NCBI RefSeq assembly: GCF_019703515.2
Contig: NC_059385.1
Coordinates: 27,880,001 to 27,944,000 of the forward strand
Source: Myxocyprinus asiaticus
Taxonomy: Eukaryota; Chordata; Actinopteri; Cypriniformes; Catostomidae
Direction of reading: 5' to 3'
Length of the DNA stretch: 64,000 nt
Shown here one piece after another: positions 1 to 64,000 of this stretch. Below the pieces are notes generated by a model. That model was given only the letters and a program-made list of their open reading frames with translations, was not told the DNA's origin and ran no database searches. Each line of letters begins with the position of its first letter. The first letter of the stretch is position 1. Made by a program: the position numbers and the translations under genes.

Positions 1-748
1 GTGTGGATTTACTGCTCCATCTTCAGTGTTCTTATGGCAGGTGGCTAGTATCAGGGCCATTAGAGCAAAGATATATTGCAAAAATACCATTCTTAATGAG
101 TTTTTTTTGTATTGTTTTTCTATAAAAAATAACTAAAAATCCTTCAAACAAAATTTACCCAAGAAGAAACTACAAAAGACACAATAGGCATTTTTTCAGA
201 GAAGTGTATTTCATCTTACTGTACTTGTAGATGTTTTTTCACTTGTTAATAGTCAAAACAAGTGAAAAATCTGTCAGTGCTGAAGAAGTAATTCAAAGTA
301 TTTAGTGTACGTTCAGACACGACTCAACGGGGGCCTGGGTGGGCCTGTCCCATCCAATCATGAGCTTGGCCCACCTTGACGACTACAGCCACTCCCACCC
401 ATCCAACTTTACGGCCCACCCAGAGGGTCTTATGGCGCAACTTTCATCTTACAGCTGGAGCCGGGCCTGTTATGTTACTGATATGGAATACGTTAAAATG
501 TATTCTGTAATCTTTAGTAGAAAACCTCCAACTCTGTTCACACACGTTGTCATCTTATTAAGCATAATCTGAGATTGTAAAATGTAAGATTATGCATGTA
601 AACACACCAAGTGAGTTGAACTCGTAAATGGATCAGTCCAATTAAAAAGATCCCGTTAAAAAGTACAAATCAGACACAAATCATTCACAAATCGGACATC
701 GCCTCTTCTCTCATGAACTTTCATGAATGTGAAATGCAAAGATTTTCT

Positions 749-1006
749 TTGAATGATGACTTAAATTTCGGTCAGTTCCTCACACAAAGCATCATATCGC
801 TTTGCACAAATAATTTAAACCATTTTAACGATATTTTTATGGTGCTTTTTTGTCACTTTGGAGCTTGACGGCCCCACTCCTAATTTACTTTCATTATACG
901 GAAAAGAATGGCCAGCATGCTCTTCAAAAATTCACATTTTATGTTGAAAAAAAAAAAACATTATTTAGGGTGAGTAAATAATTTTTGGATGAACCGTTCC
1001 TTAAAT
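749..1006 (-). mobile_element. Partial TTAA-type MITE (one half)
   Basis: This carries the half-element string seen repeatedly in the window: 'tcagttcctcacacaaag', then 'ggagcttgacgg', a purine-rich middle and a closing 'gggtgagtaaataa ... gatgaaccgttcctt'. Better copies lie at 50120-50356 and 57980-58550. Only one half of the palindromic element is present. The family resembles the zebrafish ANGEL-type foldback MITEs; the family name is from memory. Confidence 0.55.
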
Positions 1007-1636
1007 GAATCCAATGCAATAGAAGCTGATATGATGCTGTGTGAGAAATATTGGATAAATGATAAACCGTTCTTTTTCAGTAATGAAAATCGCACCCAGT
1101 TTTCCCAGCCCCATCACTCTTATGTTGGAGTGCCACTGTCGAGAGCATCTCGAGTGTTTTGGCAGAGCTCGGTCTGAACAAACAAGCTTCCGCTAACAGT
1201 ACAGATGGTGTTGCTGGAGACTCTGCACCCACATTGGAGGTATGACATGAAGGAATGTAGCCCTGAGGTTTGAGGGTCATGTCATCAGAGACTGCTATCT
1301 ACTCAGCTCCTTCCAGAAGCTCTTCTGGGTTTGGATCCCAGCTACTTTCCCACAGCTGACTCTCATATTGCAGCACTTTACAGAAGATCAAAGCCAAATG
1401 GCTACGGAGCCGACAAGCTTCAGTCTTGCTTCACGTTACTAGAGCACACTCTTAACTTTGAGACAAGCCTGCGGTAGAGTTTTCTCAGAGTACAAAGGGA
1501 AACATAATCAGGATACAAAAAATGTGTAACTGTAATCCGTTGTAGTTATGTAAAAACCCAATGTAATCAGATTACAGTTGCATCTGATAAAAATGGAGAT
1601 TACTAGCAGCAAAAGATCTCTTCTGGTTCTCTCTCG

Positions 1637-1652
1637 TGACTCACGTGAGTCA
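1637..1652. promoter_or_regulatory. 16-bp perfect palindrome with two AP-1-like sites and an E-box
   Basis: TGACTCACGTGAGTCA is its own reverse complement. It contains TGACTCA and TGAGTCA (AP-1/TRE consensus) in inverted orientation with an E-box, CACGTG, at the centre. Seen directly; whether it binds anything in vivo is unknown, and no promoter is visible nearby. Confidence 0.3.
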
Positions 1653-2726
1653 GGGGCTCCACTCACTGTTGCATGTGTACATAAAACCTGTCTCACTTCA
1701 CCACTGTGCTTTCGATGCAAACAAGGTCAAACCATTAAAAGGGCTGTTTCATCGCAATGGCAACTGGAGAAAATGTATTATTGTCTCTGAAATTTTGACA
1801 CTATTGTCTCTTCAAAGGAAAAAAGAACCTAACCTAACCCCAACATCACAGTTCATTGCAGTGTACTGTATGCCTTCCAGCAGTGAAGATGCCATAATTT
1901 TCCAGGAAACATTTGAAGGTTAGACCAAAGGAAAATCACATTGGTAAGTTTAGCTAAAATTAGTTATCAGGATCCCTCTGATAGTTTCGCCATCCAATCA
2001 TCCGTCGATCGTTCCGTGGGAGCAAGAATAGCTGCCAGTACTGTGACACAAATTGCACTTCATTGACAGTACAGCAGAAAGGAACATGTTAAGAACTGAA
2101 GTGGAGAAACAAGCAGTCCTCCCGGTGAACAGCCCGTATTCACGTATACGGGACACAAATACTGTCAAAACTTCACTGTCACTTTTCAATTCCATCATAA
2201 CTTAAGTGGAAACCCTAAAGTTGTTCTCTGAAATGCTTTCATAATGTAATGATAACAGCAACAGGGACTGCATTTCTTTTCTTTTCTTTTTTCATAAAAT
2301 AAATCAATAAATTATACACATAAATAACAAATGAATTTAAAATGTTATTAAGTTCTCAGGGGAGAAAAGTACAATGGAGAATTTATCTGATTTTAATACT
2401 TAAAACTGTATTGTTGAGACTAGTTCAAAAGTCTGGGTGAGGGAGAAATTATGGCAGGTCTCATAGAATGAACATTATTATGACTACATTTTTGCAAACT
2501 GACTTTTACGTGCCTTGTTCGACGTTTCGCCGCAGTTTCCTGGTAAGATTACTACTAGAGGTACTACAACAACTGTGCATTTATTCACTTTCACACAAAT
2601 AATGACTACAACGGCTGATTATGACTTCATAAACACTTATTTTTTGCACTATTACTCACAAACTGCTATGTTATGTGTATTATAGACCCATATAGATTCA
2701 CACACTTTTTCCAAAGTGTTTAGCTT

Positions 2727-3050
2727 CCGTCGGTAGCTCTTCTGACAGAGTGTTGGATTTTGGAGTCAGAGTTCTGTGGTTCAAGCCCAGTCAAACACTG
2801 ACACGAGCTGACATGTGAGATGAAAGTGTCACAAAAACTACACAAGATGACGTGGATGCTTCAGACAATGTGCTTTTCATGTTGCGTTTGCTTTAAGGAC
2901 ACTATCGGTTGGTTTAGGTGTTTGTTTAGAGTAAGAATGTCTGTTTTGTTTACCTCTCATTTGCTTTTTGAGAATAATATTGGTTAGGTTTAGGTTAAAG
3001 TTTTATGTTAGGGAGGTATGTTTTACTGATTAAAACCTCCATCTAATATT
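2727..3050 (+). mobile_element. tRNA-derived SINE copy (family B)
   Basis: A tRNA-like head has an A-box-like 'ggtagctcttctgacag' and a good B-box 'ggttcaagccc' at 2778-2788. It is followed by a body containing 'gatgaaagtgtcacaaaaac', 'catgttgcg' and 'ggtttaggttaaag'. The same body is found in opposite orientation at 43085-43542, which supports a dispersed SINE family. There is no clear target duplication, and the copy is diverged. It is not a functional tRNA: the anticodon arm does not fold cleanly. Confidence 0.6.
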
Positions 3051-3054
3051 CACC

Positions 3055-3855
3055 TTAAAGGGATAGTTCACCCAAAAAGGAAAATTCTCTCTTCGTTTAC
3101 TCACTGTAATGCCATCCCAGATGTATATGATTTTCTTTCTTCTGCTGAACACAAATGAACATTTTAAGAATATTTCAGCTCTGTAGGTCCATACAATGCA
3201 AGTGAATGGGTGCCAAAATGTTTATGCTCCAAAAACCACATAAAGGGAGCATAAAGGTAATCTATATGACTCCAGACACAATATGATAGGTGTGGGTGAG
3301 AAACAGATCAATATTTAAACCATGTTTTACCATAAATTCTCCTCCCTTTTTTTACCTGTAGTTTTATTTCAAAATCATAGGCGAAATATTATAATTGTGA
3401 AATCATTTGAAACCCACTCTACAAAACAATAGATTACTCAGTTAATATTAATCCATGGCATTTAATATTTTGGCTTTTATTATAATTTAACTTTATCTTT
3501 CATCAGTAAAAAAATGATCAAAAACTAAATTTCGAGCTGGGGGTGTCTGGTTGAGTTGACGTGGAATGACCTTGTTTACATTCAACTGGAATGCAGCACA
3601 CTTGACGGTCTGTAAATTTAATCTCACATCGTTATCATTAGTTATCAGAAGACTTGGAATTTAGCAAACAATTGTATGGACTACTTTTGTGGTATGTTTA
3701 CCCTTTTTGGAGCTTGACAGCCATAGTTACCATTCACTGTCACAGTATGGAAAAGAGCAGCTTGGGCATTCTGCAACTGAAAAAATAAATAAAAATGTTT
3801 CGAGTGACATGAGGATGAGTAGATGATTACTTCATTTTGTTTGGGTGAACTATAC
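3055..3855. mobile_element. TTAA-flanked foldback MITE with degenerate centre
   Basis: The left end is TTAA + 'agggatagttcacccaaaa' at 3055. The right end is the inverted form '...gggtgaactatacc' near 3855. The left half contains the family string 'tccatacaatgcaagtgaatggg' and 'ataggtgtgggtgagaaaca'. The right half belongs to the related subfamily with 'ggagcttgacagcc'. The middle (about 3345-3640) is unrelated AT-rich sequence, so this is either a decayed copy or two copies joined. Confidence 0.6.
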
Positions 3856-4540
3856 CATGTCAAAATGCTAAATTGAACATTTGTGCATTGCGACCATCAA
3901 CTGCAGTAGTAGGTCACCTTGAAGATTTTCAATGATTTGCTTCACTGTCATTGACAGGATGTGCAGCTAAGTAGATTAAATGTACAGCAAATCAATAGCC
4001 AATCACTTAGTGTGATGGCATTAGGCAGTGGAACTGAACTGGAGAAGGTGAAGGACCCCGAGTCTTTCCTTCTGAGTGCATGCAGCTAATAAAAAAGGCA
4101 AGGAGAGACCAAGATGGAGACATAGTCTTCAGAAGCTTCTATGTATTTTCAAATAAGGGACCCTTCTCATCTATTACATTAAATATCCTCTCACTGGATC
4201 TCATTCACTAAACAATTCACCTGAAATGTCATCATTTACTCACACTCATGCGTTACACTGTAGCAAAAACAGTGCTCACATGAACATGAAAATAGTGTGA
4301 ACAAGCTTCTCTCATAAATGCGTTATGTCAAGGTTTTCACTGAATAATGACTTACATTTTGGGTTGTTTCTCATCATATCCTATCTTATACCTTCAGACA
4401 ACTTGGAATATGATGCATGAGTTGCATTGACTACTTATATGATACTTTGCATCCTTTTTGATGCTTGAAAGCCACAGTCCACTGCTATTGTACTGGAACC
4501 AGGTACAATGACTGTGATATTCTTAAAATTGTTGCTGTTG
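3856..4540. other. Non-coding stretch with a diverged MITE fragment
   Basis: There is no gene. Bases 4205-4500 are a diverged version of the MITE family: 'catcatttactcacactcatgc', later 'cttggaatatgatgcatgagttgcat' and 'gcttgaaagccacagtcc'. The terminal repeats are too eroded to define. Bases 3900-4130 look unique and show no coding signature. Confidence 0.5.
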
Positions 4541-4561
4541 TTCTATCTATCTATCTATCTA
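4541..4561. repeat. (TATC)n microsatellite hit by a Tc1 insertion
   Basis: About five CTAT/TATC units precede the TA at 4560-4561. More units of the same kind ('atctatctttctttc') resume right after the element at 6616. The Tc1-like element therefore inserted at a TA inside a tetranucleotide tract. Confidence 0.75.
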
Positions 4562-4784
4562 CAGTTGAAGACATAAGTTTACGTACACCTTAGCCAAATA
4601 CATTTAAACTCAGATTTTCACAATTCCTGACATTTAATCGTAGAAAACATTCCCTGTCTTAGGTCAGTTAGGATCACTACTTTATTTTAAGAATGTGAAA
4701 TGTCAGAATAACAGAGAATGATTTATTTCAGCTTTTACTTCTTTCATTAGATTCCCATTGGGCCATAAGTTTACATACACTTTG

Positions 4785-6243
4785 TTAGTATTTGGTAGCA
4801 CTGCCTTTGAATTGTTTAACTTGGGTCAAACATTTTGGGTAGACTTCCACAAGCTTCTCACAATAAGTTGCTGGAATTTTGGCCCATTCCTCCAGACAGA
4901 ACTGGTGTAACTGAGTCAGGATCGTAGGCCTCCTTGCTCGCACACGCTTTTTCAGTTCTGCCCACAAATTTTCTAGGGGATTGAGGTCAGGGCTTTGTGA
5001 TGGCCACTCCAATACCTTGACTTTGTTGTCCTTAAGCCATTTTGCCACGACTTTGGAGGTATGCTTGGGGTCATTATCCATTTGGAAGACCCATTTGCGA
5101 CCAAGCTTTAACTTCCTGGCTGATGTCTTGAGACGTTGCTTCAATATATCTACATCATTTTCCTTCCTCATGATGCCATCTATTTTGTGAAGTGCACAAA
5201 GTCCCTCCTGCAGCATAGCACCCCCACCACATGATGATGCCACCCCCATGCTTCACGGTTGGGATGGTGTTCTTCAGCTTGCAAGCTTCACCCTTTTTCC
5301 TCCAAACATAATGATGGTCATTATGGCCAAACAGTTCGATTTTTGTTTCATCAGACCAGAGGACATTTCTCCAAAAAGTAAGATCTTTGTCCCCATGTGC
5401 ACTTGCAAACTGTAGTCTGGCTTTTTTATGGCAGTTTTGGAGCAGTGGCTTCTTCTTTGCTGAGCAGCCTTTCAGGTTATTTCGATATAGGACTCATTTT
5501 ACTGTGGATATACACTACCGGTCAAAAGCTTTGAAACACTTACTCATTCTTTATTATAATTGTTTTTTTTCCCACTTTAAAATAATAGTAAAGTCATCAC
5601 AACTATGGAATAACATAAATGGAACTATGGGAATTATGTTGTGACTAAACAAAATCCAAAATAAATCAAAACTGTGTTATATTTTAGTATACTACAAAGT
5701 AGTCACCCTTTGCCTAGAATTTGCAGACATGTACTCTTGACATTTTCTCAACCAACTTCTTGAGGTATCACTCTGGGATGCTTTTTAAACAGTATTGGAG
5801 TTCCCATCTATGTTGGGCACTTATTGGCTGCTTTTCTTTATTATTTGGTCAAAGTCATCAATTTAAAAAAAAAAAGTCATAATTTCATAATGAAATAAAT
5901 TAATATGGTGGCACAATTATATTTTTGTCTACAAATCTAATTTCAAACATTTAAGCATACGCCTTCAGATCAAAAGATTTTTAAGATCATGAGAAACATT
6001 TCAGTCAAGTGTTTCAAAACTTTTGACTGGCAGTGTAGATACTTGTCTACCTGTGTCCTCCAGCATCTTCACAAGGTCTTTTGCTGTTGTTCTGGGATTG
6101 ATTTGCACTTTTTGCACCAAAATACGTTCATCTCTAGGAGACAGAATGCGTCTCAAGGATGACCCAGACTTGTGGAGGTCCACAAAAATTTTTTTTTCTG
6201 ATGTCTTGGCTGATTTCTTTGGATTTCTAATGATGTCAAGCAA
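4785..6243 (-). pseudogene. Broken Tc1-family transposase (DD34E)
   Basis: The C-terminal part (4785-5249) reads in one frame and contains QMDNDPKHTSK (second catalytic Asp) and SPDLNPLENLW (catalytic Glu), ending in ATKY as in Sleeping Beauty relatives. The first catalytic Asp is in a WSDETKIELFG motif near 5350, in another frame, so there is a frameshift near 5205. The N-terminal part (about 6040-6243) has VDLHKSGSSL joined directly to RRILSPRDER. The helix-turn-helix/linker segment normally between these has been deleted. The frame is then interrupted at 6035 by an inserted MITE. Three independent defects make it inactive. Confidence 0.9.
5513..6035. mobile_element. Internally deleted Tc1-type MITE nested in the transposase
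   Basis: It starts CACTACCGGTCAAAAG and ends CTTTTGACTGGCAGTG, an inverted repeat extended on each side by 'tgaaacactt'-like sequence. TA dinucleotides flank it at 5511-5512 and 6036-6037. Removing the element and one TA restores a continuous transposase sequence, so the insertion is exact. A second copy lies at 30515-31064. The interior (for example 'ccctttgcctagaatttgc') looks like remnants of a longer Tc1 parent. Confidence 0.92.
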
Positions 6244-6615
6244 AGAGGCACTGAGTTTGAAGGTAGGCCTAAAAATACATCTACAGGTACACCTCCAATT
6301 CAGTACACCTCCTATTATAAGCTAATTGTCTAAAGGCTAGACATCATTTTCTGGAATTTTCCAAGCTGCTAAAAGGCACATTTAACTTAGTGTATGTAAA
6401 CTTCTGACCCACTGGAATTGTGATATAGTCAAATAAAAGTTAAACTATCTGTCTGTAAACAATCTTTGGAAAAATTTCTCGTGTCATGCACAAAGTAGAT
6501 GTCCTAAACGACTTGCCAAAACTATAGTTTGCTAATATGAAATCTGTGGAGTGGTTAAAAAAGTAGTTTTAATGACTTCAACCTAAGTGTATGTAAACAT
6601 CTGACTTCAACTGTA

Positions 6616-7936
6616 TCTATCTTTCTTTCACATTTCACATGTTTTAATGCTCCGGGAGTCTGCTTTTTGTGTATGTGTGGTTTCAGTTTGTTATAAATTT
6701 TATTGTAAATTTTAAATAAAGTGTAAAGTTATTGATGAATCATGATTTCTGCATGAAAATTTTATACATTAATCTGCCTATATCAAGAGGGCTATCGCTT
6801 CTGGGTTAAATGCAACTGCAAAGGTGCAGTACATGTATGTTTTTCTGTTATTTTATTTATGCACCTCAACTAAACACAAATGTCAATTTTTGACCACGAT
6901 ACACTTACATAGACAGGACGTCATTTTCTTAATTTTCCAAAATTACCATAATACAGCAAAACAACTTAAATAATTTCGCATTATTTCAAGTTGCTTCCTA
7001 TCATCTTTTTAATGTAGACACAACTCTTCCAACATCACAACTCAGCAACTCTTCCATTGGTATATATGACTTAAATTGCATAAAGATATTTCCGACTCTA
7101 CTTAGAGGCTGCACTGGACCTTGAAAAAACAAACAAACAATACTTCCAACTGAAACATCCTTTTGTCAAACCAAACTTGAGCATTCACTGTACTGCTAAC
7201 TTAACGTGTTAATTTGTGAAACTAATTGTAATACAAAAGATCTTCTGCCCAGCAAAAGTCACTGAGGAACCAAAGTGCTAATGAGTGGTGAAGTCCTTCC
7301 CCAGAAACAGTGAGGTTGGAACTAAGACAGACACTGCGGGGGGGCTGGATGTGCCTGAGTGAACAGAAATGTGTGGAAAGGACTTGTTCAATGTACAAAT
7401 GAAGGTGTGTTTACTTAATAGCCAAGAGCAGATAAGCAGCCAGTTGTTTCCTGACCATCAGCCTTGTTTATCCTGTGACCTGAGGCTCGGTCCACTGCAC
7501 ATGGGCCATCCAGGTTACATACCTCTGAGGCTAATCTGCATGAGAACACTAAGAAGCTCTGAGAAACACCAGTGGGTTAAAACTCTTTTAAAGGGCCACT
7601 AGCAAGATAAAGCCCATATAGAGCTTGTGGAAATAAAACTCACTTTCATTTTATCCATAGAGTAGTAGTTGATTTTAGTGATAGTGTATACATTTTTCAA
7701 AACAAACCTAAACTACATGACAAAAAGTAAGTAGACGTCTGAACACCACAACCATTAAAGGCATAGTTCACACAAAATGGACATAAAGCAGATATTTTTT
7801 AATGGGTGATTCTCATTAAACCTGTCAAAAACAAAGCATGAAGAACAAAGTCAGTTCAACAAAGCATGAAATTATATTTTGCGTAAAGAAAATGAAGCCT
7901 ACTTTAGGACTAGGGCTGTCAATTGATAAAAAATTT
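6616..7936. other. Non-coding stretch
   Basis: AT-rich sequence without gene-like frames. Around 7260-7600 the base composition is more balanced and free of recognised repeats, but I found no splice-flanked exon. At 7910 the left part of an older repeat ('agggctgtcaattgat') begins; it continues after the foldback element, at 8945. Confidence 0.4.
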
Positions 7937-9175
7937 GGTAACACTTACTATGAAGCCCATATTTATTATGCATTCATTCATAATGTCTCATAATACAGCT
8001 TATAAGAAGTTATAACTTCTCAAATAATTATAACTACAGTTATAATACATTATAAGACTTCCCCTATTCATAGTTATACTTGAGAGTATAATGCATTATA
8101 ACACAAGCAACATCCAATTTTAACGCAGAAGCTAATAAAAATTAATCGTATAAGTGCTGTTATGCAAAAGCAATACAGTGTAAACAGTCAAAGGGCTTTT
8201 TGACATGATCATATTATAAGTGGTCTTTGCATGCTTTAAGTAAAGCATTAAATCTTCTTATAAACAGCCATAACATAAACTTGTAACATACAATACATTA
8301 CAAGTCAAATTTATACAATGGAAGTTATTTATAACATAAGCCTCCAAATAAGATTCACAAACATTAAAGTTCATTGAATAGAGTCCAGTATAGAATCAGT
8401 TTAATTTTTGTTTTTTTTTGTTTACACCCAAGAAGATTGGCTACATGTGTAATCAACATACATATTTTTTTATTTATTTTTTTGAGAGAGAGAGTTACTG
8501 ATATATTTAAACCTTGTAGTTTTACAAGTGTTTTTCGTAATATCTTAAAATTTACACTGAATGTGTGTTATTTTGTATTTTGTGCATGTGTAATGTATAT
8601 CATTTCCAGCATGAGTTGAAATGTCTTATAAACACTTAAAAATATCTTATGGATGTTTATAAGACATTGCTTTTGTCACTTTATTTAAAGCATAACTATT
8701 GTATATATTACAAATATATATAACACATTATTACTTCTGCAGATAAAATTGGATGTTGCAGTGTTATAACGCATTATACTCTAAGGTATAACTATGAACA
8801 GAAGTATTATAATGTATTATAATTGTTGTTACAATCATTTATGAGAAGTTATAATATATTATAAGGTGTATTATGAGACATTACTAATGCATTATAATGA
8901 CTTTACAATGCATTATAAATATGGACTTCATAAAAAGTGTTACCGACTATTTTAATCGAATTATTTACATAGTATGCCGATTCATTAATCTAATTACTCG
9001 AATATATAAATATTTGCTGAGAAAGTCCCTCAAATAACAATAATTCAATATATAATGATTAATGAATTATAAATAGTTCTATTTAAATAATAATAAATAA
9101 AATATATATATTATAAAATATAACAATTCAGATAATTAAAATGCATTACATTATTGTGGCAGATGAGTAAAGCAC
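7911..9175. mobile_element. Older 'agggctgtcaa' repeat, interrupted by a foldback element
   Basis: The left part is 7911-7936 and the right part 8945-9175. The right part contains 'atttacatagtatgccgatt', 'aatatttgctgagaaagtcc' and 'aaaatgcattacattattgtggc'. The same order of motifs without interruption is found at about 62800-62995, and a head fragment at 12306-12400. This fits a dispersed AT-rich repeat that was split at 7937. Confidence 0.65.
7937..8944. mobile_element. Foldback DNA element, about 1 kb
   Basis: It opens GGTAACACTTACTATGAAG and closes with the near complement 'cttcataaaaagtgttacc'. The outer roughly 190 bases of each side are largely complementary: for example 'acatccaattttaac' at about 8109 matches 'aaaattggatgttgc' at about 8745, and 'gcattatactct' matches 'agagtataatgc'. 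There is no coding capacity. I cannot identify a clean target duplication. It is a non-autonomous palindromic transposon of a type common in fish. Confidence 0.75.
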
Positions 9176-11250
9176 TGATAAGGCCATACAAAAATTGGCT
9201 TTAGAATCCAATATATTATTTCTATATTATTGAACATAAGCCAATCATTGGCCTACAGTTTACAGCAATCCATTTTGCAACTGAATTCTATTTACTATAA
9301 GGGCTTGTCTAAGGACACATCAATGTACAACTGTGTCAGACGGATACTTTTGGAGCGTCTCACTTTGGTTGCGTCACGTCATAAACATACCGTTTTTAGG
9401 TTGCACTGTCAGGTTAAAATAAAACACGTCTTGAGATCCCTGCATTCAGATTTATGCTCCATCAAGCTGTGTTGCAAATCATAATGTTTGAACGAATTTC
9501 ATAATAACCATCTTTTTTCACATTGCGGTAATGAGAATTAGGGGGTAAAATGTATGCAACGGTCATCAAATTAAAAGACACAATGTGAAAAATATATACT
9601 TTCACATATACTAAAAGATTTAGACTTAAACTTTAGACTAAAAGACTTATTTTCTATCTGCAAAATATAATTTATTTGTTTCTTTTGATTTAAGGGTAAA
9701 ATAGGCATTAGCCCCTGCTGGAAGTTGCTGTAACTACATCGATGGAGGCAAAAAAAAAAAAAGCATGCTTTTCAAAAGTAACTGCATGTTCTGGCAAAAT
9801 ATTTTTTTCATGCAACATTAAAATTGCATTGCATTATATTATAGTAGATGTACCAGCGGACATTTTTTTGGAGGGTTATTAAAAACGTGAAAAGAATGTA
9901 TTTTCCCTGCTTGCTGTAACGTTACCGTTTTTGTAAACTCTTTAAGAAATGTTGTAAGATTAGTAAAATAACATGTCCAAAACCATGTTAAAGGGATAGT
10001 TCACACAAAAATGAAAATTCGGTCATTTATTCACTCTTATATCGTTCCAAACCAGTGTCATTTTTTCTTCAGTGGCACACAAAAGGAGAATTTCTAAAGA
10101 AATTTTGAGCTACCATAAAAGTAGTTTTGTGTGATTAAATAAAGGTCTTTATTCAATGACAATCTTGCCCTCTGCCACAGCTCTCAAATCTCATTAGCAC
10201 CTAAAGCCATTGGCTTTCTAATCAAAATTTTGTAAGATGTGATAACCAAATTCCCAGGGAAATCCACAGCCAATAAGTAATTGGCTCTTATTATGGGTCA
10301 GGTTAAATGAAGACATGTTTATAAGGTAAGATTGCTTCATTCATGAATAATTTCTCCAGGGTTTTTCTTGCACCCCAGTTTCATTTGTGGCTACATTTAG
10401 CCAGGCCTTAAATTGAAATATTATTACAGACGCAGGCTGCAAGGTTAGATAACAACCATCCAGGGTGTAATTCAATGCAAAATGTCGTTCCGTCCGAAGT
10501 AAAATATTTTTGAGGTTTCCTTTTTAGAGTTTAACCTTGGTCTTGGTTGTAGACGTGGGCTTAATTTACTGTTTTGACTGGTTCCTTTCAATGCTTTAAA
10601 CATTTTGGGAAATAATAATCATTCCAAAATGGCCTCATCAAATTCCTCCTGTACCAAGGTCTTCATGAGCAGTTTACCACAGATCCACAAGTCTGGCAAA
10701 TTCTAGAGACAAATTAATGTGTTTTTGTTGATGGTTCAATCATTACACACTATCAGATTTCACTCACTGGTACCACCACTGCTACTGCCAGATTCCTTTC
10801 CAGTGACATTTTCTTAATAAGATTCCTGTTGGATGTTTTTACCAGTGGCCATATTTTATTATATGTAAATGCAACATGGGAAATCCTATCCACCTTGGAC
10901 CACTTGGAGTAGCTGTTTGGCTGGCGCCGGAACCCTTGGAAGATGTCACTGGTAAAACATCTACTATGATATAATGATAAACCTGCAATTTATTTGCTGC
11001 TTGGGAAAACAGTATTTTGTCAGAATAAATGGTTACCTTTGAATGGTCATCAATGGGGAAACATGCTTTTTGGCACCGTATGGTGTAGTTACCATCTGGA
11101 GCTAACGGGAGACCAGCCAATTCCTGACCCCCTTTACCAATTAGCCCCTGCTGGTAGATGTCGCAACTACACCATTTTGCATTCAATGTGTTAATATAGT
11201 GTAATATGTTTAAAATAGTTTGTCTGGATATTACATTTTACACACTGAAA
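9176..11250. other. Non-coding stretch with small repeat fragments
   Basis: There is no gene. A MITE half sits at 9988-10112. The string 'ttagcccctgctgg' occurs at about 9710 and 11142. The stretch 11035-11065 ('gaatggtcatcaatgggg') recurs in diverged form near 46201. The remainder is unique AT-rich DNA. Confidence 0.4.
9988..10112 (+). mobile_element. Partial TTAA-type MITE (left half)
   Basis: TTAA + 'agggatagttcacacaaaaa' is followed by 'tgaaaattcggtcatttattcactc' and a degenerate 'cttcagtggcacacaaaaggag'. No matching right end is found within the next kilobase. Confidence 0.6.
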
Positions 11251-11420
11251 AAAATTGGATTTACTTAAAATACAGTATATACATAGCACTTCTGCATCAC
11301 GCTTTTTAAGTAAATTCAACTTATGGTAATTTTATGTCAGCCTAACTAAAAAATCTTTGTTAGATATACACAAATGTATCAAATCATTCAACTTTATTTA
11401 CTTAAAAATGTATGTCACAC
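11245..11420. repeat. 'acactgaaaaaaat...' dispersed repeat fragment
   Basis: It contains 'acactgaaaaaaattgg', 'aagtaaattcaactta' and later 'ttcaactttatttac'. A related stretch lies at 18714-18950 with 'acactaaaaaaaaaaat' and 'aattaagttggatta'. Both look like diverged members of one AT-rich interspersed family. They are non-coding. Confidence 0.4.
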
Positions 11421-11980
11421 AAATAAGATTTAGAGAGTAAAAGCAAGTTGTTTCAAATAAACATTTATATCACTGTATTTACTTAATACACTTGGCGCTA
11501 AAGATAATAATAACGGAGGTTAGGCATTCAATTTAATTCCCCAAAGAAGTGCACATAAAGCTGCACTTCAGCTATGCATCTTCACATGCACAGGGAAACA
11601 TGACATGGATTGATCAGGATTCAAGATGACGACTTATGGAATATTAATAACCCTAATGGTGACTTTACACAAAACAGCTATTTACAATAAAACAACATCA
11701 ATTATATTAAAAATAGCTAAAATCCCTGTGAATTCTTAATAATAACTAATTAAATGTCCACATAAGTTCCTTTTGACCAAACAAACATGTTTAAATGGTT
11801 CAAGCGCAAGGGCTTATGGGTATTCCCCACAACCTCAATTCTGTACTTGATTGTTTGAGTTAGTAGTACTTAAAATGTTAATTTTATGGATTTGTAAGCT
11901 AAAGAAGTTTAAGAAACTCATGATTATTCATTTACTTTATCTAACTCTTAAATTCACCTTAAAATTGAAATTTCCCCACA

Positions 11981-12112
11981 GCCACCACCATTGTGTCCTT
12001 GAGCAAGGCAACTTAACTCCAGGTTGCTCCAGGGGGATTGTCCCTGTAATCAGTGCACTGTAAGTTGCTTTGGATAAAAGCGTCAGCCAAATGCATAAAT
12101 TTAAATGTAAAG
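11981..12112 (+). mobile_element. SINE/LINE tail fragment with 'ggataaaagcgtc' core
   Basis: It contains 'tgtccttgagcaaggcaac', 'gtgcactgtaagttgc' and 'ttggataaaagcgtcagcc', followed by 'aaatgcataaatttaaatg'. This 3' module is very widespread in teleost SINEs that share a LINE-derived tail. Only the tail is visible; no tRNA-like head is present immediately upstream. Confidence 0.6.
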
Positions 12113-12305
12113 CTAAAAATGATATATGTACAGTACATTTCTGAGTAGTAGCAATTTATTTTTATACGCTATGGTTGTTGAGCCAACAAATTTTTTTTTT
12201 TTTTGCTTTCCGGTGCAGCTGAGATGTCTAAAATTATAATAAAAATAAACCCTTTGACAACTGACCATTACTAAACAATTTAGACCTTTGCATTACAGTA
12301 TTACA

Positions 12306-12400
12306 TTTAGGGCTGTCAATGTATTAAAATTTGTTATCAAATTAATTACATGAAATACCAATCAATTAATCGAAAATAGCTTGAACACAGCATGAATTTA
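12306..12400. repeat. Head fragment of the 'agggctgtcaa' repeat
   Basis: It matches the sequences flanking the foldback element at 7911-7936/8945 and the copy at about 62800: 'agggctgtcaatgtattaaaa', 'aattaattacatgaaatacc', 'aattaatcg'. Non-coding. Confidence 0.5.
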
Positions 12401-15400
12401 ATTCTACTCAATCCTAGTGTAGATCATGAGCAGAGCACACTAAATGAATGTGCCAGTGTCATGCTAAATGCCACACTAGCAAACTACAAACAACCTGATG
12501 TAAGACTGTTTTGCTGAGATCTCACTCCCTTCAGTCAGAGGTATGACACATTTGCCATTTAAGAATGGTGGAGGGGTGACAGACATCACTGCAATTCTCT
12601 CTCTCTCCGATTCCCCGTCATGTGGATCTCGCTGAATTAACAACAGAAGTACCACCTGAGTATAAACAACTGTAAAAGAGTGATTTATGATGATTCATGG
12701 GGTAACTTTACCTTGTGAAAGTGTGTGATTGTGTATTTATCCTGTCGAGGCTTGCTGTAGAACGCGTTTGTTCATTGTTGACACTATTGTGTCTTCACTT
12801 TATGATTTCATTAGTCACTTAGTGTAGGACAAATAACTCAGGAAAAATGCTTGGTGACAGAATCACTATGGATTTCAATTAGCGTTCATGAGGATATGCA
12901 GCTGAGTGTGATCACAGATGAAAATGTTCAGATCAGCTTGATGTCTTGTCAGTTCTTTAGTAACAAAAGGAGCTCACTGGTCACTTGATGAGAACACAAG
13001 ACCCGGCCTCGGCAACAGAATGATTTTTTCAAGCAAGCCTGATATTTATTTATTTTTATTTCGAAGCCATTAACTCAGCAGGGAGTCTCGACGGTCAAGT
13101 GATTAACAACCTAATGCTGGAAGACGCTAACGTGCGCTTCGTCACCCTCCGCCTGGCCGGCGATTATGTTAATGAAGCTCACAATTGAAAATCTAGTGTG
13201 GCGCCGGCTTTAGTAAGTTCGAAAGTTAAGTGGGCCTCCTGATAGGCCCTTCTGGTGATTGACAGATGAAATCATCTCATTTATGTCATAATGCAATTAA
13301 GGAGCCGATTGTTATCTGACTACCTTGGATGAGACCTGTTTAAGATAAATACTGTCAGGAGCAAATGGTTCATTGTGTAATATCACTCTGGCTTCCACAA
13401 GTGGATCCCTTCAGTGTTATGAGAGGCTGGATATTTTCCTTAGCACTCTCTCTCTCCTTAATTGTTCTATTATATCAGTATTTTATCATATCCGACTCTG
13501 TCAAACAGAGGATCCATGGCAAGCCATTGGTGTTGAGCGCCACACATGGGAAGACCCCATGAAATGGCTTGACGGGCAAAATTTTCTTCCCTGTGTTGAC
13601 ATATTCTTCTTGAAACAGGAACCTAGGGCGAAATATAAACTAAAATGTTTGTATACAATAGGATATGAAGCAGGTCATTTGTGTATTGATCAGTTCTGTG
13701 TAATAAACTGTTGCTGAAAAAATTATTGAAGTAAAAGTTTCCAAGGAAATCAACCTTGCGTATTAAAAAGTCGGGTTGCTACGGGGGTGATTCCAAAGGG
13801 GAACAAGAAGATCTTGGCTTCTACAACAGCCTATAGGCAGTGAAGATTTCACCCTGTTCTTGTACAGGGGAAAAAGGATTAAGCAAGCTAATTTTAGGGC
13901 TTATTCACAAGGGCAGAGGGAGATAGTGAGCAAGATAATGGCATTACTGGTCCATTTAATCTCCCACAGTCATGTGACCAACAGTAATGATGGGTATTTT
14001 GTATTTTGGCCGGAGACAAGAATGTTAAGTGTTTCTTTGTCGGTGTTACTGAGTACAAATGACATTGTCTTGTCTTCTACCACCTTCAAAATCCACCACA
14101 AGTGCCACCATCCATGTTTCTTGCCAGAGGAAACTTGTCAAAGTCAAGAGGGTGTGTCTAGTGCACTTAAAAGACTATTTTGAGCTTTTTGACACCAAAA
14201 AAAAAAAAAACAAAACAAAAAAGAAAAGTGAGATGGGATGGACCCCCAGTACTTTATAGCTGAAGTGTGCTATTTTTTCCATGTTAAAACACCATCAGCA
14301 GAGACAACTATAAGTAAACCATTCATAGGTTGATGAGTAACAATACTTCCTTTTCGGTATTCGCTGATACAATACCTGTTTTTTATTTTATTTATTGTTT
14401 TCTGAATTCCATATTCAACCGTTTAAAACTTCTATCATCAAAATGGCAATTAAATAAATGAATTCATTAAAACTTTAATCAAATGAAAATATAACAATTA
14501 ATTTTCAACATAATATTGTATTATTTTTAATCAAATGAAGTGCTTTTATACAGAACCTCACAGCACAATCCAGAATACAACATTGGAGTTATATTTTGTC
14601 AAATAAAGTGCTGCTCAACGACACAGATGTGAGATATTGCTTAAATATAATAATAATTATTATTATTAGTAGTAGTACTACAGGGAATATTACATAACCA
14701 TACTGTAGATATATATTTTTGTCGTACCTTTTCAATTTAAATGGAGCTTTTATTTCGGCGGAAGCATTTATTTTCAAGTGAAGCCCTTTCCGTTTCTATG
14801 TTTTGACGGTAGCTTCTCACCTCTGGAAATGCAGGTTGCTACCTGACTCAGCATGCTTTCCATTCAAAATTGATCGTCCCTATGCACGATTCCCTTCTAA
14901 AATGTTCCCATCTACTGTGACAGCTTTGGAGGGCTGAAAGGTGTGTGGCTTAGTAACTAAATTTTACAATACTTTTTTGGAAATGCTGTTTAACACGCTC
15001 TTACAGCATGACTATCATGATTGTTCTCCCCTCAAAGGCTGCTATCTAACTAAATAAATATGTAGTCTGTATGTGCCTCGTGTTATAAAGTTAATTAGTG
15101 CTCTTCTCAAAGTCATCTGCTACAAAGAGTGCACGTGTTGCTCATGATGGTGTTTTTCGTACAGATATCTATTTTTTTCAGTTTATGAGCAGCCGCCATC
15201 ACTTAGAAGTGCGCAGCACATGCAAACTATATATTGATCTCATTAAATTGCATCTCTGCGGTTAATAATCACACTAGGACATAACGTGATATTAATTTGA
15301 GTGGTGAATGTTGTTTGCATAATGACATTTGTACGTCAGATGGCATCGGTTTTTGGTATTGGAGCATTTTTACGAGCATGAGTACAAGTATATGAGCGCA

Positions 15401-15573
15401 GAATTGGTATCGGGACATCCCTACTAAAATTGTAGTGAGTAACAATCTTTTGGATGAAACTTATTGTATGATTACTTAAAAAGGTAATTACTTAAATTAC
15501 TTTTCTGCCGATTACTTCAGGATTGCTAATTGCATGTTTTCATGAAAATCTAAATTTTTATTTTATTGAGTAC
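12401..15573. other. Non-coding stretch, partly repeat-poor
   Basis: I find no exon with acceptable splice sites and coding phase. Bases 13090-13330 are more GC-balanced and rich in short homeobox-like ATTA/TAAT words, so they may be a conserved noncoding element. Bases 14330-15427 look like a degenerate DNA element ending in 'tatcgggacatccct'. Short polyA tracts occur at about 14200-14220. Confidence 0.4.
13090..13330. promoter_or_regulatory. Candidate conserved noncoding element
   Basis: The stretch is free of the repeat families seen elsewhere and has a higher GC content than its surroundings. It contains several homeodomain-type cores ('ttaatgaagc', 'gcaattaagg', 'cacaattg') and 'tgattgacag', a TALE/PBX-MEIS-like word. 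It lies downstream of a cwc27-like gene. This is inference only; cross-species conservation cannot be assessed here. Confidence 0.25.
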
Positions 15574-16186
15574 AAATTTGTTGTCTCATGAAGCCTTTTC
15601 ACAGCTTCCGAGATCAGTAGGCATTAGTTTACAAATGAATCATCAGTGTTGGAGGTAGTAATGGACCATGTAATCTGAAATACGTAATCATATTACAAAA
15701 ATCAAGTACTTACGATTAGATTCGATTTTTTAAATATCATTTTAAAGGTTAAAGTTGAGTGTTTTTGGATTACAGTACCTATCACCCAATGGCAATAACT
15801 AGTGTTTAAATTACTGATTATGTTTTTAAAGATTGAAAAGTGCCAGGTAAAACTACACACATTGGAGACAGTGCGGTCCTGTGCCTTGTATGACCACATA
15901 CAAAAATAGCTTGACTTTCAAAGAGACACGGAGGAAAAATAACTGATCAATGCAATCATTGCCGTATAAAAATTATAACCATTGAAAAAAGACTGCTCAT
16001 TTGTAAAAGTTTTGATCATTTTGATGTATTGAATGTACAAGTGTCAGATAAAAACGTTCAAATAAACGTTTTGGTTAAAATGCATGTTAAAAACAATCAT
16101 TTTAGAGGTGTTTGCCACATGTAACTTTGTTGTTTCGCATCATACAAATGCACTCCGACCCATGCTTCAGGATGGCAGAAAAAGCG
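15574..16186 (+). repeat. Left arm of a 613-bp inverted repeat
   Basis: This arm is the reverse complement of 16513-17125. Positions pair to the constant sum 32699 from end to end, so there is no indel, and I found no mismatch by eye. The arm contains 'cagtgttggaggtagtaatg', which resembles the terminal sequence of fish hAT-type elements, but the palindrome extends about 70 bases beyond it. Both arms contain an identical 65-codon open frame that looks fortuitous. Confidence 0.95.
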
Positions 16187-16512
16187 TAAAAAAAGCGAAA
16201 AAGCGTAAACATAAAATCAAACAGCCTCTTGTAATTTGTCAGTTGTAAAACAAAACATACCTGAAAAAGTACAACTAAAGGGAAAAACTAACACTAAGTT
16301 GGAGGGCAAACGAAAACATGCATTTTAAATTTTATGAGAATTGTTTTTATTTAGAAAATTAGGAATAGGAATTAGACTATTTTTTTTATTTTTATTTTTT
16401 ATCCAGCTTTGAAATGAACAAAGAGCGAATGTCTCAGGAATGTTGTAAAGATATGCATTTTGTACCGCCACATAAGTATTCATGAGAAGGTGTGGCCTTA
16501 ACCCATGACAGG
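16187..16512. repeat. 326-bp spacer of the large palindrome
   Basis: AT-rich spacer between the two arms. It begins 'taaaaaaagcgaaaaagcgt', which repeats the 'aaaaagcg' end of the left arm, and has no gene. A T-rich tract at about 16379-16400 is its only other feature. Confidence 0.85.
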
Positions 16513-17125
16513 CGCTTTTTCTGCCATCCTGAAGCATGGGTCGGAGTGCATTTGTATGATGCGAAACAACAAAGTTACATGTGGCAAACACCTCTAAAAT
16601 GATTGTTTTTAACATGCATTTTAACCAAAACGTTTATTTGAACGTTTTTATCTGACACTTGTACATTCAATACATCAAAATGATCAAAACTTTTACAAAT
16701 GAGCAGTCTTTTTTCAATGGTTATAATTTTTATACGGCAATGATTGCATTGATCAGTTATTTTTCCTCCGTGTCTCTTTGAAAGTCAAGCTATTTTTGTA
16801 TGTGGTCATACAAGGCACAGGACCGCACTGTCTCCAATGTGTGTAGTTTTACCTGGCACTTTTCAATCTTTAAAAACATAATCAGTAATTTAAACACTAG
16901 TTATTGCCATTGGGTGATAGGTACTGTAATCCAAAAACACTCAACTTTAACCTTTAAAATGATATTTAAAAAATCGAATCTAATCGTAAGTACTTGATTT
17001 TTGTAATATGATTACGTATTTCAGATTACATGGTCCATTACTACCTCCAACACTGATGATTCATTTGTAAACTAATGCCTACTGATCTCGGAAGCTGTGA
17101 AAAGGCTTCATGAGACAACAAATTT
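16513..17125 (-). repeat. Right arm of a 613-bp inverted repeat
   Basis: Reverse complement of 15574-16186 over its full length. Identity ends abruptly at 17125/15574: outside, 'tacaaattt' on the left faces 'aaattttatg' on the right. A sharp boundary with near-perfect identity implies a very recent duplication-inversion, recent gene conversion between the arms, or a sequencing/assembly fold-back artefact. Confidence 0.95.
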
Positions 17126-20100
17126 TATGCACAATATCTCACGCCACCAACACAAGGCACAACTTAAAGCACACTTTTGTACAGTAATTATTTTATGAAC
17201 TACCTCGACCAAGTAAATCATGCAATGACTTGTTAAAATTGCAGCGCTAAATTCCGCAAATGTTTTTTTTAAAACCAAGACAGAGCCTGCATAGCAGAGT
17301 AAGTCAGAGTGCTGGTAGCTGTACTGGCTTTGGTGCGTCTCACCTGGTTTAAATTTGCAGTGGCTTTGGCCACGCGGCTCTTATGGTGTAACATTAACTC
17401 TCCTTCCTGTTCTATATGAAAATTTAAGCGTGATCCCAGAGGAGCAGTAAAAGGCTGCACACGGGCCAAACAGTGCTGCTGGTAGTGCACACTTGTGGTA
17501 GATCATTCAGGCTAAACCACAGACGGTTGGGCATCATCAGAAGCACCGCTGGACACAGTGCTTTGGTAACAAAAATTTGAGACTGATGAAAAGCGAAAGG
17601 AACTCTTTATTATCTTGCAACCGTTTTGAACTAATTTTAGCCAGAGAGTGAAGCATGGCTATAAGAATAGCGCATGATTTAGGCAGTATAAGGTAGTAGT
17701 TTTAAAAATACAGCTGCAAGATGAGTCACATTCAGTGGAAGAAATTATATATTATCTGATATCTTCATATTTGCCACCTGGAATTGATTGGAATTGAGGT
17801 TTTACCTTAAAGAATGCATATATTTTCCTAATCGTATAAAAAACTAAGTGTCTAGTGTACCATATTTGTCAAATATCTAAATGGAATCAATTATTTGAAA
17901 TATATTTTCTATCTGAAAAAATTACAGTTGTTGCCTATAAAATCAAACCAACATCAAATACAAATTAGGTGAAAATAATGCATGAGATGTTAAAACATTA
18001 TAAAACTGATTCTACATTTTGACAGAATAAACCGCATTCTAAGACATTTTTAATGTTGTTTTCTAAACTGCAAAAAATGACATCTTATGTCATTTTGCTT
18101 GAATGTTTAAATACATATTTACTGGACAACAAGACAAAAATACTTAGTAAGAAAATTATTTTTGCAGTGTAAGCAGTTGCTACATTGCTTTGTAAAAGCA
18201 AACAGCTTACAGATAGGCTTATGAAATATATTACATCAAGAATTGTTTATTCCGATAATTACTAATAATATATTATTTACCCAGTTATCGAACACTAATA
18301 TCTTTTATCATATGGTTGTTGCCACCGTTGCCACTCAAGTCCATGCATTAAAGAACATCCCTTATATGAGTAAAAATCACTGTAACACACGTCTTCTTGC
18401 TACTTTTTGCTTTAATAAATGCTTATAAATGTTATATTACATTTGAAATAATTGTCCGGCACATATTTTAGATTATACATCTCTTTACTGTCTGCACTAT
18501 TTTTTTTTTTAATTAATCGCTGTTTTCAGTTTTGGAGTTAAGAGTGTTTTCACTTGCAGTGTTTTCAGAGCTGATCTTTCTTTTTTCATAAAAAAAAAAA
18601 AAAAAAAAACCCATCACATCAGCTACATTATCAACAACACATCTCTGAGACAGTGAATACAAATATATTACAGCTGCAAGTCTCTATGGTGCCTGCAGAG
18701 GCATTAAAGCCACACTAAAAAAAAAAATAATTCATAACGCTTACCTATTTGAGTTGTAGAAAGTTTTTACAAAAAATGTAATCTTTCATTCAGATTAAGT
18801 CAGTTTTACTGAGCCAAAATAATTAAGTTGGATTAGGTAAAATTAACGTACTATAGTGGTTTTAACTTAACTTCATTAGTTTCTTCAAACTCAATTTACT
18901 AAGGTTTATATAATACATTTTCTTATGTTGGAAAAACTTAATTTAATTAATCAATAGTATATGCCAGGTGAGCAAGTGTAAGAACAGTGAAACTGTTGCA
19001 CTGTCAATTTAATAGCAACTGTTTATTGAGCTAAGCAGCACTCAAATCAAGTATCACTTGAAAGTAGAATAGAATACTGAATAAAATAAACTACAATAGA
19101 ATAATTAAACAAAGAGGGGCTGAGTCCACATTGAAAAGCTGGGAATTAAAACCTAATTTCAACCTGTGAATAACAATTACTATATCCCTACCTGAAATCT
19201 GAATTTTAATGGCTCTATTTAAATATCAAGATCCAAATCTCTATCTGTCAGTGGCGCTTGCATTCTGTCTTCTGCCCTCTGCCCATGACGTGCATGTGTA
19301 ATTTAAAGAGCCTTTCAAATCAAATTTTTGATTTTTGTGGCATTTAGTCCATGTCTTGGCTTTGAGTTCCTTTGATACCTTAAATTAACTGGCATTTTAT
19401 TTTATTTTTTGGCCACAACAGTTTGATTATCCAGGGCATTTTTGTCAATTCGGGTGGCAATTTTGCACAGAGGCCTTGTTAATTTCTGACCCTGGTCACA
19501 TTGCATTCTCTGAGCTGGTCTGCTTCATCACAGACTCTGAGGATCACAGTCGCTTGATCCAGGCCAGATGTGGGGTGGATGCTACTTTTGCATATTTTTT
19601 TACAGCTTCTACAGAAGAGCCGCTTTTTTACGATGGCAGCATTGCTGGTGAGGTGAGATGGATTGGCGATGTGTGACACATGTACGTAATGATTCAGACC
19701 TTTAAAATCTAACAACAGCTTTCAACTAATTATTTGATATATTTAAATATTTTAAAAACTATTTGAAGAAAATTTTCACAAATCAATAATGGCATCTAAT
19801 GCAAACAACAAATTGCATTCAATGCATTTTTACTTTGACCAGTAAAACACTGCACTGATGTGTTTAATCCTCGATATAAACTAAAAATGCACTGTTCTGA
19901 TAGGGCCATGGACAGCAGGGGAAAAAACAATGCAAAAGACAAATAATAAAATGTAACTAACCATATAATCAAGTTAGGGGAGGAAAATAAATAGGCGTAT
20001 CAACTTTTAAAAGGGAGGTGAAAACATTTCTGATATCTGTTATCGTTGACAAAGATTGTGCATCAAATCAAACTCTATGGTAATTTTGCCACAAAATAAT

Positions 20101-20136
20101 CAGTCACTTGGTAGAAGCTTTAAAAATTAAATATGG
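17126..20136. other. Non-coding stretch
   Basis: No gene. Bases 18592-18611 are a polyA tract. Bases 18714-18950 are a diverged dispersed repeat related to 11245-11420. A GC-balanced patch at 19440-19680 has an open frame of 66 codons, but it shows no splice signals or recognisable domain. Confidence 0.4.
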
Positions 20137-20400
20137 GTGAAACAAGGTAAATGGAAAGCAGGTGGCGAGAACCGGTTTGATAATATAAATAAAGGTTTAA
20201 TAATAAACTTAACCAAAAGCACAAACACACATAAGTGTCGGACAGCTGTCCGTAACTCTCTTTCTCTGTTGCTCTGCCGTCTCCGGTCGGCCTTATCCCT
20301 CTCGGGCTTCATCAGCCCAATTAGGGGCCGGGTGTGTGGAATCATGACCCGGCCCCGCCCTCCGCCCTGCCACATTGGGTTCACTTGCAATATGGACAAA
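20137..20400. mobile_element. GC-rich dispersed repeat ('gaaccgg...ggcccggccccgcc' type)
   Basis: It starts 'aggtggcgagaaccggtt', has an AT-rich 'aaaggtttaataataaactt', then a GC-rich half with 'ctccggtcggccttatccc' and 'ccggccccgccctccgcc'. The layout (gaaccgg, then ttttaat/aaactt, then GC-rich end) is shared with 55985-56616. The two are probably members of one non-autonomous element family. It has no coding capacity; short open frames on both strands merely reflect the GC-rich composition. Confidence 0.5.
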
Positions 20401-20683
20401 CATGTTGTTTTTTTTTGTGTAGTGATTGGCTGCTGAGATTAATATACCTTTTAAAGTATTTTCGTGAACATTAAATTAATTTTAACATATTTCAAATCAG
20501 TTTGATTTGAACAACATTTTTGTTTTGTACAACTAACAGTTTTGGCAAGTTGTTCTCTGATGTAAAATCTGAGCAGCAAGACAATAATTATGTGCATAAA
20601 TATATAACTTATTTGTGTAACTAAAACGTGAGACTTATCAGCCTGGCTACAATGTGAACAACAATATTTAAAGAATAGACATT

Positions 20684-20689
20684 TTTATT
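20684..20689 (-). terminator. Possible polyadenylation signal for cwc27-like gene
   Basis: On the minus strand this is AATAAA, about 330 bases beyond the stop codon of the terminal exon. It is the nearest canonical hexamer I noticed on that strand. The hexamer is common by chance in AT-rich DNA, so support is weak. Confidence 0.2.
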
Positions 20690-21019
20690 ACCATGATGAA
20701 AATGCACATTTGAACTAATTTTAGGGATTTTGTTTGTGTGACCAACAGCAAAAAAAATAAAAAAAAATAAAAAAATAAATGCACTGAGGAATAAGCTTAC
20801 TGATTTCTTTAGAAGTGTCTCTATTGTTAGAAAATAGAAATAACAAATCTGCCATGAGTTTTAAAAAATATCTGCAGATATCGGCCATTCTTAAGTCTCC
20901 ACACACGGAACAACAGTTAATATAACCCTTCTCAGATAGAAATTGTCGTTGCCCCTGATGTTTTGCCATTTCTATTGGAAAGAGTCATTCCAGACAGAGA
21001 GTGAGCAGAGAATGAAGCA

Positions 21020-21182
21020 TCACCTCCTGGCCTTCTTCCCTTTCATCAGTTTCTTGCTCTCCTCTCGTCTCCTCTTGTTGGCAGGGTTGCGTGGATCATA
21101 GATCTCGAATGTGTCTTCGTCTTGCATGTTGGCATCTTTTACCTTTCTGCTTTGTTCATCAAAGTGCATAACATGGGCCATC
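21020..21182 (-). pseudogene. Terminal coding exon of a cwc27-like gene (this exon intact)
   Basis: On the minus strand the exon begins after an acceptor (…tttgatttag) and ends with a TGA at 21020-21022. The first base completes a Trp codon begun by TG at the end of the previous exon. Fifty-three residues follow, including KVKDANMQDEDTFEIYDPR and NKRRREESKKLMK, a highly basic tail. I recognise this as the C-terminus of CWC27, a spliceosome-associated protein with an N-terminal cyclophilin-like domain that acts in activated spliceosomes in the nucleus. The exon has no lesion. Because three upstream exons are disrupted, a full-length product is not expected. Confidence 0.85.
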
Positions 21183-21329
21183 CTAAATCAAAATAGGAAA
21201 CAAAGCTCAGTTCAAAAGAACAGCGAAATGTAGCTCATGTGCCACTAAATCATCAAAATCAAAGTTAGAAGTGGTGGGAATTTCCCAGTGGAACGGATCA
21301 GACAAACAGGTGGTTTCACAACTACTTTA

Positions 21330-21372
21330 GAGGAACAGTTCACCCAAAAATGAAATTTACGACATCATTTAC
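21330..21372 (+). mobile_element. Short MITE fragment
   Basis: 'gaggaacagttcacccaaaa' followed by 'atgaaatttacgacatcattta' matches the left terminus of the TTAA-type MITE family. It is truncated after about 40 bases. Confidence 0.5.
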
Positions 21373-22233
21373 AGTATTCTCAGCATGAGATTCATGTCAA
21401 GACCCAAGAACTAATGCAGTATGGCAACACTGATGAAAAACCGTGCACCAAGTTCAAATATGTGTATGCAAGAATGAGATGTGAGATCTACGTTGGAGGG
21501 CAAGATTTTCAGTGAATACTTTTGTTTTGTGGTAGAAGTTTTTTTTTTTTTATCTTTTATGTTTACAGCAAATTACTTATATTAGGGCTGCACAATTATT
21601 CGAATAAATAATTGAGACTACAGTTACAGCTGACACAATTAACTAATTGTGAAAAGTGTCAATTACAGCATCCCACTGAGGTGGACTACTGATGCATCAA
21701 AATTTTGTAATTTATAATGTGTTTTTATAATTTATTTTTTTTTTTTACTTTTTGCATGTGTTGTTAAAGTCTAGTATGGCATTTACCAAATTACAGGGTT
21801 TACTGGTGCTACATCACCATGACTACAAAGATGTAAAATTGGATATAACTTTACGCAGATATGTTTAGCAAGCGATTTTATCACAATAAAATCATGTTAA
21901 CATGTATAGTTAATGTTTACTGCATGATTTAAATTTCACATGTGTTACCCTGATTAAGTGTTTAGTGTTTGTGTGAGTGACACTGATCACTGTCTCTATA
22001 TGTTTATTGGTCATTGCTCCTGGAAGGGCCACTATTGGTGAACTTCATGTCATCATGTGCCCTTCTGTAATTACTACGGTGATTAACAATACCTTATAAA
22101 GTAAAAAGCAGATTTGTACAGTTTCAGAAGGTTAATATCAAGTTTATGATGTTTTTTTTTGTTTTTTTTTTTACTGTAAATTTAACAGTTTTTTTTTTTT
22201 TTTTTTTTTTTTTTACAGTGCCATTGTGGTCAT

Positions 22234-24216
22234 TAGGGATGGGCGATACCACTTATGTTCTTTTCGATCCGATACCAATAATTTCAAGTCCAATATCGTC
22301 AATACCAATACCAACACCGATACTTCTATTAAATTTAATTTTTTTGTGATTACTTGGGATAAAATGGGTAATTTAAAATAATATTTTTAGTCATAATTCA
22401 AGTCATTATTATTTTATTTTTTTAGCCTAAACAGAAAATGATTCGACTTCTGTTTTGTTTACCCTTACAAAAATTAACCATTTCACTACAATAATTATAG
22501 TTTAACCATGGTATTTAGTTAAACCATAGTTACCACACAATTAACCATGGTTACTACTACAATATTACTGAAGTAAAACAATGGGTTCAGCACAAAAAAA
22601 AAAAACAAAAAAAAAAAACATGGTTACTACAATATTACTTTAGTAAAACCATGGTTAACTATTTTTTTAATTACTTATTAACAAATAGAATTGTCACCTT
22701 TAGATATGTTATTTTAGCATGAATTTACTCAAGAAGCAGTGGTGTAGTTGTGTCTGAAGAGGTGGGCATACTGTGAATTTATGAAAAACGCATGCACCCG
22801 CTCTCTAAAATTATTTACATTTATATACAGTTCATGTAAAAGTGTAAGAATTTTTTTTCCATTAAAATTGGGACTGTTGTAATTATAGTCCCACATAAAC
22901 TTACAATATGTATATCAGGGCAAGTTTCTTGCTGGCATGGTGTAGAGTACACTGCTAAGAACAATGGTATGGTAACTTCATGTTAAATATGTATTTAAAT
23001 TAATAGGTGTCATTAATGTTCCTTTTATTAGGCTACTATGAAAATTGTTAATACTTTATAATTATTCTAACTAATAAACTAAATCATAATATGCAATAAA
23101 CTGTAAAGCATTGTAGTTAATATGAGTAGTAATGTTCAAATTGACACGTTATCTTGTATTACCATATATAGCCTACATAAAAATTAATGGATATTTTTTT
23201 AATTTGTGTACTATTATGTGCTTTTCTGTGTATAGTGAAATTGTTGTCCTCCTTAGAAATATAAATTTAACTTATTTGATATCATGAGAAAAAGGCACCA
23301 CAGACAGCAGTAAAAGGCAAAAAAAAAAAAAAAAAAAAAAAAGAGCAGGGGTGCAATAACATGCAGTATTTTCACAAAGTTTAATTGCATAAGTTAAATT
23401 TATATGTATATACATGTACTTACGTTTAGCAGGGATATAAATATGCAGTGCAAATTATAATTTCTCCAGGGATGCTTGTGTATCAGACGCTGGAAATGTC
23501 CTGCCCCTTACTAAAACGGAAAATATGATTGGTTAGCAAATATCCAATCGCGTCTGAAATGAACGTTCTGATTGGTGGATCAGCTTAATCTGACTGTCCG
23601 TCTTGCCTGTGCTCCCCAGTGCATCTCCGTGTGCGTTTAGAGAGAATCTCTGCACATTTAAAAAAATTATAATAATAGAACACAATTCACTCAGCGGTGC
23701 TGCGGCATCACACTATTAGATTGAAAAAGTTCCGGGTCAAAAGCCTACTCGTTGTTCTGGCGGCCACACGTATCATCACTTATTTCAGGTGGGTATACGC
23801 AAAATCCTAAAACAGATAGGTGGGCATACTACGTATGACTGCGTATGCCCTAGACTACACGACCAGAAGCTGTTTCTCTGATTTTTCTATCATTACCTCT
23901 ACAAGGCACTGATCCCTCTTGTTTGAACAAGCCTTGAGACGGTGCAAGCGCTTATCAGCTTGTGTTTTTCAGCATTTATGAATGTTAAGATGAGTGGAAG
24001 AAGAAACAGTTTCCATCCTGCACAAGTATTTGCTAATATAGCCAAATCCATTTTATTGCACTTTGAAGGTTATGATTATTGTTCGTGGTAACCAAATAAT
24101 AATGTCCCAAGTTAAAAAAAGAAATAAATCATTTAGAATCTATATTTTTGTGTGAGGATCGATATTTTTGATACAACATCAGTATCGATACTTTAGGATC
24201 GATCCGCCCATCCCTA
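22234..24216. mobile_element. hAT-like non-autonomous transposon with 8-bp target duplication
   Basis: The ends are TAGGGATGGGCGATACC and, in complement, TAGGGATGGGCGGATCG, giving 12 identical terminal bases. The 8-bp direct repeat GTGGTCAT flanks it at 22226-22233 and 24217-24224. An 8-bp duplication is the hallmark of hAT transposition. The interior (1983 bp in total) has a polyA tract at about 23319-23342 and internal 'accatggtta' repeats at about 22475-22655, but no transposase. Confidence 0.88.
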
Positions 24217-24699
24217 GTGGTCATGAAAGTTTTAAACTGTCAAATTTACAGGTTGTTCTGTAAATTTGTTAAAATTCGTACTGTATTTTTTACAGAATTA
24301 TTCTGGCAACCACAGCTACAAGTTTTTTTTTTTGGAAAAACAACAGGATTTTTTTTGACATGGTATGTTGTCGTCTACTGATGACAAAATGTTATATATC
24401 CAATTTGTTATAGATCAGCTTTCTAATGACACCTAGATTGAGCTTCTAGTCCACTCAGAGGCCGAGATATTCGATGAAACAATGGGGGTGGTGCATGAAC
24501 TGAACATTAGACAGTGTCTATGGACCAGCACATCTCTGAGGGCTGAAATGCGTTATAGCGCCACCTACATTTCAGAACTGCATAATGTGATGGAAGGTGA
24601 GGAAAAACTTTTTTCTAGTACTTACTGCCATCTAGTGGAATAAAATAAGACTTTTTGGAGGGAGTAGGAGTAAACAGAACCAGAATCACATGCTTACAA

Positions 24700-25450
24700 A
24701 TTTGGGGAAAAAAAAATCTATTGATCATATGACTGTAGGCTCATAGTAAAGACTTTGACATTACAGTGAGTGTGTTATAAGACGGTATTAGCAGATCTGT
24801 TCACTTATGCTGATGTTATCAGGTGTGTAATCACTATCAAATTATGCTTTTCTCTTTTTAAGTGACTGTGATGATCATTTGCCTTGATTCTAATTCACAG
24901 TCTTCACATTTTCAATCAAATTACCATTTGTTTTTTACATAAAACTTCAACTAAATATGCATTACAATGTCGCTCTTCATTCCAGCCCATGTAAAAATAT
25001 TATCCATTCTGTTTGAGATTATTTTGCAAAAAACTGTGCCGTTCACGGCAATCTCCCAATAATTCCTATGGGGAGTTCTCCAGAGCTTTTCAGAGTGAGC
25101 AACTGTAACCAAAGGGGGCGGAGCTTAGCGAAGGTCAATTAGTTTTAAAAAACTAGTTACCACAGCTGTGACGAGGCTTCTAATACAGCTGCAGAGAGAG
25201 AGACAGAAAATGTGTCATCTTTCTTCTGACTGTCATAATCCACCGCTCTCTATTTTTTTCTTTATTTGAAAAGTTGTGGATATGTAATAGTGCCATTTTG
25301 CTTTTGATGTTGGAGCAAATGGATAAGCAAAAATTATTTTTGACATGGTCTCCCATTCACTGCTACTGAGGATTTCCCTGCAATCCTTTACTTCTGCGTT
25401 CCAAAACCTGGAATTGTGAAAAGGGTCCATATTACAGGAAATACTCAACA
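24700..25450. repeat. Dispersed repeat copy (full-length reference in this window)
   Basis: It contains 'gtaatcactatcaaattatg', 'tgccgttcacggcaatctcc' (the 'gccgttcacggc' part is nearly palindromic), 'gggggcggagcttagc' and 'gttggagcaaatgg.taagc'. The first part recurs at 52215-52603 and the last part at 56630-56870, both diverged. Non-coding. Confidence 0.6.
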
Positions 25451-26439
25451 GTTATGATTTCTGTCATAATCGTGCAGCCCTATCTTACTGAATAGTAAAA
25501 AAGAAAAAACTTTTATGCAGTTCTCTTTATCAACTAAATTAATTTTCTTTTAAGGACGTTTACATATTTTTACTGGAAACAAGACAAAGATACTTATTAG
25601 GACTTAAGTTTTGCTTTTCAGTTTAAATAATTTTTAGAATAATAATAATAAAAAAAACTTTATTGAAAAAGAAAGACATTTTTGCTCCCATTATAATAAT
25701 ATCTTGTAAAAACTACAAATAAACAAGGAATGTGAGTTGAAGGAAAAGAGGAAATGTGAGTGTTGCTTGCATGTGCAAAACATGCCGACACAACGCTAGT
25801 GTTTTGTAGAAGGTTGCCAGTGTGTTGCTAGGTGGTTGCTATACAAAGTATATGACATTATGCCTTCTACAGGGACAGTCCTCCTTTAGCAATCTAAGGT
25901 ATACAATGAAAATAGCTCCAGGATCACTTAGTGTGTTTGAACCTGCAACTTTTCTTTATTCATTATGCCTCACCACTCAGAAAAACAAATATAGCTACAT
26001 ACTGTTAGAACTATCACTTTCTTCACTCTTTTGGTGTTTCATAAAGAAATAAAGGTCATACACCAAAAGAGTACATAAGGTTGTCATTTAAGAAGTTTAT
26101 TACTAATTTAAAAAAAAAATTTTGAATACTATTTTATTTATATAGTATGTATGTGTTTGTGTGGGTAGATGTTGAGACATTTTATGTTACCACCAAACAC
26201 GAATATTGATAATATTTCTGTTACACAGCCCTTTGTACCCAAAAGTCCAACTTTTTAATGTGTTTGAAACCTTTTAGAATTTAATAAAATATAAATCAAC
26301 CATTTATTTAACCAAATTATTTATACAAATAGAATTAAAAAATAAGTAGTTTTACAAAGAATAAGCATCTAGATTTCACCTGGGTATTCATCAACGCCAT
26401 TACAGGGGGGAAAGGTTGCATATTTACATCTAGATAGAG

Positions 26440-26477
26440 CTTGCATCGTGTCGCACCTAGTTAGGACACGATGCAAG
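26440..26477. repeat. Perfect 13-bp inverted repeat (hairpin)
   Basis: CTTGCATCGTGTC at 26440-26452 is exactly complementary to GACACGATGCAAG at 26465-26477, with a 12-base loop. There is no T-run after it and no gene beside it. It could be the fused ends of a lost small transposon or chance. Confidence 0.6.
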
Positions 26478-27329
26478 TGAGAAAAGCATTCAAATTATTT
26501 GATTCCTGAGGTCATATTTAGAGACAAAATTTTGGAGCAGAGCTTTAATGAGATGCTCCAAAGTCCAGTGTGTTCACATCTCACCTCTGTTCTGCTGATC
26601 TACATTTCCTACTAAGAGGATGGCTGTCTGAATGAAGACATGGAAGCAACCCTTAAAGACACTTCAGTTGGGGTGAAATTGGTCTTTATTATACATCATG
26701 GACATAGTTGGATGATTCTCTGGGGTGTCATCTAAACAAACAAAAAAATAAGACGTAATAGGAACTGGTATTCCACACATGTTTGAGCAATTCTGGTGAA
26801 GGCCAGAACTTAAGGCAAGACGTTACTCCCAAGAATCCAAACCCGTAGCGCAGGTATCATACTGAACACATTGGCCTCCAAAGTCCAGGGCTGGTTTGAA
26901 TGAACAAGATGTGATGGGACGTTTCAATAATTCAACAAACTCCCAGCTGTCATTCAGTATGGTGCAACTTTTAATGGTTTCACAGAAGTGTCTCAGGAAG
27001 TAACTGGAGGAGCTGTAGCAACGGTTTTAAATTGAGCTGGTTGTTTGAGTCAAGACAAATTCATAAAGGAACTAAGAATTGAAGCAGGCTTCTCTTTAAA
27101 ATTATGAGCTTTTCAAAAGGCTCTTACTGGTAAGTTATCCACCATGCTGCTATTTTTGTGCCATCACAGAACCTTTCATTCAGCCAAAGAGAAATAAATT
27201 GAGTCTGGAAGTGTTTGCAACACATCCAGAAAGAATAAGGAAAGCCAATTGGGTTGACTTTAGAATAGGTGAATAATGCCAAAATTTGTAATTTCGGGTG
27301 AGCTATCCTTTTAAGTGTTTGAATAACTG

Positions 27330-27760
27330 TGTGTGCATGTTAGTATCCATTTGAAGTCCGTAGGAGATGTGACAGCTCATCTAGAATGTCATGGCTATAG
27401 TCTGGCAGACCCAGAGGACTCCCGCCACGCGAGGCAGCCGGCTCTGTTAATTTGTTTAGCAGTCTCTGTGATGACAACCCATCGGACTCCTCGTCCAGAG
27501 TTATGGCTTGCGCAAAAATCCCACCATTTGACTGGGACTCGTATTAGGGAGGGGCTGCCGCTCGGGCTCTGCCATGATGCGGAGGCCCTCGGAAGCCTCT
27601 TCCTGAATTTATTTTTCTTTCACTTTTGCGAAAGAGGGGAGGGTGGGAGCGGGCCCAGGCTCCTGGGCGAAAAGGGTTTTTGTAGACGGAGACACAGATG
27701 GAATAGTTTACAATCTGGCCCAGACTTGACTTCCAGTGTCTGACCTATTGTAACCCGTGT
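27330..27760. promoter_or_regulatory. Candidate conserved noncoding element, GC-rich
   Basis: Repeat-free sequence with much higher GC than its surroundings, located in the largest intron. The longest open frame (27333-27743, plus strand) gives a protein rich in Leu, Arg and His with no motif. There is no initiation context or splice signal that would make a gene model. Inference only. Confidence 0.2.
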
Positions 27761-27907
27761 TCCGTTCATGGGGTGCACTAGGCATTCAGAAAGTGGTACA
27801 GACTTCCCATTGCTGTTTTTCCAACACCGGGGGCCTCTTGTCTCTCCTCCCAGAAGTTGGGCTCAGGATTCCAGAGAGGGGCTCTGGCATCATCAGAGAC
27901 AAGAGAG

Positions 27908-29083
27908 TAGGGATGGGCCATAATGGTTGACTAGTGCCACAGCTACAGACGGACGTCTTTGGGCGTTGCGTTGCATCTTGCACTGTTCTTTTGAGCGTCC
28001 CACCAAGAGCATTGGGACTCTAAAATAACATGGTGTGTAACTTAAAAAATAGTTTTAAAAACACACCTTAAGACCTTTCTAGCACCTGCTGTTTGTCTAG
28101 CAATTTTTGAGTGCAAAAACGCATCATACGTAAACGCCCCCTAAAGGCTACAGTATAATTCATATACTTTTTTGACCGTGAGCCCATACAGATTATTCTG
28201 CACTGTGCGAAAACAATAATATACTGAATTACTTTTTCTCATGCTATTGTATTGATACTTCACTGTATCAATCTTTTTATCCATTTGTGTTTTCCTATCA
28301 TGTCCAACATTGCAATAATGAAGCAGGTCAACAAAATAAGTGTAAAGCGACGTTTCTAAGCGCTGTAAGGCAAGAGAGATTAAAACTGAAATAGTTTCAG
28401 TCTTAATCCAATTATGATATCGTGATGCATTGTAATATTTTAAATCGTGACACGTTTCGCAATACGTATTGTATCGTGAGATGGTAGCCGATACCCAGCC
28501 CTAGTTCGCCACATGTGCACTACGACTGCTTTGTTATAGTCTTTTTGTACAGTCAACACCTGGCACACTTCTGGACTACTCGCAAAGACATGGACTGTCT
28601 GCGTGTCTAGAAAAACTGGGCTGGAGATGAAATATGTGTCACGCACACTGTGCGCAATACATAGCGGCACGAGCAAGACTGAAGTTTACTTTGCTTAGCT
28701 GATGTGTGTAATTTTCATCTATGTTAAAATATTTTCTCTTATCTTAGCTTAACATGTAGAGATAATAAGTAAACCATTCATAGGTTTATTTTCCCGAAAC
28801 ACTGCGGCATTTGGCACTATCAAAACATCGCTCTTGTTTGTTTGAGAGTCCAGTACGAATTAGCAACACGGACTTAACCAATGGCATGAGTTTGTGGAGG
28901 GACTATTTAATTGTTCAACCAATGTTAGATGAGGGTTTAGATAAACTGTCTAACAAAATAAAACTTCCCTTTGCTGGCGCTTGTGGTGCAGAAATTACAA
29001 CTTAATGACTCACTAGCCAACTAGTCATTTAAGGCAACCAAAGGCTAGTTGAATTTTTGAAAATAAAATTTTGCGCATCCCTA
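27908..29083. mobile_element. Degenerate hAT-like element
   Basis: TAGGGATGGGCCATAATGG at 27908 faces '…tttgcgcatcccta' ending at 29083; the ends are inverted repeats with one mismatch in 11. The flanking octamers 'caagagag' and 'cgaaagag' agree at six of eight positions, which fits an eroded target duplication. The sub-terminal 'gactagtgcc' and 'gcaaccaaaggctagttg' are also partly complementary. Around 28100-28505 there is another repeat ending 'gatacccagccctag'. Confidence 0.5.
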
Positions 29084-30514
29084 CGAAAGAGCAAGGTGTA
29101 GGTCCTGAGACAGTAATGTCAGTATATCTAGAAATAACTAGATAGAAAACATGTAGGAACCGGCCCTCAGATGGCGTCCGACCCTTTTTTGCACTCGCAT
29201 GTGGTATTTGTTGGGAGCATTTGAGTAGATATAATTAGATAGAAGCCTGACGTATTTAATGAAAAGAGAACACGAAGGATAAAATAATTCATTTCCACGA
29301 CACGGCTTGCTACGTAAAGAGGGAGGACGGCGGCCTGACAGATCTTCACTTTATCCTCATCTTGTCACCGTTGTGGCCGCGGCACGGACTCGCACACCAA
29401 TAAGACTGATAATTAATCAAGCATTTAGCCATTACTTCCCACAGAGGCATGCGCACGACCGCATTCTTTACATTTGATTGTGATTTACAGTACTCCTACA
29501 AATGCGTTTCAGTAATGAAAAATTACAGCGGCTGACGTGTACAAACTCTGCCTCCAACCCACAGAGTCGCTTCAAATGCTTCCAACGGAAAACCACCCTG
29601 GGTTTTCAATTAACTGTATCTATGGACTGGGCATATGTAGTTTATGCAGGACCCAAAAAAGTCAGCCGTGCAAACCGCTATACGTTTTAACTGAGACTGA
29701 AAAACCAGAATGATTTACCAGTCTGCTTCCCGTAATCCTCTGAAAAACTAGAAGTGCCGTTTGACGCATTGGTCATGGCAGGGCTTTAGAAATAAAGTGT
29801 ATCTATGAATCACAGTAATGTCCAATCAGATTAAATGGAAAAACATATCTTTCATACTGAACCCTATAAATGTGGAAGAGTATAATCAGTTTCTAAGTAC
29901 CTACAGGAATCCCAGAGGTCATACTTACAAACACATGCATCTTCTTCACATATGCTAGGGCGATTATGGAGAAAACAGAATCAAACCGACACATTTCTAA
30001 TTGATATTCTATTTGTGTACTGTGCGTACAATCAAACTCTACAGTATTTTGCCACAAATTCATCTCTCACTCGGTAAAAGGAAGTCAAATTAGGCAGATG
30101 CCAACATGGACAGGTTGGTTGCATGATATGCCCTCATCCTCGAAAACCATGAACAAAACTATGAGAGGTTAAAGAAAACACAGCCCAGACTACATTAAAT
30201 ACAGGTTACAGGTTTGCTATGATGTCTGATGTAAAATCTGGATCCTAAAGCAATATCAACTTTGTGCCTCATATACAACATCAAAATCGATTCTCCCTTG
30301 TGTCTAATTCATTTTGCAGTATCATAAATGTTATTCTGGCCACAGAACAGCACTGTCAATTACACACTCATGGAAATTCTCCCATCAGATTAGGTCTAAA
30401 AAATTAATCGGGTGAACGACAAAAAATAAAAACCGAGAAGTACTTAGCCTTTATATTTAAAAGAGTGCAAAAATAAAACTGAACAGATTTAATATTCATT
30501 CAGCCAGTGGTGTA
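29084..30514. other. Intronic stretch, repeat-poor
   Basis: No gene. Bases 29160-29470 are GC-balanced and contain homeobox-like words ('ctgataattaatcaagc'). They are a second candidate conserved noncoding element. The rest is unremarkable. Confidence 0.35.
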
Positions 30515-31064
30515 TACTACCGGTCAAATGTTTAGGATCACTTACTCATTCTTTATTATTATTATTTTTCACATTTAAGGATAATAGTAAAGTCATCAAA
30601 ACTATGGAAGAACAGAAATGGAACTATAGGGATTGTGTTGTGACTAAAAAAATTCCAAAATAAATCAAAACTGTGTTATATTTTAGCATCTTCAAAGTAG
30701 CCACCCTTTGCCTAGAATTTGCAGACATGTACTCCTGACATTTTCTCAACCAACTTCTTGAGGTATCACCCTGGGATGCTTTTTAAACAGTATTGAAGGA
30801 GTTCCCATCAATACTGGGCACTTATTAGCTGCTTTTCTTTATTATTCAGTTCAAATCATCCATTTCAAAAACTTTTTTTTTTTATTTTTATTTTTTTTTA
30901 TAAAATTTTAGTTTTGTAATGAAATAAATTAATATGTTGGCACAATTATATTTTTGTCCACAAAACAAATTTCTAACATTTAAACATACATCTTCAAATC
31001 AAAAGGTTTTTAAGATCATGAGAAACATTTCAGTGAAGTGACCCCAAACTTCTGAACAGCAGTG
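30515..31064. mobile_element. Second copy of the internally deleted Tc1-type MITE
   Basis: It begins TACTACCGGTCAAATG after a TA (30513-30514) and ends 'acttctgaacagcagtg' before a TA (31065-31066). The interior matches 5513-6035 closely: 'atagtaaagtcatcaaaac', 'ccctttgcctagaatttgc', 'gtactcctgacattttc'. It is slightly longer because of T-rich expansions near 30870-30910. No transposase frame. Confidence 0.85.
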
Positions 31065-31119
31065 TACATGTGATTTAGTGATGATTGTGACATGGTAAAT
31101 ATTTCATTTCTGTCGTCAT

Positions 31120-32225
31120 CATACTGTAGTATGCTGAAGGACAGGAATGTCTTCTGTAAAGGCTGATGCAGCTGCTACCACTGACGGCATACAAGACTGT
31201 CTGCCACAACACCTAGCCATGGCCATGAAAACAAACAGTGGCCCTGTCCCAAATGCCACCCTCGGTCCCTCGAGTATACACTTTGCCACGTTGACTGTTG
31301 GGTAATAGTCTGCTGTAAAGTCCACATCAGTGAAGACACCTAGCGTCCGCAAAGGGGACGCTAATGAGCAGCCTTTTGAAACCTAAAAATGATTAGGGGT
31401 TCAAAATATATATCGGTTGATAACTGGAAAAGTCAAAATATTATTGTGCTGATAGTGGAATTACTGCCGATATTTTTGCTGATGCGTTTATTTGTGTGCA
31501 CTATAGAATCTATGCCTCTTTCAGCTTCTTTCCTGGTCAGGGAATATGAAGCATCAGTGCATGTGTGCAAACTCAGCGTTTGTGACCAGTAAAGATAGTG
31601 CTTAATGTCAAGTCAACTCTGTAAGGATTATTTCAACATTTGTGCACCATTACTTTGTTTTGGGGCTTGTAACAATAGGCTTTTTAATGGCACCTATTTT
31701 GTTTGAAATAAGTAGTTTTTAATTTATTAGCTAGCAGCTCTAGTTAAAAAAAAAAAAATAAATACAATTATTGGTATCGGCCACAATCAGCTGTGAATGA
31801 TATCAACCCAGAAATTCCATATAGGTGCATCCCAAAAAATTACAAATGGGACACCTCTTGTGTCCTAAAGGTTGGCGATAAATAGGAAAAGCAAAATGTT
31901 ATTATCGCGCTGATATTTTCGCCGATAAGTTTATTCGCGTTTGCCAGAGAATCTCTGCCACTTTTGGCTTCTCTCTTTTTAGGGAGTTTCAAGCATCAGT
32001 GCACAAGCGCAATGTCAGTGTGTGTGGCCAGGAAAGATAGTGTTTAAGGTAGATAGTGTGAGTCTGTTTATTGACAGTAGAACATGGGCAAAACATTACA
32101 AATTCTGGTCAAAAGGAATCACTTACTAGTTGTTTGTTTATCATATTGCAGTTCAAATGGCAATTTTTTTTTTTTTTTTTTTTTGCAATCGCAATATGAC
32201 TTTTTGTCCAAATTACGCAGCCCTA
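31120..32225. repeat. Two diverged direct copies of a repeat plus a repeat end
   Basis: About 31410-31600 and 31865-32050 share the same order of motifs: 'ggaaaagtcaaaatattatt' / 'ggaaaagcaaaatgttattat', 'gccgata.ttt..gctgat', 'ctctttcagcttcttt' / 'cttttggcttctctc', 'gcatcagtgca' and 'gaaagatagtg'. At 32160-32225 a polyT tract and 'aattacgcagccctag' mark the end of a further element. Non-coding. Confidence 0.45.
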
Positions 32226-32808
32226 GATGTGTATGACTTTCTTTCTTCTGTAGAACACAAATTATGATTTTTAGAAGAATATTTCAGCTCTGTAAGTCCA
32301 TACAATGCAAGTGAATGAGTGCCAAAAATGTTATGCTCCAAAAAGCACATAAAGGCAGCATAAAAGTAATCCATAAGACTCCAGTGTTTTAATCCATTTC
32401 TTCAGAAGTTATATGATAGGTGTGGGTGAGAAACAAATCAATATTTAAGTAAATTTTTGCAAGAAATTCTTCTCCCTGCCCAGTAGGGGGCAGAATGCAT
32501 GAAGAATAAGAATCACCAAAAACAGAAGAAGAAGAAGAAAGTGATCTTTTTCTCACACACACTTATCAAATCACTTCTGAAAACATTGATTTAACCACTG
32601 GAGTCATATGGATTACTTTTATGCTGCCTTTATGTGATTTTTTGAGCTTCAAAATTTTGCCACCCATTCACTTGCACTGTATGGACCTACAGAGCTGAGA
32701 AATTCTGCTAAAAATCTGCAAATGAAAGAAAGTAATACAAATATGGGATGACATGAGGGTGAGTAAATGATGAGAGAATTTTCATTTTTGTGTGAAATAT
32801 CGCTTTAA
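32226..32808. mobile_element. Palindromic TTAA-type MITE, nearly complete
   Basis: The left arm has 'ctttctttcttctgtagaac', 'tccatacaatgcaagtgaat' and 'taggtgtgggtgagaaac'; the right arm has their complements in reverse order, closing with 'tttgtgtgaaatatcgctttaa'. The first roughly 40 bases of the left end are missing because it abuts another repeat at 32225. The centre contains '(gaa)n' at about 32526-32540. Confidence 0.7.
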
Positions 32809-33486
32809 ATTTTGAGTTGTTTCTCACCAAAACTATAGTATGTCTTTGGAAGATACATGGACACTTGGGATGGGCATTTTCAAGTAATTTGTAGTCAAGT
32901 ACTCTAATACACATTAAAAATAACATGCATGACACAAACCTGAAATTTATGTTTTGTTTTATTCACAAACATTACCAAAAACTTTTTCAAAATAAGACAA
33001 CTTAACCTATCCTTCTCTTTTGGGAAAAAAAATGAACAATATGCAATAAAAATGGAAAACAAAAAATATTTGAAAATAACAGCAAAAATATTTGCTTACA
33101 TAGAAACCAATAAGCTACTGACAGCATTGGGGTAATGCACATATATAAACTCGAGTCTACATAAAGGCTATCACATTTTTATAATATATAAACTCTTATA
33201 TATATATATATAAAATGTATTACTGTTTCGGAAGGAAATTCATGCAATTCTATGCAAAGGGTGGCTACTTTGAAGATGCTAAAATATAAATCACCCCAAC
33301 ACCTTATCCTTGAGTAATCATGCTAAATTGCTAATTTGGTACTAGAAAATCACTTGCCATTATATCAAACACAGTTGAAAGCTATTTGGTTAGTTAAATG
33401 AATTTTAACATTGTCTTTGTGTTTGTTTTTGAGTTGCCACAATATGCAATAGACTGGCATGTCTTAAGGTCAATATTAGGTCAAAA

Positions 33487-34147
33487 ATGGCAAAAAGAAA
33501 CAGCTTTCTCTAGAAACTCGTCAGTCAATCATTGTTTTGAGGAATGAAGGCCATTCAATGCTTGAAATTGCCAAAAAACTTTAAGATTTCATACAAAGGT
33601 GTACACTACAGTCTTCAAAGACAAAGGACAACTGTCTCTAACAAGAACAGAAAGAGATGTGGAAGGACAGATGTGCAACTAAACAAGAGGATAAGTACAT
33701 CAGAGTCTCTAGTTTGAGAAATAGACACCTCACATGTCCTCAGCTGATGGCTTTATTGAATTCTACCCGCTCAACACCAGTTTCATGTACAACAGTAAAG
33801 AGAAGACTCAGGGGTGCAGGCCTTATGGGAGGAATTGCAAAGAAAAAGCCACTTTTGAAACAGAAAAACAAAAAGAAATGGTTAGAGAAACACAGATATT
33901 GGACAACAGATCATTGGAAAAGAGTGTTATGGATCTTAAACCCATTGAGCTTTTGTGGGATCAGCTAGACTGTAAGGTGTGTGAGAAGTGCCCGACAAGA
34001 CAGCCACATCTATGACAAGTGCTACAGGAAGCGTGGGGTGAAATGTCACCTGAGTATCTGGACAAACTGACTGCTAGAATGCCAAGGATCTGCAAAGCTG
34101 TCGTTGCTGCACGTGGAGGATTTTTTGATGAGAACTCTTTGAAGTAG
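33487..34147 (+). pseudogene. Tc1-like transposase relic with internal deletion
   Basis: Reading starts at ATG 33487 (MAKRNS…) and passes through stops and frame changes. The clearest part (33657-33930) has EDKYIRVSSLRNR, TPVSCTTVKRRLRGAG and AKKKPLLKQKNKKKWLEKH, which are the DNA-binding and linker regions of a fish Tc1 family. It then jumps from KRVLW straight to DLKPIELLWDQLD. The catalytic core with the first two Asp residues (about 130 residues) is therefore deleted. The tail reads EAWGEMSPEYLDKLTARMP and ends at TAG 34145-34147. It is inactive. Confidence 0.85.
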
Positions 34148-34285
34148 TTTAAGAAGTTCTGAACATTTTCTTTTCAAATTGTAATAGTAATTTTTCACAT
34201 TATTAATGTCTTGACTATACATTGTGATCAGTTGTATGCCAATTTCTTTCCATAAGAGCAAAATCTGTACATTATTCCAAACTTG

Positions 34286-34837
34286 CTTCCTTCCTTCTAC
34301 TCTGAGGATTGGTTTTTCCAGCAGGACAATGCTCCATGCCACACAGCCAGATCAATCAATGTGTGGATGGAGGACCACCAAATCAAGACCCTGTCATGGC
34401 CAGCCCAATCTCCAGACCTGAAACCCATTGAAAACCTCTGGAATGTGATCAAGAGGAAGATGGATGTCCACAAGCCATCAAACAAAGCCGAGCTACTTGA
34501 ATTTTTGCGCCAGGAGTGGCATAATGTCACCCAACAGCAATGTGAAAGACTGGTAGAGAGCATACCAAGACACATGAAAGCTGTGATTGAAAATCAGGGT
34601 TATTCCACCAAATATTGATTTCTGAAGTTAAAACATTAGTATTGTGTTGTTTAAGAATGAATATGAACTTGTTTTCTTTGCATTATTCGAGGTCTGAAAA
34701 CACTGCATCTTTTTTGTTAGTTTGACCAGTTGTCATTTTCTGCAAATAAATGCTCCAAATGACAATATTTTTATGTGGAATTTAGGAGATATGTTATCAG
34801 TACTTTATAGAATAAATAATATTTTTTTCCCAGAGCT
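34286..34837 (+). pseudogene. C-terminal half of a second, different Tc1-like transposase and its right end
   Basis: From about 34286 the frame reads DWFFQQDNAPCHTARS (second catalytic Asp), SPDLKPIENLW (catalytic Glu) and ends GYSTKY with TGA at 34616-34618. The sequence continues to a right terminus '…ttcccagagctg' at 34837 followed by TATA. The first half and the left terminus are absent. The start abuts the degenerate right end of the previous Tc1 relic ('gtacattattccaaact'), so the two are fused. The subfamily differs from both other transposases in the window. Confidence 0.85.
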
Positions 34838-35160
34838 GTATATAATTCAATAAGAAACAAAATATTACAAGTATGCCTTCTAATATAACTTGGCTTTGCT
34901 TTAGAAGCAAAGATGCCATCATATCTTCTCTCATCCAACACCTCAACAATACATATCCACAGTGCCCTCCCAGTGGACTATTTGTAACGGCGAGATTTGG
35001 TGAGAGATTCAAAGGGAAAATACAGAGCAATTCAGCGCTTCTTAAAGCAGGCAAATGCACAAAGGAAAATTAATTTGCGATATTCAAGTAGTGTTTTTAA
35101 TACTGGAGTAGCTGGTGCAGAACGAGTACTCGATTACTCATGCACATCTCTAATGGACAC

Positions 35161-35790
35161 CAGCACACCAGCAACCACAACTCAACATGTGCATATCTTT
35201 TTGGCTGGGAATACTCTTAAAAAAATGGAGAAGTCTAAACATTGGCTTATCACGAGCACTGGTTTTGCTGGCACTCATGATGACTGTCTGTTAAAAAGAC
35301 AGCACGCATCTGACTGCAGGTTAACGTGCTCTGCTGGGGCCGCTTTTAATGCCATGGCCTGGATCGCTTGTCTGGCATACGGTGGGTGTGACGCATTCCA
35401 TGTGGGCCCACCGTCTGCTAAAGCAGTTATTTACTCAGTTAAGTCAGCTGAGAAAACTACAGTACTTCTCCACAAGTGGCTATTGCAGCACAGCAAAAAC
35501 AAACACTGCATACTGTTCTAATGATGTCAGCGCTGTCCGCGGCCAAACGCATTGGCTGGCGAGCGAGGTGGTTCAGGCACACTTAAGGCAAGCAGCTGCG
35601 CCTGATGTGGAGAGAATATGGACGTTTCGCTATGTTAGTCCAAATAAATAGCTACGCTAACTTAATGTGAAACAGTAGCCGTGCATTGGGACAATCAATG
35701 AGGCATTAGTTACTGAGAATGCAGTTCATCACAGACAACTGCAAATCTGTAGGACTGAGGAAAGCAGTGTAGAGAAGCGAATAAAAAGCC
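35161..35790. other. Intronic stretch next to exon, no gene seen
   Basis: Composition is more balanced than average and open frames of 100-174 codons cross it. The longest begins inside the hAT-like element and runs across its target duplication, so it is not a real gene. No domain is recognised. Confidence 0.4.
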
Positions 35791-35796
35791 ACTTAC

Positions 35797-35887
35797 CAGC
35801 CCTTATCGTCATCCTCGCCTAGTTCCTCGACATTTACTTCAGGAACCTCTGAGATTTGGATTTGAAGCGTTCCAAAAGGGTGAGCAT
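35797..35887 (-). pseudogene. Exon of the cwc27-like gene with a one-base deletion
   Basis: On the minus strand it starts after acceptor '…cctctaaag' at 35887 and ends …AAGGGCTG before the donor gtaagt at 35796. Phase 0 from the previous exon gives MLTLLERFKSK, matching the CWC27 motif TLALLNxFKSK. The frame then fails: from SEVPEVNVEELGEDDDKGW onward the correct product is read one frame over. The exon is 91 bases; 92 would keep both ends in phase, so one base is missing near 35853-35856. In the original frame a TAA follows at 35834-35836. The acidic segment and terminal Trp fit the family. Confidence 0.85.
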
Positions 35888-36167
35888 CTTTAGAGGAGCG
35901 AGAAACAATATGTTAAATTAATAGGAATAGTTAACCCACAAATGAAAATTCTGCCATTATTTACTCATTCTAGTGTAAACCAGTTTGACTTCCATTCTTC
36001 CGTGAAACACAAAAGGTACATTTTAAAAAGTCTTCACAGGGTTTATTATATGGCAGCAAGTGAATAGTGACTCTGGTCTGTCAAGCTTGAAAAAGGACAA
36101 ACCCCCCCCCCCCCCAAGAAAAAAACACACACACCATATAACCACTTTAAAAGTGATCAATACAACT

Positions 36168-37136
36168 AGAGACCGACCGATATTAAAGGGATAGTTCACC
36201 CCAAAATGAAAAATGTCTCATCATTTACTCACCCTCATGCCATCCCAGATGTGTGTGACTTTCTTTCTTCTGCAGAAGACACAAGAAAGTTTTTAGAAGA
36301 ATATTTCATCTCTGTTGGTCCATACAATGCAAGTGAATGGTGACCAGAACTTTGAAGGCCCAAAATGCAGTATAAAAATAATCCATAACACTCCAGTGGC
36401 TTAATCCTTGTCTTCAGAAGCGATATGATAGGTGTGGGCGAGAAACAGATCAATATTTAAGACCATTTTTAACTGTAAATCTACACTTTCACTTTCACAT
36501 TCAGCCACCTACTAGTCAGGGCTGGTCGAAGGTGGAGACTGATAGTAAAACGGACTTAAATATTGATCTGTTTCTCACATACACCTATCATATTGCTTCA
36601 GAAAATATGGATTTAACCATTGGTGTCATATGGATTACTTTTATGCCTCCTTTATGTCATTTTTGGACTTTCTAAGTTCTGGTCACCATTCACTTGCATT
36701 GTATGGACCAACAGAGCTGAGATATTCTTCTAAAAATCTTTGTGTTCTGCAGAAGAAAGTAAGTCATATACATCTGGGATGACTTGAGGGTGAGTAAATG
36801 AGACAATTTTCATTTTTGGGTGAACTATCCCTTTAATGGTTTTTAATGACCAAAACGATACTGATTATTTTTGTGATTAAGTGTCCGATAACCGACATGC
36901 ATAACTGATTTGTTTTATTTCTGCTCTTAGGCACATTTATAACTAATCTCTGCTTTACAAAACTATTATTGCGCAGTCTATAAATAATAAATTTGACTAG
37001 TTTTAATTGCAATATACACTAGTTCAAAGCTCAAAGTTCTAATTAATATTTTAAAATGTAAAGTCTTGTCTTACATTTCCCCGATATTTACATAGTGTAA
37101 ATATCTGTTCAAATTATCGGTCTCTGTCGATCTCTA
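36168..37136. mobile_element. 'tagagaccgaccgata' element, host of a MITE
   Basis: TAGAGACCGACCGATA at 36168 faces '…tatcggtctctgtcgatctcta' ending at 37136, imperfect inverted repeats. It contains a TTAA-flanked MITE. On either side, the outer MITE sequence resumes ('agtgatcaatacaac' … 'ttccaaggcttctgaag'), as comparison with 38500-38570 shows. Non-coding. Confidence 0.6.
36183..36836. mobile_element. Complete palindromic TTAA-flanked MITE (ANGEL-like)
   Basis: TTAA at 36183-36186 and 36833-36836 bracket AGGGATAGTTCACC and its complement GGTGAACTATCCCT. The arms are complementary over some 290 bases each, with shared words such as 'tccatacaatgcaagtgaat' and its complement. At 654 bp it is a full copy. 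Non-coding. Confidence 0.88.
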
Positions 37137-37379
37137 AACATGACTCATGCACTATATTCCAAGGCTTCTGAAGGGATATGATCACTTTGTGTGAGGAACA
37201 GAATGAAACTGTTATAGAATAACAACTTAAATTACATTTCACTTTGCTCATCACAGAAAGTGAATGTATAACTTTAGAAAACTTAGAACATAGTGCACAA
37301 GTTGAGCTATTGTTCAAAAATGTACAATTTGTTTTCCACTGAAGAAAGTCATACTTAAGTGAGTTGTCCCTAATCTTAC

Positions 37380-37489
37380 CTGAGCCTCTCGACCAGATCC
37401 CTTCTTCAGTTTCTGCTTCCTCATGTCCTCGTACTTCTTCCCGCTCTACAGGTATTCAGCCACTGCCTCAATGGATGGCTTACTGTCAC
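37380..37489 (-). pseudogene. Exon of the cwc27-like gene with an in-frame TAG
   Basis: On the minus strand it runs from acceptor '…gtcttaaag' to donor CAG|gtaagatt. The first two bases complete a Gly codon started by the previous exon. It reads DSKPSIEAVAEYL, then TAG (37446-37448), then SGKKYEDMRKQKLKKGSGR and EAQ. The known family has Glu/Lys-rich residues (EExxKYEAL) at the stop position, so GAG to TAG is a likely change. Length (110) and phase (2 + 36 codons) are otherwise intact. Confidence 0.85.
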
Positions 37490-38727
37490 CTTTAAGACAA
37501 AAGAAGAGTGATTCCAGCCTACATCAAACTAACTTCTCCCCAGGGATCAATCAATCTATGTATTATTTTGAAAATAGTGTGGCTAACTTCAAAAGGATTT
37601 ACATGCTAAGAAAAACAGCTAAATTCCAGAGCAGAAGTTATTACTTTCATATGGACATTACTATGAAATACATAAAGTTTATACAGCTATAAACTAAGAT
37701 GAAGATGACTGCTCCTATGGGCCGCTTGTTTCCAAGAATAATCCTTCTGCCATTCCCAAACTTCCCTAGACCCTCATCAGTGCAAAGGGCCAAACTGTAA
37801 GACTTTTGCAGTCCAAATGACTTTCTGTGCAATAAAACAAATTGGATTTATTTCAAACCACCAAGAAACATTTATGCTGCAAAGATTACACAGATGAAAT
37901 TGGAAGAATCTAAAAGAGGCATTTCAAAATATATAACGTGAATCACAACTGTCAATAGCTTGCGCAAGTAATCTTGTCACTTCTTATTTTATCTGGTTGG
38001 TCATGCTGTACAGTTGAGATGGACGATAAAAAATGTTCTGTTATACTTTATATAGATGAGAAGTTACTGTTTTTTTAACCTGGCATACACAGTTCCACAA
38101 GTCAACAAAATCAGTACAAACAATGGTGTTAACATTCAACACTGAGCCGGTAATTTGGCACAGTGATTAACAAGAAAAATTTTAAATGGCAATTAAAGAA
38201 TGACTTAATTAGGGCCTGTTCCTCACACAAAGTTATCCAATGGCTTTAGAAGACTTGTAATATATTGTATTTACTACATTTATAATACTTCTATAGTGCT
38301 ATATTGAAGCAATTTTGGAGTTTAAAGGAATCATTCTCCCAAAAAAGAAAATTCTGTCATTATTTATTCACTGTCGCTTCAAACCCATGTGACATTCATT
38401 CTTCTCTGGAAAAAGGTGAATTTTTAAAGGCTTGATAGGGTTTATTTCCCATGCAGTAAAAGTGAATAGTGACTCAGGTCTGTCAAGCTCTGATAAGGAC
38501 AAAAAAATCCCCCATAAAATCACATTAAAAGGTGGTATATTCCAAGTCTTCTGAAGAGATATTATCACTTTGTGTAATGAACAGAATGGAATTTAAGTCG
38601 TTAATCACTCATAACCCTTGTGTTGTGTTCGTTTTTGTGTTCCCAGTCAAAAATGACCGGCCCACTAAGATTGTTTATAAATCACTCATATTACATATAT
38701 TACCACAAGACATTGCATTAGATCTTT

Positions 38728-38729
<2 letters not shown>

Positions 38730-38780
<51 letters not shown>
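38730..38780. repeat. (AT)n microsatellite
   Basis: An uninterrupted AT dinucleotide run of about 50 bases inside the foldback element. Length is likely polymorphic. Confidence 0.95.
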
Positions 38781-38783
<3 letters not shown>

Positions 38784-39016
38784 AGTAATTATGACAGCTT
38801 TTATACTCCTTTTTTGAACATATTTAAAAAAATATATATGTATTTCTTTATTGATAGAATTATTATTTGAACTGAGTTCATACCGGGCCAGTGGGGGGAA
38901 CTCCCTGCGGAAAATAAATAAATAATAATTACGCAGTAAATTAACAACCAGTTGCTAAATATGAACAAATTAGGTATTGTTTTAAAGTCTTGAATCTGGA
39001 CTTTAAAATGCATATA

Positions 39017-40432
39017 CAGTTGTGCTCAAAAGTTTGCATACCCTGGCAGAAATTGTGAAATTTTGGCATTGATTTTGAAAATATGACAGATCATGCAAAA
39101 AAACTTTTTAGGATAGTGATCATATGAAGCCATTTATTGTCACATAGTTGTCTGGCTCCTTTTTAAATCATAATGAAAACAGAAATCACCAAATGGCCCT
39201 GATCAAAAGTTTACATACTCTTGAATGTTTGGCCACACAAGGTGACACACACAGGTTTAAATGGCAATTAAAGGTTAATTTCCCACACCTGTGGCTTTTT
39301 AAATCCAAAGCCTTGAAAATGCCAGTCAGTACTGTTCAATCACTTATTAAGAAGTGGAAAATTCAAGGATCTCTTTATACCAAGCCAAGGTCAGGTAGAT
39401 CAAGAAAAATTTCAGCCACAATTGCCAGAAGAATTGTTCGGGATACAAAGAAAAACCCACAGGTAACCTCAGGAGAAATACAGGCTGCTCTGGAAAAAGA
39501 CGGTGTGGCTGTTTCAAGGAGCACAATACCACGATACTTGAACAAAAATGAGCTGCATGGTCGAGTTGCCAGAAAGAAGCCTTTACTGCGGCAATGCCAC
39601 AAAAAAGCCCGGTTACAATATGCCCAACAACACCTTGACACGCCTCAGCTTCTGGCACACTGTGATTTATGGTCACAACCATAAGTGCTATGTTTGGAAA
39701 GGGGTCAACAAGGCCTATATTGAAAAGAATACCATCCCCACTGTGAAGCATGGTGGTGGATCACTGATGATTTGGGGGTATGTGAGCTCTAAAGGCACGG
39801 GAATCTTGTGAAAATTGATGACAAGATGAATGCAGCATGTTATCAGAAAATACTGGCAGCCAATTTGCATTCTTCTGTACGAAAGCTGCGGATGGGACGC
39901 ACTTGGACTTTCCAGCATGACAATGACCCTAAGCACAAGGCCAAGTTGACCCTCCAGTGGTTACAGCAGAAAAAGGTGAAGGTTCTGGAGTGGTCATCAC
40001 AGTCTCCTGACCTTAATATCATTGAGCCACTCTGGGGAGATCTCAAACGTGTGGTTCATGCAAGATGACCAAAGACTTTGCATGACCTGGAGGCATTTTG
40101 CCAAGACGAATGGGCAGCTATACCTCCTGCAAGAAATTGGGGCCTCATAGACAACTACTACAAAAGACTGCATGCTGTCATTGACACTAAAGGGGGCAAT
40201 ACACAGTATTAAAAACTAAGGGTATGCAGACTTTTGAACAGGGGTCATTTCATTTTTTTCTTTGTTGCCATGTTTTGTTTTATGATTGTGCCATTCTGTT
40301 ATAACCAACAGTTGAATATGAATCCCATAAGAAATAAAAGAAATGTGTTTTGCCTGCTCATTCATGTTTTCTTTAAAAATGGTACATATATTACCAATTC
40401 TCCAAGGGTATGCAAACTTTTGAGCACAACTG
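39017..40432 (+). mobile_element. Tc1-like transposon, complete ends
   Basis: CAGTTGTGCTCAAAAGTTTG at 39017 and the complement 'caaacttttgagcacaactg' ending 40432 are perfect 20-base terminal repeats. TA flanks lie at 39015-39016 and 40433-40434. Length is 1416 bp. It carries a damaged transposase on the plus strand. A relative lies at 43781. The ends differ from those of the 4562-6613 element, so this is a different Tc1 subfamily. Confidence 0.93.
39320..40212 (+). pseudogene. Damaged Tc1-like transposase lacking the first catalytic Asp
   Basis: The N-terminal part reads KMPVSTVQSLIKKWK and SGRSRKISATIARRIV, then [16 protein letters not shown], the paired-type DNA-binding region. The start of the first helix-turn-helix is missing. 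At about 39650-39675 a deletion of roughly 30 bases removes the WSDETKIE motif, as the sister copy at about 44520 shows, and shifts the frame. The second half retains [11 protein letters not shown] (second Asp) and [14 protein letters not shown] (Glu). A stop (TGA, about 40066) interrupts near the end before NTQY with TAA at 40210-40212. It is inactive. Confidence 0.87.
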
Positions 40433-41445
40433 TAGCTGATCATACCAATACTTAAAAAATGCTTTTTAATTTGCTGACAAATTAGAACTGTTTTGTTTTC
40501 CTTTTTTGCAAATTTGTCACAACAAATATATTAAGAGTTGGTAAAGCCATAAAAAAGATGAAATAGCCATGTGTTATATATCAATTTGTAGAATGCAATG
40601 AGCAAATTTGTTTCACTCAGAGGCCAAACTGCAGTGAGTATTAGTGTACAAAAGTCCCACTGACACATATAAATATAATCAACAGAAGTGTCTTTTCGTC
40701 ATGTTTTTCATTTTTACTTCCCGAAACATCCATACAACATAGATGAATGACATATCGTAACTTACAGCAGTCTATCCCGATTCTAACGAGCCCAAACGCA
40801 ACATAATAAGTAGGTCTTGAAATATTCCTCAAAGATATGGAAAAACAATGCACAAGAGGGTGCTCAACACATGATGTGTGTGTCCGAGGACTTCTGCAAA
40901 CAGGCATCCACATACTGTATGTGCTCATCTAAAGGACTGGGATGCTCCTGAACCCTTGATATTTCTGTATTTTGTAGTCTAATCCAATCATTTCCAATGG
41001 CCGGTCATTTTTGACCAGGACACAACAAGTGTAACAAAGTGAAACAAAACAAATAAAATGTAAAGAAAATGGTCCATATTTTTTTGTGGTTTCAGATACC
41101 ATATGTGAACAAAGGAATTTTATTTCAATTGGATTAAGTAAAAAAAAAAAATTGTAAGGGTTACATACAACATAAGGGTTAAATCAGAAGACTTACAATA
41201 TGGTGCATGAGTTGTATAGATTACTTTTACAGTGGTTTTATGGTGTTTTTATTTTATCCTTTTTCAAACTTGACAGACTGGAATCACTATGTACTTGCAT
41301 TATATGGCAAATAAACCCTGTGAAGACTTCCTAAAAATTCACCTTTTGTCTTCCTCGGAAGAAATAAAGTCATATGGGTTTGGAGAGACTTTAGGGTGAG
41401 AAAATAATTACAGAATTTTCCTTTTTGGGTGAACTATTCCTTTAA

Positions 41446-43084
41446 TCAGAATGTCTTATTCCTTGAAATTTAATCAGAAATGTTACTGTACCAACTGGAG
41501 AAGTGTCTAAAAATGAAGTATATTCTCCAAATCCCACAGTAGAATTGCAAGAATTGGAAAAGTCAATATCAAGGCTTTGCTGTTGATATTGGTGTCTACA
41601 GGCATTAATGTGCCACTACAAATTCCCCGGCTCAGACGTGCTGGCACTGATGTCAAAGTGTGCCCAACGCTGCTTTAACTTTACCTGGCCTCATGGCAAC
41701 TTTGACTGAATGCTTCACCACGACAAGCTCAAGAGGAACAAACTACATCAGACGGAGCCTCCAACATCGGTGATTTATGTCATTTTAGCACTGTCATGTA
41801 ACGAAAAAAAAATTTCCCCTCACAGATGTAACATTTGTTTATTCTTTGTATTTATGGCACACTGAAAACCACATTGGAGAGAGGCTGGAAATTTATTTTT
41901 CAGAAACAGAGAGAGAGGGCGAGTGAGAGACATGCATTGGTTTGAAAGCCACGGCTTGGAGCTGGCTATGTTTGCAAATGTTTAGTCTGGGACATGAGCT
42001 AATAGAAAACTAGAAAGACAGAAAGAACGTAATGAGCCAAAGACTATTAAAACACATTGACTGTGTAGAAATTGAGCACTTCTTTTCGAATATATAAAAA
42101 ACAGGACTGCCAATGTGAGCTGAAAGCGTGTTTATTATGGCCACAGTCCAGACTATAAAGATAGGGCTGTATGGCAATATCAATGTCCTTTGATCAGACA
42201 AGAATGTTTGCGTTCTTTCAGTTGTTTGTGCGTGCTGTGCATATGTCCATGTGAAGCGGGAATAAATACTGCTGCATTTGTTTAAAGATTATTTACTTTT
42301 GCTTATTGACCATTGCATTTGGATTTACTTGACAAATTATCTTTAAGAATGACTATGACTGCAACTTTACTACTACTACGGTAGTGTGATAGTATGGATA
42401 CGGAATCTACCAGCAGGTTCTACTTCTAACTGGACCATGCTAACCAGCCACACCCTGATATCATGGTCATCATCACCTCACTAAACCTCTACAGCTCTGG
42501 CCACTTTATAGTTTTTCACTTTCAAGAGGACATGAAATCAAAATTTACCCTATTTACTTGATAAATACATGCTTTGTTTCAAACCGTGCATGATTCAGCA
42601 TAGGGGTAGGCGATATACGGATAGTTTCTATCCCTGTTGTCCAATACGCCTTCACATGTTTTCTGTTTCCTAATGTCATCATTTTCCAAAGTTTGTGGTA
42701 CTTGAGAGCATTTTCTAAAGTCTTCTTTTTGGTGGAGAAAAATGCTGTTCCAGTGTGTATAAGGACAGGAGTAAACATGACAAAATCAATGCATTTTCAA
42801 CCAAAATATTATTAGTGTTGACGTGGCCTAAATAATAGCGTGTATTTATTTCTAGTATAAAGATGCCAAAAAGTGTTCCAGTATCTAATGGAAAGCTAAA
42901 TTTAAAACAAGAAATTGGGTAAACACATGCGTGTTGGAGAGGCCTGATTCAGAATCAAAACTAATGCTTAATGTTCAACTAAAGAGATGGCTGACGTTTT
43001 GCTTGGACTGAAAAATGCAGCCTGCTCTCCTGATCTCATGAAAATTACATGACTGCAAAATTTTTGGGACATGAAATTACGTGG
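41446..43084. other. Intronic stretch, no gene seen
   Basis: Partly repeat-poor. Bases 41620-41780 are GC-balanced and could be conserved. A short '...tagggctgtatggcaata' at about 42163 resembles a transposon end without a partner. No splice-flanked exon. Confidence 0.35.
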
Positions 43085-43542
43085 TTCATTCCACGTGCAT
43101 CGCTGCAGTTTCGAGGTGAAATGTCGACAGGGGGCGCTAAAAGCAAGTTAAATGTTCCCCGAAAAAGATGATGTTTATAAGGTCAAGACATTATTGAGTT
43201 TTAAAACAAAACCTACCACCCTAACCTAAACCTTTAACTGAAAACTAACCAAAAGGGTCATAAAAAGCAAACGTACATTTAATGTACATTTACATTAAAA
43301 ACCTCTTCTTTTCTTCTAGTTTTAAATTAACGAAACCGACATCCCTAAACCCAACACTTAACTGACAGTGTCATAAAAGAAAATGTGACATGAAAAACAC
43401 AATAGCTGAAGCAACATCATCATTTTGTGGCTTTTATGACACTTTAGGATCACGTGTCGACTCACATGCTTTGCTGTACTCATAACCTGGTCTTCCATGT
43501 TCAAAGTCCAACTCTCTCTCAGTTGAGCTACCGTGCAACTTA
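43085..43542 (-). mobile_element. tRNA-derived SINE copy (family B)
   Basis: On the minus strand it has the tRNA-like head 'ggtagctcaactgagaga' (A-box region at about 43523-43532). A body follows with 'cctaaagtgtcataaaagcc', 'gcttcagctattgtg' and a 'ggttttcag'-type middle resembling the plus-strand copy at 2727-3050. The B-box is eroded. The 3' end near 43085 is approximate. Confidence 0.55.
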
Positions 43543-43780
43543 ATCAAGCTTGATTAAGGTTGTAGCTGGTTACATAAATGCAAGCCTTAAAATATATCGT
43601 CTTTTAAATCATGCGTTATAATAAAAGAGTTTAGATTACATAATATGGCATTGTGAGTAACGGCGAAAAATGTTTATGAACTATTAATCTAAATATTTAT
43701 AAATTATTAATCTACTGTTTTACTCATGATTCATGTGAAAGTGAATAAAAGTCATTATTATAGCACCTCTAGTGTTTATA

Positions 43781-44645
43781 CAGTTGTGCTCAAAGTTTGC
43801 ATATCCTGGCAGAAATTGTGAAATTTTGGCATTGATTTTGAAAATATGACTGATCATGCAAAAAAAAACAAAAAAAAACGGTCTTTTATTTATGGATAGT
43901 GATCATATGAAGCCATTTATTATCACACAGTTGTTTACACACCCCTGAATGTTTGGCCTTGTTACAGACCCACAAGGTGACACACACAGGTATGGCAATT
44001 AAAGGTTAATTTCCCACACCTGTGGCTTTTTAAATTGCAATTAGTGTCTGTGTATAAATAGTCAATGAGTTTGTTAGCTCTCACATGGATGCACTGAGCA
44101 GGCTAGATACTGAGCTATGGGGAGCAGAAAAGAACTGTCAAAAGACCTGCGTAACAAGGTATTGGAACTTTATAAAGATGCCTTGAAAATGCCAGTCAGT
44201 ACTGTTCAATCACTTATTAAGAAGTGGAAAAACTGGGGATCTCAGGTAGACCAAGAAAGATTTCAGCCAAAACTGCCAGAAGAATTGTTCGGGATACAAA
44301 GAAAAATCCACAGGTTAACCTCAGGAGAAATACAGGCTGCTCTGGAAAAAGACGGTGTGGTTGTTTCAAGGAGCACAATACGACAATTCTTGAACAAAAA
44401 TGAGCTGCATGGTCGAGTTGCCAGAAAGAAGCCTTTACTGCGCCAATGCCACAAAAAAGCCCGGTTACAATATGCCCGACAACACCTTGACACACCTCAC
44501 AGCTTCTGGCACACTGTAATTTGGAGTGACGAGACCAAAATAGAGCTTTATGGTCACAACCATAAGTGCTATGTTTGGAGAGGGGTCAACAAGGCCTATA
44601 GTGAAAAGAATACCATCCCCACTGTGAAGCATGTTTGTGGCTCAC
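43781..44645 (+). mobile_element. Truncated Tc1-like transposon (sister of 39017-40432)
   Basis: It starts after TA 43779-43780 with CAGTTGTGCTCAAAGTTTGC and parallels 39017-40432, including 'gcattgattttgaaaatatg'. It stops near 44645 inside the transposase. There is no second half and no right terminal repeat; the sequence continues into an unrelated repeat. The 5' UTR 'tataaatagtcaatgagtt' has a TATA-like word. Confidence 0.85.
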
Positions 44646-44869
44646 TATATAAAAAACATCCAGTGAGCAGCAGTTCTGTGGACGGAAACGCCTTGTTGAT
44701 GAGAGAGGTCAACAGAGAATGGCCAGACTGGTTCAAACTGACAAAGTCTACGGTAACTCAGATAACCGCTCTGTACGATTGTGGTGAGAAGAATATAATC
44801 TCAGAATGCTATTCTGAGATGCGGGTTGGCGCTGTTTTGGTTGCACAAGGGGGACCTACACAATATTAA
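44117..44869 (+). pseudogene. Chimeric open frame: Tc1 transposase N-part fused to another repeat
   Basis: A 250-codon frame. Residues 1 to about 176 are Tc1-like: MGSRKELSKDLRNKVLELY (with a short deletion before ALKMPVST), [35 protein letters not shown] (first catalytic Asp present) and NTIPTVKH. From about residue 177 (near 44645) the sequence comes from a different dispersed repeat that happens to stay open and ends GGPTQY. The second Asp and the Glu are missing, so it cannot be an active transposase. Expression is not implied. Confidence 0.8.
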
Positions 44870-44905
44870 GCAGGTGGTTTTAATGTTGTGACTGATCGGT
44901 GTATA
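44646..44905 (-). mobile_element. Fragment of a different dispersed repeat ending 'ctgatcggtgta'
   Basis: It contains 'catccagtgagcagcagttc', 'gagaggtcaacagagaatgg', 'ctcagataaccgctctg' and the terminus 'gttgtgactgatcggtgta'. In other fish this sequence is a familiar interspersed repeat (from memory; family name not certain). Only one terminus is present and it abuts the truncated Tc1. Confidence 0.6.
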
Positions 44906-46277
44906 CTATTATAAAAACATCTAAAATTTTGCTATATACATTTTTGCTAATATCACTCAAAATTAATTCAGTGCTCTATGATTTTCTGATGAAAAAAAAA
45001 GGTTTGTCAGTAATCCTTCATTGAAAATATATTTTTTGGTATGTTATCCTGTTTTAGAAATATATCACATTCCGTAATTTAAATGGGTTGCGAACACATA
45101 TCATGTTGCCTTTAAGACTCACCTTATAAGGCCGTAAGAACCTGACAAAAGCTCCAGAAACAGTTGTTTCTAGAATTGGAGCCCATTTGCATGCCTAACA
45201 GACAAACATTTTGCTGAACATTGTCATCTTTTGAAAATCCTTTAGGAAATAAACAAACATTTCAGAATGGAAAGGGCCGGACTCACCTGAGTTGTAATGT
45301 TCAGGTGGAGTGGAACTTAATTGAGTTACTAAAGTTTGCGCCAAACAGATTATTTGAACAGAATGGCAGTCATTAGCTACTTGAACCATGCAATTACTCA
45401 TTTACAGAGGTCTCCAACCCATGATTGTCACAAATTTGGAAATTTGATTGAAATCACCTTTCCGAAAAATCAGTGCTGGTACCAACCCTTTTCTTTTTGA
45501 TTTATGCAAGCAAAACGTAAAGCCTTCCGCTCGACTTGCTCAACGCTCACACTTTGGTCCAGCTCTAGTCTGCGACTTGCAGGCTGATGAATGATGATGC
45601 CCTTAGGGTGCACAAGACCAGCATACTCCACCGACTCCAGCTGGTGTTGCTAAGAACTGTATTTGAGTTTGACGGCTATTCTAACAACATTATACCCCTG
45701 TCACCCAGGGGAAAAGAACTACAAATTAAGTGATGACAAACATATTTTGATTATTTCCCTTTTGTTGGCCAACTAAGACATGGTTTTGGTTTCAAGAGTT
45801 AACATAGTTAAGGGCCATTAAACAATGCGGTCATCTTCTGCAGTCTAGAGTTGGAAAAACGACTATTCTATACAGTGTATGTGTGGCCTTAAAAAGAAGA
45901 AATATGAATGGCCGCACAGCTCCTGAGATGGGTTTTTGTTAAGCCAATCACTTGATCTGTAAATGCCATGTGACTCCTTTGAAGCAGCAGGAAAATTATG
46001 TCCTGACAACAGTCCCAAGCCCTTCACTACTGACCATCTTGAGCTATGTCACAGGCAGCAGACAGGTAAAATGATAGGCCCATTTCACACTTTTAAGAGC
46101 CCTCCAAAAATATGTTACAAGTAAAACATCTTTTATTATAAAATGACATATATTATATGTTGCTTGCAAAAAAAATTTCATTGGAATACTGGCTACTTCT
46201 GAATGGCCATCAATGGAGAAAGATGCTTTGCGAGGCTAAGTGGTTATAACTTACATATTAAGATTTGTTCACGCTAC
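44906..46277. other. Intronic stretch, no gene seen
   Basis: No splice-flanked exon. Short frames have no domain. A stretch at 46190-46250 ('gaatggccatcaatggag') is a diverged match to 11035-11065. Confidence 0.4.
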
Positions 46278-46294
46278 AACAATTGCATTATTTT

Positions 46295-46741
46295 GGGGGC
46301 CTGGGTAGCTCAGTGGTGAAAGACGCTGGCTACCACCCCTGGAGTTCTCTAGTTCGAATCCCAGGGCATGCTGAGTGACTCCAGCCAGGCCTCCTAAGCA
46401 ACCAAATTGGCCCGGTTGCTAGGGAGGGTAGAGTCACATGGGGCAACCTCCTCATGATCGCTATAATGTGGTTTGTCTCGGTGGGGCGCGTGGTGAGTTG
46501 AGCCTGGTTGCCGCGGTGAATGGCGTGAAGCCTCCACAATCGCTATGTCTCTGTGGCAACGTGATCAACAAGCCACGTGATCAGATGCATGGGTTGATGG
46601 TCTCAGATGCGGAGGCAACTGGGATTCGTCCTCCACCACCCGGACTGAGGCGAATCACTACGCGACCATGAGGACTTAAAAGTACATTGGGAATTGGGCA
46701 TTCCAAATTGGGAGAAAAAGGGGAGAAAAAAACAAAAACAA
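46295..46741 (+). mobile_element. tRNA-derived SINE with perfect 17-bp target duplication
   Basis: The head is 'ggggcctgggtagctcagtgg' (A-box at about 46306-46316) and the B-box is GTTCGAATCCC at 46352-46362. The body has 'ccaaattggcccggttgc' and the tail is rich in AAAAC. The 17-bp sequence AACAATTGCATTATTTT is repeated exactly at 46278-46294 and 46742-46758, a classic LINE-mediated insertion mark. A perfect duplication suggests a fairly young copy. A second member is at 56075-56516. Confidence 0.92.
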
Positions 46742-47245
46742 AACAATTGCATTATTTTCACTCCAGAGCTTTTGTTGCAAAACTAAAGTTCATCTTGTTA
46801 GCGTCTCCCTCACCAGCCCTCACCAGGAACTGAGGCATCCATGCATGGATATGTTCCATTGTGTATTCATACTTAAGGCTTAAATGTACGTAGGCCTATC
46901 TAATTTACGGATGGCTCCCAATGGTCTGCCAACAACTGAATAGTAGATTAATGAGGTCAACTAATTTATCTTGTTTTTCCTAATGTTTATGTTTAGTTTT
47001 TATATTTTTAGTGGCATCGCTTGATTTAATGTGCTGACAGTATGCTGTGCTTTAGCTGTTAGACTGCTTGCACGATAGAACCCTCTCGTATTCCCTTCAA
47101 AGCATCACACGGCCACAGCCATAAACATTCAGATGGATGTCTTGGGCTGTTGCATTGCATCCCACACTGTTTTTTGCATTGTAACTACGACAAGGATGCA
47201 CCTTTTGTAAACATCCTCTGAGAAGTGTAAACTACATGGGCTTTC

Positions 47246-47896
47246 TTAAAGGAATATTTCACCCAAAAATTACAATTATCTCATTTACTCACCATCATGT
47301 CATCCCATGTGTATGACTTTCTTTCATCTGCTGAACTCAAATTAAGATTTTTAGAAGAATTTCTCAGCTCTTTTAGACCATACAATGCAAGTGAATGGGT
47401 GCCAAAATTTTGAAGCTCCAAAAACCACATAAATCAGCATAAAGGTAATCCATAAGACTCCAGTGGTTAAATCAATGTCTTCAGAAGCAATATGATAGGT
47501 GTGGGTGAGAAACAGATAACTTTTACTTTCTTCTTCTTGTGTTTTTGGTGATTAACATTCTTCATGCATATCGCCCCCTACTGGGCAGGGAGAATATTTT
47601 CTAGAAAAAAGGACTTCATTTTTGATCTGTTTCTCACCCACACCTCTCATATCATTTCTGAAATATGGATTAAAACACTGGAGTCGTATGGACTACTTTT
47701 ATGCTGCCTTTATGTGCTTTTTGAAGCTTCAAAAGTTTGGCACCCATTCAATTGCATTGTATAAACCTACAGAGCTGAAATATTCTGCTAAAAATCATAA
47801 TTTGTGTTCTGCAAAAGAAAGACATTCACATCTGGGATGGCATGAGGGTGTGTAAATGATGAGAGAATTATTATTTTAGGTGTACTATTCCTTTAA
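47246..47896. mobile_element. Complete palindromic TTAA-flanked MITE (ANGEL-like)
   Basis: TTAA at 47246-47249 and 47893-47896. Arms start 'aggaatatttcacccaaaa' and close with the complement '…taggtgtactattcc'. The internal family words 'tccatacaatgcaagtgaatggg'-like and 'ataggtgtgggtgagaaaca' lie in inverted order. The centre carries 'catatcgccccctactgggc'. 651 bp, non-coding. Confidence 0.87.
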
Positions 47897-48826
47897 GACC
47901 GATTATATAGGATGGAAAATATATTTGAGGACACAATTGCCTTTGATACAATAAAAGCATAACTTGCAAATGCGTTTCGGTCTTACTACTTTTTTTATGC
48001 ACATCAACAGGTTTGACTGACAAGGCGCCATTGAAATAAAACTCCCTGTGTACACACGCATAACCTTTATAAATAACTCAGAGTGGTAGAAAGAATGTTG
48101 CCACATCATTTAGGGTGGGTATAAAATGGACAGTGTTTTTAGCATGTCTTTCTTATTTTTGGCTCTCATGAATGACAGCCATGCCAAGAAAGAGAAAACC
48201 AGACTAGAAGAACATGCTATAATTTATGTCTTGAAAATTGAAGAGATGTCTGTCGAAAATAATAATTCTAAAAATGGTACAAATGGCTTCTAGTTTTGTT
48301 GGTCAGTTGCGGAGGAGACAATTGGCTTCTTCCTAAAATAAGATACAATATGCTAAGAGAGTGGAGTGCAGTTATTAGAGAGATAAATGTGTTTGCTTCT
48401 GGGACTGAACAGAAAGCTGGAAGTGGTCCTTGTGGACACATGAACCACAGAGGAGCGGACTCAAACACAAACACTGAGATTAGGAGGTGGGACCAGATGA
48501 CTAAATGGCAAGAAAGCCAACTTTCACTTTAGCAGAGCGATGGAGGCAGAGCACAGGCAGAACAACAGGTTTTAAATGAATGACTTGGAATGTCTATTTC
48601 TCGTATTTTGTTGATAATTAAAATGAAAAGCTCTCCCAAAAATGAAAATTCTGCCATTATATTTCATGTAAGCTTTTTGAACTCATATGGCTCAGTTTTT
48701 TCAATTTTCGTGAGAACACTAATCGTGAGAACACTAATCCTAAGCGCAATTTTCATGCCAGCGCAATGTGCAAGTCTGTAAAGAACTTGTCTCATGTCTG
48801 GGAGCGACAGCGCGTCTCACACAGTT
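47897..48826. other. Intronic stretch with a short MITE fragment
   Basis: Bases 48605-48660 ('ctctcccaaaaatgaaaatt', 'ctgccattat') are a MITE-end fragment. At 48715-48740 the phrase 'cgtgagaacactaatc' is tandemly repeated twice. Otherwise featureless; no exon. Confidence 0.4.
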
Positions 48827-48834
48827 CTGGGAGC

Positions 48835-49938
48835 TAGGGCTGGGTGATAGGACGATGTTATCGGATATAGATGATGTCTTACAAAGATGCCGAATGTGGC
48901 ACTCAATTGACAGATGATGATTGACAATATCGGGAAATGGCAAAACCATGGATCTGAGAAGTCACCAAATGGGCTTTATTAAACAGTGGTCAGGGTGTGA
49001 ATCTAGGACCCACCACACGCCAAATGCGATGAGGCTGAATCCAGTTCGCAAACTCCTCGTCCAAAAATGTCCGGGTAATTTTGCTCATCTACTTGCAACA
49101 GGCAGGCGACCTGTAAGATGTCTCGGAGTGACACATGACAAAAGAAATGCTGTTAGTCACAAAGACACGCACTTGAAGAAACAAACATTATTATATTTTT
49201 AAGAACAGATGAAAGAAAAGCCGTCAATACCCGTGTCTAATTCGTTGTTTGTTCAGAGACGTGCAAATGATCTCCGATCATCTCGGGAGGTGCTGTGAGG
49301 TTTAGTTCGCTTTATTTCCACGGACCAGTTCGCGGTTAACATGCATTGTTATAGAAACAAAGATGAAAGAGATTAATTCATAATATAATACAAGACACGT
49401 TCACCTTGAACCTAAACTTGAGTTCTATTTTCTTTTCTTTAGGCAGCATTTACTGTATTACCAAAACACAATACAAACACATATTTGATAAGAACACACA
49501 TTTGGCAGCATTATTTTGGGAACACCAGGGAATTTATTAGGCTTTACTGTTATTATTATTATCTTTACATTTATAATTGTCTTTAGCTCTTAATCTGTAT
49601 GCTATTAGTAATTTTCCAACAGTTGCTGTTGAAGGATGCTTGCGTGATAGCAAGTGAGCCGTTGGAGACGGTAAATGTTTGGATTTGAGGAGGTGGTTAA
49701 ATAAGATTTTTTGATCACTTCATATTTTTATTTTTTTCGTTTAAAGTGCAATTTGAATTTAGAAACATCTTTTATGTTTTTCTTGTTTCGATAAATGAAT
49801 TTAATTTTTAAAGCAAAATCAAAAAAGCTAAAATATTCACTGACCCTCGGCAGGGGGGTTGATGATATAATCGTATATACTGCGATATTTTTTAAGGTAA
49901 TTATCAATAAAATATTTTTTACATATCGCCCAGCCCTA
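48835..49938. mobile_element. hAT-like non-autonomous element with 8-bp duplication
   Basis: The ends are TAGGGCTGGGTGATAGG and, in complement, TAGGGCTGGGCGATATG. The direct octamer CTGGGAGC flanks it at 48827-48834 and 49939-49946, exact. At 1104 bp without a transposase frame it is non-autonomous. The terminal motif is close to, but distinct from, the TAGGGATGGGCG element at 22234. Confidence 0.88.
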
Positions 49939-49946
49939 CTGGGAGC

Positions 49947-52214
49947 ACTATGTTTGTGCGTTCCTCCATCCAGATATTTTTCAAAAGTGTCAATAATCTT
50001 TCACTAGTTTCAAGTTACATCTCATCCCCACTTGCATCCAAAATTCTAAATGCCGAGTAATTTTTTGTTACTACACACACGAGAATCAATGTCATTTTGG
50101 CATCAATGACATCGATTCAGTCTGCTCCTCACACAAAACTATCAAGACTTGGAATATAGTGCATGAGTCATTTAGACTGTTTTGGTAAATTTATAGTGCT
50201 TTTAGTCCTTTTTGGAGCTTGACAGCTGTGGTCAATATGTGTCAAAGAGTTGAGAAATGATTCTTCAAAAATTCCACTAAAAAAATAACAGCATTTAGGT
50301 TTGAAATGAAATGAGGGTGAGTAAATAAATCTTTTTTGGGCAAACTTTTCTTTTAATACCAAAAAGGAACCACCAAATAATTGACAACCATAAAAAAGTT
50401 CTATCATTTTTAAAAAAACAATTATTTTTTTTTAACAAACAGTACTTAGCCTAGGCCTATCAATATCACAAATATCATTCCTGTGAGGCAGTTATTTTTA
50501 TAAGTCTCATGTTTTTTCATGGTTTTGACAATTCCTGCCACTGCCTCACCAATAATTAAATAAATATACAAATATCAGCATATTTTTCAAGTAGTGGCTG
50601 GAGGATTTAATAGGTGTCTTTTACATTTGACAGAATCTGTCTTAGACAATCACCAAAAAAGCCCTCAAAAACCCCAAACTGACAGTCTTTAAACATACCC
50701 ATACTCTGTCAGCATTACCATTTGTAACACTTCCATTTTTATTTGTTTATTTGAATTTTTTTCACACATACAAAGGCTGGTCACTCCACATTTCCCACAA
50801 AAATGTGGATAATGTCAACACCATGCTGGCGTTAGTGACTGTTTAGAGTTTAACTGTCATAGTTCCAACTGAAGAGCCAATGATTTTGAAGAGAATGAAA
50901 ATAGTAAGAGAAAATGTTGTCCTGTACTATTGTGTATCTGCATAACACTGGAACAGAATGAACTAGATAATTACATTTTCAGAAGAAAATGTGAGTGGTG
51001 CTTGTCCAGACAAAACTTACCATCACAATGCAAAGGTCCCAAGATGTGGCTCGGGCCCCTCCAATGATATAAATCTATGGAATTTTTTCAATGGCTTAAT
51101 AATGATTTCGGGGCAGAACAATCTATTTGTCAACCAATGGAAGACAGGAGGAGTGTTTGGGGAAACCTGTTTGAACAATCAGTATTTTTACAATTCTGTT
51201 TGGTGAAGCTAGCAAAATTACAAACCTTTCGCCTTTCCGAAATAAGTCCGATTATTCCATGATGACTAATTTCATTTAGTTTTTCTGACTAATTTAACAA
51301 AACCTGAAGATATTCAAGTTATCTCTTTGCAATTATTTTTTATGATAAAAAAATATCATTGCTAAAGAAAGTAGCTATAAAACTTGCTTTGGCTGCACCA
51401 AGTGCAAATACCACATTCCAGGCCGAACGATAGCCATTAAAACAGAATAGGGTGAGGGGACACACCTTTGCCCTCTGAGAGCACACAATGTGAAGACAGT
51501 GATATACAACAGGGCCATTACGAAGCTTAACAGAGGTCAAAGGGTTGTCAGTGCAAATCTCAAGCATGCAGTAATCCTCACAGGAAGTACATCAGAAATC
51601 GTTGAGCCAGGACAAAGAGACAAAAAAATGGTCTTTACACAGTGAAATGAAATTTTCTTAGTCTCTACATCAATGGATGTAAGTTTAGGGAAGACTAGGG
51701 CTAGATGTCACACAGACAGGTAGTCACAAGTGTACATAAGTGACTATGAGGTTTTCGGTCAGTTACAAAATTTGAATTACACAAATGCTTGTTTTCTCCA
51801 GCAGTGACTTTGCATAGCAGTTTCAAACACTTACTACAATTGACCCTTCACTAAGCCCCGCCTTAAAAGTGTTTGGGACCAATCCTGTCTTAGCAACTGC
51901 TGCCAGGCTGCCATTACTCTGATATGGGTTTGCTATTTTCCAATGAAAGTCTACGGTAGTGGAGTAGTTTTAAGCAGGATTTTATCAAAATTATCCAAAA
52001 AATTCGTAAAAGTGACATGAGGTACCCAGAGAGGATAAACACAGTGTTTTTCTTTCTTTAAAAATTAAAACAATAAATAAAATAACAGTCAAGAAGGGCA
52101 TGCTATGTATTATACTGCCCTCATTATCAAATGAGCATGATTAACAATAACATGAGGACACCTACATTTCCTCCAAGGTAAATTAAAGCTAATGTCTAAA
52201 CATTAATTCATTTA
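49947..52214. other. Intronic stretch with one MITE half
   Basis: Contains the MITE half at 50120-50356. The remainder, including the balanced stretch 51840-51960, shows no exon with consistent splice signals. Confidence 0.4.
50120..50356 (-). mobile_element. Partial TTAA-type MITE (one half)
   Basis: 'tcctcacacaaaactatcaag', 'acttggaatatagtgcatg', 'tttttggagcttgacagc', 'atgagggtgagtaaata' and a terminal 'gggcaaacttttcttttaa' (TTAA 50353-50356). The partner half is absent. Confidence 0.65.
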
Positions 52215-52603
52215 CGTATTAATTCAAGTCTTAGTAAAGGTGATTTATAAGCAGTTCTGTTCACTTACATTAATATTATCAAGTGTGTAATCGCTATCAT
52301 ATGACACTTTTCTCTCTTCAAGTGACTGTGATAATCGTTTTTCTTTATTCTGATTCAGTCTCTGCAGTTATCAATCAAATTACAGTGTAAGTTAACGATT
52401 TCTGTTACAAAAAACATTTACAATGTCACTATTCATTCCAGCCCACTTGAGAATATTACTGATTCCATTTATGAGAATATTTCATGAAAAAACTTGCCGT
52501 TCACGGCAATCTCCCATTCATTCCAATAGGGAGTTCTGCAGAGCATGTCAGAGCGACCATAACCAAGGGGGGCGGAGCTTAGCAAAGGGTCAATTGTCTC
52601 ATA
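52215..52603. repeat. Partial copy of the 24700-25450 dispersed repeat
   Basis: It shares 'agtgactgtgataatcg', 'caatcaaattacag', 'tgccgttcacggcaatctcc' and 'ggggcggagcttagc' in the same order as 24830-25130. The final part of the family is not here; it occurs alone at 56630-56870. Non-coding. Confidence 0.6.
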
Positions 52604-53848
52604 TATGACAATCTTTGTGAATTCTATCCTTAAAGTTCCAAAATCATATTTTTGCTATAGCTGTTGAGTAAATAAATGAACACATTTAAAATCACACGGG
52701 CATACAGCACATTAACAGCTTAACTATATCATGAAGGTAGACTTTAACCAAAAGGTTAAACTGCGTTCTTTGGGTAAGGGTATTTTTCATAAATGTTAGA
52801 TTGGGACAGGTTGTAAGATGTGTAAGACATTTTACAGTTCCTGAACTGTTTTGTGCATATTTACCATTTATATATATATTTTAGTGAACAACACCGATAG
52901 TCAATGAAACTTTATTTCAATGAATAAAGTTTGTATGCTTTCAGGAGACAACTTTTATGATACTTTTATAGTGCTTTTTTGTCCTTTCTAATGCACGACT
53001 GTGACATGCCTTAATAAAATTCCTAATTTTTCTTTGCAATTTAGTCTTTAAGGTGGGCAACTCTTTTCCGGACCAGGGGATGCTCCTCCTTGATAATTTC
53101 TCTAGGTTTGGTCCTCTTTGATTTTGTTTGGGGGGGGGGGGTGGTGTCATAAGTTGACCCGGCCATAGCCTCATCCATATTTTTCAGCTGTAGCTCTTCT
53201 TCTTTTCCATTCAGTACAAGCCTATGTTGTATATTGTCAAGAATGATGTCTCATTTTACTATGAGCACGAGTTTGTGCGAGAGCAGAATTTCGTGTTCGT
53301 AACATCAGTCTGGAAGAAGAATGATGTTGTAATTGGTGCACACTGGTCTTTGAATTTTTGTGTACACTGAACAGGAAACTGTGAGTCTTTAAACGTGCAA
53401 CTTGAGATGGATCACATTGGTCGGCTAGTTATCCAACAACCAACTACTCGATTAGTGAGGTCAACATATAGATTTTCCACCGGCTTGTTGATTTTGACAT
53501 AATTTAGTTTTGCACATCCCTAGTGTCTTGTAATGTGTGTTCGGCCTTAATGTCATCCAAAAACTCTCAAAGCCAACACTTGTTGGACCGGTTTTCCAAA
53601 AACACATGGTTTCTGCTATTTTGGATGTTAAAAGTCAATCCTGATGTAGAAAGATGACTTATGTCCATGTTGACTTGATTTTGGGAGAGGTTGGCAAATT
53701 TTCATTACACCATGTGTGCGAAACCAATTACGCTATCACGGTTAAATGAGAACAAAACATGACATCTCAAAGAATACTTGTAATTTTACAGAGCCTTTTC
53801 AAATACTATCAATTAAACAGCTTGTGATTATGTGGCACAGACACTCAC
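52604..53848. other. Intronic stretch upstream of the acceptor side, no gene seen
   Basis: A G-run of 10 lies at about 53131-53140. At 53400-53525 there is a diverged 'actagt'-rich repeat ending 'tgcacatccctag', resembling the ends of the 27908-29083 element. No additional exon. Confidence 0.4.
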
Positions 53849-53943
53849 CCTCACTGTCAGCCTCCTTCACACCCTCTTCTTTTCACTGTTTGATTGCAAA
53901 CAACTCTTTCTTCAGCTGGCGAGCTTCTTTTCGCAATTCATCA
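53849..53943 (-). pseudogene. Exon of the cwc27-like gene with an in-frame TGA
   Basis: On the minus strand it runs from acceptor '…ggctttccacag' to donor GAGG|gtgagtg. After one phase-completing base it reads DELRKEARQLKKELFAIKQ, then TGA (53883-53885), then KEEGVKEADSE. The Lys/Glu-rich coiled-coil-like segment with ELRKEARQLK is characteristic of the CWC27 linker downstream of its cyclophilin domain. The final base pairs with GT of the next exon to make Gly. Length (1 + 31 codons + 1) is consistent. An AGA-to-TGA change would explain the stop. Upstream exons lie outside the window. Confidence 0.85.
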
Positions 53944-55818
53944 CTGTGGAAAGCCATTCAACCAAGAGCTGGAATTAATTTGCAGTCTTGGAAGGAATAC
54001 ATTCTCAATAAGTCTAGTAAAATGCAGAAAGGAATAACATGTTGTGGAAGGAAAAACATGAGTAGCACATTTTTTTTCCCATACACCAATAGAAGATATT
54101 TTCCTGCTATCTGAGATGAATCATTCAGATTATGATAAAAGTGGTTTACTGTCATAATATGAAATTTACATGAAAATAACCAACACTATTTTCAATGTAC
54201 TCAATGGACCAAATGTTTCAATTTCAAATCTTTATTTGACCATTTTTAAAAGTACAATTTCAAATTTAGGTAAAACATTTAATGCATGTGATTAAATACT
54301 CAACTTTGCAATGCAATATCACAAAACAAATACAATTAACAATAACCCACTGGTGCCAATTTCTCATTTGTCTGAACCATTTTGGTCATATACAGTGGAG
54401 TCCTAATGTCTGAGACCACACTGGAATTCTGGGGTTCAAAATTGTATTAAAACCTGGAAATACACTTTAAAAAATTATAGATTTTGAAAAATGTAAAACA
54501 AAGAAACTTTATGACGTAAAAAGCATATTTAAGATGCTGCTAAATTTGTGAAATTGACCATTTTAAGTGCTGTTAACTGCAGAAGGTCAGATTTCATGCT
54601 TTATTAAAGTACACAGGATGCTCTTTGGAATATTCTCAATCATGCTGGACATCATCATCAGGTTTTGCGTTTCATTCCATTCCAACTCGAGTGCATGCTG
54701 TCATTAAAGCAAAAGTAATCTAAGAAATTCATGTTAATTTTTCAATTAAACTTTTCCCTCAAATTGTTATGCTGATAATATAGTTTGTAATTTTAAAAGC
54801 AGTATTAAATCAGAATGTTCGACCCCAATGTATGATTTAAAAGTTTGAAAAATCAATAAAATAAATGAATGTTGCACTAATTATTGCTTTCTTTCGGCAA
54901 TAATTTCTTTAAGCGAACATAACCCAGAGCTGCACACATCTCCACAGCTTTGGGTTTTCCAACCAATTAAGATTCTCATTTCACAATTTACAATGCGATT
55001 GTGTGTTCACATAAAACAGGATTAAAACCAACAATTATCTTAGGCACAGCCTTCCAATATGTGTCAGGAACATATATGTGCATTAGAAGTATAAAATTCT
55101 CTAATAAATCGTGTGGCGCCTGTTAGATGAAAAGTTCAGCAAGATTTCCGAACAGGCCAGGGTTCTGGCACCTCAAGCGGAGATGTTGTGGCTGAACCAG
55201 TACAGCTCAATCCCACTGAACTCCAGCAGTGAGGCCTCATTCTGACCTTGAGCATGACTGTGGACTTAATCAGTGCTCTTCAACTTACATACATCAAGGT
55301 ACTGCACCCAAGAATGCTTAAAACTAGGGTACGTTCATTTATACTATCAGATCTGGGTTGAAAAGTGAAAGGCTGCATTTTAAAACCCGCAGGTGGCGAT
55401 GCTTGTTGGCTCGTTTGTCAATGCGAGGACTTGCTTTGTTTAGAGCTGCAAAACTGTGAACGAGCTTCCCTCTAAAGCTTTCATGAATGGGCAATGACTT
55501 CGGCAATCATTTCGGGTTCTTAGCAAAACCAATTGTTTGCCTTTAGAAGAACTGTGCATATATATACATGTATATGGCAGAGTGCATTTACATAGTGACA
55601 ATTTTATTATTTTTGTTTGACTTAAATGTGAGATTTTATAATTTGAAGATCTATGTTTTGCACTACTTAGGCTTATAGCTCACTCTGGACTTAATTTGCT
55701 GCTATTTTGAGTAGTGTTTGAGGAAATTTTCTTTGCAATAAACATTCTTTAATCCCACGTCCCAACGAAAAAACGATTAACCATTCGTGAAACCTAGCGG
55801 TTATCCGAATGTTAAAAA
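53944..55818. other. Intronic stretch, no gene seen
   Basis: AT-rich and largely unique. The balanced patch 55150-55300 has no splice-flanked frame. I searched for the preceding cwc27 exon here and found none. Confidence 0.4.
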
Positions 55819-56616
55819 CTGTGTAACAGTTAAAGGCAGATAGCCGCGGTTCCTCCGGCTCTTGGCGGCCGGCAGCGGCCCCTCCATCCCCAGGCAGACG
55901 GCCACGGCTGCTCCCCTGGCTGACGGCAGCAGCGAGGATTCTGCGACAGCACATCCCTCCTCCCTCCCGGGTTTCGGCACCACTGTAACAGTTAAAGGAT
56001 GGGCAAGGAGGAGGCGGGAACCGGCAGAACAGTCAACGCAACTTTTAATGTAAAACTTAACATAAAACAAACATGGGGGGCCTGGGTAGCTCAGCGAATA
56101 AAGATGCTGATTACCACCCCTGGAGTCACGAGCTCGAATCCAGGGCGTGCTGAGTGACTCCAGCCAGGTCTCCTAAGCAACCAAATTGGCCCAGTTGCTA
56201 GGGAGGGTAAATTCACTTGGGGTAACCTCCTCGTGGTCGCTACAATGTGTGGTTCTCGCTCTCGGTAGGGCGCTTGGTGAGTTGTGCGTGGATGCCACGG
56301 AGAATAGCGTGAAGCCTCTACACGCATTACATCTCCACGGTAACGCGCTCAACAAGCCACGTGATAAGATGCGCGTATTGACGGTCTCAGGCGCGGAGGC
56401 AACTGAGATTCGTCCTCCGCCACCCAGATTGAGGCAAGTCACTATGCTACGATGAGGACTTAAAGCGCATTGGGTATTGGGCATTGCAAATTGGGAAGAA
56501 AAGGGGAAAAACAAAAAACATAAAACAAGCGCGTCTCTCTCTCTTGAACTGGCATCTCCGGCTGATCGGCTGATCAGCTGATTCAGCACCGGCCATGCCT
56601 CCTCCTCGTCACAAAC
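55819..56616. mobile_element. GC-rich element hosting a SINE
   Basis: Two direct copies of 'gtaacagttaaagg' lie at about 55821 and 55985. Between them is a very GC-rich stretch. Then 'gcaaggaggaggcgggaacc' near 56009 faces 'gcctcctcctcgtc' near 56610, an inverted repeat. The layout (gaaccgg, then aacttttaatgtaaaactt) resembles 20137-20400. A SINE interrupts the AT-rich part. Open frames here are caused by GC-rich composition, not by a gene. Confidence 0.5.
56075..56516 (+). mobile_element. tRNA-derived SINE, second copy, with 12-bp duplication
   Basis: Same family as 46295-46741: 'ggcctgggtagctcagcg' (A-box), 'gctcgaatcc' (B-box, one change from GTTCGAATCC), 'ccaaattggcccagttgc', then 'tcctccgccacccagattg' and an A-rich tail. 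AACATAAAACAA is repeated exactly at 56059-56070 and 56517-56528. It is inserted in the GC-rich element at 55819-56616. Confidence 0.88.
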
Positions 56617-56629
56617 TGTACCCATGCAC

Positions 56630-56870
56630 ATCCCTAGTTTCTAACACAGCTGCTGAGAGAGTTACAGAACATTTACCATCTTCTCTTTTCTGATGGTCGT
56701 AATTCATCGCTTTTAAGAAATAATAAAAAAAAGGTTTAATGTTGGAGCAAATGGGTAAGCAAAAACTATATAGGTCATGGTCTCCCATTCACCGCTATCA
56801 AGGTTTACCCTGCAATCGTTTACTTCCACATTCCAAAACACGGAAGTGTGAGAAAACTCACCATCGAAGT
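56630..56870. repeat. Partial copy of the 24700-25450 dispersed repeat (last part)
   Basis: 'cacagctgctgagagag', 'aatgttggagcaaatgg', 'ggtctcccattcaccgct' and 'ttacttccacattccaaaac' match 25155-25415 in order. The first part of the family is not adjacent; it occurs at 52215-52603. Confidence 0.6.
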
Positions 56871-57979
56871 GGACAGTTGTCACACAGACAGCAGATCTCA
56901 CAGGACAACTGATAAAGGGTAGGCTGAGGGAGACACACACACCCAAGTTTTGAGGTCTAGATAAACTGCCAGGCTTGAGTCCGTAAGGAGATGGGAGGAA
57001 GTTGCCTCCACGTGCAAACAGTGCCTGCACCCACTGTTGCCTTTGACATGATTAAGTCTTCTCTGCCAACTCCAAGACAGCATCTTCTATATTGGGGTAT
57101 AATAATATTTTCATAGGCGCTGACAGCTATGTTTTGATGCCAGGTTATTCCATGGGTACAAAGCACAGGTAAGCTGCAGAGCCTTGCAAAGCTCCAGCCC
57201 AGAAATACATGGGCCATTCAAGAGCACAACAATGATTGCCTTTGTTCCATCCATCTGCTCGTCTCCGCTGACACACTTCTTGTTTCCAAGAGTCTCAGTA
57301 GGGCTCTCTTATTTTTACTAGTTGTTCAAGATTAACTGAAGTCATTTGATCCACGACTGGTTGAAAAAATGTATCAACTAGTGGCAAAACAAATCGAGTA
57401 GCAGACTAGTAAGTGCAAAATTTGAAACACTGCCCCCAGTGGTTAAAGAGGTAAGTGTTGTTGGGCAAATGGGCATGTGTGAGCTCCATTTTCCAGGTGT
57501 ACTGTTCACAGAGGGGTGCCAAAAGCAAGTTGTGAAGCAAGTTTTTACAGCTGTACAGGCTGTAATACAGTGAAGAGGACTGCATATTTAATAAGCTGTC
57601 CCCCAAACTCTAAACCTAACCATCAGTGGAGGTTGCACCACAAAGAAAAACACATTTGAGCCAATGCAAAAATATCATGCCAAATTCCCATGTGATTATG
57701 TTTGTCCACACTGCTGGAGATCTTGGGAAGAGGGTGATTACAGAGCCCACTGTCTTCTTGATTAAAGCTGACATTCTCATTTTGTAAACATGCTTTTTTA
57801 GTTTATATAAGGACAATTAAAGTAAGAGTTAGTGTGCAGGTCAGGTCATCTTAGTTGGTTCAGGTTCAGATTCATCAAATACTCCAATCAACAACAAAAA
57901 AAATACTTGAAATTACACACTTTGGCACAGTGACAAGGACAGGCAAGAATCAGTAACAGATACTTTTTACATAGTACCT
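56871..57979. other. Intronic stretch, no gene seen
   Basis: Short frames only. Around 57320-57420 there is an 'actagt'-rich repeat fragment similar to 53400-53525. No splice-flanked exon. Confidence 0.4.
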
Positions 57980-58550
57980 TTAAAGGAATATTTCACCCAA
58001 AAATTTAAACAGTCATTATTTTCTCACTCTCATGTAATTCCAAAACTTCTTTGTAGATTACAAAAGAGATATTTTTATGAATATCATGGTTCATGGTTCA
58101 ATACAATAGCAGTGGATATTGTCTCACTTTAAAAAAGTCTTTTGAGAGCTTCTGAGGTTTTGGTGAGAAACAACACAAAATAAGTAATTTGCACTGAAAA
58201 TCCATTGCGTATTCATGAGCAATATATGAGAAGCTTGTACGCAGAGGCTTGCATGTTCATGTGATAACTTGATATTCACTGAAATATGACATGCATTTCG
58301 GGCAGTTTCATACCAAAACCTATCGCATGCCTTCAGAAGACTTGGACTATGACGCATAAGTTGCATGGAATATTTTATGATAATTTTGTGTCAATTTTTT
58401 AGCTTAAAATTGAGGCACTATCCACTACCATTGTATTGAAAAGACAGACTGCGATATGTATTAATTTCTCCTTTTGTGTTCTGCATTAGAGAGTAAGTCA
58501 TACAGGTTTGGAATGACATAAGGGTGAATAATGGAGAGATATTCCTTTGA
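57980..58550. mobile_element. TTAA-type MITE, both ends present
   Basis: The left end is TTAA (57980) + 'aggaatatttcacccaaaa'. The right end 'agggtgaataatgg…tattccttt' is near 58550. The right half has 'tcagaagacttggactatga' and 'cttttgtgttctgcattaga'. The ends are complementary; the interior is more diverged. Confidence 0.7.
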
Positions 58551-58961
58551 GAACACCTATTGTGTTTGAATAAACAAAGAAACATTTCAGCAAGATGTAA
58601 AGATTCCAAAAGGGTGACAAGTTAACTGTTAGAGGTACACATTGATCTTTGGTCGGAAACAAGCATGCCATATGGGGAAATACCTCCAACTAAGTGATAA
58701 TTTTGCTTGCCTTGACACGCTACCATTTACCAAACAAGAGAGGCATATCCTAGGTAACAGCAACACAATGGGCCCCTCAACCAGATTGCCAGTAAGAGTA
58801 GAGAAAGCAGAGAAAAATGCAAAGGGAGAGAAGAACATCTGCTAATTTACACCTCAGGGCTCAACAAATTCCTCTGAATATCCTTTTGTTCCTCAGGTGG
58901 AGTCCACCATATATGTTGTCTAATCAGCAAAGTGTAACAGACAGTGTTTGGAACTTAAATA

Positions 58962-59185
58962 TTAAGGGTATAGTTCACCCAAAAATAAAAATTCTGTCAT
59001 CATTTACTCACTCTCATGCTGTTCCAAACCTGTATGACTCTCTTTTGTGGAACAAAAAGGAGATGTTAGAGAGACTGTTAGCCTCAGTTTCCATTCACTT
59101 TCCTTGCATCTTTTTTTCCATACAATGAAAGTGATTGGTCAATCAAATGTCTTCAGAAGACTTGGACTATGACACGAGTTGCAAC
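58962..59185 (+). mobile_element. Partial TTAA-type MITE (left half and part of the right)
   Basis: TTAA (58962) + 'gggtatagttcacccaaaaa', 'ctgtcatcatttactcactc', 'gttccaaacctgtatgac' and later 'tcagaagacttggactatgac'. It stops at about 59185 without a right end. Confidence 0.65.
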
Positions 59186-59832
59186 ATGTCACTGGGAGAG
59201 TCAGCATATTGTTTTAGAGAGTTCAAGCATCCTAGGATCGACCACTACTTCGGTGCCCCTCTGCCCAGGTTCCACACAATGTAGAGTTCAGGAAAGCTCG
59301 GAACGCAAAGTTCCGAAAAGAGTTCTCTTCTCTGCACTACGACTCACACATGAGTCACGAGTCTCCATTGCGGGAGGCCTTGCTTCAAAGCCCCACCTGA
59401 TCATTCCAGTACCGCACTACAGTCCACGATCTTAACAGAGGTCCAAAACATCAACGGAACAACCAGAACTTTCTATGACCCAGCCAAAGAACAAAAGCAA
59501 CACAAAGAAATACAACAAAACGCAAGTACACCTCCAGAATTTTGCTAGAAAGTGCTGGTATTTTATTCAAATACTTTGGGTAACCCGACTGCAAATCAAG
59601 GTATACTAAATGAAGTATCGATGGTTCAGAGCATGCCTATAGAGTCCGTAAAGTTCAATTTTCTCTGTACAGATAATTTCCATTCACCTTCTGTTACAGT
59701 TAATTTAGTCACCAACCTGTTTGACTGTGTGTGTTAGTTTAGTTTGTATGTTGTAGATTAGAAATAAAGTCTTGTTTGTATTCAAAGAGAACTTGATTGT
59801 GGTATACTTTGATAAATATTCTCATCAATTGA
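59186..59832. other. Intronic stretch, no gene seen
   Basis: Balanced composition at 59190-59420 with an 88-codon frame, but no recognised domain or splice structure. Then AT-rich up to the LINE. Confidence 0.35.
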
Positions 59833-61680
59833 TTTTTTTTTTTTTTTTTTTTGTTTTTTGGATGTTAACATTTTATTGATTAAAAAAACAGGATTGAAGA
59901 AACAGAACATACACACATAGAATCAAATTATATGTCCCTCCCCCTGAACATCCCCCCTCCCCCTCACATTACAAACATCCAGTGGTCCAACACGAAATGA
60001 AAGTTTACACACATAAAAAAAATAAAAAAATCAATAAATAAATTTAAACAGACAAGAGGAAACAATTAAGAATATATATATATATATATATATATATCAT
60101 ATATTTAAAACTACAAATCTCCCTCCACTGCCCCTCCCCGAGAGCCTTTTAAAAAAAGCTAAATAGCTGCCCCATTTTTTATTAAATAAATCCATGTTGC
60201 CTAGCCTTCTATATGACATTTCTTCAAATGGCGCTAAACTGCCCATCTCTGTCTGCCACTCTTGAAAGGGGGCACTCCAGCTGACTTCCATCTCCTAAGA
60301 ATGACCTGTCTGCCGATCATAACACTGGCTTGGACCCAATTTGTTATGTATTTATCTCCTATATTAAGGACTGCCCCATCGCCTAAAATACAGAATTAGA
60401 GGTAAAATGAAATTTGAGTGTCCAATACGTCACACATAAATCTCTGAACCCTCAACCAAAATTCTTGGATCTTAACACACCACCAAAAAACATGGGTGTG
60501 TCCCCATCTTCTGATTGGCTTCGCAAGCAGGTGGGCGTGTCTTTAAGACCAAGCCTATACAATCTAGAGGGGGTTCAATAGAATCGATGTAAAATCTTAA
60601 ATTGCATCTCTAGATGTAGACTTAATGTTTTTTTAGAATCCTAGCCCACACTCCCTCCTCCAATATCAAGTTTAAATCTTTCTCCCATAATCTCGAGAAG
60701 TTGAAGCTCCGTCCCCAGACTCTGAATTAGCAGTGAGTAATACACTGATGCCTCATGACCTTTTCCAAAAGCAGTAATCACCACTCCCAAAGTATCTGCC
60801 GCTTTAGGAGGGTGTATGCTACTCCCAAAAATAGTACAGGGCAGGTGGTGCTGCTGAAAATACCTAAAGAATTGAGACCTGGGAATCCCAAAATGCTGAA
60901 CCATATTTTCAAAGGACCTCAACACCGAGTTTATTAACCTCCCTCACAATCCACTTTGTCCAGCAGAAAGGGGACTTATTAATACATAATTTTGGGTTCA
61001 GCCATATGGTCTAAGCAACATTTAAATAAATGTCCGAATTAAACACTGGACAAATTTGTCCTTACCGATTCCAAATGCGAGATAATGGGGTGTAACTTAA
61101 CTTCATCAGTTAGTTTGATTGAAAGGTTTTGCAATGGCGAAATAGGGGCAAGAACTTCCTGTTCAGTACAAAACCAGAGAGGGGCTCTCTCAGGTGGAAG
61201 AGACCAATGAGCCAAATGTCTGAGACCGAATGCATAATAATAAAACAAAATCTTGGGTAGGCCAAGACCACCTTTGTCAATCAGCCTATGTAATTTACTG
61301 GAATGTAATCTGTGATGGTTACCATTCCAAATGAAGGACTTCGCTATGTTATCAAATTGCTTGAAATAAGAGAGGGGGAAATCTATATGGAGAGATTGTA
61401 GCAGGTAGTTGAATTTTGGGATACAATTCATTTTAATAACATTAACATAAACATAGATAAACGTAATGAAGACCACCTGCCCACGTCATTCGAAAACCTT
61501 TTTATTAAAGGATCAAAATTAACTCTAACTAAATCACGCAAATTTGCTGGGAATAAAATACCCAAATACTTAATGTCCTGTCTGGGCCACTAGAAGGCGC
61601 CCAGCTGAAAAGCTGATACCGGGCAGTACGTGTCAGAGCCAAAGCTTCTGATATAGACCAATTCAATCTGCATCCTGAGG
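59833..61680 (-). mobile_element. 5'-truncated L1-like LINE (3' part of ORF2 and polyA)
   Basis: Read on the minus strand, the element ends in a polyA (T-run at 59833-59852). Upstream lies a broken ORF2 C-terminal region. The best part (61039-61476) reads NVIKMNCIPKFNYLLQSL, then IDKGGLGLPKILFYYYAF, the post-RT region of fish L1-type ORF2. Further pieces are at 60641-60925 (FGIPRSQFFRYFQQ, FGKGHEASVYYSLL) and 60097-60291 (RRLGNMDLFNKKWGSYLAFF). Frameshifts and stops separate them. The 5' boundary near 61680 is approximate. It is inactive. Confidence 0.85.
60072..60097. repeat. (AT)n microsatellite in the LINE 3' region
   Basis: About 13 AT units inside the 3' untranslated part of the LINE. 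Confidence 0.9.
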
Positions 61681-62799
61681 AAAGGAATTAATAATTCTGT
61701 GTAGGCAAGGCATAGATCTAGTATACAATATACAGGTCAAATGTGGGCCATATAGCCAAAAATGTATGGACTCATATCTGCTTTCGTACCATGAATGAAT
61801 GAATTTGGTAAAATACATAAAACAGCAGCTGCAGAAAGTCATTTGTGTAAACAGACCAAGCAAATGTGATCCCGACATGTATAAAAATAGGCAATTTGAC
61901 TGAAATAGCAGAGCTATTAATAAACAGCATTCGGCTGAAGTGTGACAAACTGTATAAAAATTGCAGAGCTGTGCGATATGACCCTTTTAGACAACAGAGC
62001 AAGATAAAAGGTATTTGTTAACTCAAAAAAAAGAAAAGAACAGGGTGATAAAGTGTCCTTGTAATAAAAGGAGGGGATAAGAGTTTATTAATGAGTGAGC
62101 ACTTTGAAGATGAGCCAAAGTGTGCCCACTGTCTCACGGGCTTCAACAGGCAGGGGGCACAGACAGCCTCCCTCTGCCAGCACAATGACAGCCATTCAAC
62201 AAACCCTCTTCGGCTGCCAGTGGGGAAGAGACTGTCAGTTCACAAATCAGACAAGAGGGTTTGGTGATGAAGAGCTGGACGAGACCTGACACATACATTT
62301 AACATCTGAGGAGAGGAGGAAATACTTTTCGTCAATCAAGTTTCTGCAGACCAGCCAGCGATTGTCGCTCATTTAGACAATTCAAATAAGTGAAACCCAG
62401 GGAGCTTTGGATGATTTACTTTTCATAAAGCAAGCACACAAAGTGACTGGCCACGGACCAATGTTTCTCATGAATCAGGACTTGAACATTTAACCCTTGC
62501 CCATCCACCAGCCTGCTGTTGCAGTCCAAAGACTTCAAGTGGATCTCTTTTGGAACCTTTCATGAACAGGGTGCAAAAAAAGCATCTAAAACTCTCTCAA
62601 AAAACTGTTTTTTCTTTTTTCCCCCAGCAAATTTGAAGAGAGGTGCTTAACTTTAAGAGAATGTTTATATTCAACCTCAGGATCTAAAACTCAATTTTAT
62701 GTGAGCTGTTTTATTTTAGATTTCTTTAATGAGGTTTGCCATTTTTGCAACCAAAATTTAGGACATGTGTAAATGCAGTTTAAAACACTGATCTGTGTT
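61681..62799. other. Intronic stretch, partly repeat-poor
   Basis: Bases 62090-62290 are balanced in composition and free of repeats, a third candidate conserved noncoding element ('cactttgaagatgagcc', 'gcccactgtctcac'). I found no splice-flanked exon for cwc27 here. Confidence 0.35.
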
Positions 62800-62995
62800 T
62801 TTTTTTATCAAATTAGTTACATGATATGCTAATTAATTAAATAAAATTTATGGCAATTGATCAAAAATCAATATTTGCTGGAAAAGACCCCCAAATTAAG
62901 TAAATAATAATAATACAAAAAAATCCAAATAATTATAATAATAAAAATAATTCTGATAATTTAAAGACATTACATTATTGTGGCGGACATTTTAT
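62800..62995. repeat. Copy of the 'agggctgtcaa' repeat without the foldback insertion
   Basis: 'atcaaattagttacatgata', 'gctaattaattaaat', 'aatatttgctggaaaagacc' and 'acattacattattgtggcgg' match 8945-9175 in order. It serves as the uninterrupted comparison for the nested element at 7937-8944. Confidence 0.55.
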
Positions 62996-63131
62996 TGGTT
63001 TTATTTCACTTTGTTACAGTTGTTGTGACCGGCCACTGGAAATGAATGGATTAGACTACAAATTACAGAAATATTAAGTGTTCAGGAGCATCCCAATCCT
63101 TTAGATGAGCACATATGCAGATGGGTGTTTG

Positions 63132-63150
63132 CACACACACACACACACAC
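63132..63150. repeat. (CA)n microsatellite
   Basis: About nine CA units at the left junction of the segment that is absent from the sister copy. Confidence 0.9.
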
Positions 63151-63280
63151 TGTTGGGCCTCATGTATTCAGATAGAAGACAAAGGCAGGCCTAACAGTCG
63201 TAGAAGCCTGACCACACACTCCGTCATAAATTATACTGATAAAAACCACGCCAAAATCAAACAAAGGGAGTCCAAAACAG

Positions 63281-63411
63281 ACTACAAATCCCATCAAGCC
63301 TTGCTCACTAAAGAATCGAACTCTCAGCTCCTACTGGATGAGGCACACGACAGAACGCCCCTCAACCATGACGTCATCAGGAGTAGAAATACCTCTGAGA
63401 TGCTTCCGGGA
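63281..63411. promoter_or_regulatory. Promoter-like motif cluster (ZNF143-, CRE- and ETS-like)
   Basis: ACTACAAATCCCATCAAGCC (63281-63300) resembles the ZNF143/STAF motif. TGACGTCA (63369-63376) is a perfect CRE. CTTCCGGGA (63403-63411) is an ETS core. All lie within 131 bases in a patch less AT-rich than its surroundings. This grouping is typical of TATA-less housekeeping promoters. No transcript start or open reading frame supports a gene here, so the call is inference. Confidence 0.35.
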
Positions 63412-64000
63412 TTTGCTTCCAGCAACTTTGCTCGCAGTGCGTAGACGCAGCTCATCGCTGCTCTCAGGTGTAGCCTCGTGGCACAAGGAAGTAATTATTA
63501 TTATTATATAATAATATTTATTAATTATTTCTGATAGTAACACTGATCTAAACAACCAGTAAAGCCCTACAACACACACACATCGTGTGTTGAGTGCCCT
63601 CTTGTGCATCGTCTTTCCATGTACACTCTTTAAGGAATTTCAAGATCTACTTATCATATTATGTTGTGTTTGGGCTCGTTTGAATCAGGATAGTCTGCTT
63701 TAAGTTACGGTATGTCATTCTTTATGTTATATGTATGTTTCGGGAAGTAAAAAGGAAAAACTTGACAAAAAGACACTTCTGTTTATTATAATTTATGTGT
63801 GTCAGTACGAATTTCATACACTTATACTCACTGCAGTTTGGCCTCTGAGTGAAACAAACGATATATAACACATGGTTATCTTATCTTTATGTTTTTACCA
63901 ACTCTGAATGTAATAACAAATTTGCAAATGATGAGAACAAAACAGTTTTAATTTGTCAGCATTATTAAAAAAGCATTCTTTAATAATTGTTAGGATCAGC

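Follow-up and report, generated by a model that had tools for sequence, protein, structure and literature searches.

Suckers (Catostomidae) share a genome doubling (PMC8412299), and the closest described counterparts of the locus reported here are duplicated genes of these fishes. In suckers, RAG1, RAG2, and IRBP2 are each represented by a copy that contains indels and unexpected stops, and the two copies form sister clades (PMC11673241). Among the papers listed by a literature search on cwc27 pseudogenes, none dealt with fish, judged by title.

We have analyzed a window of 64,000 nucleotides (the whole stretch of DNA under study, to which all coordinates below refer) that contains exons of cwc27. 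The window probably includes the 3' portion of a cwc27 pseudogene of the non-processed type, most likely a homeologue derived from the sucker whole-genome duplication. As in a non-processed duplicated pseudogene, introns are kept and disabling lesions are present in comparison with intact relatives. Processed pseudogenes are also disabled copies of coding genes, but the cwc27 locus in the window differs from them in keeping its introns. By analogy, the locus would fit the known sucker pattern of one decayed copy, of which it would be an ordinary, further example. It appears similar to the sucker Copy II of RAG1, RAG2, and IRBP2 in that one copy in a tetraploid is decayed and the other one is more constrained (PMC11673241). 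It differs from them in that both copies of those genes are described in that text as recovered in some species, whereas the intact partner of the window copy is known from relatives only.

Homology of the locus to CWC27

Four cwc27 exons were located on the minus strand, all of them flanked by AG/GT borders and with compatible phases:

53849..53943, minus strand: cwc27 exon, human residues 313 to ~346; 95 nt; acceptor CCACAG, donor GTGAGT
37380..37489, minus strand: cwc27 exon; 110 nt; acceptor TTAAAG, donor GTAAGA
35797..35887, minus strand: cwc27 exon; 91 nt; acceptor TCTAAAG, donor GTAAGT
21020..21182, minus strand: cwc27 terminal exon, open to its own TGA, with a KGKKARR ending as in both sucker proteins

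The four-exon read-through product matched residues 314-472 of human CWC27 (5z56_z) with an E value of 9.3e-46, and residues 60-111 of the same query matched 6yvh_C, indicating that the conserved CWC27 C-terminal region is present. We take 6yvh_C to be the entry from the CWC27/CWC22 heterodimer study of Busetto et al. In tblastn searches using human CWC27, residues 313-347 were aligned to 53945-53844, residues 349-384 to 37487-37380, and residues 420-472 to 21181-21023, while residues 386-395 and 400-419 flanked position 35855. The same four exons were recovered with the sucker protein P0121 (E values of 3e-26, 8e-13, 4e-10, and 3e-6). A chance match to CWC27 was ruled out by the E values, the exon order, and the strand. 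These results, obtained with both human and fish queries, agree with the initial annotation of this DNA regarding the canonical splice sites and phases of the four exons, the assignment of their product to the C-terminal region of CWC27, and the intact terminal exon. They do not agree with its statement that the exons keep exact lengths: in comparison with the Myxocyprinus protein, exon 35797-35887 is approximately 22 nt short, and exon 53849-53943 is one codon shorter than in both sucker proteins.

As calculated from the exon coordinates, introns of approximately 16.4, 1.5, and 14.6 kb are kept between the exons. Since introns are retained, the locus is not a retrocopy, as had already been proposed, and a processed pseudogene is ruled out. 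The C-terminal region is arranged in four ordered exons, as in human CWC27 and in the proteins of Myxocyprinus asiaticus (P0121) and Xyrauchen texanus (P0122). These two sucker proteins are the closest ones among the matches listed (best 120 of 638), each with 84% identity (residues 313-466) and with the same KGKKARR motif. Unlike a functional CWC27 gene, the window contains two premature stops, a 13-nt frame break, and seven private replacements. For CWC27 residues 1-312, including the N-terminal cyclophilin (PPIase) domain, tblastn against the whole window gave nothing better than E 1; cwc27 sequence upstream of exon 53849-53943 falls beyond the window.

Disabling lesions

The open reading frame through the CWC27 C-terminal region is broken by two stop codons and a frame break:

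53883..53885, minus strand: in-frame premature TGA; Arg in 107/109 related rows; 235 nt upstream of the last exon junction
37446..37448, minus strand: in-frame premature TAG; Glu in 101/109 related rows; 157 nt upstream of the last exon junction
35854..35855, minus strand: inferred breakpoint of a 13-nt frame-breaking loss, placed by protein alignment; position +/- one base

Both stops had been noticed before, in exons 53849-53943 and 37380-37489, and both were verified as being in frame at the Arg and Glu sites. The third lesion had been described as the absence of one base from exon 35797-35887. This was ruled out by a KLSSAI-like block, of which the window lacks a part and which is filled in 109/109 related rows. 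What the protein alignment implies instead is that 13 nt are gone between a Lys and the following Ile-Ser-Glu, breaking the frame, and that a spacer near this loss falls short of the Myxocyprinus one by 9 nt, in frame, as it is also short in many other rows. The exon is thereby 91 nt long versus 113 nt expected in Myxocyprinus, the latter length being inferred from protein and not from DNA. The 9-nt difference and the 3-nt difference in exon 53849-53943 were not counted as lesions because their spacers vary among related proteins. Lesion columns were scored against a protein alignment of 109 rows, after leaving out 12 of 121 proteins in which the cutting motif was unmatched at the expected place, an omission that may inflate the apparent constancy of the columns near that motif. 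The 109 rows are not independent of each other: human is among them, as are unnamed lgn rows and several isoforms and strains of a single species.

Comparison with 12 cypriniform rows revealed 11 private residues in the window, two of them alignment effects at the deletion. The remaining nine private changes correspond to seven replacements and the two stops, and seven of these nine (five replacements and two stops) are located at columns where the 12 cypriniform rows agree. Two of these replacement columns, constant in the 12 cypriniform rows, vary among the 109 rows. The window departs from the alignment at 7 of 78 near-invariant columns, three of the seven being at the deletion; 83 of the 109 database rows depart at none of them, and the highest numbers of departures among the 109 rows were found in human (12) and P0239 (6).

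Intact splice sites and phases, together with an open terminal exon, would also be expected from a working cwc27 gene whose damage came only from sequencing or assembly errors. The Myxocyprinus assembly was obtained from Nanopore reads and polished with Illumina reads (PMC8412299), which would be relevant if the window derives from it. Nevertheless, this explanation seems very unlikely to us: it needs two stop-making substitutions and the loss of 13 nt, all in 296 bases of exon sequence, and the gene has, besides, the five private replacements at columns where 12/12 cypriniform rows agree. Point errors are an unlikely cause because one of the lesions is a multi-base loss in a block filled in all 109 rows. 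In addition, the window reaches 89% at best to the sucker proteins over 150 columns, and therefore it did not arise from the misreading of either one. Base errors in a real gene, which the initial annotation had offered as an alternative, were thus kept only as a weak rival, the 13-nt loss and the seven private replacements counting against them.

Predicted consequences of the premature stops

Messages with a stop codon far before the last exon junction generally undergo nonsense-mediated decay. Since both stops are located far upstream of this junction (235 nt in the case of the TGA), any message from the locus is expected to be degraded in this way. The first stop (TGA) corresponds to residue 333 of human CWC27; a protein from the locus, if made, would be devoid of the stretch seen in 6yvh_C. 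Published reports describe a patient homozygous for CWC27 A356fs and mice with Cwc27 K338fs, all of which live, with retinal disease. They also describe CWC27 E315Ter, nearer the position of the first stop, as homozygous and syndromic, and a mouse Cwc27 hypomorph as having reduced viability. The core-spliceosome role of CWC27 had been considered to make the loss of a sole copy unlikely. This argument is too strong for a C-terminal truncation because the A356fs patient and the K338fs mice live, although the mouse hypomorph is less viable. A duplicate copy is the simplest reason for the presence of three lesions.

The proximity of the first stop to the viable mouse K338fs and human A356fs frameshifts is also consistent with a locus that still yields a shortened CWC27, with the cyclophilin domain and ending in exon 53849-53943, either as a hypomorph or as a specialized short paralogue. 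The upstream exons, being outside the window, may be intact. We consider this highly improbable, given the message decay expected from a stop 235 nt before the last junction and the absence of any short sucker CWC27 among the matches listed (best 120 of 1432) for the full-length Myxocyprinus query. That the locus is a cyclophilin-only CWC27 paralogue, with a tetraploid fish keeping two forms, one full-length and one short, between which the roles are divided, appears extremely improbable.

Relationship to sucker cwc27 genes

Protein searches were evaluated on the best 120 of 4075, 638, and 1432 matches. After the two suckers, the next proteins among the matches listed (best 120 of 638) were those of Labeo, Sinocyclocheilus, and others. 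There was one CWC27 row per sucker species among the matches listed (best 120 of 638, and best 120 of 1432 with the Myxocyprinus query); a second sucker copy could be concealed in one of the clusters formed at 90% (that of P0123, for example, has 38 members), or rank below the best 120 matches. The Gly of the KGKKARR ending is present only in the window and the two suckers (2/109 rows). At another position the window has kept an Asp (67/109 rows) where both suckers carry Ile (2/109), a pattern that would fit a divergence before the split between Myxocyprinus and Xyrauchen, or a non-sucker origin. Similarly, the window has a His (20/109 rows), as in most cyprinids shown, where both suckers carry Gln, which may reflect a copy leaving the sucker line before these two species split, or a non-sucker copy.

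A tree of 29 rows was constructed, 28 of them database rows chosen by hand. In the best tree, the window adjoins the two suckers with weak support (72/47), and its branch is 0.145 long versus 0.039 for the stem of the sucker pair. Constraining the window to group with cyprinids (p 0.45), to group with loaches (p 0.35), or to fall inside the sucker pair (p 0.27) was not rejected, and its grouping with characiforms was rejected (p 0.023). Since the cyprinid, loach, and inside-pair placements are not rejected, the assignment to suckers from these sequences stays a best guess, not proven.

The groupings with cyprinids or loaches, which were not rejected, and the His common to the window and most cyprinids shown, would be compatible with a different decaying duplicate, either segmental or homeologous; in the latter case, the fish would be some other tetraploid member of the Cypriniformes, such as a cyprinine or a botiid. 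Polyploidy is also reported for botiid loaches, common carp, and goldfish. Against this possibility, which we regard as unlikely, stand the Gly of the KGKKARR ending, otherwise present only in the two suckers among the 109 rows, and the fact that both the best tree and the best hits among the matches listed are sucker. The proposal in the initial annotation that a duplicate was lost after genome duplication is thus retained as the best reading. Its comparison with tetraploid cyprinids has to be modified, since the nearest relatives among the matches listed are suckers, even if cyprinids and loaches were not rejected.

Indications of relaxed selection and probable timing of the loss

In all 20 relative-rate comparisons, which overlap, the window had more private changes than the sucker copy, with p<0.05 in two of the 20. 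The excess of stops among the changes was not significant (P 0.075). According to PMC8412299, the peak of the sucker duplication is at Ks 0.184, equivalent to 0.092 per copy. With approximately 292 nonsynonymous sites, about 27 changes would be expected in a copy free since the doubling versus nine seen (Poisson P 6e-5), a rough estimate because the site count omits those codons of exon 35797-35887 that follow the frame break. Given this deficit, either the decay is recent or the premise of the dating is wrong. If the family assignment is right, selection would have maintained the copy during a large part of this period, and its death would be late. The best reading is that the sucker genome doubling was followed only fairly late by the conversion of this copy into a pseudogene.

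According to the mechanism that we propose, the sucker whole-genome duplication would have generated two homeologous cwc27 copies. The partner copy would have stayed intact and done the work, and selection on the copy in the window would have been relaxed. This relaxed copy could then have gained the two stops, the 13-nt frame-breaking loss, and several replacements, at a stage in which its exon borders and phases would not yet have decayed. In this case, cwc27, which encodes a spliceosome factor for which disease truncations are known, would be one more gene among the duplicates probably lost after the sucker doubling and would again be present as a single copy. If dated across several sucker species, these lesions could help to time the span of duplicate loss after the doubling.

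Surroundings of the locus

ADAMTS6 is, we assume, the expected neighbor of cwc27; a thrombospondin motif scan of the window did not find an ADAMTS6-type neighbor. Partial scans of the window (this motif scan and ten open frames) recognized no neighbor gene. There were no Rfam matches at gathering scores and no tRNAs (bacterial settings) in the window. The ten open frames, chosen from many in the window, were compared with Pfam: five had no match and the other five had transposase matches, one of these five below the curated cut-off only. One of the scanned frames also showed a DNA_Packaging_2 match below cut-off.

Repeats and Transposase Pieces in the Window

Five transposase pieces were located in the window, and in four of them the curated Pfam cut-off was exceeded, the exception being 6004-6321. 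These pieces probably derive from Tc1-type elements.

4788-5252, transposase piece, Pfam match above curated cut-off
6004-6321, transposase piece, weak Pfam match only
34256-34615, transposase piece, Pfam match above curated cut-off
39148-39681, transposase piece, Pfam match above curated cut-off
44114-44866, transposase piece, Pfam match above curated cut-off

Six repeat copies (32234-32818, 36183-36836, 47246-47880, 3048-3275, 41345-41452, and 58952-59045), lying for the most part in introns, were approximately 75-90% alike and in opposite orientations (among 25 of 30 pairs listed), and probably represent one or more short mobile elements. By eye, the open frames at 60644-61485 had the appearance of a non-LTR retrotransposon ORF2 end; a Pfam search of these frames gave zero matches.

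A perfect inverted repeat was also observed at 15574-17125, with arms 100% complementary and spaced by 326 nt. It is either a mobile element of the foldback type, young and with long termini, or an artefact of assembly in which the sequence was duplicated in inverted orientation.

15574-16186, inverted-repeat arm, 613 nt
16513-17125, inverted-repeat arm, 613 nt

CWC27 Models of Other Fish

Inspection by eye of five database CWC27 models from Sinocyclocheilus and common carp (P0124, P0130, P0148, P0166, and P0239) revealed a cyclophilin domain partly absent or replaced. Either the genes were poorly modelled, or these are additional copies undergoing decay in lineages that are tetraploid, as Sinocyclocheilus is.
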